Shown here piece after piece: positions 1 through 64,000 of a DNA stretch of 64,000 bases. The translations under genes and the position numbers were made by a program. The DNA lies in contig JAKCPI010011581.1 of NCBI GenBank assembly GCA_023213315.1, positions 1 through 64,000 on the forward strand. The letters run 5' to 3'. Source of the stretch: Euborellia annulipes (taxonomy: Eukaryota; Arthropoda; Insecta; Dermaptera; Anisolabididae). The notes under the pieces were generated by a model. The model did not search any database and was not told where the DNA came from. It saw only the letters and a list, made by a program, of their open reading frames with translations. Within the stretch, counting starts at the first letter, position 1. Every line of letters starts with the position of its first letter.

Positions 1-417
1 TTTTTGTATTGCTGTGTGTAACTCTTATTTTCTGTAATCTTTCACAGTAATGTTCCTGACCGAAACTGTTAAAGTGCAAAGTGTCTTGTCAAAAAGTCCT
101 CGATATAAGCTTTCGTAAATTGTTTTAATTTTAAAAAAATGCATTAATTTATTATTTTTGAAAAAATTTCTTTTGTGAATGGGACGGCATCTGCCGGGCG
201 AGGCCCAACTATTAGAATATTCTAATTCGAAGCCAAAAATTATTTCATTACCTTGCCGAAGGCGCTCCAAGCTGATGCTTCCTATACATATAAGATTATC
301 ATGTATGACAGGGACACCTTGAAAAAGTAAGTTAATTACAATGTATAATATATAATTTTCAATGCAGAAATGTTAAACGCTCATCATAAAAAATTTTAAT
401 TGTAGCTTTCATTGGCA

Positions 418-452
418 CTGAAGATGGCAACCGTTATGGTTACCGAAACGTC
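418..452 (+). ncRNA. Hammerhead-ribozyme-like motif (Penelope-type, minimal stem III)
   Basis: The order is CTGAAGA, then a T, then a stem-loop (GGCAACC against GGTTACC, one mismatch), then GAAAC and GTC. The core therefore has all conserved hammerhead positions, with stem III reduced to A-U and C-G and no loop. The 4 nt before the core (GGCA) pair with the 4 nt after GTC (TGCC), giving stem I. The sequence after it recurs at 24480..24542, so this is a repeat family. Cleavage is inferred from the motif. Confidence 0.6.
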
Positions 453-597
453 TGCCTGAATAAAAGTGTAAAGGTGTTCGACAACGCTGGTTTGATTCTT
501 CCCAACTCTAAATATCTTTTGTCTTTCATTTAGTGCAGACATATCCACTCGCGGCCCAGTTACACCTTTTATGTGGTCCTTTTATCTATTTAATATA

Positions 598-754
598 GAC
601 TTATTACTTTCTCGTACCTCTATATATATGTTAATATATAGAGAGAAAGTATTGGTTTCATGTCAAAAATTCGATGTCGAGATTTTGATGGATCTTCACG
701 TTTTGAGGTCCCCTGAGTCCAAAAAGTGGGTTTCGCGAAATGGTCTGTCTGTCT

Positions 755-788
<34 letters not shown>

Positions 789-1310
789 CTGTGAACAAGA
801 TATCTCAAGAACGAAAAGAGCTAGGAAGTTGAAATTTTATATTTAAGTTAGGCACCCCCCATGGGACGTGACACGAAGCTTTTGAACAAAATCAGCCAAA
901 AAGTACTAGTACTTTACTGATGCACTTTTTCAGTTTTTTTCGATTTTCTCAAAATTTCCTCCAACGATTTTTTTTAAAATACAAAAATCAGTTATTTTTT
1001 AGATTCTCTTTAAAATGTATATTCTCATTTTGTGGTTGAAATCTTCTGAAGACCACTTTACTCTTGTTCTTCATAGGAAAGATAGGAATTTCTCATGGTG
1101 CTATGGTAACGGAATATAAATATTTTGCCATACTTATAAATTTTACATCTTGAAAATCGAATGCTTACCGTACTGTCGGAAACTAAATACATGTCGACAC
1201 AAAAAATCTGGTGAGACAAGCACAGTACTACAACTTTCGATTCCCGAAGGTAAGAGAAAGTTATTGTGCTATGCGCCAGTCACACCAGATTTTTTATAAT
1301 ATATTCAAAA
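598..1310 (+). repeat. Family X repeat, near-complete copy
   Basis: It starts with a palindrome of the type ACTTTCTC...GAGAGAAAGTA around TA repeats (about 603..651). A CTGT/TG-rich stretch follows, then a conserved middle containing AAGTACTAGTACTTTACTGA. It ends with a large hairpin (about 1192..1303) whose outer arms read AAATCTGGTG and CACCAGATTT. The same order recurs at 23.7, 31, 36, 42.5, 47 and 61 kb. No long ORF is present, so it looks non-autonomous. The superfamily is unknown. Confidence 0.7.
746..792 (+). repeat. CTGT/TG microsatellite inside family X
   Basis: A run of CTGT units passes into about fifteen TG units. Shorter versions occur at the same place in the other family X copies, so it belongs to the element and has expanded here. 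Confidence 0.85.
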
Positions 1311-1329
1311 ATTAAAATAGTTGCATTTT

Positions 1330-1470
1330 GAAGTTGTGGCTGTTATGTGAATTATAATGGAAAATTGGAGATATCAGCCAAATTGGGATTATCTCTATAT
1401 ATATATATATAATCTTAAATAAAACTCCCAGAATAAGACGTTTAGGCCTGAATTTATTAGTGTCCGAAAC
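1330..1470 (+). repeat. Penelope-like ribozyme family fragment, interrupted
   Basis: It is homologous to 29506..29790, sharing GTTGTGGCTGT, ATCAGCCAAATTGG and ACTCCCAGAATAAGA. On the minus strand it carries the second half of a hammerhead core (GGCCTAAACGTC). The first half (CTTAAGATGGCC on the minus strand) lies at about 1864..1875, so later insertions appear to split the motif. Confidence 0.5.
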
Positions 1471-1473
1471 GGT

Positions 1474-1625
1474 GCCTAACTTAAATATAAAATTTCAACC
1501 TCCTAGTTCAATCCTTTTATGCTTTCATTTAAACAATGTTTTCGTCTGTGTTCAGTTTTAAGCAGACACACACACAGTGTTCATTTGAAATCATGAAAGA
1601 ATTGAGCTAGGAGGTAATTTGAATA
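1474..1625 (-). repeat. Family X fragment, internally inverted
   Basis: The family X segment GTGCCTAACTTAAATATAAA is followed within 150 bp by an inverted piece of the same segment (GAATTGAGCTAGGAGG). This looks like a truncated or foldback copy. A hAT-like end lies downstream at about 1800..1866. Confidence 0.5.
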
Positions 1626-2143
1626 AATAAATATTTTTTTATTAATGAATATTTTTTTATTTTCCTTCTCTATGAAAAAGAGGATAGTGATAGTTCGCGT
1701 GGAGGAAAGAAAGAATTATCAAAATCTAAGCTACCGTAGCATTCGCCAAACTTGAAAATCTGTACAGGTCTAATCACTTAAAAAAAATTTTTTTCATAAT
1801 TTAGTTGGGGGGGGCGCCAAAAATGACCTGGCACGGAGGCGACCACATACCCAGGAACGGCCCTGTGGCCATCTTAAGTTATTGGGAATTATACACGTAA
1901 TGCAAGTGCACATGTGATCAAACCAGGACTCGTCAAAAATAAAATCCCTGACCCCGCAGGACACTTCTGATTTAGTATAACTAATTTCCTTTTTATTGTA
2001 AACAAAATTAGGTCAGAGTCAAATTTTTGTTCTTTTCTCTTAGCCGCCACCCGGCGTCAACCAGACAATCAGAAAACGCAACAGGGAGAAAAGTTGACCT
2101 GGAGTTTGAAAGGAATTAAAGAAGACAGGAGGGGGAGCAGGTA

Positions 2144-2351
2144 CAGTGGGCGCCATAAGTGTCTGATCTGCTCGAGAGTGGAGCCTTGAGCTTAGTCAAC
2201 CAAACCAATATTTTTAAAATAAATAAATCATCTTTTTTTAATGCAACTGAAGGGGTAAAGCTTAAAATAACATTTCATAAAACCAAGCCTTTTGGTTGCC
2301 TAAGCTCAAAGCTCCACTTTCGAGCAGATCAGGCACTTGTGACGCCCACTG
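2144..2351. mobile_element. Foldback MITE with TA duplication, Tc1/mariner type
   Basis: Inverted arms of about 55 bp start CAGTGGGCG, and TA flanks both ends (2142..2143 and 2352..2353). The arms include CTGATCTGCTCGA and its complement. Only 208 bp long, it has no room for a transposase. The CAGTG start and TA target suggest mobilisation by a Tc1/mariner transposase. Confidence 0.75.
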
Positions 2352-2353
2352 TA

Positions 2354-2450
2354 CAGCCAAAGATAAAAGCCTCCGATTTAATACAATTCAACGAGACGTT
2401 TCGGGTGAATTTCATCTACCCATCTTCAGTCCTTCAAAATTGTTGAAGTC
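2354..2450 (-). ncRNA. Hammerhead-like motif in a ribozyme repeat fragment
   Basis: On the minus strand the core spans 2395..2429: CTGAAGA, T, a stem GGGT against ACCC, GAAAC, GTC. The flank AAAGCCTCCGATTTAAT matches the families at 18280 and 40340. This copy abuts the MITE just before it and has no visible partner arm. Confidence 0.55.
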
Positions 2451-2570
2451 CCGAAGTTAGTCAATAGGGCAATACATATAAACTTATGAATCATATGCCC
2501 TGGCGAGTTGGCATCGTACTTATTAAGTGAGAATGAGAAAAAAACACAACACGTCTCGATTATAAATATA

Positions 2571-2667
2571 TATTTTCGGCAACTTAGGCCATATAAGACC
2601 TTTTACGATAATCGTTATTATGAATATATATTTATTGGGGTCCAGGCATTCTTATTTAAGCCATTTG
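2571..2667 (-). repeat. SINE-1 fragment
   Basis: It matches the non-tRNA part of SINE-1 (complete at 24584..24826): GGCAACTTAGGCCATATAAG and GGTCCAGGCATTC followed by the ATTTGGTATCCAA arm. It ends where the MITE at 2668 starts. Confidence 0.6.
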
Positions 2668-2858
2668 GTATCCAAGCGTTTGAAAGTTTTATAAACATAT
2701 ACATTTAAATAGCCGGGCAACAAATGAATAGGCCATAATCAATAGCAAAAAATGGAAATATTTTGTCGCCACTTTAGCACTCAAAAGAGGAGACATTTTA
2801 ACAAGGTTTCCTTAACTCAAAAATTGAATTTTCGCCACTATGATTCTCAGCAGGCGAT
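2668..2858. mobile_element. MITE of the CAGCAGGCGATA family, 5' part lost
   Basis: It matches the inside and right end of the elements at 14848, 41290 and 63124, ending TTCTCAGCAGGCGATAT. The left inverted repeat is missing because SINE-1 sequence abuts it. Confidence 0.55.
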
Positions 2859-3013
2859 ATATAGCCTATTATATATATATCATTTGTTTCTTTTAAAAGG
2901 TTCTTTGATTAAGCCAATGGTCCGCAATAAATTTTATGATCAGACCCCATCTGCTTTTAATAAACATTCACTCCGGCTTTTAAGTAAAAATATTTTTTCT
3001 TCCTTTCTCATTG

Positions 3014-3147
3014 CAGTCTTGTTCACTCGCCAGACATATCGTCCTTCACCAGCTTTAATAATATCTTCTAACAATCAACACTTTTACTCTCAACACATGT
3101 GAAAACATCACTGCAAAAATTCTTCGAGCCTCTCATCATACAAGGTA
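3014..3147 (+). other. Possible non-coding exon
   Basis: A good acceptor (TTTCTCATTGCAG) is followed 134 nt later by ACAAG and GTAAAT. All three frames contain stops, so if spliced it would be untranslated. I see no other support. Confidence 0.15.
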
Positions 3148-3149
3148 AA

Positions 3150-4890
3150 TAGAAACAAAATTGGGTTTAGTAGGCGTTTATTTTCCTTTTCAATAAACAT
3201 AATAAAAATAAATGTGTTTAAATTGATTCATCCAAAATTCAACCCTTTGCCAAAATAGAATTTGTTACGGGGAGAGAAAATCTTCAGGCCCTGGCTGCTT
3301 TAAGTATTAAACTGTAGTTATTGTCCCGTTTTGAAGAAACTTGTCCTATTGTCTCGACTGAAGCCGAAGCCTTCGGAATCGCACTTTGTCCAGTTTTGCA
3401 TGTCTCCCGTCCTGTTTTTTTTTGTTTTCTATTCGACCTTAGATAATCTCAAATTTTAGAATTTTCTTAAATTTCGAGATCTATTATAATGTCGAAATAC
3501 TTAAAAAAAAACAAAAAAAAAAAAAAAAAAAAAAAATTGTATTAGTTCTTTGTTTTCTTTTAATTATTTTGTAAGAAATTATTTTTTTAATTAATTTGAA
3601 AAAAAAACTTTTGCCCGTTTTTCAAAAATTTGATTTTTTTTTTTAAAGATGGGTGAATTTATATTTACAGAATAAGTTTATTTTTGACCTGTACAAAGGA
3701 ATTTATGCTTTTAACAAAAATTTCTTTTTTTTGCTCTTTTCAAAAATATTCCTTTTCTTATCACAATATTTAGGAGCATATAGGCCTACTAAAAGTGCGA
3801 AATAAATTGTTTAATCTTAAAACATGCCGCAGTTAAAGTAATAACCGAAAAGGACCTAATTTAGACGTCATCTCGGTCGACGAAGAAAATTTAGCTCGGA
3901 GCATTTGATCTCCTAAAATAAGCTCTGATCTTATTAATTATTTTAAATTTGAGCAAAATATTATTTTTAAAAGAATAAATTCCGAAAGAATAGTTGTTTG
4001 ATGAAAGGAATCTCTTTATTAAAAAATTTTTTTGAAAGAATGAAATTTTTAACTTGTCATAACATTTTGTAAAGCTTATTTATTGACTTTTTATATTTTA
4101 TCTTCTTTTTATATAATTATTAAAATTAAAAAAGTAAATACTGGTAAATTGCTTGTTAAAAAAAATAAAATAAACGGCCAAAAGAATCTCATTAGATTTA
4201 ATAATGTCAAATATATGTTGTCCATTAAAATGAATCTGTAATTTTCCATTCTTGATAAAATTTTACTTATCTATCTTTCGTAATTCACTCTACATATATT
4301 TTTATTTGTCTGCCAATTCCAACAGCATCTCCTCCCTTGATGATATGTTATTTTTATTTTCATTACCCCTTAAAAAAAAGGTCACTACGGGCGGTGGAGA
4401 TTGAAAATAGTTTTTCTGAAGGTTCAAAAGGGCCAAAGCCGTTTTAGAGAAGACAATATCTGTCACGATTCGAACCCTGGGTCGATATCAACGAAAGTCG
4501 TCGTCTTCGTCGCTCTCAATCCAGTAGCAATTTTCCTCTTCTTCTCGATTTGCATTCGATCCCTCCTCCATCCTTTTACTCCCTCTTTGCCTTTTTTTTT
4601 TTCTCCACCAATTTTGTCCTATTTCCCACATCCTTTTCGTTTGCTCAAGCGGACGGACGTCGTCTTCAATGGAGCGGTATAAAGAGTGTGAAATTTACCT
4701 TTAGCTATTAAATCCCTCTTCAAAAGCCACTGGTTTTGAATAAAAAAATAAATCTTCAAAATAATTGCCATTAACTTGAAATATATAAAAATATCATTAA
4801 TAAGTGGGTTTTCAAAATATCAAACTCTTGAATATCAAAAGAAAAAATTCTGATGGTCTCACAGCACACAACATTCTCTTGCCTTCAATA
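3150..4890. other. AT-rich stretch, nothing recognised
   Basis: It holds poly-A and poly-T runs. A tRNA-like B box (GGTTCGAATCG) occurs on the minus strand near 4460..4476. A 93-codon ORF at 4401..4682 has low-complexity Pro/Phe/Ser content and no recognisable domain. Confidence 0.4.
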
Positions 4891-4892
4891 GT

Positions 4893-4980
4893 TGAAAGTT
4901 GTGTTCTGTGCTTGTCACACCAGATTTTTTGTGTCGACATACATCTAGTTTCCGGTAGTATAGTAAAATTCAAGAAATTA
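4893..4980 (-). repeat. Family X terminal hairpin fragment
   Basis: It contains the right half of the family X hairpin (GTGCTTGTCACACCAGATTT) and the following TTGTGTCGACATA and TAGTTTCC. The rest of the element is absent. Confidence 0.6.
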
Positions 4981-5407
4981 TTTTAAAGTCTTTTAGATAG
5001 GGACGAGTCGCTGTGCTCTCTTTCTGGTTTTTGCAACTGTCCCCGGGGGGCAGTTCCCCTGGAAAGGTCCATTGGCCTGGCGTCGCTTCCAGGTTTTTCT
5101 TTTCAATCCCGCTATTTTTAATTGCGCTAATGTCTATATACTGTATAATTAATAAAAGTATCATATTTTATCAGGAGTAATCAAAATAATTAAATTATTC
5201 AAATTATAAAAGTAATAGGTTTCAGATTACTACTACTACATTAATATTTTATAAATTATAAAAAAATTGAATCAAATTATGAAGAAAAAAATTTGGTGAG
5301 GGTGCTTATTCCAAATTTTTAACAATTTTTCCACCTTGATATTTTTTTAAAATAATAAAAACACTCACACTTTTTTCCCATTCAATGTCACATTCACACA
5401 CCCATAC

Positions 5408-5605
5408 ACACAGTCTTCTCGGCAACCATATAAGACTTAAACGATCGTAGTATTTTTATGATCCAGGCATTCTTATTTAAGCCATTTGGTATCCAAATGG
5501 CGTAAATAAAATCATCGGACTGCCTGGGATCCGACCTCTCGACCCTCGGTATAGACGGTTAGCACGCAAACCCATACACCAAGCCCGAGGGCTCCATCTT
5601 GATAA
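5408..5605 (-). repeat. SINE-1 copy (tRNA-derived)
   Basis: On the minus strand it has a tRNA-like head (GGGCTTGGTGTATGG, then a B-box-like region), AGGCAGTCCGATGATTTTAT, and the paired ATTTGGATACCAAAT segment. Its tail reads through CACACTTTTTT-like sequence. It is degenerate. Confidence 0.6.
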
Positions 5606-5654
5606 ATTTTTTTAACACACTTTTTTCCATTATTCATAGTCTACTCACGTTCAC

Positions 5655-5782
5655 CCACACATACACACAGGCTTTTCGACAACTTAGGCCATATAAGACT
5701 TTAAACGATAACCTTTATTTGAATAATATATATATTTGGGTCCTAGCATTCTTATTTAAGCCATTTGGTATCCAAATCCATC
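5655..5782 (-). repeat. SINE-1 fragment
   Basis: It carries the 3' part of SINE-1: GACAACTTAGGCCATATAAG, then GGGTCCTAGCATTC and the ATTTGGTATCCAAAT arm. Two SINE-1 pieces therefore lie within 400 bp. Confidence 0.6.
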
Positions 5783-6492
5783 TTGATATGATGAAATAAT
5801 TTGAAAAATGTGCTATTGTTGACTTCGTTTATTTTCAGCCATCTTCGGCAAACTTCGGAAATGCTAATCACCAGTTGGCGGCCATTTAGTGAAAAAGGAA
5901 TCTCAAATGTCACCTTTGGATTTTATTTTCTCATCTAATTGCATCTAATTATAATAATAAGCTAATATCTTTGTAGTGAGTAATTCTGTATATAATTTAT
6001 TAAAATTATAATTTAATTATTCTTATAAACATGTAAAATACTTTTATTTTTCTAGAAAAGGGAAAATGATCATGAGTTGGTATTCTCTCCGAGTTCGGAA
6101 GCGACACCATTATTTTATTAGAAATATTTAATGATTTTTAATTTTAATTGAAAATATTTCTTCAACATCCCTATCGAGTCCACGAGAGCTAAAAGAATTC
6201 AGGAAATAAATTTTGGGTGAGTAAAAAAAAAAAAATTAACAAAAAAAAAATGTTTCATTGCCATTAAAGAATTATATCTGAAAAAATAATATATTCAAAA
6301 TTCAAATTATGAATTATCATTAAATTGATTAATTTTTCTTTATTTAAAAAAAATTTATGCTACTATAAATAATTTTAATAATTTCAAATTCAATTCTATT
6401 TGCTTAAGTTTTAAACAATCCTTGACTAGTAGCAAGAGAATTAGGATTTAAAATTTTTACTTTCTCTTACCTATATATGTAATATATAGTTT

Positions 6493-6691
6493 AGATGGAT
6501 AAATATGGGCAGGAGCAGCCAATAAATAGACTCTGCATGCAGATTCAATCACCGGAGGAATCTAATGACTGAAGATGGTTCTTAAATAAAAGGAACCGAA
6601 ACGTCTCCGGTTGAATCTGCATACAGAGTATTTATTGACTGCTCCTGCCCATATTTATCCATCTATAGATCTCACAGCCACTCTTTCGAAC
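6493..6691. mobile_element. Inverted ribozyme element E1 with 9-bp duplication
   Basis: Inverted arms begin AGATGGATAAATATGGGCAG, run through GAGCAGCCAATAAAT, and reach the ribozyme. The right arm extends by a tail whose complement includes GAGTGGCTGTGAGATC. ATATAGTTT is duplicated at 6484..6492 and 6692..6700. The insertion interrupts family X, so it is younger. Arms, tail and variable-length duplication fit a Penelope-type terminal repeat pair. Confidence 0.7.
6569..6605 (+). ncRNA. Hammerhead-like ribozyme motif in E1
   Basis: The core is CTGAAGA, T, a perfect 5-bp stem II (GGTTC against GAACC, 11-nt loop), GAAAC, GTC. The sequence after GTC (TCCGG) pairs with CCGGA upstream of the core, across a 12-nt internal loop. 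That gives a stem I continuous with the element's arms. Confidence 0.7.
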
Positions 6692-6937
6692 ATATAGTTT
6701 TTATGTGTGTGTCTGTCTGTCTGTAAACAAAATATCTCAAGAACCAATAGAGCTATGAGGTTTAAATTTAAAATGGTTTGGGTGCTATTATGATGGAGGC
6801 TGCGATAAACGATAAGAGCAGAGCTTAAATCAAAGCGAGGGTCAACTCGCTAGTGGTGTTTACGTTGGAGCTGCGATAATAGTAAAGATAGTCTAATAGT
6901 TTAAACTGTATTTAATCGCTATAAATTGATATTTGTT

Positions 6938-7271
6938 CAGGGGCGTATATAGAAATTTTTTTCGGAGGGGGCCCGAACTCAAAAATTTTTCTGAGGAAAA
7001 TTTTTTTTTAAGAAACTATACTTTTTTCACACGAAATTTTTTGTGGAACATTTTTTCTATTGCGGAACCAAAGTTGTCCATCCTGCGGAAAAATTTGTTG
7101 CGCTGATGTCTGTATATCCCTATACCCAGATAGCACAGTACGTCTTATGTACGTACATAAGACGCACAATTCGTCTTATGTACGTACATAAGACGTACTG
7201 TGCTATCTGGGTATATGTATATGTGTTTGGGAAATTTCGGGGGGGGGCCCGGCCCCCTAAATACGCCCCTG
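6938..7271. mobile_element. hAT-like non-autonomous element, 8-bp duplication
   Basis: The terminal repeats read CAGGGGCGTAT and ATACGCCCCTG. TATTTGTT is duplicated exactly at 6930..6937 and 7272..7279. The interior holds a G-run and a nested palindromic MITE. An 82-codon ORF (7043..7291) merely reads through both elements. Confidence 0.8.
7125..7211. mobile_element. 87-bp near-perfect palindromic MITE, TA duplication
   Basis: It opens CCCAGATAGCACAGTACGTC and closes with the complement, flanked by TA. Each arm itself holds the palindrome CTTATGTACGTACATAAG, so the whole is a palindrome of palindromes. It is nested in the hAT-like element. Confidence 0.8.
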
Positions 7272-7439
7272 TATTTGTTTCAAGATATTAATAGAAAACG
7301 TGAATATTGATGTGGATGGAGCTGATCGGAGGTGAAGATTTGTTAAGTCTATTTGCATAATGTTATAAATGACAGAATAGTTTTTGAACATAACCTCATA
7401 TTTTCAAAATATATCTATGTCAAAATTCACTATGTTTTA

Positions 7440-7640
7440 AAATACAAGCCATTTAAGACTTTAAACGATACTCGTATGTTTAATATATCTATTGGGGGTC
7501 CAGGCATTCTTATTGAAGCCATTTGGTATCCAAATGGCTTAAACAAAATCATCGGATTGCCTGGGGTCCGAACCCGCGACTTTTGGTATACAAGGCAGGC
7601 GCTCTACCAACTACTCCAAACCCGAGGGCACCTCTTTACT
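7440..7640 (-). repeat. SINE-1 copy with good tRNA-like head
   Basis: On the minus strand the head reads GGGTTTGGAGTAGTTGGTAG, then GCGGGTTCGGACCCC, close to pol III A and B boxes. The conserved hairpin TTTGGTATCCAAA segment and CCAGGCATTC follow. It is tRNA-derived by this evidence. Confidence 0.7.
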
Positions 7641-7641
7641 C

Positions 7642-7750
7642 TTGTAGTTCTTAGGAAAGATAGGAGAAATGATTGCCATGGTAACAAAATATAAATATTT
7701 TCCCATGTTTATAAATTTTAGTGCTGTGCGACCAGTCACAGCAGATTTAT
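7642..7750 (+). repeat. Family X right-end fragment
   Basis: It contains TTTACTCTTGTA, AAGATAGGAGAAATG, AAATATTTTCCCATG and the end of the hairpin (TGTGCGACCAGTCACA). The conserved middle is missing. Confidence 0.6.
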
Positions 7751-7754
7751 TTTA

Positions 7755-8395
7755 CATTACTTCATTGATATCTATACTCAATTTATTATATATATATATA
7801 TTTTTGATTAAATTATAATTCTTTTTATAGCATATATTTATATCGAGAAAATTGCAATATGCTTGTGTAGCAGATTCTCTTATCTCTTGTTGGCGTCTGG
7901 TGGCTTATCCCTCGTAATACATGCACGAAGATGACAAAATAGGCGGGCGTAAAAAAAAAGAGTATTTTCTTTTTTTTGGAAATAACTATTTTTCTTTTAT
8001 ACTTGGTAGAAGAGAGTTAGTTTATCATCAAGTTTCGTTTGCTCAAGCTAAAGCCATTTCTATCTCCTTTTTTTTTCCTTAGGGAATATTAATTTATAAC
8101 GAAAGAAAGAGGATTATGTATATTTTTGTTTGTAATGCCTTTTGACAAGGAGTCTTTGTAGTAAAATTGCATTTTTTTATAATAGAATTTTTTTTTATTT
8201 TGAAAATCAATTTATTTTATTATTTAACAAGTCAAAGAATTCCTATTAAAAAGAGATAAAAGATCATGGACCGATGGAATTTAAAAGCAATTTTGAATGA
8301 TATCGAAAATATATTTAGAAAATCATCCAAAGAATAATATTTATTTAATTGAAAATGATTACTTATTTCCCTTCTAATGATGTTTGTAGCTTTTT
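7755..8395. other. AT-rich stretch, nothing recognised
   Basis: It holds TA repeats and poly-T runs. No element ends or credible coding sequence are visible. Confidence 0.4.
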
Positions 8396-8397
8396 TA

Positions 8398-9050
8398 CTT
8401 TCTCGTATAGTATATAAAGAGAAAGTATTGTAATTCGTCAAAAAATTTGACTTCGAGATTTTGATGAATCTCCACGTTTTAGTTCAAAAAAACAGTTTTG
8501 GCATTATGTGTTTGTGTGCGTGTCTGTGTGCCTGAACACGATTGTTTAAAAACGGAAGCAGCCAGATCGATGAAATTTGATGTATACTTCTTACACTATT
8601 ATTATTATTTGAAATTCCTATTGGGATCCCCGTTTATTTACCCGAGGTGCTTAGGTGCTCGAAGACACACACCTCAAACCCAACCTGCCTCTGGCCTTAG
8701 CCATCTACATTATTTCCTATCTCTAACTCCTCCTCCTGAGTTTGTTTTTAGTTAGTGAACTAATCCTTATTTCTGGTTACACACGGTTCCTATTATCCAA
8801 CCTCTTCTATGCCAGGGAGGATTTCCTTGTTTGAGGAGGGACTCTCTCAGCACCGGCGTGTAGCCTATTTCTTTCCAAGAATGCATCACTGAGAGGAAAC
8901 CTTTTCAACATTCCGAAGTATACACCAAATTTCATCTATCTGGCTGCTTCCGTTTTTAAGCAATCATATTTACATACACACACAGACGTAATTCCAAAAG
9001 AATATAGTATACGAGAAAGTTTTGGGGAAGTCATTCCCGAATTTTTTGAC
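8398..9050. repeat. Family X-related foldback with a shared internal unit
   Basis: Arms at about 8400..8600 and 8905..9050 are complementary (GGAAGCAGCCAGAT against ATCTGGCTGCTTCC) and end in the family X motif (TTACTTTCTCGTATA). The interior unit 8715..8875 recurs inverted at about 39970..40130 (ATCTCTAACTCCTCCTCCTG, AACTAATCCTTATTTCTGGT), which suggests it is a separate mobile unit. Confidence 0.55.
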
Positions 9051-9054
9051 TATA

Positions 9055-10520
9055 AAAATATCAATTTTATTTTCTTGTTTCCCAGTAGTTTGGTAATTGT
9101 ATATATATAAATAAATTTTTGTACAGGCTGTATTATTCTAGTATTAATTTCCTATTAAATATCATTTATACTTAAAAATTACACAAAAAAAAAACTTTGC
9201 CCCTCTAACATGCCACTATAGACACATGATTTGTAAGACGTTGTCACGTCAAAACTTGATATTTTCAGATTTTATGATAGATTTTTATTTTTACAGGGAA
9301 TAAAATTGTTAATTTAATATTAATATGAAGAAGAACTTCGAAAATCACCCTCTTTGGATAGAATGAAAAATGTTACAAGAACTTGAAGCTAGCACAAGGG
9401 AATTTTGGATGAACGATCTTGAGGAAAACCTGCAAACAATGCAAGATGGAGAATAATATTACATATATAATACAGTATATAAGGTATCATTTTTATTCTT
9501 TAAATTGCAAATTACTATAATTAAAATTCCAAAGAACCGAGTCTCTCCTCAAAGATATATTTAATAGGATTACCGACTTTGGACCAAGGAAATCCTGTCC
9601 ATAGGTACAAAATAATGAAATGCTCTTTTATAAATATTAGAAAAATTCATAAATAGCCTAATCTCGGTTTAATTGTAAAAAGTCCGAAATAACATTACTT
9701 TTTGAATTGTTTTTATATTATGAGATAAACTTGGTAAAATGTTATTATTATTAATATAATATTATATTGTGAAATAATAACCCATTGTTCCTTTTATCAA
9801 TTATAATTCACATTTTAGAGCCTTATTTATTCAAACTTTGAAATTTTTTTAGTTATAGGGAATCTTTAGGACAAAAGGAATCTCGAACTCGCAAGACACA
9901 CCCTTTGTGGTGGCGCATGTCAGGGTTTCATAGACTCAGCTCGAATGATATTCATAAATCGACTATACCAAGAGAACAAAAGAGGCTTTAAATAAATGGG
10001 CGTGTGAATGTAGCTGCAAGTTGTTAGCCTTTGCCCAGAGAGAGAGACGAAAACTTTCGTCCTCGTTTCTGTAGATTAAGGGGGACTAGAAAAGACCTAA
10101 AAGGGTGAGAATAGTTAGTTGTGTGCTTAAAGGAATAAATAAACTGCCACCAACAGCGAAAAGCATAAATAAATTAAGAGTTATGCGTAAAATAAACCAA
10201 AAGGGGTGAAATTAGAATTGAAAAAAATTATTTTTTAATTTAAAAAAAAAAATTCACGGTTGAATTTCACTATACATTTCAAATTAAAAATGAATATGAA
10301 AATGTAAAATACTCATTTAGGTTCACATTTTATCCTTTTAAAAAAGTTCTTTTGCTTATTGTATCTCCTGAACATTTTCTTTCTATCTTAATTTTTAAAT
10401 TCAATTCATTTGAAAGCAACTGAGTAGAGAGTCTTTTTATTTAATAGAAGGTTTCACTAGCCATTTCATTACATTTTTATTCTTATTACAACTTGCTTTT
10501 TAATATGAAAAATAAATATA
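9055..10520. other. AT-rich stretch with one broken open segment
   Basis: Apart from the segment at 9329..9457, nothing clear is visible. An acceptor-like TTTTTACAG lies at about 9288..9296. Confidence 0.35.
9329..9457 (+). pseudogene. Possible broken coding segment
   Basis: One frame reads 13 codons, a TGA at 9368..9370, then 28 more to TAA. The second part (LQELEASTREFWMNDLEENL) is strikingly protein-like: acidic, predicted helical, with no low complexity. An acceptor lies 32 nt upstream. It could be a decayed exon or a transposon remnant. I do not recognise the family. Confidence 0.25.
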
Positions 10521-10521
10521 T

Positions 10522-10813
10522 TAGAGTGAGTAGATCTTGTAGTAAGAAAGAGAGAAAAGATCGATTGCAACTACGCTTATTTCGTTTATTAGTCACTTCA
10601 AGCCGGAGTTTCGGTCAGATTTGGGACCATCCTCAGGGCTGAAGTGTGTCAATAAAACTCTTCAAAAAGTCATTGCGCCATTCGATTTTTGAGGAGTTTT
10701 ATTGGCACACTTCAGCCCCGAGGATGGCCACAAATCTGATCGAAAAGTCGGCTTGAAGTGACTAATAAACGAAATAAACGTTGGTGCAATCACTCTTTTC
10801 TTTCTTCGTTACT
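10522..10813. mobile_element. Inverted ribozyme element E2 with 12-bp duplication
   Basis: The arms pair over about 100 bp (TTCGTTTATTAGTCACTTCA against TGAAGTGACTAATAAACGAA). AAATAAATATAT is repeated at 10510..10521 and 10814..10825. The left end has a degraded tail (GAGTGAGTAGAT). A family-like ribozyme motif lies in each arm. Confidence 0.6.
10605..10636 (-). ncRNA. Degenerate hammerhead-like motif in E2
   Basis: On the minus strand it reads CTGAGGA, a stem-like GGTCCC...GGACC-type region, then GAAAC, but the cleavage triplet is altered (TCC). The copy in the other arm (about 10722..10757) has CCGAGGA and GAAAAGTC. Both look inactive. Confidence 0.4.
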
Positions 10814-10865
10814 AAATAAATATATAATCAAGTTCTTGTTTAAATTATGGGTTTTTATTTATAAA

Positions 10866-11145
10866 CCACATTTTTATTAATTATTTATTAAAAATATAAA
10901 TACTGTGCATCGTTTCGGCTACTTATTCTGCAATGAAAAATCTTATGCATTTTATGTTAACATTTGTTTTGATGATTGGGAATGAATGTTAGATGACGCT
11001 GGTGTCGTATATAAAATGCACTTAATGGTCCCTTAGAGGTTAGTTCACTTGAGTCTGAACAAGTTAACCGTACTTGAAAATGACTGCAGAATAAGCAGTC
11101 GAAACGTTGTACAGTATTTATATTTTTAATAATTAATTAATACAC
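10866..11145. repeat. Inverted repeat pair with ribozyme-like cores
   Basis: The left and right arms share ATATAAATACTG and its complement around GAAACG. The right core (11073..11108) has a perfect stem GACTGC/GCAGTC before GAAAC and GTT, but CTGAAGA has become TTGAAAA. No clear target duplication was found. Confidence 0.5.
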
Positions 11146-11429
11146 AATTTGGTCTATAATAAAAAACTTCCATAATAATAATACAAACCACAAGCTTTAT
11201 TAACACATTCTTGTTTAAAATTAAAAAAAAATATTTTCTTGTTTAATATCCAGGAGGGAGAAGTTTCTTTACTAATAAAATTCCCAAAATACTTTATCGA
11301 AAGCGTATGACCTCTGGCGGTTCCAAGGAGGCGGTCCATGATCTAGCCACCTGCAAGTTGTTTGAAATAGAATGCAAAGGTGTCGGGAAAAAGAAAACAT
11401 CAAAATTTTTTGTGAACTAGATTATACTA

Positions 11430-11610
11430 TATTGTGCAAATATATTAGCCAGCCTAAGGGCTCCGTCTGATCTTGCTGAAGACTAGAATTCGAGTGTTCG
11501 TTCATGAGTGTCTCCATGCAAATATTTATTATACCAGTCGAAGGACTGCCACTGAACTCTATCCTGCCCTGAAGATGGCCGGATGTGAGACTTATCCAAA
11601 TATTTGCACA
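11430..11610 (+). repeat. Ribozyme-family fragment related to 16.5-17.0 kb
   Basis: CCTGAAGATGGCCGG is followed by CAAATATTTGC, so the GAAAT of the relative at 16593 is CAAAT here. The segment GAGTGTTCGTTCATGAGTG matches the nested foldback at 16.7 kb. It is degraded. Confidence 0.45.
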
Positions 11611-11749
11611 ATATACATGTTGTATAAAGAGGTTTCAAAAAAATTGAACTTTTTTTATTTCTCCGGACATCTCATCGTATGCATCCAGAGCTTGTGAAAA
11701 CGCGTTTTATTTATTTTGCAATAAATACAGGGTGCGACAGCTTAACTTC

Positions 11750-11857
11750 CTTTTACTTTCTCTTATCGTATATATGAAATATATAGAGAGAGAAAGTATT
11801 GCGATCTTGTCAAAAAATTCGATGTCGAGATTTTGATAGATATACATGTTTTGAGGC
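11750..11857 (+). repeat. Family X left end
   Basis: The terminal palindrome (TTACTTTCTCTTATCG around TA repeats, GAGAGAAAGTATTG) is followed by ATTCGATGTCGAGATTTTGA. The element is then cut by another repeat at 11858. Its downstream middle resumes near 12555. Confidence 0.65.
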
Positions 11858-12425
11858 AAGGGCGGATTCAGGGGGTAATTACCCCCACCCCCCGAGATTT
11901 GAGAAAAATATTTTTTTTTTGACAATTAAATTTTATTTTAAATATAAAATTTTAAAAATTAATACTTAAAAATTTGATTTATATATATAATATAAATTGG
12001 GGGACCCGAACATATGAATTTTGGATGTTTGTGGTGGGTTTGTTAAATAAATAAGTTAGATATAAAAGAAAAATAAAAATTAGGAGAAATAGTTGTGGAA
12101 CAAAATTATATTTCATGTTTAGATTTTTATTTTAATTTGAATTAAAATATCAGTAAATTTTGTGGAGGAGAGTGAGGATTGATTAAAAAATTTAAATTTG
12201 AAAAAATAAATATATATTATAATGATTGGGAAAATGTTGGGGTGTTAGTTTTATAGAAAAGGGGGGGGGGGGGGTATATATATATATATATATAAATATA
12301 AAATATTATATATAGGCCTATATAAAATATATATATTCTAGTGAACAAGTACAGAATGCACCTTTAAATTACCGAAAGAAAGAAAAAATTGTGTGTCGTG
12401 CTGTCGTGCGACCGGTCACACCAGA
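11858..12425 (-). repeat. Nested repeat sharing ends with 33845..34090
   Basis: On the minus strand it starts with TCTGGTGTGACCGGTCGCAC, passes TTTCGGTAATTTAAAGG and ATTCTGTACTTGTT, and ends GGGGGTAATTACCCCC. The same order is on the plus strand at 33845..34090. Its first end is a family X hairpin arm, so the family seems to have captured that end. Confidence 0.45.
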
Positions 12426-12554
12426 CAACCCCCCCCCCCTCTCAAACCCCCCTTGTTTTGGGGTCCCCCCTTCCAAAAAAAAGGTCCCCCAAAAGGTTTT
12501 GTTTGTTTTTTTTTGTGGTTGGGGTAACGATTTTTAGCATGATGACATGAGATA

Positions 12555-12979
12555 CTGGATTTAAATTTTATATTTAAGTTAGGTACCCTCCCGGAAACTC
12601 AAAATAAGCTTTTGAACAAAATCGGCCAAAAAGTACTAGTACTTTACTGATGTACTTTTTTAGTTTTTTTCGATTTTCTCAAAATTCGCTCCAACGATTT
12701 TGTTTAAAGTTCATAAATCAATTTAATTAACGATTGATCTCGTCTCTGAAAAACCTCGAGTACTAGTACTTATGTACTTTTTTAGTTTTTTCCAATTTTC
12801 TCAAAAATTTAAGATTTATTTCAAATTTTAAGGAACAATATGAAATTAAGCTGGGTTTTGTCTTTGGGATTCTTCAGGTACTAGTACTTTACTGAGGTAT
12901 AATACTTTTTAGTTTTTTCAATTTTATCAAAAAAAAAAAAAAAAAACACCGAGCTCCAGCTCGGTCATCCAGGAACTAA
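12555..12979 (+). mobile_element. Helitron-like 3' end with threefold internal repeat
   Basis: A perfect hairpin (ACCGAGCT, CC loop, AGCTCGGT, 12948..12965) is followed after 10 nt by CTAA, with T next: the Helitron 3' signature and A-T target. Upstream, TACTAGTACTT...GTACTTTTTTAGTTTTTT occurs three times at roughly 130-bp spacing. The same module is in family X, so the 5' boundary is unclear. Confidence 0.55.
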
Positions 12980-13890
12980 TTGTAAACGAATTTAGAATAG
13001 GCTAATTTTGAAAATTATTTCATAGATGAACTGAAAAATTTATTATTATATCATTTTATATAGTAAGAAAATTGATTTATTTAGTAAAGAATAATATAAT
13101 ATAACCCGTTTGATCTATTTTAGCTCATCGAACGCTGACGGCGAAGAAGTCAAACTTCTTTTTGGATTGAAATATCACTTGTTCAAAAAGTGTTCAGATG
13201 GCGATGGCATAATTCTTAACATGGAGATTTATTGGACCGTATTTCATGGATCCCCCATTTACACTCACACACACTGAGTAAGTAGAAAGATAACCAGCGG
13301 AATCTCTCTTTGTCTTTTGACCATTTATTCTATTCACTAAATAAAGAACCTTCTCCCCACCATCGCATTGAGGTGGAGTTGTACCGTTTTAGGACCAGTG
13401 CCAAAAATAAACACACAACAAAACGTTTTCAATTTACTAGGAGGTTCGATTTCTGGTTTATCAAGTGATTAATGAATATTAACTGAATAAAATCGGTTGG
13501 TTTAGATTACAAATTTTAATTCTTCGTATATAAACCTAGGAGTCTTTTTATTTTTAAAAGGACCTTCGCTCGATAAAAGAGTAGATTGATTCTTATCAAA
13601 TTTATCGATGACAATATTTTTTAAAAGATGATATTTCTATTGTAAAATTTTATCCTTTAACCCATTCTTTGTTATAAACTCCATAAAAAATAAGATTTGA
13701 AAGAAATTTTATTTCATATTAGACATAACAATTTAATTTAACTTTTTCTAAATTTATATATACAGTATACAGTATTTTATCTGTGTTATAATAAAAATTA
13801 TTTCCTGAACTATGATTTTAAATGGTTTCACCTTTTAACCCTCTTTAAAGAAAATTTTGTGGATTGTGAAAATTTAACTCTCATATAAAA
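12980..13890. other. AT-rich stretch, nothing recognised
   Basis: A slightly GC-richer patch lies at 13120..13400 (TAGCTCATCGAACGCTGACG onward). No coding frame there is convincing and no repeat relative was seen. Confidence 0.35.
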
Positions 13891-13894
13891 TAAA

Positions 13895-14270
13895 TCTTAT
13901 ACTATTAAACGAGCAATGTAAGTTTGTTTGTTTATATGTAAGCATATCAGTTCTCGAAAACGGCTCAAACGATTTTTTTTTAAATTTTAAATTATATTTG
14001 CTGTCCCAATATGAAATTGTGCTCGCGTTTGGGAACTAGGTAAAATTCGGGTAGTCACTACTAGTGATGTACTTTTTTAGTTTTTCCAATTTTCTTGAAA
14101 TTTGCTTTAAAGATTTCTTTCAAATTTTAAATATTTTCTTATTTCTTTTATACAAATTAAATTGCGCCCCTCGAGTAGGCCTACCAGAACTTTACTGGTG
14201 TACTTTTTTAGATTTTTTTTCCAATTTTGTCAAAAAAAAAAAGACTACGGCTTGGTCAACCCGGAACTGA
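13895..14270 (+). mobile_element. Degraded Helitron-like element
   Basis: The start TCTTATACTATTAAACGAGC resembles Helitron 5' ends. The 3' end GGAACTGA matches CTRR. It carries two copies of the GTACTTTTTTAG module also seen at 12.6 kb. The 3' hairpin is damaged and the base after CTGA is C rather than T. Confidence 0.4.
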
Positions 14271-14334
14271 CATATTAAATAGATTTATAAAAATAGAAGA
14301 TGAAATAAAAACAAGACTTGTTTTCGGCCTGAAT

Positions 14335-14400
14335 TATTTTATTTACCTATGTCGACGTTTCGGGGACTAAACGTCACCCATCTTCAGGATAAAGATGTTA
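14335..14400 (-). ncRNA. Hammerhead-like ribozyme motif
   Basis: The core on the minus strand is 14354..14387: CTGAAGA, T, stem II GGG(T)GAC against GTCCCC with one bulge, GAAAC, GTC. Downstream, ATTCAGGCCGAAAAC looks like the second half of another copy. No inverted partner is visible. Confidence 0.6.
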
Positions 14401-14629
14401 AAAAATTCTTGGCACTGTCTCCTTCAGTTGTTAGTTAAGTAAGAATTTTAGTATATTTTGGAATATACAAATTCATCTGAATGAATATATACTGAGCCAC
14501 CATCAGAGTTAATGCAAGGCCTCGTACTGTATTTTCTAAAATGTAATAAGATTCTTACTTAGCTAAGATACTTACCTAGCATAACACTATCACAAATTCT
14601 CCTAGATCTTAGTGACAAAACCAAACCTC

Positions 14630-14770
14630 TGAGACATCCACTGACCTAATTTGGAGACCAGCAAGACTGCAACCCTGTAAACAACTCTTCTATTCCCCTA
14701 CTTACTATTACTAAACCCACACTCTTGAAATTAATTCCACAAGAAGGGCTGAAAAATTTCCCAGCTATGC
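14630..14770 (+). repeat. Degraded ribozyme-family fragment related to 38.5 kb
   Basis: It shares GGAGACCAGCAAGACTGC, GTAAACAAC and CCCACACTCTTGAAA with 38535..38636. The ribozyme part is no longer intact (GGGCTGAAAAATT in place of the GCC GAAAC region). Confidence 0.45.
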
Positions 14771-14847
14771 TTCTTTTGCTCCTATAGTTCTAAAAATATT
14801 TTCAATCTATAAAACTAAGAGTTCGCAAGCTTGGCTATGGTCGCAGA

Positions 14848-15105
14848 TATCGTCTGCTGAGAATCATAGTGGCGAAAGTCTGAAAATTCAATTTTTTAGC
14901 TAAGCCTACCAAACGTTGTTAAAACGTCTTCTCTTTTGAGTGCCAAAATGGCGAAAATATATTTCTATTCCCTGCTATTGATTCTAGCCTATTCATTTAT
15001 TGCCCGGTTATTTAAATATTTATATATGTTTATAAAACTTTCAAACGCCTTTTCTCGAATTGTTGAATTTCGGACTTTAGCCACTATGATTCTCAACAGG
15101 CGATA
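14848..15105. mobile_element. MITE of the CAGCAGGCGATA family
   Basis: The left end ATCGTCTGCTGAGAATCATA and right end TATGATTCTCAACAGGCGAT are inverted repeats of about 30 bp. Copies lie at 2668 (partial), 41290 and 63124. The 84-codon ORF starting at 14936 reads across the element and is not conserved in them. Confidence 0.7.
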
Positions 15106-15109
15106 TAGG

Positions 15110-15111
15110 CC

Positions 15112-15145
<34 letters not shown>

Positions 15146-16320
15146 TCTAAATTTTTTTTCTTTAATCATTTATATAAGCTACATGCTTGAACACTGCCTT
15201 TTTTTGTGTATTAAAATATTATAATAAATTTAAAACATGCCCTTGGGATATAAAATATCAAGCAAATTCATTCATCAACGTCCGTCATTTTATCCTTGAA
15301 TGTTTGTTAAGAGAGAAATTTATTTTATAAGATAAAAGCAAAAGTAGTTGTTAAATATTTAATGCACTAGCTGAACTAAAAGAAAGATAAGAAATCTCTT
15401 ATATTAAATGTTTTATTAGAATTCATAAATCCCTCATATTGTTTGGACTTTGAAAAATTGACATAAATCTTCTAAAATATCCTTATAATAATGTATATTT
15501 CTTTTCTCACAAGATTAAAATATTAATGAAACAGGTGATGGTTAGAGTCAATAAAAAGTAATTTCTTTTATGTTAACGTTCTTCACGATATAAAAATTGT
15601 CAATGCGTTAGATGTTTGCTCATGAGTGTGTTATTTAAATGAAAAAAATTGATAATTTTTTTTCATATATACTAGAGTAGTTTCTTTAATTTATTTCTTG
15701 CCATCTCTGTTCTTTTGTCACATTTTACAAAAGTACAAATATTATACTGACAACTATTATATTGACAATTTTTAGCTTTGAACCGAAAAGTCATATTAGA
15801 AAACTACTTTTTATTATTAATCTTGGGAGAGAAAAAAATTTTATTTCTACCAAAATATTAGGACTTTCTTTTATTTAAGTATAATTGGAGACTAATCTCT
15901 TCTTTTTCACTAAACCTCATATTTTTGAAAAAAACTGAATATCCCAATTACGTCCAGATCCCAATTTCGATGGGGGGGGGGGGGGAGGCGAGCCCAAGGT
16001 AGAAGCAACCATTCATTACGATAAACTGTTAATGTTGTAATACTATGGAAATGTATAAAAGAATTTAGTCTTTCAATCTTGGCCAGTGCTGTTGTTTTGG
16101 GCCCATTTGCCACAAAATAAAAATACAGCCCATGCACTTACGACAATTCTCATATATACATCTAATGGCATATGCAAATTTAATCATTTATTTTTGTATG
16201 AACCAAAATATATCTATCTAAGCAACATTAACAGTTTATCGTAAGTGTTTTGTTTTTATACAAAAATACTTGTTAAGATTGTTTGTATTTTGCCTAATTA
16301 ACGCCAAATAAAATTTTTCA
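15110..16320. other. AT-rich stretch, nothing recognised
   Basis: It holds a (TA)n run at 15114..15139 and a G-run at 15974..15985. No element ends or coding sequence can be supported. Confidence 0.4.
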
Positions 16321-16333
16321 ATGACTGTAGGTC

Positions 16334-16400
16334 CAGAAGATGGGATCTATGTGATTCCGAAACGTCGACGATAATTAAATAAAGTTTCTTTATCACTTGC
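16334..16400 (+). ncRNA. Hammerhead-like motif, one core change
   Basis: The core is 16334..16366: CAGAAGA (U4 changed to A), T, a 6-bp stem II (GGGATC against GATTCC), GAAAC, GTC. GTC before and GAC after give a 3-bp stem I. The core change probably reduces activity. A possible degraded tail (complement GATGGCTGAGAGG) lies at about 16430..16450. Confidence 0.5.
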
Positions 16401-16445
16401 TGACTGCCTACATCTACCTAATCCTAATAATTACCTCTCAGCCAT

Positions 16446-16493
16446 CGAATTTCTATAAAGATGATAATGATAATAATTTCTATAAAGATGATG
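16446..16493 (+). repeat. Short tandem duplication
   Basis: AATTTCTATAAAGATGAT occurs twice, separated by AATGATAAT. Confidence 0.7.
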
Positions 16494-16511
16494 GGATAAT
16501 ATATGAATTGT

Positions 16512-17058
16512 TGCTGGTTTCACAGGACGATTTAACGGGAGGAATAAAACAGCAAAAATGTCTCAGGAATCACTTTATACCATATATTTGCAAATATTTC
16601 GACCGGCCTAACTGCTGGCCATCTTCAGTGCAGGATCTACAATAATCAGAAGAGCTTAAGTTAATGTGGAGGTTTTTTGTTTTAGTTATTTGGCGATCCC
16701 TCGTCTGATGACTCAAACTTTTGCATGAAGATAAGAGGACGAGCATTCAAGTGTTCGTTCACGAGTGAGAGCTCGTGCGTTTTTAAAAAAAATTTGTTCG
16801 AATCCAAAAACCCACGAGCACTCACTCGTGAACGAACCTTGTATGCTCGTCTTCCACTCCTCTCTACATGCAAAAGTTTGAGACATCAAACGAAGGATCG
16901 CCAAATAACTATGTAAGTTATTGTAGATCCTGCAGTGAAGATGGCCAGGCGTTAAACCAAACGAAATATATGCGAATTCATTTCTGAGAAATTTGTGCTG
17001 TTTTATTTCTCCCGTTAAATCATAAAACTATAAAGTTTGTAAAACCTCCACCAATTTT
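16512..17058. mobile_element. Foldback within a foldback, with ribozyme motif
   Basis: The outer arms pair (TGTAGATCCTGCA and complement, AAAACCTCCAC and complement, ATTTAACGGGAG and complement). An inner foldback, about 16686..16912, has arms of over 100 bp (TAGTTATTTGGCGATCC and complement, GAACGAACACTTGAATGC-like). The inner one probably inserted into the spacer of the outer one. Confidence 0.6.
16593..16628 (-). ncRNA. Hammerhead-like motif with AUU triplet
   Basis: On the minus strand it reads CTGAAGA, T, a 4-bp stem II (GGCC against GGCC), then GAAAT and ATT. The short stem III is changed from C-G to U-A, so pairing is kept. The opposite arm copy (from 16929) is degraded. Confidence 0.5.
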
Positions 17059-17059
17059 A

Positions 17060-17770
17060 TTATTTAACTAAATTATTTTAAATAATATTTCTCTTTACAT
17101 TGAATAATTTGAATTCCCAAACATTTCACATATAAGCCCATGATCTCTTTTGTTGTTTCGGTTTTCTATCAATGTTTAATGTAAATAATCCTAAAATAAA
17201 TAAAGTTGGATTATTCTTACTCTTGTTTTCACTGAGCAGATATGATAAATAATTTTGATGTTATGGCTTTCCATGATCTATTGATTTATTTAATAAAAGA
17301 CCGAATACATATAAATTGTTTAAAGTTCACCTGAATTTATATTAAAATAAAAGAATTATAATAATAAAAATATTTAATTAAGCGATTAATAGATTATCAC
17401 TTCAATAGAAGCTTTGAGAAATAAAATTGTTTGAAAAATGCTATTTTTTTTAATTAAAAAATTCTATTATTTCTATAGGTCATCTAGTCGGGGTTGAGAG
17501 ATATTTAATCTTGTTGACAAACATCTTGTTGGGAGTCAGATCTAATTTTATTTATATGATGAACACTTTGAGTTATACTTAAAATTTTATCCGCTTATCA
17601 AAGCTTGTATTTGTGGATTTATTTTGATTTGCCATCTATTTTTAATTATTGCCAATAAAAATTTTATATACAGGTGTATTTGATATTCCTATATGTTTAG
17701 TTTTTTAATATTAATACTTGATAACAATTGAAAAAAAAATTTAGACAAGATAATTTTTTTTAAATGATAA
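17060..17770. other. AT-rich stretch, nothing recognised
   Basis: No element ends, tRNA-like boxes or coding frames are convincing here. Confidence 0.4.
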
Positions 17771-17783
17771 AATATAAATTATA

Positions 17784-18053
17784 TTGTAATATTGGGGTTG
17801 CGAGGATGCAGCCAAAGAGATTTTGGACAAATGAAAATACCAATTCCAATAAGAGACGTTTCGGCGAAAATTTTATTTTGCCAGTCGTTCAGGAATTTTC
17901 ATGTTTATATTTAATATGGACATGTGTCATTTGGCCAAGTCGGTTTTTTAAAAATTCAATTTCGAGGGCAATGGCTCAGAGAGTTTCGAAGTAAATGATG
18001 GCTGCATCCTTGCAACCCAACATTACAATATCTACAGCCACTAACTCAACCAC
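17784..18053. mobile_element. Inverted ribozyme element E3 with 11-bp duplication
   Basis: TATAAATTATA is duplicated at 17773..17783 and 18054..18064. The arms begin TTGTAAT and include GGATGCAGCCA. The right side has a tail whose complement reads GTTAGTGGCTGTAGATA. A ribozyme-like motif with an altered core (CTGAACGA) and GAAAC GTC is at 17855..17892 on the minus strand; its stem GGC/GCC and AAAA/TTTT is kept. Confidence 0.7.
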
Positions 18054-18088
18054 TATAAATTATAATTTCTATCTTTTTCTTGTTTTAG

Positions 18089-18180
18089 ATAATGAATATA
18101 TAAGGCCAATAAGTATGGAAAAAAACTCCAAAGAAAATATGAATGGCATCCAGAAACGGCGACTAATTAGCTCGATATAA
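18089..18180 (+). CDS. Possible terminal exon
   Basis: A strong acceptor (TTTTTCTTGTTTTAG) is followed by 29 open codons to TAA (includes NEYIRPISMEKNSKENM). It starts with 2 nt of a split codon. The composition is protein-like, but I recognise no family and see no upstream exon. It could equally be chance in AT-rich DNA. Confidence 0.2.
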
Positions 18181-18234
18181 ATGACAAATGGATTTCAAAC
18201 CTCATCAAAACTCGCATAAAATGTAAATATAATA

Positions 18235-18436
18235 ACCAATGAAGTACGTGGCTGTTGATTTATATACAAGAAAGGAAGCAGTAGCAGCCAAAAATTAAAG
18301 CCTCCGATTTTATTACAATTAACGAGACGTTTCGAGAAAACTTCATTTTCATGATGAGAAAATAAAGTTTTCTCGAAACGTCTCGTTAATTGTAATAAAA
18401 TCGGAGGCTTTAATTTTTGGCTGCTTCCTTCCTTGT
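18235..18436. mobile_element. Inverted ribozyme element E4 with 14-bp duplication
   Basis: ATGTAAATATAATA is repeated at 18221..18234 and 18437..18450. A 30-nt left tail contains TACGTGGCTGTTGATTT. The arms (TACAAG, AGGAAGCAG, GCAGCCAAAAATTAAAGCC) pair over about 80 bp. The second core, 18350..18382 on the plus strand, reads CATGATGA, stem GAGAAAA/TTTTCTC, GAAAC, GTC, with one inserted base in CTGATGA. Confidence 0.75.
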
Positions 18437-18594
18437 ATGTAAATATAATACTTTATTCTTCAAATATTAGAAACTTTTAATTTTCTAATGTTAACGAAGT
18501 GGTTTGTAATTTGAGCTTATTTTTAAATCCGTTTTTATACTTACCTAAACCCATATAAAAACAATTAAAATACGGAAATCTTATAAACCAGGAT

Positions 18595-19085
18595 TGCAAG
18601 ACATATCCTATACAAACTACGTGTCGACATATATTTAGTTTAAGCCGATATTTTAGAATTCAAGATGTAAAATTATGAACATGGGAAAATATTTATATTT
18701 TGTTACCATTTCTTTCCTATGAAGTACAAGAATAAAGTGGTCTTCAAACAATTTTGAGGGGAAAATGAGAATATACATTTTAAAAACCATCTAAAAAAAT
18801 AATTGATTTTTGAATTTTAATAATAATCGTTACAGCGAATTTGGAGAAAATCGAGAAAAACTGAAAAAGTGCATCAGTAAAGTACTAGTACTTTTTTGGC
18901 CGATTTTGTTTAAAAACTTATTTTCACGCCTTAGTGAGGTGCTTAACTTATATATAAAATTTCAAACCCGTAGCTCTTATCATTTTTAGATATTTTGTTT
19001 ACAAACAAACACACTCAGGAGACCTAAAAACGTGTATATCCATCAAAATCTCGACATCGAATTTTTGACATGAATCCAATTTAAA
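18595..19085 (-). repeat. Family X copy, hairpin end lost
   Basis: Reading toward higher coordinates it has GTGTCGACATATATTTAGTTT, GATGTAAAAT, the AGTACTAGTACTTTTTTGGC module, CTTAACTTATATATAAAATT, and ends ATCTCGACATCGAATTTTTG. The terminal hairpin and the palindrome at the other end are missing. Confidence 0.6.
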
Positions 19086-19089
19086 ATAC

Positions 19090-20108
19090 TTTAAAATACC
19101 CCCTACCCTCCATTTGGCATTTCCCTGATAGATGTTTTTTGCAATCTTCAATTCTATTTTAGATTATTAAAAATAAATCAAATGTTTATCAATGATAAAA
19201 TGCTCTTACTTAAAAAAAGTAGATATTTATACATTTATTTTGTATTTATTCTGTTTTTTCTTACCTTTGAAGAAACCCTAAGTGAAAAAACAACATCATC
19301 AATATTTTATTCTAATGGAAATTTAATATACTACTTTTTTTTCTGTAGTTGACGAGTAAAAAAGATTTTGCGTTAGGTAGTATTCTCTACGATTGCCATA
19401 TGCTTGTCCGCCCGTCTGTCTGTTTGTCTCCAAGGAATCGAAGAAAAAGACGAAAGAAGAAGGAAAAAAGAAGAGTAAAAGATTTATCGCTGCGATTCGA
19501 TTGCTATTGGAACGTAAAAGACTACTACCCACTATTAAGGGGAACACTGACGGACGTTTGAAATTTCCTCTCTAATGGAAATTCAACTCCCAGCCAATCA
19601 CAAATTAATCTCTCTTTTATATATATTACTTTAAATTCGAGACATGTTCTATTTAATGTTAATGTAAAAAGGGGTCATAAAAAAAGAAGGATTTTCTATT
19701 TTATTAAAAACTAAATTTGAAAAAGTGAAAAAAAGTTCAGATTTATTATTCATGACTTTACGAAATAAGAAAAAATATTAAAAGTGATTAAATTACATAT
19801 TTCATTGAAATGAAATTTTATTATTTCATAAAATTCATAAAACTTTTTTTTTTTTTTTTTTGTATTTCATAACAATAGAAACAGAAAAGTCCTATAGTAA
19901 AATAGCAGTATTGGTCTTTATGATTGTATAGTATCAATATATTTTTTATTCAATTTTCACAACTTCAAGAGTATGTACAAGTACAGTCTCTCCCTTACGT
20001 TTTCACATGTGATTAATTTATTGTTTTTATTTTTTTTACATATATAAAAAAATTTTTAAAGGTTTTCTTGGTTGACACCTTAGAAAATTATAAAAACAAA
20101 TAAGGTCA
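19090..20108. other. AT-rich stretch with one open segment
   Basis: From 19349 there are 70 codons to TGA at 19559..19561, directly after an acceptor (CTTTTTTTTCTGTAG). The product is Lys/Arg-rich in the middle and ends CYWNVKDYYPLLRGTLTDV. I recognise no family; it may be chance or an exon. The rest is AT-rich. Confidence 0.25.
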
Positions 20109-20110
20109 AT

Positions 20111-20374
20111 TTAAAAAGAAGATAAAAAAATAAGAATTCAGTGGGATATTTTGAAATGATTGCATATACATAAACAAGTTGTGTGTTCTGTACATCTTTT
20201 CCAAGCATCACCATATCCGTTGTATTGATGCAAAAAAAATTTTTGTGATGGATGCATAAATACAACGGATGCACTGATGCTCTGAATAGATGTACAGAAG
20301 ACACAACTTGTTTATGTATATGCAATCATTTCAAAATATCCCACTGAATTCTTATTTTTTTATCTTCTTTTCAA
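20111..20374. mobile_element. Foldback MITE with arms over 100 bp
   Basis: The arms AAGATAAAAAAATAAGAATT...ACAAGTTGTGT and their complement are almost identical. The spacer contains a smaller inverted pair (CATCCGTTGTA-type). It has no coding capacity and its superfamily is unknown. Confidence 0.7.
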
Positions 20375-20459
20375 AATGGCTAATTACTGGTCCCTGGCCA
20401 TTACTGAGGTGCTTACCTTAAATAACATTTAAAAAAACGCATGAATAGGACCAGGGCCA

Positions 20460-20560
20460 CTGAGAGCCATGCGGGCCCCGGGGCTGTATATTACAGTGGC
20501 CCAGCGAGGGGGGATCATGCCCCGGGAGCTACTCGCAAAGGGCCCCACATGATCCGCAAA
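20460..20560. repeat. GC-rich hAT-like end fragment
   Basis: CAGTGGCCCAGCGAGGGGGG resembles the CAGNGGCG-type ends of other elements here, followed by GATCATGCCCCGGG. No matching opposite end was found. Confidence 0.3.
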
Positions 20561-20695
20561 ACAAAAAATTTTTTAATATTAAATTAAATATTTACTTTTT
20601 TATTGTTTTAAAACCTACGTGTTTTTAAAATATTTCTTTATGTAAAATAAATAATAGGTAAATAGGATCTTTTGAACTAATTCTAGATAATCATA

Positions 20696-20939
20696 TCGAC
20701 GTTCTAATTAGTAAAGTGCCTAAATCTATTTTTGTTTATTTTTCAGGAGAGCCAAAAAACATTTCATTGTCATTGTTAGAGCCACTGTTAAACACTTTTG
20801 GTGAGGCAACTTTTCGAACTGAAAAATTTGAATTACGCTCTTATCCAGTTCAGGGCATAAGGAGAATGATAACAGAAAATACAAAAAAATGATTTTCGAA
20901 AAAAAGTGGAGTGAGGCACTTTTCTAATTAGAGCGTCGA
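20696..20939. mobile_element. MITE with TCGACG ends, uninterrupted copy
   Basis: Ends TCGACGTTCTAATTAG and CTAATTAGAGCGTCGA are inverted, with TA on both sides. It is homologous throughout to 49594..50258, which carries an extra insertion, so this copy shows the empty site. Confidence 0.75.
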
Positions 20940-21177
20940 TATAAATCTAGTCTTGTTTTCTCAACTACATTTTTTGTCTCAAATCTAAAGCCTAGCTTGA
21001 GCCTATGACTTTATTTAATTTATCCCTTCTGTATCTGTCTGAAGACCTATATACAGTGTTATTACAAATGATTGAAGCGATTTCATAGCTCGACAATAAC
21101 TTTATTATTTGACATATTGTCACAGGGCTTTGCACACACATAGAAAAACCCAAAAAGTTTTTTTTTTTGGCATTTAC

Positions 21178-21300
21178 AAATGTTCGATATGTGCCTCTCT
21201 AGTGATTCTGCAGACATCAAGCCGATAATCAAATTCGTCCCACACTCTGCCCAGCATGTCCCTTTCAATTGTTCAAAAGCACTGTTGATGCGAGCTCGCA
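21178..21300 (-). pseudogene. Transposase C-terminal remnant, left arm
   Basis: One minus frame includes RVWDEFDYRLDVCRITREA and stops two codons after IEH. This is the familiar C-terminus of a group of Tc1/mariner-superfamily transposases. A frameshift separates it from the upstream LRARINSAFE part. All catalytic regions are missing. Confidence 0.55.
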
Positions 21301-21366
21301 GTTCTGGCTAGTTTCTTGGTAAAGGAGGTGTAAATACAGGTTGGTGCCCCAATCCAGAAACGTGGC

Positions 21367-21490
21367 AGAACTGCGAGCTCGCATCAACAGTGCTTTTGAA
21401 TACATTGAAAGGGACATGCTGCGCCGAGTGTAAGACGAAGTTTATTATCGGCTTGATGTCTTCAGAATCACTAGAGTGGCACAAAAAAAA
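21367..21490 (+). pseudogene. Transposase C-terminal remnant, right arm
   Basis: It is the inverted counterpart of the left arm, reading ELRARINSAFE then IERDMLRRV, a stop in place of the conserved Trp, and YYRLDVFRITRVA. It differs from the other arm by several substitutions, so the two have diverged. Confidence 0.55.
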
Positions 21491-22369
21491 ATCTTTTGAG
21501 TTTTTGTGTGTGCAAATCCTTGTGACAATATGTCAAATAATCAAATAATTGTAGAGCTATGAAATCGGTTCACTCATTTGTAGTAATTTGTAATAACGGA
21601 TATTTTTCTTTATTATTTCGATGAAATCAGAGAGAAAATTTTGGAATTCTTAAATAAATTGTAAAAATCTAAACTATTGTGTGAGAAAGTTCAAAAGCTA
21701 TTTTTGTTATTCTCCCCCATCCCCCTCTACTACTCACTCTCTTAGAATACAGGACTGTAGACAGTGGGGACAATTTCCGTAGCACAAAAAATTTGGTTAT
21801 TATAAAAAGAGTTCATAATTTTTTTTCAATTATTTCTAACGTTTATCAGATCAGAAACCTCTTTCATTTTCTTATACAATATATACTTTTTTTTATTAGA
21901 TAGTAGATAAAGCAGGAGTGATAAAAAGTTGTTAAAAAGTTTCTTACACGTTGCTCTAACTCCTACAATTTTAACCTTGGAAAACATTTAGCTCAAACAA
22001 TCACACTCAATGGCTTATGGAAAATGAAAAGTTACAAATGAACTAGGTTAAATCATTTTAGCATATTTTTATTTAAATAATTTAAAGATAACACGAATTT
22101 TATTGATTTTTGTTTTGAAATAAATGATTCAATTAAAGAAGAATTCTTAAACTTAGCACAGAATTAAACATTGTGCAGAACAACGAACTGTTTAAGGTGT
22201 TCAGAGACATATTTTCAAACTATGAAAACTGCGTTGTCAGCACATTTATCTTTTGATTGTGGTCCTGTCCAAACGGGTGCTCGGCTCGTTATTCTGTTCG
22301 TCGTCGGGATTTAGGAATCAATGAAACATTAAAATAAAATTTCCAGTTTTTTAATAATGATTCATTAAC

Positions 22370-22655
22370 AGGTGTGTGAATTATTTTGCTGAATGCAAAT
22401 CGCTCGCTTCTCCAAGTATTTGTATTACGGGCAAAATATTTTGATCTACATATTTGAAATACAAATACTTAAAACTTTGAAATACAAAATACAAATATAT
22501 TTCAAATTTTGTATTTCAATTCCTATTTGAATAATGCCCTGCCATTAAGCTTATAAAATAAATATAATTTACAAAAGTCTGATAAATCTCGCGGACCGCA
22601 AATATGTTCAAGATGGGCCGCATGGAGCCCACAGAGGTTGGCCACCCCTGATTTA
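22370..22655. repeat. Possible hAT-like fragment
   Basis: The right end GTTGGCCACCCCTG, preceded by a GGGCCGCATGG segment, is typical of hAT-like ends. A matching left end (CAGGTGTGTGAATTATT at about 22370) is uncertain. Confidence 0.35.
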
Positions 22656-22659
22656 AGGA

Positions 22660-23690
22660 TGTAAAAATAACAAATATGGACAGAAAATGTAGTCAAGCCT
22701 TATATATCTATTTTCTTCAGGATCAAATTACAAAGAACTTTGTACTTTCTCACTAAAAATTATATATATATAAATGTTAATTTTTCATCTGATATTCATT
22801 AGTTGTTTGATATCTTAAACCTATATTGGCTATATCAAACAATCTTTTTTAATAGGAAAATTTAATTAATTTTTTTCACCTAATTCAATAAAAGTGAAAA
22901 ATCTGATGTTCATAATCTAATTTTATGAGTTTAATTAAAGGATAAAAACGAGAAAAATCCTAAAGTAAATTTTAATATTATCGTTATTATATTATTATAC
23001 TTTTACTTCATAAAAATAATTTTAATTTTATAACTTTCTTCCGAAAACAAGACCAAAACTTGTTTTTGTGCTATTTCTAAAGATAATGGAAATCTTATTT
23101 AATGTTAAATACTTTAAATAAAAATACTTTAATAACAAAAATTGAGGTTTAAAGTAAATATAATAGAATTGAGATATTTGATAGTCAATTTCTTTATAGG
23201 GAAATATATTTATATTAAAAAATGGTATAAAATATCAGCGGTAAAAGGAGGACTATATATATTTTAGAATAGAGATGAAGGGAAAAGTATATAAATCACT
23301 AAATTAGATTTTGATACCTGATACATATTTCGGAATATGATTTATTTATGGTGAAAACAAACTCAAGTTCATTTATATCTATAAATTATCGCCGTGGAAA
23401 TCTTAATCTTCCAAAATATTTTTATAAACTTATTTAATATTGATTGATAGATTGATAATCTAGTGTTTATATAATATATGATGGCCACATTAATGTTTGT
23501 TTGTGAATCTGGGCACACAATGCCTATGACCCCTTAAATTTTCCAATGGCATATAATGAATTCATTAATTATTTAATTTGTGTAAGAGCTTAGTGATGTT
23601 GACATTGACAATCTTTAAAACCAGGAGCTCACATCACAGCCAGTTCTGTAAAAATTTATTTTTAAACCAATGAAATAATTAACATGACTG
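22660..23690. other. AT-rich stretch, nothing recognised
   Basis: No element ends or coding sequence are supported. Confidence 0.4.
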
Positions 23691-23868
23691 TGTTTTTACT
23701 TTCTCTTACCTATGTATATATTATATAATATATTTATAGAGAGAAAGTATTGCATTCATGTCAAAAATTCGATGGATATACACGTTTTGAGGTCTCCTGA
23801 GTCTAAAAAAGTGGTTTTCGCAACATGGTCTGTCTGTCTGTCTTTCTGTGGGTGTGTTTAATTTAAAT

Positions 23869-24101
23869 CAGGGATGTCAAACTCGCGGCCCGCGAGCCGC
23901 ATGCGGTCCGATATGGACATTTTTGCGTCCCAGTCAATATATCCGACGCCAAGTAAAAAAAAAATAGAAATGTGAATTAGAAACGAAACCAGCATATAAA
24001 ATTATAACATACTTTATTTATAAACTTTTTTTTTTTACGGCCCACCTAAAGTTAAGCATTGTTTATTTGATCCAAGTTAGCTTTTGAGTTTGACACCCCT
24101 G
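23869..24101. mobile_element. hAT-like non-autonomous element
   Basis: Ends CAGGGATGTCAAACTC and GAGTTTGACACCCCTG are flanked by ATTTAAAT and ATTTAAAG (7 of 8 identical). It carries GCGGCCCGCGAGCCGC, which can form a hairpin. Confidence 0.75.
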
Positions 24102-24439
24102 ATTTAAAGCATGAAGGAATTGAGCTAGGCGGTTGAAATATTATATTTAAGTTAGGTACCCTCCTGAGGCGTGAAAATAAGCTTTTAATCCAAATCGGCC
24201 AAAAAGTACTAGTACTTTACTGATGTAATTTTTCAGTTTTTTTCGATTTTCTGAAAATTCACTCAAACGATTTTGATTAAAATTCAAAAATCGATTATTT
24301 TTTACATGCTCTTTAGAATGTTTATTCTCATTTTGCTCTCCAAATTGTTGAAGGCCACTTTACTCTTGTACTTCATAGGAAAGATAGGAGAAATGGTTGC
24401 TATGATAACAAAATATAAATATAAATTAATTTGTATGCT

Positions 24440-24543
24440 GGGTATGTGAGATTGGAGTTGGGAGGGAAACGGATATCGAAACGTCTGCTTGAATAAAAGT
24501 GTAAAGGTGTTCGACAACGCTGGTTTTATTCCTCCCAACTCCA
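24440..24543 (+). repeat. Ribozyme-family fragment related to 418..535
   Basis: Complementary ends (TTGGAGTTGGGAGG and CCTCCCAACTCCAA) bracket CGAAACGTCTGC and AAAGTGTAAAGGTGTTCGAC, which match 445..490. The CTGAAGA half is missing, so the ribozyme core is incomplete. Confidence 0.55.
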
Positions 24544-24583
24544 AAATATAAATATTTTCCCATGTTTATAAATTTGACATCTT

Positions 24584-24826
24584 GTTAGCGTGCTAACCTC
24601 GTAAACCAAACGTCGCGGGTTCGGACCCCAGGCAGTCCGATGATTTTATTTAAGCCATTTGGATACCAAATGGCTTAAATAAGAATGCCTGGACCCCTAA
24701 TATGTGCATATTATCAATAACGGATATCGTTAAAGTCTTATATGGTCTGAGTTGCCGACAAGACAGTTTGAATGTGTGTGTGAGTGTGAATGAGAAAAAA
24801 AGTGTGAGTGTTAAAAAAAAAAAAAA
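24584..24826 (+). repeat. SINE-1 with 10-bp duplication
   Basis: TTGACATCTT is duplicated at 24574..24583 and 24827..24836. The order is a truncated tRNA-like head (GTTAGCGTGCTAA, then GCGGGTTCGGACCCC with a good B box), a hairpin (AAGCCATTTGG ATA CCAAATGGCTT), a body, a TG-rich part and a poly-A tail of 14. This copy defines the family. Confidence 0.8.
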
Positions 24827-24979
24827 TTGACATCTTTAATTCTAATATATATATATTAGCGGAAACTAAATATATCTCGACACAAAAAATCTGGTGTGTC
24901 AAGCACAGTACACAACTTTATTTTACCAAAGATAAGATAAAGTTGTAAACTGTGCGACCAATCACACCAGGTTTTTTTG

Positions 24980-25050
24980 TTTTTGGGCCAAGCGCCACAT
25001 GGCTCCCGGGAATCGAACCAGGGTCTCCAATCGTTTCGAAGGCATCGGAA
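24980..25050 (-). repeat. tRNA-like B-box segment
   Basis: On the minus strand it reads GGAGACCCTGG, a perfect B box GGTTCGATTCC, then CGGGAGCCATGTGG. No matching A box or cloverleaf was found, so it is called a SINE or tRNA remnant only. Confidence 0.4.
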
Positions 25051-26220
25051 AAATATTTAACAATGAAATGATGTTTAATAATCGAATGTCAAAAATGTAT
25101 AGAATTAGACTAAATTTAGGCCTCATCCATTCAAAAATTGGCTACCAATCATTTAAAATAATAGAATTTTCCTATTTGCCACGAAAAACATTTATATCAT
25201 ACATGTATTATTTTACTAAAATTGATTAAGAAAATATAAGAAAAAAATTAGAAAATTTATTGTATGTAGGCTAATTTTAATTTTGTATTTTAGAAAATAT
25301 ATCATTGTTTCCCCGATGTCACCTCTCCGTGCATTATGGCTTGGGATTAAACTGAGGATTACCATTCAGCAGAAGGCGAGGACTATTCGAAATAAACGAT
25401 CAAAAAAAAAAAAAAAAAAAAAAACGACGACGAAAAACTCTTCAAACAACATAAATACACTTGAAAATCCTACTCAACATCGACAAATGCAAACAACAAG
25501 AGATAAAAGATTCTTGGTCAACTTCTCATTCTTTCATTCGTGGAATATTTTTTTTTTTTTTTTGATGGAATTTATGCAAAGGTATTTTATTTAAAGTTGG
25601 GCAAATTTTTTTTTTTAAGTTTGAGAAAATGAGATATTTTAATTTAAATCTTCAGTAGTATTTAGTATAATTATTTTTGAAAAACGATAACGATTGGAAT
25701 TGAATCAAAAATTATTTACCAGACTTGTCTTATTTTCTCATAATACAATTTTTTTCTACATTTAAATTCTATTGGGAAGTGGAGAAATTTTAAAAACCAA
25801 TTTTTTTAAACAGGCTTAATTTACCAAATTGGTCAAAACATTATCCCTTTGTGTGCTTGAAAGATATTTCGGATCAATTTTATTAACTTATCATCAGTCA
25901 TTGATCTTAATTAAGTCCACAGAGTGAGTTAGGGCATAAAAGATGTATGAAAGTGTTTTATGTGCAATTCGATACTCTTGTATTGACTTATTTTTGGTTT
26001 TCTGATGATCGGACTATAAAATTGACACGAAACATGTCGGTTTCTTTTAAAACTTTTACCTTGCACCTTTATTATTTATCTAAAAGAAAGTTGTGATTCT
26101 TCGATCAATATTGACTGAATACTCAACAATTTTTAATGAAAATTAATTATATTTTTGCATTTTTAATAACATCCCCTGGCCTCTGGGAATTGAACCTGGA
26201 ATCTCCAGCCTATCCTTTCC
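25051..26220. other. AT-rich stretch, nothing firm
   Basis: An acceptor-like TTTTGTATTTTAG at 25281..25293 precedes a frame open to TAA at 25592, but the frame runs through a poly-A tract. A second B box (GGTTCAATTCC) lies on the minus strand at about 26194..26204. Confidence 0.3.
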
Positions 26221-26224
26221 TTTG

Positions 26225-26464
26225 CTCTAGGCAAGTGATGCCAGCGAACCTATTCTATGACCCACCTATTCTATGACCCACGATTGCTACTCACAGAAAC
26301 TCGCCTAAAAAAGTTGCACTTGAAGGTGAAAAGAGACGCATTTTTAAATCGTCAAACCACTAAGCCAATTAAATTTTAAAAATACTATTTTTGCATTTTT
26401 AATAACATCCCCTGGCCCACTTAAAAACACGTCTCAAAAAAGGTTCGCCATCCCTGCTCTAGGC
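26225..26464. mobile_element. hAT-like element with CTCTAGGC duplication
   Basis: CTCTAGGC lies at 26225..26232 and 26457..26464. The right end GGTTCGCCATCCCTG and left end GATGCCAGCGAACC are imperfect inverted repeats. The left part has a tandem CTATTCTATGACCCAC pair. TTTTTGCATTTTTAATAACA also occurs just outside on the left, so a local duplication occurred. Confidence 0.55.
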
Positions 26465-26863
26465 CATCAGACCCTTACATTAACAAATACATGCAGTTCT
26501 CTACCCAGAGAATGTTGATGTGGACGAGATCCAGAGGTCTTGAGCAAACACACGGTGCTCTGGATATCCCAAGGGACTTTTTGGTTCACCAACAAATAAA
26601 CATACTCATAAAATTTGTTAAATACTCCATGACTTATCAAGTCCGAATCGTGGCATTCATTGAAGATAAATGAGACCTTCAGCGCCAGAACGGCCTAACC
26701 CACATTTTTCACTTTTTGGTTTTATGCCTTAACATTATCCTCATAACTTATATTTTAAACTACCTTTTTAAACTTCTCGTTTTTGAGTAGTGAGGATATG
26801 CAAGGCAGCCAAAAGCAATAAAGAAAATTATATTTATCTTTAGCTTTATTTCAAACGTTTGTC

Positions 26864-26895
26864 GACCTTTCGGCCGATATTCAGGCCTTCATCAC
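26864..26895 (-). ncRNA. Degenerate hammerhead-like motif in E5 left arm
   Basis: On the minus strand it reads GTGATGA, A, stem GGCC...GGCC, GAAAG, GTC. C3 and the first stem III pair are changed, so it is probably inactive. Confidence 0.45.
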
Positions 26896-26991
26896 TATTG
26901 AACCGACGAATCATCCGACGAATGTTCGCTCAAACGCATTGCCAGGAGTTGCCAAGAGCATCTATGAGCTCGAGGCAAACAGCCCTTTGTC

Positions 26992-27023
26992 CTGACGAAG
27001 GCTGGAATATCGGCCGAAACGTT
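26992..27023 (+). ncRNA. Hammerhead-like ribozyme with complete stem I
   Basis: The core is CTGACGA, A, a 6-bp stem II (GGCTGG, AATA loop, TCGGCC), GAAAC, GTT. TTTGTC before the core pairs perfectly with GACAAA after the triplet, giving a 6-bp stem I. All core positions are canonical. Only stem III is minimal (2 bp, no loop), the feature that makes this class act as dimers. Confidence 0.75.
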
Positions 27024-27164
27024 GACAAACGTATGAAATAAAGCTAAAGATAAATATAATTTTCTTTATTGCTTTTGGCTGCCTTGGATATCCTCACTAC
27101 TCAATATATATTTAGCCACTCCTCCTGAAACTTCTCGTTTTTATTATATAGATTTCAGCACATG

Positions 27165-27557
27165 CATAGGCGCCGGAACTGGGGGGGGGGCAAGGGTACA
27201 TTGTCCCCCCTGGCATCCTACAGGGGGGGGCAGAGGGGGGCAAAATTTCTTCTTTTATTTCATTTATTATTAAAAATGATATATTTTTACTTTTGAAAAA
27301 TAAAATCTTCTAAATTAAAAGAGTAAGAAATTCATTTTTTTTCAAATTTCTTCCAAAAATTTTTGAAAAATCACTACCAAATTTTTTAAAATTTTAATTT
27401 TATTAAAATTGTGATTTTATTTAAAATTTTTAAAGTTTTATAGTAGATTTGTTTTTGTTTTATACTATTTGAACATATTAAATTATTTTAATTTTCTAAA
27501 AAAAAATTTTTTTGCCCCCCCCCCCCCCCCTGATTCAAATTCGTTCCGGCGCCCCTG
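27165..27557. mobile_element. hAT-like element with 8-bp duplication
   Basis: AGCACATG lies at 27157..27164 and 27558..27565. The ends read CATAGGCGCCGGAACTGGG and GTTCCGGCGCCCCTG. The interior has long G and C runs. The same family occurs at 47651..48010. Confidence 0.8.
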
Positions 27558-27569
27558 AGCACATGTACA

Positions 27570-29200
27570 TACTCTACTACTTACCTGTACTACTCTGGAA
27601 AATAGATACTAAGGCATAAAACAAATAAATACCATGGTAGATCTCAAAAATTATTTACTTGATTAATATTCATAAGATCATCATAAAAATTTAATTAAAT
27701 GTATACAAGGCAGGCGCGCTACCTACTACACCAAGCCCTAGGGCCGTTAAAGATGCCTTTATAAATCTATTAAATACTAATCTATTTTCTGATTTGGGGT
27801 ATACTTCATCACATAGTTCTTTATGAGACTCATTCAAATAATTCATTTGTCATTTTAGATTCTAAATTTGATAATTCATCTTTATTCCTCTACTTACAAA
27901 ACATATTTACTTATACATACGTATTATTAAAATTTATCAGTATTTTACATATTACCCAAAACAATATTGTTGTTTGATAAATCAGAATGCATTGAGAAAA
28001 CAGTCATATTTATATTTAATCGGTGCTTGAAATTCAACAACAGTTCTTTAATCCTCTCTTTTTGCTTACTCACCCTCTCTCTCTCTAAAATGATTTTCCA
28101 AATCCATATAGCTCTTTTGTTGGTTCACTGCACGTGTTTATGCTTTTTCTGTTTATATGTATGTGTGTTAATTTAATTTCCATATATGATAATTGATGTT
28201 GCCTTGTCAATTCAATAATTTTTTTTTGTTGTACTGTTCTTTGTCAAAGATTATTGAGTTTTATTTCCGTTAAATGCCTACAACACCGCCACCACCTCGA
28301 TTAAACGAATCCACTAGATGTCATTCATTCATTCAAGTGCGCTAGGTATTTAGAATTTTTCAAAAAAATAATAAAACCAATAGAATAAATCATCTATAAA
28401 TATTTGATTGCTGAAAAAAAAAATTCATTGCTTTGTTTGTAACCTTTTTTTTATTATTTATTGTTTTAAAAAATTAATATTCTTAAGTGCTAAACTCAAT
28501 GTTCACAAAAATTATTTTAATAAAATAAATTTCTCTCTATTATCAAATTGTATTACAAGTGGAAATTACACTATATTAGCATAGGGAACGACATAATAAA
28601 TATTTACCTTAATATGTACAGTATATATAGACATATGTCTTTAGGGGCTAAGTTTATAATATTATCATACCCTCTGACAGAGAAGGGAGTGACTAGCCAG
28701 GGGATAAATCCCCTAGGGTCAGGGCTTCTGAGAGGGCTTGAGAGAAAAAAGAAAACAATTTTAATTATAAATTGTTGATTGATTTTTAATAACCAATACA
28801 TTTTTAAATAACTTTTTAATGTATATTTATGGTGGGGATCCTATTACTCAATAAACTCTCAGAGACTCTGGATTTATTATATTTATATTAATATTAATAT
28901 ATCAACTTATTAAAGCCTTTTTGAAATAGTTGGTTTTTCAAACAGCGACCAATAGAGTATATCATTTAAGATAAGCAAATTTATGAGATGAATTTGTGTT
29001 TGATTGGTCAAATTGTGCCCTTTTATTCGATTAAAACTCAAATTCATCTCGCAAATTTCCTTGTCTTTATATATATATTGTGAAAGTGGATGCTTAAGCT
29101 CCAAGGATGATGACTTGTGGTCCCAAGCAACCAGGAAAAACATGGGAAAAAGTAAAGGAAAAATAATGGATTTTAGAGATTAGGCTTTCTCAGCTGTTAT
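27570..29200. other. AT-rich stretch with a SINE-1 head
   Basis: A SINE-1 head fragment (minus strand, 27699..27746; GGGCTTGGTGTAGTAGGTAG and GCGCCTGCCTTGTATAC) is the only recognised repeat. No ORF between 27.9 and 29.2 kb has a recognisable product. Confidence 0.4.
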
Positions 29201-29255
29201 CATTAATAAAAGAATTTGATTTTCGGTTTAACTGTGATTTATTTGTAAAAATTAC

Positions 29256-29290
29256 AACGATTCGGCCACTCATTCTGTGGCCTTCTTCAG
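29256..29290 (-). ncRNA. Hammerhead-like motif with strong stem II
   Basis: On the minus strand it reads CTGAAGA, A, a perfect 6-bp stem II (GGCCAC against GTGGCC), GAATC, GTT. A15.1 is changed to T, breaking the A-U pair of stem III. Confidence 0.5.
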
Positions 29291-29407
29291 GTACAATTCA
29301 GCTAAGATTACAAGGGTTGTTACTTCTGTGACAATCTCATTTGATTTGACTTCAAAGAGATTGTCACAGATATAACAACCTAATTTGTAATCTTAGTTTA
29401 ATTGTAC

Positions 29408-29441
29408 CTGAATAAGCCACAGAATAAGTGGCGGAAACGTT
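29408..29441 (+). ncRNA. Hammerhead-like motif, opposite arm
   Basis: It reads CTGAATA (G8 changed), A, stem GCCAC against GTGGC, then GAAAC and GTT. Each arm therefore has a different inactivating change while stem II remains paired. Confidence 0.45.
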
Positions 29442-29505
29442 GAAATTTTATAATGGATAAACTGTGGTTTATTTGTAAAAATTTCAACGATTGCTTTTAG
29501 AGGTT

Positions 29506-29790
29506 GTGGTTGTGATATGATTATAATGGAGAAATGGAGATATCAGCCAAATTGGAAAGATCTAGGCTCAATAAAACTCCCAGAATAAGATATTTCGGCC
29601 TGAATTTATTTGGCCATTATTGGGAATTATTATCTCTGAGCTTGGGCACAGGAGCCATATAATTTTGTATGAAGTAAAAAAATTTTAATATTGACAAATC
29701 CTGCGTTAATCACACGTGCACTTGCATTATGTGTATAATTCACAATAACTCAATATGGGCAAATAAATTCAGGCCGAAAGGATTTAAGAA
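29506..29790. repeat. Ribozyme-family repeat, inverted, no intact core
   Basis: It starts GGTTGTGGTTGTGATATG (tail-like) and has ATCAGCCAAATTGG, ACTCCCAGAATAAGA and TTTCGGCCTGAATTTATTT, with an inverted CAAATAAATTCAGGCCGAAA at the right end. It is homologous to 1330..1470 plus 1863..1930. Confidence 0.5.
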
Positions 29791-30039
29791 GATGCTTGTT
29801 AAGATTCTTAGATATAAAAGTTTTAAGATTCTAGGCTTTGGAAAAGATAGAGACAGGAAGCTAAACTAGAACAGATATCTGAAAATTTGTTCATTTTAAA
29901 AATTTAAATTTTAATCTTTTTCTTTATTATGCTCGACACCTCCCGTCTAGTTCTCATTTATTCATCTAATTAAATTCATATGATGATGAATTTATTCAAA
30001 TTTAATTGTTTAAGAGTTAATCATTGTTTTTTTTTTCAG

Positions 30040-30162
30040 AAATAAAAAAGATAACATACGAGTAATCGAAAAAACTTATGGTCTTCATATTATGGAAAAT
30101 ATATCATTCTACCGACCAGGCAAAAACATTGAATGGATTAACAACTTTTTACTTAAAAATTT
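30040..30162 (+). CDS. Candidate internal exon
   Basis: The acceptor TTTTTTTTTTCAG and donor GTAAGTA enclose 123 nt that are open in one frame (1 nt, 40 codons, 2 nt). The peptide includes RVIEKTYGLHIMENISFYR and GKNIEWINNFLL and is not low complexity. Its phase fits the candidate exon at 40940, which would supply the third base of a Leu codon. I recognise no domain. Expression and homology are unknown. Confidence 0.35.
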
Positions 30163-30199
30163 GTAAGTAAATATAAGTATTTGTTTTCATAATTCTCAC

Positions 30200-30940
30200 T
30201 TTAATTTAGAATTTACCATTTCACTTTCAAAAGTTTTTTAATTATCTTATTAATTCTGTATAATTTTATAAATTCGATATTTCTTCGTTTTATTTACTTA
30301 AATATGCAGAACGATTGGTGCAAGTCCTCTAAGTTTTTGTCTCCCTCTCTACACCTACTTGGTGGCGGTTTTAGACAACCCCAATCCCTCACCACCACAA
30401 GAGTAGAGAGAATTCCACCCTCCAAAGTCGACCATCGTGAGGCAAACCGCTATCCTAGCAAAAACACGTATTAATTAAGTGTGATTAATTAACGTACTTT
30501 GCCCCACCCACTCATTCAAGTTGTGGCCACCAGTGCAACTCTCGCCTTCCAAAGTAAATTAGTTTTTTATTATCATGTTTAGATTTAATATTACTATCTA
30601 TTATAAAAAATTAATAAATTATTCCTTTTCTCGAAGATAAAAAATTTTTTCTTGGTAAATAATTAAAATAAAACTAAATAACTTTAACGCGACACTTTTT
30701 TTTTTTTATATTTCGAGCAACAGACGATGTTTCTCATTTAAAATTGAGTTTCATTTTCCTGCCGAGCAAAAAACTTAAATATACATTGAAAGCAAAGGAT
30801 CTTTTAAAATTTATAAATTATAAATTTTAATGATTCAAAGGAAATTGAAAATTATATAAAAAGAGGCGACTCAAATAAATTAAACTCTTATAGCTCTCAA
30901 AAAAATTGTATTGAATTTAGGGTTGAAAATAAGCATTATT
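30200..30940. other. AT-rich stretch, nothing recognised
   Basis: A GC-richer patch at 30300..30550 (CAACCCCAATCCCTCACC) shows no repeat relative or coding frame. Confidence 0.35.
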
Positions 30941-30944
30941 CTCT

Positions 30945-31790
30945 AAAAATCTGGTGTGATTGTCGCACAGCACACAACTTACCCTTCGGCAAGAGAAAGT
31001 TGTGTTCTGTGCTTTTCACACCAGATTTTTTGTGTCGACATATATTTAGTTTCCAACAGTACGGTACATTCGAATTTCAAGATGTAAAATTTATAAGTAT
31101 GTATTTATATTTTGTTACCATAGCAATCTTTTCTCCTATCCTTCCTATGAAGTAAAAGATTAAAGTGGTCTTCAGAAGATTTCAATGGCGAAATGAGAAT
31201 ATACATTTTAAAGAGCATCTAAAAAATAATTGATTTTTTAATTTTAATCACAATCGTTGGACCGAATTTTGAGAAAATCGAAAAAAACTGAAAAACTACA
31301 TCAGTAAAGTACTAGTACTTTTTGGACGATTTTGATCAAAAGCTTATTTTCACGCCCTTGGTGGGTGTCCAACTTAAATATAAAATTTCAACCTCCTAGC
31401 TCAATTCCTCTATGCTTTAAATTGAACAGACAGACACACACAAAGACAGACTATGTCGCGAAAACCACATTTTTGGATTCAGGAGACCTCAAAACGTGTA
31501 TATCCATCAAAGTCTCGACATCGAATTTTTGACAATACTTTCTCTCTGTACACTGGCGACGTTTAAAATCAAATTTCGAGAATATTTGTTAAGTGAGCAG
31601 AGGGGGTTGGTTGGATGAATCGCACCTCTTGGGGAGAAGGGAGAGCATACATCTTATATTTTTAACTTGTACTATTCATGTGGTGGTAAATATTCTGTGC
31701 TCCAGGAGGCTCAATAGCCTCAGAGCAAATAAATATCTATCTATCTATCTCTATATATATTACATTTATACATAGGTAAGAGAAAGTAAA
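30945..31790 (-). repeat. Family X copy interrupted by an ATCT-tailed insert
   Basis: The hairpin end is at about 30947..31030 (ATCTGGTGTGATTGTCGCAC ... GTGCTTTTCACACCAGATT). The middle module and ACATCGAATTTTTGAC follow. The terminal palindrome is split: TACTTTCTCTCTGTA at about 31547 and TAGGTAAGAGAAAGTAAAA at about 31772..31790, with an insert between. Confidence 0.7.
31549..31756 (+). mobile_element. Retroelement 3' fragment with ATCT tail
   Basis: It interrupts the family X palindrome and ends AATAGCCTCAGAGCAAATAA followed by four ATCT units. A tetranucleotide tail is typical of RTE-like non-LTR elements. No coding part is left. Confidence 0.4.
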
Positions 31791-31799
31791 AAAGGCTCT

Positions 31800-32635
31800 A
31801 TTTGCACTGGTCGTCGCCGTGAAACATTCACAGCTTTGTCCCAACTGGTCTGCGAATGAGTCCCAAATGGACTACGAGGAGGGTGTCATTATTAAAAAAA
31901 ATGATTGTAAATTTTTAACAATTATTATTAAACCTGTCGCAAATCTCGCCTTCGTCGGGCTTTCCGTCAATTTCTTTCTATGGGACTTGCCCATTTTTTC
32001 CTTTATCCTATGATCATTTTATTGATTAGTTTGGTGTATCCAAAAGAGCAAAATGTCCTGTTGTCGTTGCGATAGCTCTCGAAAAAGGCGACCCCCCCCC
32101 CCCCCCCCCCCGAAACACCAAAAAATACTTTCCGAATATTTTAAGAATTTTTTAAAGTGGTTCACTGGTAAAATTGAAGTGTAAAAGGGGTGGCTTAAAT
32201 TGAATTGGGAAGCTCTGTTCAAGACAATGGCAAAGAATTATTTTTTGCAACCACCCTACTACACTTGCATTGCAACAAAAAATATCTTAAATTGGCAATA
32301 AACTTTTGCGCCGAAGGGCGGGCCCCCTGTCCAGGGAGTGCTGCCCTCTGGCTAGACCACCTCCCTAGGCTAGACCAGGCTAGACAGAAAGCCCGCCATC
32401 TTGATTGATGACGTAACTTTTAGCCATTATAGTGATGTTATAGCATTCTCCAACTAATTTGATAATATATCAAGTTTGTATTTATTAATATTTTAATCTA
32501 TTTAGTTACACGTATTTATCTTTCTTAATTTCAATTTATTTTAAGTGTCCATTTTGATTATGCTATCATAATATTTGACATACTGTAAATATACTTGAAT
32601 AAGGTTAGGTTTTTTCGGTTAATCTTTACCTGATC
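31800..32635. other. Mixed stretch, nothing firm
   Basis: An 18-nt C-run lies at about 32092..32110. A GC-rich patch at 32310..32400 contains CTAGGCTAGACCAGGCTAGA. No family assignment can be supported. Confidence 0.35.
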
Positions 32636-32859
32636 TTTACTATAAGACGCCAGCCAAGCTCGGGTGCTGGTTTACACTTCACCAGTTCACTCTTTTGACA
32701 TTCGCTCTACATTCTCTGATCGTTTTAAATTTTTTGTAATCGAATGAAACCGAACTGCATACCGAAGGACCGAAACAAATAGGTCGGGACCCCTGCAAGC
32801 TGTTTAAAAAAAATTATGGATTCTGGATGACTTGGGTGGCTTGGCGTCTTATAGTAAAA
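32636..32859. mobile_element. MITE with TATAAGACGCC ends
   Basis: Ends TTTACTATAAGACGCCA and TGGCGTCTTATAGTAAA are inverted over about 25 bp. The element is 224 bp with no ORF. TTTAC may be part of the repeat or a target site. Confidence 0.6.
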
Positions 32860-33700
32860 ATTAGGCTTTTTTCTTTCTATATTAAATTTTATATATGGAT
32901 CATGTTATGCATAAAGGACCCAACGCCATTATGATTGGACCTCCATCTTTAAGGGAAAAACAAGATTTACCTCTTTATTTAAATAACATTATTACTCTGT
33001 GCACTTTTTTGTATAAAACAAGAAAAAAAGTCATTGCCATTGGTTTTGTTTACAACTGTGCAAATGAAATGCCCCCTATCTCAGATTTAGATTAAGGGCA
33101 CTTGGTTCCTTCGTGGATAACATGGTCCATATATAGGTTAACTTTTCATTTTATAATATAATAAGTTTTTCGATTTTTTTAACAAGTTTAATAATAAAAA
33201 TAGCATCTATTGTTGAATTTAGATCATTGTAATATACAAATTAGCATGCAATTTAATTTTAAAGATTCACTAATAAAAACATTTTGATTTTAGGATTTAA
33301 TAAAAAAACAAAAAAAAGTTGTGTAATAGTCAAGAAGAGGAAATTTTACTTATATAAAGAAAATAAATGGATCAAAAAAGCCAAATTAAAAAATATTAAT
33401 GAATAGAGAAGCAAGTGAAGAATTTGTTGCGGTCAGAACTAGAAGAGGAATGGGAAGTTCTTGTTCGAGACACAGAATGATAAAGTGAGAATATAGAAAT
33501 GCGGAGATCAAATTCAAGACAGAGATAAAGTAAGAATTATTGTATTGACCTGTTTTCAGAGCATTTCTTGAAATTCTATAATTATGTTCTCCTTATATAT
33601 TTCTGGACCAAATTAGATCATCACAGGACTTAATACTTTTGAAATATATAATTCTTTTGGATAATAATGTATGAAACTTTAGGTCTCTTGTTATAAATAT
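32860..33700. other. AT-rich stretch with short open segments
   Basis: A 66-codon ORF at 32895..33095 has no recognised domain. At about 33407..33481 one frame reads EKQVKNLLRSELEEEWEVLV then stops; this is protein-like but has no splice site or start. Confidence 0.25.
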
Positions 33701-33708
33701 CTAATGAG

Positions 33709-34364
33709 TAGGGCTCGGATTTATAGGCACTGAAAATCTTTAAAATAGGCAGGCAACTAAGCACTAAAAATTATTAAAATAGGCACTTAAAAGGCATTAT
33801 TTAAGAAATATTATAAAAAAATTTAAAAAATTGATGTCTTATTTTTGGTAATCTGGTGTGACTGGTCGCACAGTACACAATTTTTTCTTAATTTCGGTAA
33901 TTTAAAGGCGCATTCTGTACTTGTTTGCCAGAATATAAATACGAATCAAATTTTTAAGTACTAATTTTTAAAATTTTACATTAAAGATAATTTTTTTTTT
34001 TTTTTTTTTTTCAAAAAAATGTATTTTTTTTTCAAATCTCGGGGAGAGGGGAGGGGTAATTACCCCTTTACCCCCCCCCCCCCCCTTGAAATATTTTCTT
34101 GATAATTCAAAAAGATTTTCAATTTAGCCAATGTATAGCTCGTAAAAAATTGAAATTGGCTATTTGAACTTAAAATAGGCACTAAAAAAGGCATTTATAG
34201 ATGAAATAGGCACTAAAACCCAGAATCGGCCAAAATAGGCATTATAGGCACTAACAAATGCCTCTTCTTTTATTTAGAATTTCATGAAACATATACATAT
34301 CATATTGGCCTAAATTTTAAGCCATAAATTAAAAAAAGGCAAATAGGGCGAAATCCGAGCCCTA
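33709..34364. mobile_element. hAT-like element with TAGGGCTCGG ends
   Basis: Left end TAGGGCTCGGATTT and right end AAATCCGAGCCCTA are flanked by CTAATGAG and CTAATGAT (7 of 8). AATAGGCACT and its variants are repeated many times inside. Another repeat is nested at 33845..34090. Confidence 0.65.
33845..34090 (+). repeat. Nested repeat shared with 11858..12425
   Basis: It begins ATCTGGTGTGACTGGTCGCA, passes TTTCGGTAATTTAAAGG and ends in GGGGTAATTACCCC followed by a C-run. It is inserted in a hAT-like element here and in family X at 11.9 kb, in opposite orientation. Confidence 0.5.
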
Positions 34365-34379
34365 CTAATGATATATTCT

Positions 34380-35425
34380 CCTGATTCTGTTCTTTACTTG
34401 TATCTTTCTCGGCCAAATTAGAATAATCGCGAGACTTATACTTTTGAACTAAATAAATATTTTCAAAATTCCCAAGCTTTAAATGAAAAGTTTTTTTTTT
34501 TTTTTTAACAAATAGATCATTCTTTCATTCAAGTCCAAAAAATTCATTTAAATCGCCTTTAATCTTTACACCTCCAAAAGCAAAACCTTTCTCCGTTCAA
34601 ATAAATTTATTATTATTTATTGAAAATATGATTTTTAAATGGAATTCACCATCACTTAAATCCATCGATATCTAATAATATGGTAATCGAATTCCAGTTC
34701 ATATTTTAAGCTCTTAAACGGATTTTTCTAGACAAGTTCGTAAGTTAGAATTTGCAAATAATCCCAAGTGATAGGGAGGGAGCCTCAGGTCAATAATCCT
34801 CTAAAATATTCATCGATAAATAAAACACTTTTTCTTATTCAAATTATTCCAAAATATAATTCAAGAGAGAAAAAATTAAAAAAAAAAAAAAAAAACTTTT
34901 CACACGAAATCACAGCTAACGGAAATACGTCTGTCAAATTGACAAAGATCTGATTGTAAAATTCGCAGAGAGGGAAACAAAAAAAAAAAAACAATCGGAG
35001 GCTTTTAAAGATAATTGTGATTTATTTTTAAATCAAAACTGATGTCCCATGTGAAGATACGAAAAGAAGATAAAGAGTAGAATATTATGCGTTTTGAAAA
35101 ATATTAAATATTTCTTTTTTCTTTCATATTTAAATAAGACATTTTGGGAATTGGTTGGAATTCTACTACCTACTCATTTACAGTTCTTTAAATAATTAGA
35201 AATTACTAATGGCAATGCTCCCTTTCCCTCAAGTTGCCAATTTTATATGAACTTATTAATTGTTATATTAAATTAGCAATCTCTTACATTCAATAGGCGA
35301 ACGAGTGCGAAACTAGGACATGCAGTAGTACGAATTAGCAGATGCATGGTTCAACTCTAATGTATAGGGCTCGATATGCACCAAAAAACAACAAAATATG
35401 CTATATATATATATATATATATATA
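34380..35425. other. AT-rich stretch, nothing recognised
   Basis: It holds poly-A runs and a short AATCGGAGGCTTTTA fragment (34994) of the ribozyme family seen at 18.3 kb. Confidence 0.4.
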
Positions 35426-35427
35426 TA

Positions 35428-35560
35428 AAGGTTGGGCTATGGTGTAGGGGTTAGCGTGCTAAGGCCTCATACCGAAGGGCTTGGTGTTGGGACCTTAGGC
35501 AGTCCGATGATTTTATTTAAGCCATTTGGTATCCAAGAATGCCTGGACCCCAAATACATA
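35428..35560 (+). repeat. SINE-1 with best A-box region
   Basis: The head reads GGGCTATGGTGTAGGGGTTA (A-box-like TGGTGTAGGGG), then CTTGGTGTTGGGACC in place of the B box, AGGCAGTCCGATGATTTTAT and ATTTGGTATCCAA. Half of the internal hairpin is deleted. Confidence 0.65.
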
Positions 35561-35564
35561 TATA

Positions 35565-36100
35565 TTCAAATTTATTAACCGCAAACCAAAAATTTAGCCT
35601 ACTTCCCATATATTAGTTTTTTATTCTTTAGAAATTACTAAATAATTATATATTGCCTCCAATCTATTACTTTTTTTTTTTTTTTTTTTTTTTTTGTTTC
35701 CGAAATTACTAAAACGATCGAATGAAAATAAAAATTTAAAAAATATTCAAAAAAAAAAAAATGTTATAAAATAAAATTTCCATATAAAATTTAATTACTA
35801 GATTAAATTATATTCAAAATTAAATTTTATTATATTCTGAAAATGTCCTGAATTATTTTTCTTAATAAAATGCTGTCCGGTTTAAAAATCTAATTAAATT
35901 CTTTTTTTAAGGTACATCTCTGACGGAATGTTAACATTACAAGAGAAAATAATTTTTATTAATGCAAGATGAAAGATATCATCATACATCGAACTGCTGA
36001 TCTTTGATTTGACACCTATATATACTTCCAATCAGCATCTGCTCTTTTGCAGGTAACTTTAAATCTTGATGGACACTCGCATACTAGCAAAAACAAAATA
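35565..36100. other. AT-rich stretch, nothing recognised
   Basis: It contains a 28-nt poly-T run at about 35671..35696 and no element ends. Confidence 0.4.
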
Positions 36101-36104
36101 AAAA

Positions 36105-36580
36105 ATCTGGTGTGACTGGCACACAACTTTCTCTTAAGGTAAGAGAAAGTTGTGCACCGTCTATACTCACACCAGATTTTTTGTGTCGAGATTTATTTAG
36201 TTTCCCATAGCAAATTAGTTCCAAACTTGACCACTTCCAACTCATAAGTAAAAAGTAAAAGTCAATTAACTCAAAATTTCCATAGGCCCTGTGTAGATTT
36301 AAAAGAGTATCTAAAAAATAATTGATTTTTGAATTTTAATTGAGAAAATCGAAATATAAAATTTCAATTCGGTAGCTCAATTCCTTCATGCTAAAAATCG
36401 TTACAACACACAGACAGACACCCACTCAGACAGACAGAGATCAATTTGTGGGACCCACTTTTTTGGACACAGGGACCTCAACACATAAATATCCATCAAA
36501 ACCTCGACATCGAATTTTTGAGATGATAGCAATACTTTCTCTCTATATATATTTCATATATACGGTAAGAGAAAGTAAAA
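36105..36580 (-). repeat. Family X, short internally deleted copy
   Basis: The hairpin end (ATCTGGTGTGACTGGCACAC ... ACTCACACCAGATT) is at 36105..36178. The terminal palindrome ends TACGGTAAGAGAAAGTAAAA at about 36580. The module with AGTACTAGTAC is deleted, leaving 476 bp with both ends intact. Confidence 0.75.
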
Positions 36581-37085
36581 ATTTAATAATTTGATTGCAG
36601 CTATTTTCACGATGATCGCAGAGGGATAATTGCGTAGCAATCATCATCAGCTGAAGTGTTTTACTTACAACGATTATTCTATTATTACTAAAAAAAAAAT
36701 TACCTTTAATTCAACTTCTTTAAAAAAACACTAGCTTTTTAACAAAAAATAATACACACTGTCATCAAAGACGTATTAATTTTTACCAATTTTCTACTTG
36801 ATTTTGTTGGCCATTCATATTTTTATTTTCTTCATTTCAATATATTTTCCTCGGCATACGGATCTTTGTAGAGATCGTTTTAAAAGTCATAAAAAGCTGG
36901 ATGTGTTGATACTGCTTCATTTAATTGTTCGTTTTCTTCAAAAGTTTTAACTGAGATATTATTTACATACAGGAGCACATGAATTGGCTTTTAATATTCC
37001 TTTACGAATAACAAAACATACTTGAGCATAACTGCGCAATGATGAGTGTGCGAGCATCGTTAATAGTCGTTCCAGACAATAAGTA

Positions 37086-37286
37086 CAGTGAGGGACAATA
37101 TTAAATCCCACCCATGCGTTTTCTACTTGTGATTATTTCATTGTTTTTATAAAAGAAAATGAAAACTTGATTGGAAATTTTCTAGGTTTGAACCATGAAA
37201 GTTTCCATTAAAAATTATATATTTTTTTAAAAACAATGAAATAATCACAAGTAGAAAACGCATGGGTGGGACTCAATATTGCCCTG
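37086..37286. mobile_element. Foldback MITE, CAGTGAGG family, copy 1
   Basis: Inverted arms of about 75 bp begin CAGTGAGGGACAATATTAA and include CCCACCCATGCGTTTTC and GTGATTATTTCATTG. TA flanks both ends. The second copy is 50349..50559. Confidence 0.8.
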
Positions 37287-37289
37287 TAC

Positions 37290-38520
37290 CTTGAAACACG
37301 ACAATTTCGAAAAATAGGAACTTTTAGCAAGCCCAGTGCCATCCCATTAGACGAAGTACGCGATCGCCTATGGACCACACGCTTTCCACGAGCCCCTTGG
37401 GGACATTTTGAACATTTCGGGGGGGGGGGGGGGGGCTTTAAACTCTTGTGTAATAAAATCATATTGGTAAAATTATTAGCTGGGTCCCGAGATTTCAACT
37501 GCCTAAGGGCCTCCATCTTGCTTAATCCGGCACTGAGCAAGCCTCATCTTTAACGCACTTGAAATTGGTTGAAGACCTGTTAAAAATGTACTGGTGGTGA
37601 CACCTTTCTCAAAATAAATTGAAGATCAGCTTTATGGAATGAGGAAAAATGAATTGAATATAGAGAAAAATTCGATTATTATATTTAATAATATATCATG
37701 TTTGAATCTCACTTCTAAATTCTTTTCAAAATCCTTCTATTTCCAAACTCACGTAATTCGTTCACTGTTTAATATTTAAAGATTTTATTTTACGTATAAT
37801 AAAAAATAGATCCCTACTAGTATGTGATTTCACTTCTTTTATGGGAATTGTTTATTTTCTTATGTTAATAAAAATTTCAATCCACTTGCTTGATTTTTTT
37901 TTAATCTCATTTTCTTGGATCACACACAGACACACTTAGGCATTCAGAGACAGAGAAAGAGAGACAAACACATACACAGAAAAACACGTATTCAATACAA
38001 ATCCTCTCAGAATGACCAACATTCCACTACTAACGTGACGTTTTCTGCACGTTTTATTAAACCTATAAAAACAATTTAGAGAGACTGATTCTAGTGAAGT
38101 TAAATTTATTGTTTTTTTTTTTTTTTACTTTACGAACGATTATAGAAAATATATATATATGGCTATCAATTTTGAAATAGGCATGCACACATACTTGATA
38201 AGGCCGAACCTTTATCCATATGTCAGTTTTTATGTTATCAAAATGTTTTGTTTTTATGAACTTCAATGGCAATTTTAATTATTACTGTCATATATTATAT
38301 ATAATTGTTTGATAAATGACTTAGAGTTTATTTGTAGGGCATTAGATAAGCAGCCCCTAGGTTATCATTAATTAAATTTATTTAACGATTTCATAATATT
38401 TATATAAACTGTTTGTATAATAAGAATAATAATATAAATACTATTATAATAACATGGCTTTTTAAAATTTTCTCTGTCAAAAAAATACTATTTATTTTTA
38501 CATATAATAATATATATATA
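37290..38520. other. Mixed stretch with a hAT-like end
   Basis: CTTAATCCGGCACTG at about 37523..37537 looks like a hAT-like right end, preceded by a 16-nt G-run (37421). The left end is not identified. 37560..38520 is AT-rich with no recognised content. Confidence 0.3.
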
Positions 38521-38534
38521 TTTATACCAAATTG

Positions 38535-38650
38535 ACCTGGGGACCAGCAAGACTGCGACCCCGTAAACAACACCCCCCCCCCCCCCCCCCAAACCCATAC
38601 TCTTGAAAAAGGCTCCAAAAGGAGAGCCGAAACGTCGAGTAAATCTCAAC
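38535..38650 (+). ncRNA. Hammerhead-like motif in single-arm repeat
   Basis: Core 38602..38636: TTGAAAA in place of CTGAAGA, A, stem II GGCTC against GAGCC, GAAAC, GTC. The flank GGGGACCAGCAAGACTGCG matches 14.6 kb. A C-run interrupts the flank. Confidence 0.45.
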
Positions 38651-38659
38651 ATCACACGC

Positions 38660-39175
38660 GACCTAACCCGAGAAAACTTATCTTGGCATACATACTACAT
38701 ACAAAACCTTCCAGAACATAAATATTTATATAAGCTTATACATTTCATTTATTAAGATTTTTGTTTTACAGGAAGGTTCTCCATACGATTATATTTTTGT
38801 TTTAGATGTGTTAATTTAGAACTAAAGAATATATAAATAATTGTATATAACCTAGGCTCTTAAACATTTTTTTTATTTCTGGTACTCTTGGATTTGGATG
38901 GATTTTATGAGCAATCGGCCCACATCTCTAGGCTGTTCCTGGGCTACCCAGTCTGAGTCATCCCTATTTTTTAATGCACTTTGGCTCCTCAAATTAGGCC
39001 CTTTGTGTCTGTGGGTGAGATTCTTTCCCATTTTCCTACCCGAAGAGGAGACTTGAACTTCGACAATGTTGAATTATTTGCAGCAAACTGGATTCAAACC
39101 CGAGTTGTGTTGAGACTTCAGATCTTTAATCCACAGCTTAGCCGGCTCAGCCACTTGTCCCCTCTCCCCCGGCAC
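38660..39175. other. AT-rich, then a mixed patch
   Basis: 39000..39170 is less AT-rich and holds GATTCAAACCCGAG (tRNA-like B box, minus strand) with CTTAGCCGGCTCAGCCACTT, which suggests a SINE remnant. No cloverleaf can be drawn. Confidence 0.3.
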
Positions 39176-39179
39176 GAAG

Positions 39180-39400
39180 GATTTTTGCACTGGTCGCACA
39201 GTACACAACTTTCTCTTATCAATGGAAAAGGAAAGTTGTGTGCTGTGCTTGTCACACGAGATTTTAACAAACCAACTAGACCGAGGCATCCATTTCTCCT
39301 ATCTTTCCTATGAAGTACAAGAGTAAAGTGGGATTGAAAAGATTTCAATGGCAAAATGTAAACAAAATTGTTGGAGGTTTGAGAAAATCGAAAAAAAGAT
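39180..39400 (-). repeat. Family X hairpin fragment
   Basis: The hairpin CACTGGTCGCACAGTACACA ... GTGCTTGTCACACGAGAT is followed by ATCTTTCCTATGAAGTACAA and AAATCGAAAAAAA. The element stops before the TACTAGTAC module. Confidence 0.6.
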
Positions 39401-39632
39401 TGACAATTCCTTCATCAAATTTCTTTTCTAATATGTATTACTAAATTATCTTTTAAGTCAAACCTAAAGCTTCCTTTAATAGGAATACTAGCCCTACTTT
39501 ATTTTTCTTTTCTTATTTTTGTTATATAAGTCGTGAATGTTAATAAATATTTTTCTTATTCTTATTTTATTCTAATGAAAGAAACATTTTTCATTTTGAT
39601 TTTCTTATTTGTATTATTTTTCTTTTTTTTAG

Positions 39633-39739
39633 GAGATTTTATTCATTCAACTGGAAGAAAAAAAAGGATTTTGAAGAGACCAGATTGTGATGAGTGGTGT
39701 GAAAGGCAAATGAGGGAGAAACGATTGCGGAATGATTGA
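39633..39739 (+). CDS. Possible terminal exon
   Basis: A strong acceptor (TTTTTCTTTTTTTTAG) is followed by 2 nt and 34 codons to TGA, including DFIHSTGRKKRILKRPDC and DEWCERQMREKRL. AATAAA follows within 10 nt. The basic, charged C-terminal tail is plausible protein, but I recognise no family and upstream exons are unknown. Confidence 0.3.
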
Positions 39740-39969
39740 AATAAAATGGCAAATCTGGTGAGCCAATGAATCTCTCTCTCTCACTCGACTGGGCCATCAA
39801 GGTGATCTTTATTTATGAGATAACGAATTTTTTTTTTTAATTCGTTCACCCTTTTAATCTTAGAATGGCATTGAGTATTATTGACATTTGCTTTTTAAAA
39901 GTGATAAATTATGTAAATGTTTGCCGAAATAATATTATTAGGCCTACTTCTTGAGTGGCGGATTCACAC

Positions 39970-40130
39970 ACAGGTATCTGCTTTCTTCCCACTACACGCC
40001 GCTGCTGTCGGAGTCCCCAGGAGATAGTATAGAAGAGGTTGCATAAAAGGAAACGGGTGGAACCAGAAATAAGGATTAGTTCATTAGCTAGAAACAAACA
40101 CAGGAGGAGGAGTTAGAGATAGAAAAAAAT
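39970..40130 (-). repeat. Copy of the unit inside 8398..9050
   Basis: On the minus strand it matches 8715..8875: ATCTCTAACTCCTCCTCCTG, AACTAATCCTTATTTCTGGT, CAACCTCTTCTAT and GGCGTGTAG. It lies next to a ribozyme repeat rather than within family X arms. Confidence 0.55.
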
Positions 40131-40144
40131 GTAACTTCACTGGA

Positions 40145-40179
40145 GACTTTTCGGGAAAACTTTATTTTCCCATTATCAG
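40145..40179 (-). ncRNA. Hammerhead-like motif, near canonical
   Basis: On the minus strand it reads CTGATAA, T, a perfect 7-bp stem II (GGGAAAA, TAAAG loop, TTTTCCC), GAAAA, GTC. G8 and the C of GAAAC are altered. Confidence 0.5.
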
Positions 40180-40296
40180 TCTTTCAAATTGTATATATCC
40201 CGTAATTGTTAAAAGGGCACAATATATTTATTATGTATTATATTTATGGGTGAGTTATTCATTCATGAATATATACAATATATAAAATTTGAAAAA

Positions 40297-40331
40297 CTAA
40301 TGATGGGAAAATAAAGTTTTCCCGAAACGTC
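40297..40331 (+). ncRNA. Hammerhead-like motif, opposite arm
   Basis: It reads CTAATGA (G5 changed), T, the same 7-bp stem II, GAAAC, GTC. Comparing the two arms and E4 suggests an ancestral CTGATGA core. Confidence 0.5.
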
Positions 40332-40939
40332 TCGTTAATTGTCAAAAATTGGAGGCTTCAACTTTAATTGTTATCCATATTATTGTAGTAGTGGTGGAGG
40401 AGTGGGCTGATAATTTTCATAAAATATAATTAATATAGAAGAATAATAAGCTAGTATTAAATATCTACCTAATGTTAATGTTACCTCAAAAGATCATTAG
40501 CATGTCTGCATGTCTATACTTCTATGAGTTGTTTTCTAGACCCCTTTCTTTTAATATTATCGGTAATAGGTCTGCTCTTTGACTTTTTTAATCTAAGCCG
40601 AAATATAAAAATAAATTTGGCACTAGAGTGGAATTTTTGAGTTTCAAAATTAAGCCATTCTGACAAACTTGAAATCTCGTGAGTCCCTCCGAATTATCCA
40701 GAGTTTCTCTCCCTAACTCCACTCGCATTAAAACAAGTTTTATGATTTTATGTTTTTCGAAAATTAAAGACATAAAATTTGAGGAAAAACAAACAAACGA
40801 CATATATTAACTAGATATTAAAACTTTTTAATGAGAGGACAATGAGGGATTCTAAACAAAGAATATTTTAAAAATACAAAAACTTTCTTACAAAAATAAT
40901 AGATAGTGTGTCAATTTTATCAAATTTTTTTTTCCTTAG

Positions 40940-40989
40940 GAAAGTCATTTTTCCAAAATATTTGTTAGAATCAGAGGAAATGTTTAAAG
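40940..40989 (+). CDS. Candidate 50-nt exon
   Basis: The acceptor TTTTTTTTTCCTTAG and a donor (AAAG then GTAAAA) enclose a frame of 1 nt, 16 codons (KVIFPKYLLESEEMFK) and 1 nt. Only this frame is open. Its phase fits both the exon at 30040..30162 and the segment at 42163. With such a small exon the fit could be chance. Confidence 0.3.
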
Positions 40990-41289
40990 GTAAAAAATTA
41001 TGTCTCTTGTAAAAATGAGCTTTAACTAAGATCTACTTTCCAGTTTTTCAATTTGTCCAACAGCCACTTATTCAGTTTTCTATTTAAATTCTTTTAAACT
41101 TAGGAATCATCAATCCACAATTACACATACAAATTTATAAAAGGCTGCTTATTGACATTTCATGCATTTCTATTTGATTATGACTTTATTAGCAACCCTA
41201 ATTCCCAAATGAATGTCTATTAATCTATAGTTCATTTAAAAAGTATATTGGGTACCCATGTATTTATATTAAAAAAGAAAACAAGCATA

Positions 41290-41455
41290 TATCGCCTGCT
41301 GAGAATCATAATGGTGAAAGTCCGAAAAGTCAATTTTCGAGTTAAAATGTTAAAACTTCTTCTCTTTTAAATGCCAAAGTGGCGAAAATATATTTTCATT
41401 CTTTTCTCCAATTTTTGAATTTCGGACTTGCGCCAGTGTTTCTCAGCAGGCGATA
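41290..41455. mobile_element. MITE of the CAGCAGGCGATA family, short copy
   Basis: Ends ATCGCCTGCTGAGAATCATA and TTTCTCAGCAGGCGAT. The 166-bp interior matches parts of 14848..15105 with a central deletion. Confidence 0.7.
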
Positions 41456-41735
41456 AGACTATATGAAGGGCTCTGCTGCAGAAAGTGCTAACCCTCAATC
41501 AAACACCACCCGACAAAACCGACTTTTCAGCACCATCAATTGAACAATTGTCTGTACTAGTTGTACAATTTGTTTCTCAGCCTGATATTGCCATTAATGT
41601 GCTCTGACAGTGTAACAAACAAACTTCCTATTGGTTATTGTTAATTTTCAAAATTTAAAATTGAAATATCTCAGAACTATATATTTGTGGGTTAGCTATC
41701 TGCACCCGACCCCTTCATATATGGACATTTCGCTA

Positions 41736-41939
41736 TATATATATATAAATGAAATGGGAAAAATGTGTGTATGTATATGTTCTACATTTTGGAAAATTAA
41801 TTATAAACAAATTTCTTCAATATGGAGACACAAAATCTACAAATTGGCTTGGAAATTATTGTGCTCTGTGACTAGCTTTCTGGCTGTGGGAGGAGCTATG
41901 CAGTGGAAAGCCCGCCGCGAATGCGGGCTTTGAGATTAG
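41736..41939 (+). mobile_element. Helitron-like non-autonomous element
   Basis: It begins with TA repeats and AAATGAAATGGGAAAAATGT. The 3' end has a perfect 9-bp hairpin (AAAGCCCGC, CGCGAAT loop, GCGGGCTTT, 41907..41931) followed by GAGATTAG and T. Relatives lie at about 49360..49560 and, inverted, 58340..58640. An ORF across it is incidental. Confidence 0.55.
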
Positions 41940-42162
41940 TATATATATATAAAACTTCGTATATATCGTATATATATAAAGATATATAGGCCTATATATA
42001 GATAAAATAGAAAATTAAAAAATACATTTATTTTAGATTTTAAAAGATAATTTAAATCCTTTGATAATAAATTTTTACAAAATTAAACCCTTTTTAAGCC
42101 TTTGTTTTAATAAAATTCTTAATTTGGAACTTTAATTAAAAGGAATTTTTTTCATTTTCCAG

Positions 42163-42266
42163 GAAATATAAATCGACACGAGCGCAGTCAGTACTCTTTA
42201 AAAGACATCTTGGTTTTGGATTTGATAGTGGATATAAATCAGCAGCACTTATTAACATTTTCTTAA
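42163..42266 (+). CDS. Candidate terminal exon
   Basis: After the acceptor TTTTCATTTTCCAG, the frame continuing from 40940..40989 is open for 33 codons (starts NINRHERSQYSLKDILVL) to TAA at 42264..42266. The frame offset by one is open for longer, to TGA at 42314..42316 (includes VLFKRHLGFGFDSGYKS). The true frame cannot be settled from sequence alone. Confidence 0.3.
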
Positions 42267-42549
42267 CACGAATTCTGTATATGACGCTTTATCTATCTCC
42301 ATGCGTGTCGTGAAGAGCTCTTAGCTCTTGAGTTCTCAAGAGGATCCAAAATGTCGGGAGCAAAATACTTGTCATGGCTAACTAACAACTAATGAGAATC
42401 AAATTGAAGAAATTATAATCACATCAAGAGAAATTAAAATTAATGAGAATATTTTCAAAATCTCTAGGATATTATTTAAAATATATTTTATCAGGTTAGT
42501 AGATAAAATTCTTATTCTATCTTATAGACAATGAGCAAAGAAAATAAGA

Positions 42550-43640
42550 AAAAAATCTGGTCGCACAGCACACAACTTTCTCTTAACTTGGAAAATTATG
42601 GGCTGTCCTTGTCACACCAGATTTTTTTGTTACAAGATATATTTAGTTTCCCATAGCCTAACTTATAAATTTCTCTTATCTTTCCTATGAAGTACAAGTA
42701 AAGTGTGCTTCAAACAATTTTGAGAGCAAAATGAGAACATACATTTTAAAGAGAATCTAAAAAATAATTAATTTTTGAATTTTAATCAAAATCGTTAGAG
42801 CGAATTTTGAGAAAATTTAAAAATTAACTGAAAAAGTACATCAGTAATGTACTAGTACTCTTTGGCCAATTTTGATTAAAAGCTTATTTTCACGCCTCAG
42901 GGGGTGCCTAACTTAAATATAAAATTTCAACCTCCCAGCTCAATTCCTTCATGCTTTAAATTGAACACACACTGACAGACCATGGCATGTCTCGAAGACC
43001 ACTTTTTTGAATTAAGGGGACCTCAAAACGTGTATATCCATCAAAATCTCGACATTGAATTTTTGACATGAATCCAACCAATACTTTCTCTCTATATTAG
43101 GGGGGGGGGGGGGGGGGCTAAAAAAAAAATTATTTTTTCTTGACGCTATACTGAAAAAAACTTGCCTCTATGGTAGGTAATTAAAATGAAAGAAAAAGTT
43201 ATACCTAACCTCCAGCTAGCGCATTACACTTGAAATTTTGATATTTCACATAAATCGCAGGATTTTATGATTTTTTTTTTTTAAAGTATCCAAACAACTG
43301 AATAGCTATAGTGAAAATCAATTATATTAGAGTTATAAAAAGACAAATAATTATTGAAAATGTTATATTTTTTAATTTGAGGTAGCGCAATGGATATAAA
43401 AATCCTCATAAAATCCTGTGACTTTTGTGAAATTTCAAATTTTCAAGAGTAATGCGCTAGCTGGAGGCTAGGTATAATTTTTTTCCTTGTATTTTAATTA
43501 TCTATCATAGAGGCAAGTTTTTTCAGTATAGCGTCAAGAAAAGAAAAAAAAAACTTTTCAGCCCACTCTACTCTATATATACGTATATATATATGTACTG
43601 TATATTAACATATACATATAGGTAAGAGAAAGTAAAAATT
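42550..43640 (-). repeat. Family X copy split by a foldback element
   Basis: The hairpin end is at 42554..42622. The module AATGTACTAGTACTCTTTGG, GGTGCCTAACTTAAATATAA and ATTGAATTTTTGACATG follow. The terminal palindrome is interrupted at about 43096 and resumes at about 43570, ending ATAGGTAAGAGAAAGTAAAA. Confidence 0.7.
43096..43570. mobile_element. Foldback element with 150-bp arms
   Basis: The arms are near-complementary: TTCTTGACGCTATACTGAAA, ACTTGCCTCTATG, CCTCCAGCTAGCGCATTAC, then AAATCGCAGGATTTTATG. An 18-nt G-run lies at the left edge. It sits in the family X palindrome. A short CTCTATA repeat at both edges may be the target duplication. Confidence 0.65.
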
Positions 43641-43649
43641 AAATATTCT

Positions 43650-44010
43650 CTCTAGAAATTTCCCAGCCATCTAAATTTTAAATGTCTTAGCTATCAAATT
43701 GTTAAGTAATGAACAACATATCGTTTCAGGAAAATTCAATTGACCTCAAGTTCCTTAAGTTTGTCTTCTCTCCTTCTTTAGGCAAACTTACCCTATTAAA
43801 ATACTTAATTATAATTCATAGTTCGGTCACGAACTGTAGTTAATTTGTTAATTATGTATTAAATTAAACTATATCCCAATTTGTATCAAAGATTATGTTT
43901 TAATTAATAACAATCATTAAAGACAGATTATTTACTTATAATTAATATTTTAATCCCCATCTATAGTTTACTAAATTATTTTCAACTAACTGAGGATAGG
44001 TGTAGGCTAG
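43650..44010. other. AT-rich stretch, nothing recognised
   Basis: No element ends or coding sequence are visible before the satellite array. Confidence 0.4.
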
Positions 44011-44019
44011 TTTCTTGCT

Positions 44020-45622
44020 TTTTTTTTGATCATATAAAATTTCTACTTCTTTCGAAGCCAGGACCAGATTATTTAATATAGTATTAACGTTTATTAATTG
44101 GAAAAATTACTCTCTTTGAGAAATTTCGTTTGGTTTTAATAAAATTTGATGAAATTTTTCATATATCATCTATGTTATCTTCTTTTTTTTGTATATATAA
44201 AATTTCTACCTGTTTCGAAGCTGAGACCAAATTATTTAATATAGTATTAACGTTAATTAATTGGAAAAATTACTTTCTTAGAAGATTTTCGCTCGGTTTT
44301 AATAAAATTTGCTAAAATTTTTCATATGTCAAAGTCATCAGCTTTTTTTTGATTATATAAAATTTCTACTTCTTTCGAAGCCCAGACCAGATTATTTAAA
44401 ATAGTATAAACGTTTATTAATTGGGAAAAATACCCTCTTTGGATTATTTCGTTTGGTTTTAATAAAATTTGCTAAAATTTTTCATATATCTATGTTATCT
44501 TCTTTTTTTTTGTATATGTAAATTTCTACCTGTTTCGAGGCTGAGATCAAACTATTTAATATAGTATTAACGTTTATTAATTGGAAAAATTACTTTCTTA
44601 GAAGATTTTCGCTCGGTTTTAATAAAATTTGCTAAAATTTTTCATATGTCAAAGTCATCAGCTTTTTTTTTGATTATATAAAATTTCTACTTCTTTCGAA
44701 GCCCAGACCAGATTATTTAAAATAGTATAAACGTTTATTAATTGGGAAAAATACCCTCTTTGGATTATTTCGTTTGGTTTTAATAAATATTTGCTAAAAT
44801 TTTTCATATATCTATGTTATCTTCTTTTTTTTTGTATATATAAAATTTCTACCTGTTTCGAGGCTGAGATCAAATTATTTAATATAGTATTAACGTTTAT
44901 TAATTGGAAAAATTACTTTCTTAGAAGATTTTCGCTAGGTTTTAATAAAATTTGCTAAAATTTTTCATATGTCAATGTCATCAGCTTTTTTTTTTATTAT
45001 ATAAAATTTCTACTTCTTTCGAAGCCCAGACCAGATTATTTAAAATAGTATAAACGTTTATTAATTGGGAAAAATACCCTCTTTGAATTATTTCGTTTGG
45101 TTTCAATAAAATTTGATAAAATTGTTCATATGTCAATGAGATCAGCTTTTTTTTTGATAATATAAAATTTCTACTTCTTTCGAAGCTGAGACCAAATTAT
45201 TTAATATAGTATTAACGTTTATTAATTGGAAAAATTACTCACTTTGAAGATTTTCGCTTGGTTTTAATAAAATTTGCTAAAATTTTTCATATGTCAACGT
45301 CATCAGCTTTTTTTGATTATATAAAATTTCTACTTCTTTCGAAGCCCAGACCAGATTATTTAAAATAGTATAAACGTTTATTAATTGGGAAAAATACCCT
45401 CTTTGGGTTATTTCATTTGCTTTTAATAAAATTTGATAAAATTTTTCCTATGTCTATGTTATCACCTTTTTTTGTATATATAAAATTTCTGCTTCTTTAG
45501 AAGCCGAGACCAGATTATTTAATATAGAATTAACGTTTATTAATTGGAAAAATTACTCTCTATGAAGATTTCGCTTGGTTTTAATAAAATTTGAAAAAAA
45601 TTTTCATATGTCAATGTCATCA
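44020..45622 (+). repeat. Satellite array, 160-bp monomers in dimers
   Basis: Ten monomers start at about 44030, 44195, 44355, 44515, 44675, 44838, 44998, 45158, 45318 and 45476. Two subtypes alternate. A has GAAGCCCAGACCAGATTATT and ATACCCTCTTTGG. B has GCTGAGACCAAATTATT and AGAAGATTTTCGCT. The real period is therefore a dimer of about 322 bp. It ends at a hAT-like element. No coding frame is conserved across monomers. Confidence 0.85.
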
Positions 45623-45623
45623 G

Positions 45624-46262
45624 CAGTGCCGTAACAAGGGTATGAAGCGCCTGTGGCAAGTGTCTAACTTGCGCCCCCCCCCCAGGGCCGGAACTAGGAG
45701 ATTTTTTAGGGGGTGCAAAATTTTATTTGCCGCCCCTCCTTAAAATTTTCTATACAAAATTCATATCATTTTACCTTTTTTTTTTTTTTTAGTAAATCTT
45801 TCTTTAATTGCCGCCCCCTGATATCTGCCGCCCGGGCGCATGCCCCCACTGCCCCACCCCCGGCCCTGCTCCCCCTAACCTTTTTTGGGCCAAGTTCCTC
45901 CTTTTTAAAGTTATTGTGCTCCCTATATACAAATTTTGTAAAATATATAAAATGATATTTCAAATTCTAAATTGCCCCCTCCCATGAATAAGCAAATTTC
46001 CGCTCCCCCTCCCTCCAAGTTGTGAGCTGCACGTGGTTTTTATTTACCATCAATATAATCAGTGAGGCGCTACGGGAGAGGGTGGCTGATATAATTGTCG
46101 GAGGCAATTTCTCCACTCGCCCGTAGCGCCTCACTGATTAAAATGTTGGTAAATAAAAACCTCGGGCAGCTCACAACTAGGTCGGTCCCCTTTGTTTTGC
46201 GCCCCCAGCCCAATTGCGCCCGTGGCGGGCGCCTGTTTTGCCACGCCCTCGTTACGGCCCTG
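45624..46262. mobile_element. hAT-like element with nested units
   Basis: Ends CAGTGCCGTAACAAGGG and CCCTCGTTACGGCCCTG are inverted. No clear 8-bp duplication remains. Inside are a CAGGGCCGGAACTAGG ... CCCCGGCCCTG unit (45682..45868) and a foldback (about 46018..46180, arms GTGAGGCGCTACGGG and complement). Confidence 0.6.
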
Positions 46263-46264
46263 TT

Positions 46265-47110
46265 AAATGCTTTCGAAATATTCGGAGAAAACACTCTTAA
46301 AAAGTTATTTTCTCATTGCCAAGAAACTAGCCTACAACTATTCTCAATTATAGTCGAGTCTACTATTTGGCCCGGCACATCCTTTCGTATATTTTTAACT
46401 AAAATTTTTTATTTTATAGGTATGAAGGAAATAAATGTATCATGATTTCCACACGGGTCTTTAGAACTACAAGATTCATGTTGCATCTCATCCACTAACG
46501 TTTTCATAAATAATAATGTCGCTTACACAACAAATATGATCAAGTCAAACAGCAAAATATTTCGAATTTTCTTTTTCTCTTGAAAGATGTAAGTATTTTT
46601 TTTCTATTCCTCATGATATTTATTTTACACCAAGTGTTATTAATTTTACTGTTGTAACATTAAAAATTAATAGTTTAAATAAATCCCTTTGACTTTTTTT
46701 TAAGTAAATAAATAGGATGAAAACTCAAAAGCATTTATCTAAATTAAAATTTAAATCAAATCAGTAATTCTTATGTCAATATGATAGAGAAAAAAATTAA
46801 ATATTTAGAAAAACCCTCCATCTAAATTGAAAACAAATACAATTTTTCATTCATATTTCGTAATTTTTTACGGTTCATTTACTATAATTATAAATATAAA
46901 AGGACCATTAATCATAATTTTTGATAAAAGAATAGATTCATGCGTTTAATGATGATTATTATTATTATTAAATAAAAGTCTATATCAATAAAATATTGAT
47001 TAGAAATAAAAGATTTATTATATTTTAAGTTTAATTTTTTGTAATTTCTTCCCAAATAATATTAATGATTTGCAAGTCAGTTTTCAATACTAATCACCCA
47101 GATTTTAAAA
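46265..47110. other. AT-rich stretch, nothing recognised
   Basis: A donor-like GATGTAAGTA lies at 46587..46596 without a convincing exon. Confidence 0.35.
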
Positions 47111-47650
47111 CTCTCTTGTAAACAAAAAAAAATCTGCTGGGACTGGTCGCACAGCACACAACTTTCTCTTACCTTCGGTAATAGAAAGTGCTTGAAATAA
47201 ACTATGGTTATTTTTCAATATTTTAATCTCATATTTGGATATTTTATACACAATATAGAATGCTAAATAAAATACAAAATTTCTTAAGAATTGGAAAAAA
47301 ATTTTTTAAATGTATAACAAGTTCCAAAGACGTGACCCCCCTTTGGAATCGAAATTAACATGCAAATCCCCATAAGGATTTAACATTGGCTTCCATAAAG
47401 GAAGGAAGAGCCGGAAAGTTAATTTGAAAATCTGAAATACTACATCAGTAAAGTGCAAACAATTTTCAGGGCAAAATGAGAATATTAAATTTTAAAGAAC
47501 ATTTAAAAAATAATTTATTTTTGAATTTTAATCAAAATCGTTTGTGCGAAATTCGAAAAAAACTGAAAAAACACTTCAGTAAAGTTCTAGTACTTTTTGT
47601 CCGATTTTGTGCAAAAGCTTATTTTGACTGTCCAGGAGGATACCTAACTT

Positions 47651-48010
47651 CATAGGCCCCCGAACAGGGGGGGGGGGGACATTTCCCCCCCCCCCCCCCC
47701 CAGGGGGGAGGGGGGGGGAAAAATTTTCCCTTTTTTTCATTTTATTTTTAAAATGAAATAATTTTTCTTTTTAAAAAAAAAAAATCTTCTAAATAAGAAA
47801 AAAAAAAATTTTTTTTTTTCAAAAAAAAAAATTAAAAATAACTATTTTAAAATTATAATTATATTTTAATTATAGTGATTTTTTTATTATTTTTAATTTT
47901 TTTATTATAGTTGTTTGTTTTTTTTTTTTTTTATATTATTAAAATATATTAAATTTTTTTAATTAAAAAAAATATCTCTTCTTCCTTTTTTTTTTTTCTT
48001 CTCCCCCCCG
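47651..48010. mobile_element. hAT-like element with homopolymer-degraded interior
   Basis: CCTAACTT lies at 47643..47650 and 48011..48018 (8-bp duplication). The left end CATAGGCCCCCGAACAGGG matches 27165 (CATAGGCGCCGGAACTGGG). Between the ends most non-homopolymer bases of the relative are replaced by runs of G, C, A or T. Confidence 0.65.
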
Positions 48011-48069
48011 CCTAACTTAAATATAAAATGGAGGGAAAGTGGTGTAGGTTTTACGTGATACTTATTTAT

Positions 48070-48235
48070 AAGTAATATTATTTAGTATATGTGAGGTTTC
48101 ACTAAGTTATAAATGAAAGAAGTATTTGAGTTTATAACTCGATATACAGATATATATATATATATATATATAAACTCAAATACTTCTTTCATTTATAACT
48201 TAGTGAAACCTCACATATACTAAATAATTTTACTT
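48070..48235. mobile_element. Foldback MITE
   Basis: Arms of about 65 bp (AGTATATGTGAGGTTTCACT, TTATAAATGAAAGAAGTATT and complements) surround a TA-repeat spacer. It is inserted in family X. Confidence 0.7.
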
Positions 48236-48419
48236 TTAAATATAAAATTTCAATCTCGAAGCTCAATTACTTCATGCTTAAAATCGTTTTACAGGCACAC
48301 AGACAGACCAATTTGCGGGATCCACTTATTTGGACTCAGGGAACCTCAAAATCTCGACATCGAATTTTGGACATGATAGCAATACTTTGACTATAGGTAA
48401 GAGAAAAGGTAAAAAAAAA

Positions 48420-49350
48420 AAAAAACTTCACAAACACTAATTTGCAGCTCTTTTTTTTAGAAATTATATTTGGAGACCCGGGAGCATTTTGATCCCTGAT
48501 AAAATTCACCAACTATTCACTCAGAGAATATATATTTTGAATGAATTCTACACTGCCCTACAATCTTAATTGGTGATTATAGTGCATATATATTAAAAAT
48601 AAATGAGAAGGCGATAGAAAGGGTAATTATTGATCATATATATTTATTCTCTTTTTGGTGATACCATGTCTTGGAATTCTGTCCCAGTCATGGCGATTCA
48701 ATCTTAATTGAAAAATAAATTTCAAATGAAAAGATTCTAGAAAAATGATGACATAAAAGTTAATTTGATATTTCCTCCAGATAAAGATTCACGTCAAAAT
48801 AATTCGCTCGATATGTTACGACTATGTTCCATTTAATCTCTTAGATTAACATGTTTCAAATAATATAGGCATAATAAAGAGGGGCTTAGCGAGTTTTAGC
48901 TTTATGTCTCGGATTCATCTATCCTAATTATACTCGTTACTATCAGGCTGATGTTATATTATAGTGTATATAAATAATTCCAACGACATAGACTAGAAGG
49001 TATGGTATAATAAATATTTCTAACATACTTACATAAACACACGTGACATTTTTGCTTACCTGAAACAAACAGAGAAAAAAAAAACATGAGATAAAAAAAA
49101 TGGTTAAATTCCATGAGGCAATTTAAAGGTGAGAAATAGCTTTGTGCCTTGAGGGACAAATTCAAAAGAGCAAAAGGATTCTATTCGTTGGTGGGGCAAT
49201 TTAATCATTCCCTTTGTTACAATCCACTTGGGTTTGAATTTATAAAATTCCCGTAGGATGCACACCTTCTTTAGTAATATTGGAATTTGGCCTCCTCAAT
49301 TTCTATTCTCCATTCAAATGAAACTATTTAATATTTTAATTATCTTTATA
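48420..49350. other. AT-rich stretch, nothing firm
   Basis: On the minus strand at about 49035..49061 a 27-nt segment lies between TCTGTTTGTTTCAG and GTAAGTATG. It is too short to call an exon. Confidence 0.3.
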
Positions 49351-49354
49351 GGCC

Positions 49355-49560
49355 TATATAAAAATGAAATGGGAAAAATGTATGTATGTATGTATGTATG
49401 TATATGTTCTATAGAAATCCACAATTTTCAATGAATCTTTTTCAAATTAAGTACACATATAGTACTTGATGAAACAGAGAGTAACATAGTAATAATTTGA
49501 ATCTCTAAATATTACTGGGGATTTAATTATAATCAAATTTCTTCAATATCTGGATAAAAA
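49355..49560 (+). repeat. Helitron-like 5' end fragment
   Basis: TATAAAAATGAAATGGGAAA is followed by GTATGTATGTATGTATG and TTCTATAGAAATCCACAATT. It matches the start of 41736..41939 and the inverted copy near 58.4-58.6 kb. The 3' hairpin is missing. Confidence 0.45.
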
Positions 49561-49593
49561 TTTAGATTTTTGACAGCTTTTGACATATATATG

Positions 49594-50258
49594 TCGGCGT
49601 TCTATTTAGTAAAGTGCCTGACTCCATTTTTGTTTATTTTTCAGGAGAGCCAAAAAACATTTCATTGTCATATTAAGCCGGCCATTCGCGATGACTCTAT
49701 CCGTCCAAATGGAGCGATGTCACTCCAAAAACTGACCGTGATTGGGGAAAAAGAAATGGATGTCGTGGAGTGATATGATGAGTTGGTAATCCAATCAGTC
49801 CAAAATCCAAAATCCAGTTTCGTCAAGCCATCCGTCCATCACTCAAACTGATTGTGAATGGGGAAATTCACGTGGAGCGACACCAAGCCTTCGCAGCAGC
49901 AGCAGTTAATAACCCAACAGAATCCAATAAAAGTAAATCTGTATCCATATTAATGCAAAATAGGTTATAAGAAAAGCACACACACTCGATGAAACACGTA
50001 CTGGACGTGGAGTGACCGTGAATGGGGGTAATTTTTTGGATGTAATCCAAATGGATGACATCCATTTGGAGCGATCGTGAATGGCCGGCTTAAGAGCCAA
50101 TGTTAAACACTTTTCATGCGATAATTTTTTGAACTGCTACATTTTAACTACGCTCTTACCCAGTTCAGGGCATAAGGAGAATGATATTTTTCAACAGAAA
50201 ATACAAAAAAATGATTTTCGAAAAAAGTAGAGTTAGACACTTCTAATTAGAGAGTCGA
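49594..50258. mobile_element. TCGACG-end MITE carrying a TTAA insertion
   Basis: It is homologous to 20696..20939 (same ends, CAGGAGAGCCAAAAAACATT and CAGTTCAGGGCATAAGGAG inside), with 417 bp extra in the middle. Confidence 0.75.
49677..50089. mobile_element. TTAA-flanked inverted-repeat element
   Basis: It starts GCCGGCCATTCGCGATG, ends CGATCGTGAATGGCCGGC, and is flanked by TTAA at 49673..49676 and 50090..50093, a piggyBac-type target. The paralogous MITE at 20.8 kb reads CATTGTTAGAGCC at this point, showing the empty site. The interior repeats CACTCC/GGAGTG and GTGAATGGGG-like words. It has no transposase. Confidence 0.7.
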
Positions 50259-50348
50259 TATATATATATATATATATATATTTATAGCCACCTCCAGGCA
50301 GACCCTTTGGGCAGTCACAAATAGAGCATTTTGTTTTCACAGACAGTA

Positions 50349-50559
50349 CAGTGAGAGTCAATATTAAGTCCCACCCATGCGTTTTCTTCTTGTGATTATT
50401 TCATTGTTTTTAAAAAAAATATTAAGTATTTTTTAATGGAAACTTTCATGGTTCAAACCTAGAAATTTCCAATAAAGATTTTCATTTTCTTTTATAAAAA
50501 CCAATGAAATAATCACACGTAGAAAACGCATGGGTGGGACTTAATATTGTTCCTCACTG
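50349..50559. mobile_element. Foldback MITE, CAGTGAGG family, copy 2
   Basis: It has the same ends and CCCACCCATGCGTTTTC as 37086..37286, with TA on both sides. The two copies are closely similar except near the centre. Confidence 0.8.
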
Positions 50560-50564
50560 TACCT

Positions 50565-50912
50565 TCACTTGAACTCAAGGTGCTTTCTTAAAATTGTTAC
50601 TTGCCCCCGCCTTAGGTGGGCAATTGCTCGCTGAAGGCGAGCAAGGGGTCCAGGCGGCGCAGACAGCTCCCTGGCTATTCGCAAAGCATTATATTATTTA
50701 TTAAAATCTTAAATTGACAAAATAAATATTTTTTCAATGAAATTTTTAATTTAAGTTTTTAATTAAATTTGTTTAAGTGCTTTTACAGCATTTGACGATA
50801 TTATTTCAATTGATTGGTAGCTAATTCAATTGAAATAAATAAATTTTTTCACCTGTAACGGAATGCAAACCCTTGGCCTCTAGCATCAGAAGGGGGTGCA
50901 CACATATACCGG

Positions 50913-50949
<37 letters not shown>

Positions 50950-51035
50950 CTAAAAGTTTTTGACTGTGTTTATGTGAAGATAAAATTTCTCGTTTTTGAG
51001 GTCCCAGTCTTGCTGGTTCCCAGGTTTAGTCAATA
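50565..51035. other. Mixed stretch, nothing firm
   Basis: A GC-rich patch (50605..50690, GCTCGCTGAAGGCGAGC hairpin) and a TA run (50918..50943) are present. AGTCTTGCTGGTTCCCAGG (51006) is a ribozyme-family flank on the minus strand. Confidence 0.35.
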
Positions 51036-51040
51036 ATATA

Positions 51041-51445
51041 CGAGGTGTGTTCAAAAAGAAACCCAACTTTTGTTGTATCAGCTTTATTGCTTATTATATA
51101 ACTTTTTAAGCACTGTTCCTTTCAAAATAGTCCCCTCTACTGGCCATACACCGTTCCCATCGTTTCTTCCATTTTTAGAACTCCTCCTGGAACACATTTT
51201 GTGGGATTGCGCGCAGACTTTTCGTCGCATTGTCCTGTATCTCCTCTATGGTTTGGAAACGACCACAATGCGACGAGAAACCTGCGCGCCGTCCCACAAA
51301 ATGGGTTTCAGGAGGCGTTCCAAAAACGGGAACGGTGTATTGCCAGTAGAGGGGACTATTTTGAAGGAAACAGTGCTTAAAAAGTTGTACGATAAGCAAT
51401 AAAGCTGATACAGCAAAAGTTCGGTTTCTTTTTGAACATACCTCG
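51041..51445. mobile_element. Mariner-derived foldback element
   Basis: Ends CGAGGTGTGTTCAAAAAG and CTTTTTGAACATACCTCG are flanked by TA. Arms of about 190 bp each hold a mariner terminal repeat plus the 3' end of the transposase gene. It is a head-to-head deletion product, like 21056..21600 but from a different lineage. Confidence 0.75.
51267..51380 (+). pseudogene. Mariner transposase C-terminal fragment
   Basis: The frame reads 37 codons to TAA and includes GFQEAFQKRERCIASRGDYF, the standard end of mariner transposases (Arg-Cys-Ile-Ala then Gly-Asp-Tyr-Phe). The complementary arm on the left (minus strand, about 51100..51215) carries a diverged copy. Confidence 0.7.
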
Positions 51446-51754
51446 TATATATATGCCACCTTTAGTCTGAAATTATGTTAATAATAATATCTGCATTCTT
51501 CTCAAAACAATTCTTACTTCTTCCAATCATTATCATTTTCTTAAAAATAATAATGATTGTTTATAAATATATTATTTGGAAAAGCTTAGTAAAAATTAAA
51601 TATATAAATAATTTATCAACTTTATTTCGCTCTTTGATTTAAAAAAATGTTCATACATATTTATGTTGGAACAAAACGCACACCTTAACAGTAAACCTTT
51701 ATTTTATAAAAATACGTATCTTTCTCTAACTTTTTTTTTTTTTTTTGTTTTTAG

Positions 51755-51963
51755 AATTAATTTTATCCAGTGGATTTAAAAATTTGCCATATTGTTCTCA
51801 TCATTCTACACTTCGTAAAATGACAATGAAAAGGAAAAAAAAAACAAGAGAAGTAAAAAAAAAGAAAGATAATTTAATAAAATTGTCGATCCGGCAAATT
51901 TCCTCCCTGCGTTTTGCGTTTTATCTAAAAGATGAATACCATGGGCAATTAAAATGGAAATAG
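51755..51963 (+). CDS. Possible terminal exon
   Basis: The acceptor TTTTTTTGTTTTTAG is followed by 2 nt and 68 codons to TAG. The peptide starts LILSSGFKNLPYCSHHST, has a Lys-rich middle and ends LRFAFYLKDEYHGQLKWK. Length and composition are reasonable, but no domain is recognised and no upstream exon is visible. Confidence 0.25.
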
Positions 51964-51964
51964 C

Positions 51965-52585
51965 GTTGCTGCTGCTGTCTGCCTGAGCCTTTTCTTGCCA
52001 GGGCTTTTTGTTTCATTTTATTAAGCTTAGGGTATTAAACTTTTTATGTTTTAGTTATTATAGTAAAACATCTTGGGCTACTTCATGCTTTAAGTTTAAT
52101 GGAAATTGAGATCCCCCCCCCTCCCCTCTGTTTGATGCTTTTTTAAATAAAAAACTATATCTTTTGTCTGTTTGTCCGTTTTAAAGGTATAAACATTCAA
52201 ATGAACATTTAAACAGTGTTTATTTCTTTTATTGTTGTTCAAATGGCTGAAACAAATGGGGTAAAAAAAGATTAAGAACTTAAGAATAAGTATAAGGGTC
52301 ATATTCTTTGGAATTTTCGTAGACGACTATAAACAAAATGAACTACATAATAGTTATGAAAAAAATATCTAAGAATTTGGCTCTAATGGATTAAACGAAT
52401 CATTGTTATACAAATTGTTTTACATTTACAAAAAGTTGTTATTTTATTATATTTACAAAACTTTTATCTTCACATTCACTCAAATTTGCTCAAACAAATT
52501 AATTAAAGAAAATAATTTAATGTTAATTTTAAAATAATTAGGTAAAATATTTAAATAATCCTAATTATTTAAATTGATTTTTTTT
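51965..52585. other. AT-rich stretch, nothing recognised
   Basis: No repeats or coding frames stand out. Confidence 0.4.
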
Positions 52586-52587
52586 TA

Positions 52588-52830
52588 TTCAATTTAATAT
52601 TTATTAATTCAAATAGCCGACAAAAAAAGTGCCACCGGAATTCGAACCACGGATCCACCGATTTGCACTCGGTGTGCCCTGCCACTGGACCATAGCACGG
52701 TTATTTGAATTCAGTGAGACCTCTAAATTAGTTTCCAGGAGTATTGGACCCAAATTCAAAGCCACAAATTTTCCGTCAGCCAGACTCAATCTAGATGAAC
52801 ATAATGAGAATATCTCTCATTACTGTATAT
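52588..52830 (-). repeat. SINE-2 copy with tRNA-like part (Cys-like anticodon)
   Basis: On the minus strand about 52634..52706 resembles a tRNA: A box TGGTCCAGTGG, anticodon arm ACCGA/TCGGT with GCA in the loop, B box GGTTCGAATTCC. TATTTGAATT flanks it on both sides. An upstream part (AAACTAATTTAGAGGTCTCA) is shared with 52985..53218. Confidence 0.6.
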
Positions 52831-52984
52831 AATATAAGAAATTATATATATATATATTTAAGATAGATATAATTACGTTCAGATCCGTGAAGAAAAATTA
52901 TATATATGATTGAATAATATATATATAATATATATTATTTTATATATATTATTATATATTATATAATTTTTTATTTATTAATTG

Positions 52985-53218
52985 CACAAATTAGAGATAT
53001 TCTCATTACGTCCATCTAGATTGCATGGTGCTGGTTGAGGGAGAGATTTGTGCCTTCGAATTTGGGTCCGCTTTCCCATAAAACTAATTTAGCGGTCTCA
53101 GTGAATTCAAATAACCGAATGTCGTGCTGCGGTGGTAGGGCATTATTCTGAGTACAAATTATTGAATCCGTGGTTGTACCCATCTTTTGTCGACTATTTG
53201 AATTAATAAATATTAAAA
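52985..53218 (+). repeat. SINE-2 copy, inverted partner
   Basis: It has the same order as 52588..52830: AAACTAATTTAGCGGTCTCA, GAATTCAAATA, a decayed tRNA-like part (GCGGTGGTAGGGCA, GAGTACAAAT, GTGGTTGTACCC), TATTTGAATTAATAAATATT. The two form an inverted pair around AT-rich DNA. Confidence 0.55.
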
Positions 53219-53332
53219 TGTATGATTTTTGGTTATAAGATTGAGTGGCTGTAGATATAGTTGATACAGGACCAAGGGAGTTGGCAGCCAATAAGTGAGC
53301 CTCTATATTAAAGAAAAACTCTCAAGTGTTGA

Positions 53333-53368
53333 GACGTTTCGGCTTTATTCTGCTAATGCCATCATCAG
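53333..53368 (-). ncRNA. Hammerhead-like ribozyme, canonical core
   Basis: On the minus strand it reads CTGATGA, T, stem II GGC(ATT)...(AAT AAA)GCC, GAAAC, GTC. All conserved core bases are present. Stem I adjacent to the core is only GA/TC. Confidence 0.7.
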
Positions 53369-53517
53369 TCTTTGCTTTAATAGCAAACTGTTACTTAAGC
53401 GAATACACACGTATTGAATGACTGGAAGCATACAAATAGAAATTATTTATATATCACATAATGTATATAAAGAAATATTTAATATAACAACTCTATACAC
53501 TTATACTCTCTAATTGA

Positions 53518-53553
53518 CTGATGATGGCATTAGCAGAATAAAGCCGAAACGTC
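53518..53553 (+). ncRNA. Hammerhead-like ribozyme, canonical core
   Basis: It is identical to the core in the opposite arm: CTGATGA, T, stem II closed by GGC/GCC, GAAAC, GTC. TTGA before the core pairs with TCAA after the triplet (4-bp stem I). Both strands therefore encode an intact motif. Confidence 0.72.
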
Positions 53554-53699
53554 TCAACACTTGAGAGTTTTTCTTTAATATAGAGGCTCTCTTATTGGCT
53601 GCCAACTCCCTTGGTCCTGTATCATGTATGATTTTTCTTCACGGTTCTGAACGTGATTATATATAATTTTATCTTAAATATTATATATATAATTTCTTA

Positions 53700-54560
53700 T
53701 TCAATAGATAATTTAATTTCACTCTCGAATTCACAAATTAGGTACAAATTTTATTAAAGATTATAAATTAAACAGCATAGTTGTCAATTAATTTTATTTT
53801 TTAATGATCTTTTGAGGAACCACCAACTAAAAGTTCTTTAAAAAACAAATATTCTATAAAATTATTATAAAATAAACTAATTTTCTAGATATTTGTTTTT
53901 CATCATTTCAAAGAGATGTCCTAAACATTTCAGTTTAATTAAAATATAAATGTTTTATTAAATTCTTTATACATTTATATCATGCCTAATAAAAAGAAAT
54001 AAAAATTCCCTTTTGTTTTTACATGTTAGCTTTTTTAAATTATAATTATTCATTGTTCATTTCTTAAAATACTTTTTATTTTTCATTTTATTAAATTAGT
54101 TAATTTGATTTAATTAAAAAATGTTATCTCTGTACTAAATTAAAAAGTGCTCTCCGTAAAGGAACAAATAACTTCTTTTAATTTATTTATTCTTTGAAAA
54201 ATTACTTTAGATACCACATTTTTCATTTCTGTAATAATCTTTCATTTGATTACTTTGTAAAATATATTTTATGGGGAATGAATAAATTTATGTTTACTTT
54301 TTTTTGGGGTAAAAAATTTAAAACACAATAGTTAAAATTTCTAACTTTTTTCTTTTTCTTTTTAGGTGGAAATTTTAATTTTCTGGAAATTTTAACTTGG
54401 ATAATCATCACCATCAAGAATTTTGAAAAATCTAATCTAAGAAAAAAAAAACACCAAAATTAAATGAAATTTATATAAATTCAACTAATGAGAAAGTAAG
54501 TTTTTACATATGAATATTCCTAGTGGGAGTCAATATTAAAGGACCCCTACGCTATTTCTT
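53700..54560. other. AT-rich stretch, nothing firm
   Basis: An acceptor (TTCTTTTTCTTTTTAG) at 54350..54365 precedes a frame open for about 30 codons, Ile/Asn/Lys-rich, with no recognisable product. Confidence 0.3.
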
Positions 54561-54565
54561 AAAAG

Positions 54566-54841
54566 ATGATTAGGGCCGCAGACACACTTTTCGGGACCCC
54601 GGGGCTATTAAAACCACCCCCCTACCCACATATCATTTTAAGAATTGAGGGACCGGGCCCCATAAAGAAAAAAAATTTCAAAAAAATGATTTTTTCTTAT
54701 AATTATAAGATTTGAGCTTAAAGGGTCCGGGCGCCCTCAGGAAAAATTTCATGCAAATTATTTTTTATTAAAGTTTTATGGTTGGAATCGGGCACCGGGG
54801 ATATAGCCCTCTCCCCTGCCTCACCTCTGTCTGCGGGCCTG
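54566..54841. mobile_element. hAT-like GC-rich element
   Basis: Ends AGGGCCGCAGACA and TGTCTGCGGGCCT are imperfect inverted repeats. The interior holds GGGACCGGGCCCC and GGGTCCGGGCGCCC. The flanking duplication is unclear. Confidence 0.45.
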
Positions 54842-54937
54842 ATAATGATATAATTGTTTTTTTTTTTTATAAAGATTAAAATTTTTATTAAAATTCTCTT
54901 CTTCGTTTAAATCACCATAAAAAATGTTTCTTATTTA

Positions 54938-54969
<32 letters not shown>

Positions 54970-55541
54970 AATGAAATTATCACATGGTTAATCCCATTCT
55001 CTCAGCACACGAAGGGAGGTCCCACGTTAACCTAACCTGAGTCATCCCCAATTAAGACACTTAGGTCACCCACCTCAAATTGAACGCTTTTTACATGTGG
55101 TCATCATCCTTATGCTTATAGAAAGAGACTGTGGCAAGCTTGACTCGAACCAAAGTGGCATGGAACACTTCTTCAGCTATTTGTCATTATAACCTTATAT
55201 ACAAAATTTTGAACAATATATATATGTGACCGCCCACATAAAACGTGCCAAATCTTCACCGGGTTCAAAATTGAGTTCTGTGTAGAACACAGTTATGAAA
55301 AACCTAATTTTAAGAAAAATGGGTTTAAACTTTGTAGTTCATTTTTTTAGTGTTTTTAGTGCTATGATGCTTTGAAATAGTCAAACTTTCAAATAAAATT
55401 GTTGGTTTAGGTAGGAATTGTGAACCACAATTATTTGCATACACCCTCCCACCATTAATTATACCATTTACCCCCACAAAAAAAAAAAATTATTTTTTGC
55501 CAATTACCGTATGCAATAGTCAGGTTTTTTTTCAGCAGAAT

Positions 55542-55809
55542 CATGGGCGTAGCCAGGGGGAGGCAGGGTGACCTTTGCCTTTGGGGGGGCCCCCTGGCTT
55601 GTCCTAAAAATTTAAAAAAAAAAATAAACAAATATATATTTTTCCCTTTGGGAATTTTTTTAACGCCCCAATCCACTACATTAATTTAATTTTTTTTTTT
55701 TATTTAAATAAATAATTAATAACCCACGTATAAATTAATTGCAACCCCCCTCCCGCTCGCTCTAACGAGGGGTTGCCCCCCCAACAAGATGTCTGTCTCT
55801 ACGCCCATG
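55542..55809. mobile_element. hAT-like element with 8-bp duplication
   Basis: Ends CATGGGCGTAGCCAGGG and TACGCCCATG are flanked by AGCAGAAT at 55534..55541 and 55810..55817. Confidence 0.75.
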
Positions 55810-55945
55810 AGCAGAATTTTAGAAGTTTTTATAGCGTGCTGCAAGCCCCCAAGAAAAGTAATTTTAAACCAATGTGAAGATTTGTACCCTCTTGTGTCCT
55901 TTCTCTTTTCTCATCTTTGTCTTGTTTTTTCAATTTTTTGATATA

Positions 55946-57232
55946 CCAGGGGTGTGCCTATGAAACCGACCTTTAGAGGTGCGCACATAAACACATATTT
56001 TATAAAAGTGAAAAAAGATATTTTATTCAAAGTAATTTCCTTCGTTAGCAATACAATTCTCCCATCTTTCAGGGAGCTTATGAATCCCTCTCCAAAAAAA
56101 CTCGTCTTCTTTCGAGGCAAACCATTCATCGAGCCATTTGGCAACATTTTCGTAATCTGTGAACTGCTGCTCCCTCAAAGCGTGACCCAAAGATGAAAAC
56201 AAGTGATAGTCCGTTGGGGCCAAGTCTGGGGAATAAGCCGCATGTGTGAGAATTTCCCACCCAAACGTTTCAATGGTTTCTTTGGTTCGTTTTGCAGCGT
56301 GTGACGGAGCGTTGTCGTGCAACAAGATGACTTTGTGCTGCCTTTTTTGATATTCTGGTCTTCTTTGGCGTATAGCCTGGTTCAATTTCACCATTTGCTG
56401 TTGATAACGTTCCGTATTGACAGTTTCGCCAGGTTTCAGGAGTTCGTAATAGATAATTCCCTTCTGATCCCACCAAACACAAAGCATTGTCTTTCGTCCA
56501 TATCGATTTGGTCTTGGAGTCGATGTTGATGGCTCACCTGGAGATACCCATGATGCTCGACGCTTAGGATTTTCAAAAAAGATCCATTTTTCATCTCCAG
56601 TAACAATTCGATGAAGAAATGACTTTCTTTTGTATCTGGCGAGCAGCATCTCACAAGTGGTTTTTCGGTTCTCTTGCTGCCTTTCGTTCAGTTCATGTGG
56701 AACCCATTTCCCGATCTTCTGGATCTTCCCCATAGCTTTCAGACGCTTGGAAATAGTTTCCCGAGTCACGTTTAACTGTTCTGCCAATTGTTGTTGTGTT
56801 TGAGTTGAATCTTCATTCAACAATTCTTGCAAATCGGTGTCATCAAACTTTTTGGGCGGTCGGCCACGTGCTTCGTTCTTAATGTCAAAATCTCCCCTCT
56901 TGAATTTTTTGAACCATTCTTTGCACTGTGTTTCACCAAGAGCATAGTCGCCAAAAGCTTCTACAAGCATTCGATGAGACTCCGCGGCCGTTTTTTTCAA
57001 ATGATAGCAAAAAATCAACGCCGTCCGCAAATCACTTTGTTGAGGAACAAAGGTTGACATGTTTGACGTGGTGAAAAAAAATGTTGGGAGTATGAAATTG
57101 GAATTTTTTTGAGTTCGAAACTTAGAACAGACATAAACCAAACAAACAAACTCAATAACTAGACTGTATAGTACCAAAACTGGCCGCCAGGATTTTTCAA
57201 AGTAAAAGGCGGTTTCATAGGCACACCCCTGG
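55946..57232 (-). mobile_element. Complete mariner transposon
   Basis: It is 1287 bp, close to the usual size of mariner elements. Inverted repeats of about 27 bp start CCAGGGGTGTGCCTATGAAA at both ends (one mismatch), flanked by TA at 55944..55945 and 57233..57234. The single ORF inside is uninterrupted. This is the only element in the window that looks potentially autonomous. Confidence 0.9.
56023..57060 (-). CDS. Mariner transposase, apparently intact
   Basis: A 345-residue protein that would cut and paste the surrounding element at TA sites. The N-terminal half holds the two helix-turn-helix DNA-binding regions (about residues 1-110; PPKKFDD linker at 68-74). WVPHEL is at 119-124. The catalytic triad is D156 (TGDEKW), D249 (LLHDN) and D284 (SPDLAPTDYHLF), giving the mariner DD34D spacing. 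It ends CIANEGNYFE. The frame is open 39 codons further upstream, but the Met at 57060 gives the standard length and follows a normal mariner leader, so I chose it. There is no frameshift or lost catalytic residue. Activity is inferred, not shown. Confidence 0.93.
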   Translation of the reverse strand: MSTFVPQQSDLRTALIFCYHLKKTAAESHRMLVEAFGDYALGETQCKEWFKKFKRGDFDIKNEARGRPPKKFDDTDLQELLNEDSTQTQQQLAEQLNVTRETISKRLKAMGKIQKIGKWVPHELNERQQENRKTTCEMLLARYKRKSFLHRIVTGDEKWIFFENPKRRASWVSPGEPSTSTPRPNRYGRKTMLCVWWDQKGIIYYELLKPGETVNTERYQQQMVKLNQAIRQRRPEYQKRQHKVILLHDNAPSHAAKRTKETIETFGWEILTHAAYSPDLAPTDYHLFSSLGHALREQQFTDYENVAKWLDEWFASKEDEFFWRGIHKLPERWENCIANEGNYFE

Positions 57233-57409
57233 TAAAATACATCGATTCTGATGAATCGAATATTTCATTATATAAGATGAAGAATTAGAGAATCGGAATC
57301 AGTATTAAAAAAAAAATCCATTTTTTTGAACTTTTTTAGTAAATTGGCTCTCCTGAAAATTTAGCCCAGTGAAGATTTGGTACCATTTCTTGTGGACGGT
57401 CACATTTAT

Positions 57410-58330
57410 ATATATATAAAACTATTTAAAAATTTCAAAGGGAATAAAGAAATTTAAATCATTACAAAACAAATGAAGCTAATCTTTAAATAGGTTGAAA
57501 TTCAATTTATCCTTTCTATTTGCCATTTATTAGAATTATTTGATTTTGTTTCTCTTTCCTCTCTCACTCGCTCGCTCTGACCCAATTTTCGTCTTCTAAG
57601 ACAACTTTTTTTTATAGATATTCCATAGAGATTTCTTTCAATCCAGAAACAGATCAAGAACTAAAATAAAACACCATTTATTTTTCAACTCTCTGACATC
57701 AAACAAACGGAAATTTTATTTGTATAATTTCTTTTTTTTCTTTTTTGAACATTGCTGATGATATATAATAGTTTGCTCTTCTTGGTTCTCAAGATGCCTA
57801 TGAATAAATAAATGTTTTGCGCACCACTGCATTGCTGCTGCCGCATCGCTACTCATTTTTATTTTGCATTTATTTTACGACTTGGAATGAATGCACCTTA
57901 CGAAGGAATTTATTAAACTTTTCTGAATTTTTCATATTTTTTCTTAGACAATTATGTCATAATATTGGCTATCATAAGGACTTATATGTATTCTTTTTCA
58001 TTTTTATACAAAAGGATATTTTATAATATTATATTAGTCTTACAACAAGTGTCATTCTGCATCGTAGGATAGATTTAAAAAATTTTGATTAAAACGAAGA
58101 CTGGTAAAGGGGTTGTCTTCCAGATGCAAATTATACTTTTGCTTGATTTGTTATGAAGTGATCCTTTTCACCTATCCAGGGGGCTTGCCCCCTGGACTCC
58201 CTTGGTTGCCTCCGGCCAATTTGGGATATTTATTGTTGCAATGCAAATGTTAAGATGTTAAGGAAGGATCTTGAATTTAAGCGAGGCTACCGAGTGTGGG
58301 TCTATTTATGACTGTTTAAAGGGTATGCGT
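57410..58330. other. AT-rich stretch with a possible short exon
   Basis: At 57618 an acceptor (TTTTTTTTATAG) is followed by 1 nt and YSIEISFNPETDQELK, then TAA. This is protein-like but very short. CCAGGGGGCTTGCCCCCTGG (58178..58197) is a perfect hairpin of unknown origin. Confidence 0.3.
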
Positions 58331-58339
58331 GCCCTCTTC

Positions 58340-58640
58340 TTTTTTTAAACCACTGCGTAGCTCCTCCCACCGCTCCATGTCGTATGCCTGGAAAGCTGAC
58401 TCTCAGAGCAACTAACTGCCTCTCGAATTTCCAAACCAATTTGTCGATTTTGTGTTCCCATATTCAAGAAATTTGATCATAATTAATTTCCAAGAGATTC
58501 AAATTATTACAACGTTACCCCCTGGTCCATGTTCTATATATGTAATTAATTTCAAATAGATTCATTGAAAACTGTGGCTTTCTATAGAAAATAAACATAC
58601 ATAAGTTTTTCCATTTCATATACAGGGTATATATATACAG
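58340..58640 (-). repeat. Helitron-like fragment, inverted
   Basis: On the minus strand it has AAATGGAAAAA, CTATAGAAAGCCACAG, TGAATCTATTTGAAATTAAT and CTTGAATATGGGAACAC, parallel to 41736..41939 and 49355..49560. The GC hairpin end is not preserved. Confidence 0.4.
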
Positions 58641-58644
58641 TATA

Positions 58645-59330
58645 TGTTGAGATAATTTTTCTCGGGTTATATATATATATATATAATTACAATGGCTTTG
58701 TTGCTTTCTATCTTGAAACCATCGATGTACATTATATATATATAATTTTATTTATAAATATAGAAGTCACTCATAGAAATTTCTCTTGCGTTTTTCTTGT
58801 TTGCCCTTTGATCATTTTTCATATGAATTGTGTTGTTCTTCTTTAATACCAATCTATATTATACAACGCCCCAATCGGAAATGGACACGAATCAACGTTG
58901 CAGTTAGTTAATTCCCTAAAGCAAAACTTGTCTGGTTGTGGATGTTCAACTCGTCCGGTCACGCACAGACCGTTAGAAAAGCAACCTGGACTAGTCGGTG
59001 AGAGACTTTCGTGTCCTACATATCAAATACATATCTCTCTCTCCCTTCTCTTAAGGGTTTCAATCCCTTTGAACGACTGCCTCTCTTATTATTCGTCTTT
59101 CTTCTCTACCTTTTCAAATAAGAAAAAAAAAAAAACGAGCAAGAAATTGTGATTTTTCTCACTTTTTAAAAATTAAATTTCATTTAACGAATTCTTCTTT
59201 TTTTTCCCTTTAAAATCGCGATTATAAGCGTAGTTTTTTGAATAAATCATCTGTGAATGTTTTTTTTTTTTCTAAATATTGATTTCACTATTCCTTGACC
59301 TTTCTCTATTTTTATATAATATCAAAAACT
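58645..59330. other. AT-rich stretch, nothing recognised
   Basis: An 84-codon ORF at 58898..59152 has a mixed composition (includes NSLKQNLSGCGCSTRPVTH) and ends in a Lys run. I recognise no domain. Confidence 0.3.
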
Positions 59331-59360
59331 TGCATTTTAGTCAATATTAGATTTTATAAA

Positions 59361-59514
59361 AATGTCTAATCATGATAAAATTATAATAAAAATAGAGCAA
59401 ATTCATGATGTGATATATTATTTAAAAATTGAAAAATATTTAGAGAGAAGGGAATTTAGTTGGTTGGAAGAATCGTGTAATGAAATTTTTCATATGGATC
59501 GATCAGACATATAA
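59361..59514 (+). CDS. Small ORF or terminal exon
   Basis: 50 codons plus stop from ATG, with 7 further open codons upstream directly after an acceptor-like CTTGCATTTTAG. The peptide (includes KIEQIHDVIYYLKIEKYLER and FSWLEESCNEIFHMDR) alternates charged and hydrophobic residues as in amphipathic helices. No family is recognised. Confidence 0.3.
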
Positions 59515-59613
59515 GGAGATTATGCATCTGAAGTTCAATAACTCGGGTTCGAATCAAGTCGACCGCAAAAGGAAATTCATCAGCAGGCAGAAGCGACTAA
59601 ATTTAACTGAATA

Positions 59614-59725
59614 AAGGAGATATGGAAGCAGAGGCAGCCAAAAATATTTTATTTTCAAAATATTTTTGGCTGCCTCTGCTTCCATATCTCCTTTAATCAA
59701 CATACACAGCCACTACTTACATCTC
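59614..59725. mobile_element. Inverted element E7, arms only, with 14-bp duplication
   Basis: AATTTAACTGAATA lies at 59600..59613 and 59726..59739. The arms start AAGGAGATATGGAAGCAGAG and include GGCAGCCAAAAATATTTT, joined by 6 nt. The right side has a 31-nt tail whose complement reads AGTAGTGGCTGTGTATG. It is only 112 bp and has no ribozyme, so arms and tail alone were enough to be inserted. Confidence 0.75.
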
Positions 59726-59789
59726 AATTTAACTGAATATACGGAAAAACTAAAAGAGATAAATATTATTATATAATTTCCCCAACCAT

Positions 59790-60290
59790 TATTAAATTTA
59801 ATTTATTTTGAAAATAGTTCAATGATGTCGAATCATGCTCAATTGTGTTTTGCCTTCTCGGTGTGCGTTGACCCATAGAAAAGCATTGAAAAAAACAGTT
59901 TTAAGCATGATTTGTCAAAAATGTTTTGTCCGAAAACGTTTTTGCTCAATTGGTGTCTGTTCAGCCTTATTTTTTTTTTCAGATTTTTCTCATAAAAGTT
60001 GCTTCAAAATAAGTCATTGGAATTGATGTTCTGCGATAATTCCGCCTCTTAATTATTTACTGGACTAGTTGGCAGCTGCTCTTGTCTAGGTGAAGAGAAT
60101 CAGCCGCAGAGTCTGTTGCAGTTAAGCAAGGGTCAAAACAAAGTCTGCTGAAAGGTGGTCTTCGAGGAACAAGAGGGTTAAACAGCCGCCTCAATCCATT
60201 TTTATATCTCTCAAAACATCCGAGTGGAAATGTATCGAATCAAAACATCAGCAGCGGAATGACTTGAATAAAAAATACTGGACAAGCTAA
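59790..60290 (+). repeat. 511-bp tandem duplication, first unit
   Basis: It repeats at 60301..60802 with almost no differences. The unit has an open frame of 63 codons (59835..60026; includes CVLPSRCALTHRKALKK) and a less AT-rich second half (ATCAGCCGCAGAGTCTGTTG, GGTGGTCTTCGAGGAACAAG). I checked it by eye against U1-U6, U11, U12 and 5S RNAs and saw no match. Confidence 0.85.
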
Positions 60291-60300
60291 ATATTATTAT

Positions 60301-60802
60301 TATTAAATTTAATTTATTTTGAAAATAGTTCAATGATGTCGAATCATGCTCAATTGTGTTTTGCCTTCTCGGTGTGCGTTGACCCATAGAAAAGCATTGA
60401 AAAAAACAGTTTTAAGCATGATTTGTCAAAAATGTTTTGTCCGAAAACGTTTTTGCTCAATTGGTGTCTGTTCAGCCTTATTTTTTTTTTCAGATTTTTC
60501 TCATAAAAGTTGCTTCAAAATAAGTCATTGGAATTGATGTTCTGCGATAATTCCGCCTCTTAATTATTTACTGGACTAGTTGGCAGCTGCTCTTGTCTAG
60601 GTGAAGAGAATCAGCCGCAGAGTCTGTTGCAGTTAAGCAAGGGTCAAAACAAAGTCTGCTGAAAGGTGGTCTTCGAGGAACAAGAGGGTTAAACAGCCGC
60701 CTCAATCCATTTTTATATCTCTCAAAACATCCGAGTGGAAATGTATCGAATCAAAACATCAGCAGCGGAATGACTTGAATAAAAAAATACTGGACAAGCT
60801 AA
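60301..60802 (+). repeat. 511-bp tandem duplication, second unit
   Basis: The second unit has one extra A in the AAAAAA run near its end. The 63-codon ORF (60346..60537) is identical to the first, so the duplication is recent or the two are kept alike. Confidence 0.85.
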
Positions 60803-60839
60803 TCTTAATAAATTAAAATGCATTATCAAAGAGAACGGA

Positions 60840-61350
60840 TTTATTTTAAGGTCCCCAATCCAAAAAAGTGGTTTTCGCAATATAGTCTATCTGTTTGTGT
60901 TCAATTTAAACGAAGGAATTGAGCTAGAAGGTTGAAATTTTATATTTAAATTAGGCACCCTCCTGGAGCCTGAAAATAAGCTTTTGATCAAAATCGGCCA
61001 AAAAGTACTGGTACTTTACTGATGTAGTTTTTCAGTTTTTTCCGATTTTCTCAAAATTCACTCCAACGATTTTGATTAAAATTCATAAATCAATTATTTT
61101 TTAGATGCTGTTTAAAATGTATATTCTCATTTTGCCATTCAAATCTTGTGAAGCACACTTTAATGGTATCAGAATATTAATATTTTCCCATCTTTATAAA
61201 TTTTATATCTTGAATTATAATATATCGGCGGAAAATAAATATATGTTAACACAAAAAATCTGGTGTGACAAGCACAGAAGACAAATTTCGATTACCGAAG
61301 ATAAGAGAAGAGAAAATTGTGTGCTGTGCGATCATTCACACCAGATTTTT
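60840..61350 (+). repeat. Family X copy lacking the left palindrome
   Basis: It starts in AAGGTCCCCAATCCAAAAAA, continues with GAATTGAGCTAGAAGGTTGA, AAAGTACTGGTACTTTACTG and the terminal hairpin (ATCTGGTGTGACAAGCACAG ... GATCATTCACACCAGATTT). Confidence 0.7.
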
Positions 61351-61440
61351 TTGTGAGGGGTGAGGTGTGAGCATAAAACTGAGATATTACAGTATATATA
61401 TATATATATATCAAGTTTACCAACTATCTAAGTATCAAGG

Positions 61441-61606
61441 AAGGGTTGCAAAAGCAGAGCCTGGCAGCCAGCAGGGAAGCAGCCTGCTGGCAGCCAAATT
61501 TTTTCCTTTAAATGTTTTAGTAGGCCGACGTTTCGGTCTCGATGGCCAGACTGTATTCCTGCAACCCTTCCTTGATACAATTCAAAAGCCACAACTACAA
61601 AACTAA
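61441..61606. mobile_element. Inverted ribozyme element E8 with 10-bp duplication
   Basis: CAACTATCTA lies at 61431..61440 and 61607..61616 (CAACTATCTARGTAT, 14 of 15, if extended). The arms contain TATCAAGGAAGGGTTGCA. A GGCAGCC palindrome (GCCAGCAGGGAAGCAGCCTG region) is internal. The right tail's complement reads GTAGTTGTGGCTTTTGAATT. A degraded core with GAAAC GTC is on the minus strand from 61527. Confidence 0.65.
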
Positions 61607-61619
61607 CAACTATCTAGGT

Positions 61620-62330
61620 ATTTTTGAAAGTTAAAAAAATCCCCTCATTTTATATTACATCACAATCAATATTATGATTAATAATTTTTCAAAAAAAAAA
61701 AAAAATCATTTGAAAATTTATTTAAAACATTTTTTGTTAATTTTTCAATTAAAGTGATTAAAAAAAAAACTCTCCATAATATATTTTTACATCTAAAATA
61801 ATTTTAAACTCAGTATATAATACTTTTAATTTAAAACTCTTCAAACCCATTTTTTTATTAAATGACAAAATTAAAAAAAAAAAAAAAACTCGATTAAAAT
61901 TATTTATTAATATGAATGAATCGAGTTTTAATATATCGTATTGGTAGAATTATTTATTATTATTATGATCACGCATATGATTATAATTATTATTGATGAT
62001 AATAATTATTAAATCCACCCCTCTTTGTCTTTTCATGTCATTTTAAATCACAAGCTAATTATCTCTAATGAAGGTGAATATTTTCAATAAATATTAAATT
62101 GTTTTAATCCATAATATTAAAATTTTTTAATATTTTATTTATTTATAGCCTATTGGTTGTTATCCTAAAACATACAAGAAAAATATGCATTTACTTAAAA
62201 TATAAAAAATTGATTTATTTGTATGATTAAATTAAATAATTAATATGATATTAATGCATCCATTCATTTATTACAGGATCATAAACAGAGACTTGCATTT
62301 AATATATTTTATATATAATTGATATTTATA
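61620..62330. other. AT-rich stretch, nothing recognised
   Basis: Very AT-rich with poly-A runs. No element ends or coding sequence. Confidence 0.4.
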
Positions 62331-62337
62331 AAAGGAT

Positions 62338-62960
62338 AGGCACCCTCGCAAGTTGAACTAATCTGCCAATTAGTACTCGGCATATCTCTGGACCACACCA
62401 CCTCAAACTAGATGGGCAAATTGCGAAATCCTCTCAAAGGTTTCAATAGCCCTTGAGAGGATTTCTCAGATTGGTTCATCTAGTTGCGCGTTGAAAACAA
62501 AGAAATTTGTAATCTCGATATAATAGACATTTCACCCAATGACTCTTCTTTTCTAGTCTTGTTCCCGCAGTGCGGGGTCGGCGGATGGGGAAGAAATAGA
62601 ACAGGCCGGCCCTTCGCACGATCTGACGCCTGTTGAAAATATAGAAGGAAGGGACAGTACACGAAAAGAACAGAAGGACTGCCAGTCCCAGCTCGGGTAG
62701 CTCGTGATCGCCATCCACGTACCTACAAGATGTGGCCCCTGAGCATATTTCACCCAATGACTAAAATTATAAATCTATCAAATTAAAATACCTCAGGTGG
62801 TAGGGTATGCCGAGTACAAATTGGCAGATCTGTTTTTCAACTTCCAGCGGTACGAAATTTCCTTGTATCTTGGAATTACAAGTTGTCAACAAAGGCATTT
62901 AGAAAAAAATCCGGCCCAAGGTACAAGGATCTCCCCTACCTATCTTTATATATTTGAATT
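62338..62960. repeat. Inverted pair of SINE-2-like tRNA segments
   Basis: Left (minus): GGTGTGGTCCAGAGATATGC, CGAGTACTAATTGGCAGATT. Right (plus): CAGGTGGTAGGGTATGC, CGAGTACAAATTGGCAGATC. Between them are a perfect hairpin (GAAATCCTCTCAA and complement, about 62435..62468) and an insert at 62545..62746. Confidence 0.5.
62545..62746 (-). mobile_element. GC-richer insert with 16-bp duplication
   Basis: ATTTCACCCAATGACT lies at 62529..62544 and 62747..62762. The 202-bp insert is clearly less AT-rich than its surroundings. On the minus strand it is open throughout and encodes a hydrophobic stretch (LGLAVLLFFSCTVPSFYIF) followed by Arg-rich sequence. It may be a retroposed transcript piece, but it has no poly-A tail. 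Function unknown. Confidence 0.5.
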
Positions 62961-63123
62961 TTCCTCAGATTTTATATATATACTTATATATAATTTCTTA
63001 TTTAATATATATTTTACTGATTTTTGAACGCCCTACTCCCTATAAACTTAATTTAAGATTATACAAAGTTTTTGAACTTATCTAATGTCTTATTTCTCTT
63101 TATTTAAAAATTAAAATTTATAA

Positions 63124-63506
63124 TATCGCCTGCTGAGAATCATAGTGGCGAAACTCAGAAATTTAACTATTCGAGAAAAGGCGTTTGAAAGTTTTATAAA
63201 CATATACATTTAAATAGCCGGGCAACAAATGAATAGGCCTGAATCAATAGCAAAGAATGGCAATATATTTTCGCCACTTTGGCACTCAAAAGAGAAGACC
63301 AAGACGTTTTAACAACGTTTGGTAGGCTTAGCTCAAAATTTTCAAATGGATTATTAGCTACCAATCCAATTGAAATAAATAGAGACGGGGTCTAAATGGA
63401 CTTCGATGCCGATAAAGATCTTAATGAAATTAAAAAAAAAAAAAAAAAAAAAAAACTCAAAAATTTAATTTTCAGACTTTCGCCAATATGATTCTCAGCA
63501 GGCGAT
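63124..63506. mobile_element. MITE of the CAGCAGGCGATA family, long copy
   Basis: Ends ATCGCCTGCTGAGAATCATA and TATGATTCTCAGCAGGCGAT. The interior matches 14848..15105 in inverted order, plus an insert of about 110 bp ending in a 23-nt poly-A (63347..63456) between two CTCAAAA-type repeats. Confidence 0.7.
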
Positions 63507-63509
63507 ATT

Positions 63510-64000
63510 AGGCCATCATTTATCTAATACAAAAAAATCCATTATTTAACTTAGATATTTAGAACACATTATTTAGACAGTTTATTTAAAAAAATTATAG
63601 TATAAACACGCTTATTATGTAAAAAATAAACACTTTTAAAATCATAAATCATCGCTATGAAAACCTTATCAAAAATTAAATCGCAATCTCTCACGGGAAA
63701 AATGTATATTTAAATAATCCAATTTTCAACAATTTTTTGAAAATTTCCTTCAATATAGTTCCCTCAGGGAAAGCTTAAAATGGTACGGAAATGCCTTTTA
63801 CAAACAAAAAAAAAATATCAATATAATTATTATAAATATTAAAGGCGAAAAAAATCCTTAAATATTTCAATTACTAGAAATTTTTATAGGAACAAAATTA
63901 AATCTTGGCATTTTAAAGAAGGTTTTCTTCATGTGATTATTTCATTGTTTTTTTTTTCATATTTAAAAAATTCTAACTTTAGCACTTTTTTATTGACTAA
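63510..64000. other. AT-rich stretch, nothing recognised
   Basis: GTGATTATTTCATTGTTTTT at 63933 matches the inner arm of the CAGTGAGG MITE family, so a MITE may continue past the window edge. Confidence 0.35.

Follow-up and report, generated by a model that had tools for sequence, protein, structure and literature searches.

The window analysed here, a stretch of 64,000 nucleotides from Euborellia annulipes (contig JAKCPI010011581.1, positions 1 to 64,000), carries eight small elements (E1 to E8), which have inverted arms and are bounded by perfect direct repeats (TSDs) (Table 1). A sequence-only reading of this DNA had described eight such elements with repeats of 9, 12, 11, 14, 15, 13, 14 and 10 bp, and all of these were found again; for the eighth element the 10 bp repeat stands, while the start had been placed at 61441 and the boundary is 61431. 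When the same search zones were placed randomly 2,000 times in the window, each of the repeats was equalled or beaten in 0.05 to 4.85% of the placements. Taken singly, the repeats of 9 and 10 bp carry little weight; the eight repeats together are far beyond chance. The GTGGCT-type tail reported for seven of the eight elements was also recovered, with AGCCAC (GTGGCT on the other strand) in 7/8 elements and GCAGCC likewise in 7/8. E2 has neither and matches two further loci (L010 and L011) with a TAGCTG/CAGCTA stem.

Table 1. Elements and related copies in the window, with flanking direct repeats (TSD) and internal features.
Feature	Position	Strand	TSD (positions)	Core, hairpin and tail
E1	6493..6691	+	ATATAGTTT (6484-6492, 6692-6700)	hammerhead core 6569 (+); right tail, CAGCCAC 6675-6681
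E2	10522..10813	-	AAATAAATATAT (10510-10521, 10814-10825)	hammerhead core 10636 (-); tail side left, without GTGGCT
E3	17784..18053	+	TATAAATTATA (17773-17783, 18054-18064)	hairpin TGGCTG 17999, CAGCCAC 18035-18041; right tail
E4	18235..18436	-	ATGTAAATATAATA (18221-18234, 18437-18450)	left tail, CAGCCAC (- strand) 18248-18254
E5	26785..27127	+	AAACTTCTCGTTTTT (26770-26784, 27128-27142)	hammerhead core 26992 (+); right tail, AGCCAC 27114-27119
E6	53231..53623	-	ATGTATGATTTTT (53218-53230, 53624-53636)	left tail, CAGCCAC (- strand) 53245-53251
E7	59614..59725	+	AATTTAACTGAATA (59600-59613, 59726-59739)	hairpin TGGCTG 59667, CAGCCAC 59707-59713
E8	61431..61606	+	CAACTATCTA (61421-61430, 61607-61616)	AGCCAC 61587-61592; right tail
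Decayed further copy, E4 family	40143..40366	.		89% match to L114
Lone tail hairpin	1353..1446	-		TGGCTG start 1380 (- strand); 93% match to L138 over 41 nt

A strict pattern for the hammerhead core was found in four of the eight elements (E1, E2, E5 and E6). E6 holds a divergent pair with core starts at 53368 (-) and 53518 (+), and E7 consists of two short arms only, without a ribozyme core. No hammerhead was found in an Rfam scan of the window at E-values up to 1. Most of its hits were hairpins resembling miRNA models, and all fell below gathering scores except a tRNA model at 52627-52699. No coding match to Penelope-like elements (PLEs) was found within the window; a mariner-type transposase frame is located at 56023-57264.

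Judging from its sequence, the one-sided tail and the arm are two halves of one predicted structure, in which UGGCUG of the arm pairs with CAGCCA of the tail, approximately 30 nt away, downstream of a Penelope-type hammerhead core. The order of this unit is the hammerhead core (CTGANGA(T/A)GG...CCGAAACGT), about 40 nt, a 5' stem (TGGCTG, or TAGCTG or TTGCTG), a loop of about 30 nt, a 3' stem (CAGCCA, or CAGCTA or CAGCAA), about 10-15 nt and the end of the element; the spacer between ribozyme and TGGCTG has a median of 40 nt in the 47 rows in which GAAAC[AG]T[CT] was found. At the opposite end the unit is present as an inverted copy whose start lies within the loop, some 30 nt closer to the middle of the element.

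Searches of the 903 Mb genome identified the exact hairpin TGGCTGCN{15,45}ACAGCCAC, counted without requiring a ribozyme in front, 3,602 + 3,560 times (7,162), compared to 8 + 2 (10) for the reversed pattern. This search took the place of the tail-plus-repeat search that the sequence-only reading had proposed. A second genome-wide hairpin count gave 10,531 + 10,688 versus 59 + 66, and the ribozyme pattern CTGATGAN{10,40}GAAACGTC gave 6,511 + 6,483 versus 1 + 0, representing 12,994 exact matches to a predicted minimal PLE-type hammerhead near the unit start. The stem covaries: genome-wide, UAGCUG...CAGCUA was found 4,226 times and the mispaired UAGCUG...CAGCCA 240 times, while the 538 matches for mispaired TGGCTG...CAGCTA overstate mispairing because many come from one family in which CAGCTA precedes ACAGCCAC. 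For covariation, 17 dinucleotide pairs were also read by eye; L130, L138 and L140 were dropped from these (copy truncated or without readable tail), and for L141 a TGGCTG downstream of the pattern-matched word was used instead. Among the matches listed, all 17 hammerhead pairs less than 1 kb apart, counted by eye, were divergent and none was tandem. Overall, the genome holds many thousands of tiny, putatively mobile elements, each made of two head-to-head copies of one predicted self-cutting RNA.

The one-sidedness of the tail was assessed in 86 tail-selected rows, in which C253:6271 is counted twice (L171 and L172) and the palindromic L180 in both directions. Counting elements with an identical duplication once (L088 with L052, L123 with L122), 47 distinct elements combined an inverted arm with a TSD of 9 bp or more; the other 39 rows yielded no distinct element with clean TSD and arm (decay, truncation, nesting, duplicates or script limits). 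Of these 47 elements, 46 were one-tailed, none was clearly two-tailed and one (L052) was flagged, with extra bases on the left that lack the tail word. TSDs ranged from 9 to 17 bp, with 40 of the 47 at 12-15 bp; measured from the last base of CAGCCAC, the tailless end lies 17 nt upstream and the tailed end 12 nt downstream (medians). In the first version of the script, which also found no two-tailed element among 35, the inverted arm was sought only inside the hairpin, making it ill-suited to seeing such elements; in the rerun the arm was sought up to the element end. The first-script elements are 97-647 bp long, without a coding part; in the 35, TSDs are 88% A+T and the ends are unequal, one side exceeding the other by 30 nt (median). 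The shifted-window control of this script was not empty (20/228 versus 36/67 with the same script). Selection by ribozyme gave 44 loci, representing 39 distinct elements, of which 17 could be read for tails by eye: 16 with one tail, one with none (L012) and none with two. Automatic reading of 14 ribozyme pairs (L074-L087) gave seven one-tailed, three tailless (L074, L077 and L086, whose 9-10 bp duplications may be wrong) and no two-tailed elements, and four without TSD; read by eye, L074 and L086 each have a single tail, and their duplications measure 8 and 7 bp. The small elements thus show inverted pLTRs, TSDs of varying length and a tail at one inverted pLTR, all of which are features of PLEs.

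The arms had been described as completely different between elements. Within the window this holds, as E1 to E8 have only four similarities of 18-35 nt, but arms in the 86-row sample form 17 or 28 linked groups, depending on the threshold. Since linkage at E 1e-3 gives 17 groups and places 31 of the 86 rows in the largest of them, these families are better called diverged than unrelated. The ATCCTCTTTCC family includes copies of 97, 176, 273, 325, 510, 521 and 539 bp (L088, L094, L095, L097, L092, L093 and L091, respectively). Central junctions vary between copies of one family, which favours two cDNAs joined head to head; in E4 and L176 the arms are nearly symmetric. Ribozyme-cut RNA was considered as the template, but inner cDNA ends show no clear pile-up at the predicted hammerhead cleavage site, spreading from -160 (the limit of the references) to +40 nt around it. 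By eye, ends fall exactly at this site in E1, L034 (both arms) and L125, and in none of those listed from a further set of elements; inner ends at the cleavage site are only a lead.

A search for GIY-YIG gave at least 118 matches among the 150 scored of 710 candidates. L068 encodes RVT_1 and GIY-YIG in an open frame of 822 codons, and upstream of it a hammerhead core, TGGCTG and CAGCCAC are ordered as in the small elements. RVT_1 was found by E-value in 4/4 ORFs (in L067 under Pfam's cut-off) and GIY-YIG in two of them (L066 and L068); no tail hairpin was found in L067. Among the 120 matches listed of 220 L068 homologues, most carry RVT_1, PF28514 and PF26215; the top named matches to the protein belong to a ladybird, Coccinella septempunctata (36% and 31%). 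In a second family, insertions C12 and C1015 (L167 and L156) have a common 3' end consisting of GAAACGTC, TGGCTG...CCAGCCA and roughly 15 nt, beyond which they diverge. L068 and L156 are mutually closest (49%) among seven resident proteins compared. Two PLE matches, 54% (C238) and 56% (C240) identical to L156, are each followed 348 bp downstream by a TAGCTG/CAGCTA hairpin that has their orientation (C238:8737 and C240:4918). The ribozyme-plus-hairpin end therefore occurs, in both stem variants, in one autonomous PLE clade (L068, L156 and relatives); L070, a PLE of another clade, apparently has the hairpin on both sides. The sequence-only reading had looked to a resident Penelope reverse transcriptase with the tail at its own ends, which is present, although its proposal that one reverse transcriptase moves unrelated families is better put as one clade and several families. 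From the shared end we infer that a PLE protein of the L068/L156 clade may mobilise the small elements in trans, and the shared RNA hairpin probably tells this enzyme where copying starts.

Taken together, the elements are very probably non-autonomous derivatives of endonuclease-bearing PLEs, with inverted pLTR-like pairs, presumably trans-mobilised via the covarying initiation hairpin and made from two joined cDNAs. A PLE reverse transcriptase/endonuclease of the L068/L156 clade would bind the hairpin on an RNA and nick AT-rich DNA twice, approximately 13-14 bp apart. Each nick would prime one cDNA, one starting 3' of the hairpin and leaving the tail, the other starting from the loop; both would extend to variable upstream points and then be joined head to head, which could yield the inverted arms, a tail on one side only and a duplication usually 12-15 bp long. 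Any RNA would be able to travel in this way as long as it had the hairpin in its proper position, and many families would therefore have a common end. Several observations count against this reading: the 39 rows without a clean element, the shifted-window control that was not empty, the ribozyme pairs read automatically as lacking a tail or TSD, the hairpin that L070 apparently has on both sides, the failure to find one in L067, and the lack of a PLE coding match in the window. A broader proposal, to which we give an even chance, is that the CUG-loop-CAG hairpin is a portable recognition and initiation signal of the whole PLE clade, co-evolving with the reverse transcriptase and serving many non-coding families in trans, with each insertion made from two cDNAs with obligatory one-outer/one-inner starts and the one-sided tail left behind by a coupled reaction on the two strands.

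The variation within the ATCCTCTTTCC family also bears on the strongest rival, in which a single cDNA, started at the tail, copies a palindromic master transcript and the PLE derivatives simply inherit their inverted form. Near-symmetric copies would fit such masters, and one tail per element would arise without coupling two starts; many masters would be needed, however, to account for the lengths and junctions, and we regard this as unlikely. Somewhat less probable still is that the elements belong to the metazoan retrozymes, which are small non-LTR elements arranged in tandem and move via hammerhead-made circular RNA. Small, non-coding, hammerhead-bearing elements do occur here beside PLEs in one genome, and PMC7229834 suggests that PLEs move metazoan retrozymes, yet all 17 close pairs among the matches listed are divergent, ends lack a clear pile-up at the predicted cleavage site and the core, by eye, is not the canonical type I described in that paper.

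Long inverted arms with direct repeats, and the mariner-type frame in the window, could also suggest foldback or MITE-like DNA transposons, whose terminal inverted repeats are cut and pasted by a transposase. Such an origin appears highly improbable, considering the unequal ends, the TSDs of no fixed length, the outward-pointing hammerhead cores with a covarying RNA hairpin, the junctions and lengths that differ among same-family copies, and an end common to autonomous reverse-transcriptase elements.

Inverted pLTRs, one-sided tails and ribozymes are already known in Penelope elements. What looks new is that a covarying hairpin is shared, that the elements keep to one tail and that they occur on this scale. 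Derivation of the small elements from PLEs through two joined cDNAs would account for one reverse transcriptase clade filling a genome with small ribozyme elements, and bears on Penelope insertion and on the reasons for hammerheads, inverted ends and the one-sided tail. The small insertions, which number in the thousands and have clean duplications, document start sites, nick spacing and joining across a whole genome; the covarying stem points to an RNA structure relevant for a reaction that works in vitro for one PLE.

That PLE is the Poseidon element PAc of Anolis carolinensis, whose protein, according to PMC11167929, cuts and extends both strands, with cDNA starting internally at two adjacent stem-loop sites and the sequence between them forming the tail. 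The likeness to the elements described here includes two adjacent internal starts in a stem-loop after a hammerhead, AT-rich targets and extension of both strands. In contrast, the PAc start sites are inside the ORF, in an AC-rich stem-loop, whereas in L068 the hairpin lies ahead of the ORF, and non-coding families share it. The same paper reports no start-site difference between strands in vitro, while each insertion here has one of each; this symmetry counts against our two-start reading. Metazoan retrozymes, as presented in PMC7229834, are likewise small, non-autonomous hammerhead elements found alongside PLEs, but are tandem with canonical type I ribozymes, compared to the head-to-head arrangement and PLE-type core found here. 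In the bdelloid rotifer Adineta vaga, PLEs (Pen2a_Av and others) are described in PMC3846280 as carrying unrelated DNA between pLTRs in trans, and that paper gives no evidence of cross-mobilisation between its two studied PLE types. The elements of E. annulipes resemble these in being carried in trans, as proposed here, but differ in being 97-647 bp long, non-coding and present in thousands, with a tail that forms a covarying stem with the arm.

The eight compact inverted elements of the window (E1 to E8) are real. Each lies between two perfect copies of a direct repeat as long as the sequence-only reading stated, and seven of the listed starts stood, while the eighth lies at 61431 and not at 61441. 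When the same search zones were placed randomly 2,000 times in the window, repeats as long were found by chance in 0.05 to 4.9% of trials; the shortest repeats are not decisive singly, but all eight together are. The tail word AGCCAC was recovered in seven of the eight, and the reported differences between arms were borne out within the window, where mutual matches are short only. E7 has kept nothing but its hairpin ends.

Base complementarity across the genome indicates that the feature kept is a predicted RNA hairpin, not a DNA word. In the reading direction, a ribozyme core (CTGANGA, stem II, GAAAC, GTC) is followed at a median distance of about 40 nt, taken over the 47 rows in which the end of the core could be recognised, by TGGCTG in the arm and, about 30 nt further, by CAGCCA in the tail, the two six-base words being complementary. 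Genome-wide, the exact pair TGGCTGC N15-45 ACAGCCAC was found 7,162 times and its reversed form 10 times; the looser pattern GAAACGTC N25-55 TNNCTG N15-45 CAGNNA gave 21,219 matches, and 125 when reversed. The two sides of the stem covary. TAGCTG with CAGCTA was found behind the ribozyme 4,226 times versus 1, the A.C mismatch TAGCTG with CAGCCA 240 times and the G.U wobble TGGCTG with CAGCTA 538 times, the last count being inflated by one family with CAGCTA ahead of ACAGCCAC. A third stem state, TTGCTG/CAGCAA, was seen in two loci (L132, L144). Among 20 loci from the loose search, 17 had a readable tail, and the two free stem bases were complementary in all of these except L131. Shuffled pairs gave a mean of 6.6 complementary, and 16 was reached in none of 100,000 shuffles, a figure that is not a probability because the families represented by the 17 loci are not all independent of each other.

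Of 67 places with the tail, 5 of them in the window and the other 62 in tail-chosen loci, 35 distinct ones combined an inverted arm within the hairpin with a duplication of 9 bp or more, compared with 20/228 in a shifted-window control. The search was then widened to 86 rows, 17 loci being added and the arm sought as far as the element end, which raised the number of distinct elements to 47. Their duplications span 9-17 bp (12-15 bp in 40/47) and were 88% A+T in the first 35. Measured from the end of CAGCCAC, the tailed side stops at a median of 12 nt beyond it; the tailless side starts at a median of 17 nt before it, within the loop.

One tail was found in 46 of these 47 elements and clearly two in none; L052, flagged in this count, carries additional non-tail bases on its left. 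By eye, 17 of 39 distinct elements at ribozyme-chosen loci were resolved, 16 as one-tailed, one as tailless and none as two-tailed, and automatic reading of 14 such loci gave seven one-tailed, three tailless, none two-tailed and four without a duplication. If starts were chosen independently at the two ends, one-tailed insertions could make up at most half and, once common, should be accompanied by two-tailed ones. The one-tail rule may be clade-specific, since L070, from another clade of Penelope-like elements (PLEs), possibly carries the hairpin on both sides. Close ribozyme pairs were divergent in 17/17 cases among the matches listed, and same-family copies vary in length and in where their halves meet. 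The inverted form could arise from two cDNAs of one RNA, begun at both nicks and halted at different points; such variation within families, and the hairpin-only E7, are the expected leftovers of two such cDNAs.

GIY-YIG PLEs are many in this genome (at least 118 matches among 150 scored of 710 candidates), although a few matches, L071 for instance, may represent different proteins. This locus, the best GIY-YIG match, has a frame that by eye looks like bacterial UvrC, and its contig C21118 may be bacterial DNA within the assembly. A resident PLE carrying the tail at its own end, as had been anticipated, was found in L068 (822 codons, RVT_1 and GIY-YIG), which has the ribozyme, TGGCTG and CAGCCAC ahead of its start, and again in two insertions of the L156/L167 family, which end in the ribozyme, TGGCTG...CCAGCCA and a further 15 nt or so. 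Among seven proteins compared, those of L068 and L156 are mutually closest (49%), each being 27-37% identical to the other five; the L156 protein has matches in at least 78 places (all those scored, of 5,265 candidates). Contigs C238 and C240 carry a TAGCTG/CAGCTA hairpin 348 bp past the coding match in the same orientation, so that each of the two stem states is found among autonomous members of a single clade. A comparable stem lies in the same place in two other clades, as GGACTG/CAGTCC (folded so in L065; the same bases but a different predicted fold in L070) and as GCTGG/CCAGC (L066); none was found in L067. In L068 (838-903), ATGTCTT within the loop could by eye pair with AAGACAT past the tail, beside the main stem, making a pseudoknot possible in this family. 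L065 (676-905 and 3875-4250) is a PLE with inverted and direct pieces of its terminal repeat (pLTR), the right one directly adjoined by a small E7-family element.

When the 60 nt of each arm that precede the hairpin were clustered by BLAST, the 86 rows fell into 17 groups at E 1e-3 and 28 at E 1e-6. The description of the families as unrelated was therefore too strong; judged by their arms, they look like a radiation that has diverged, in some groups past recognition. Four other long inverted repeats of the window, in which pattern searches found no hammerhead core and no TGGCTG/CAGCCAC tail, are probably other element types, and the spaced motif copies suggest a tandem array.

Features of the window, with the direct repeat of each element and the share of random trials giving one as long
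Feature	Position	Strand	Remarks
E1	start 6493		9 bp; 4.9%
E2	start 10522		12 bp; 1.7%
E3	start 17784		11 bp; 0.65%
E4	start 18235		14 bp; 0.15%
E5	start 26785		15 bp; 1.0%
E6	start 53231		13 bp; 0.15%
E7	start 59614		14 bp; 0.05%
E8	start 61431		10 bp; 3.6%
PLE-type hammerhead core or decayed family copy	418	+	outside the original eight
PLE-type hammerhead core or decayed family copy	14387	-	outside the original eight
PLE-type hammerhead core or decayed family copy	2354-2480		outside the original eight
Long near-perfect hairpin	7112-7224		several miRNA precursor models match, scores below cut-offs
Long inverted repeat	20107-20378
Long inverted repeat	21059-21586
Long inverted repeat	48063-48242
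Long inverted repeat	51036-51450
Five copies of one motif	44341-45623	-	about 320 bp spacing
Open frame, 413 codons	56023-57264	-	Mos1/mariner-type transposase domains

No description of a covarying PLE initiation hairpin common to autonomous and small elements was found in the titles and abstract openings surveyed, and its absence from print is not claimed. The architecture as such is already known. According to published accounts, rotifer PLEs have inverted pLTRs, one of them with a tail (PMC3846280), and in a lizard PLE both strands are cut and extended, with an internal start at two adjacent sites that matches the tail (PMC11167929).
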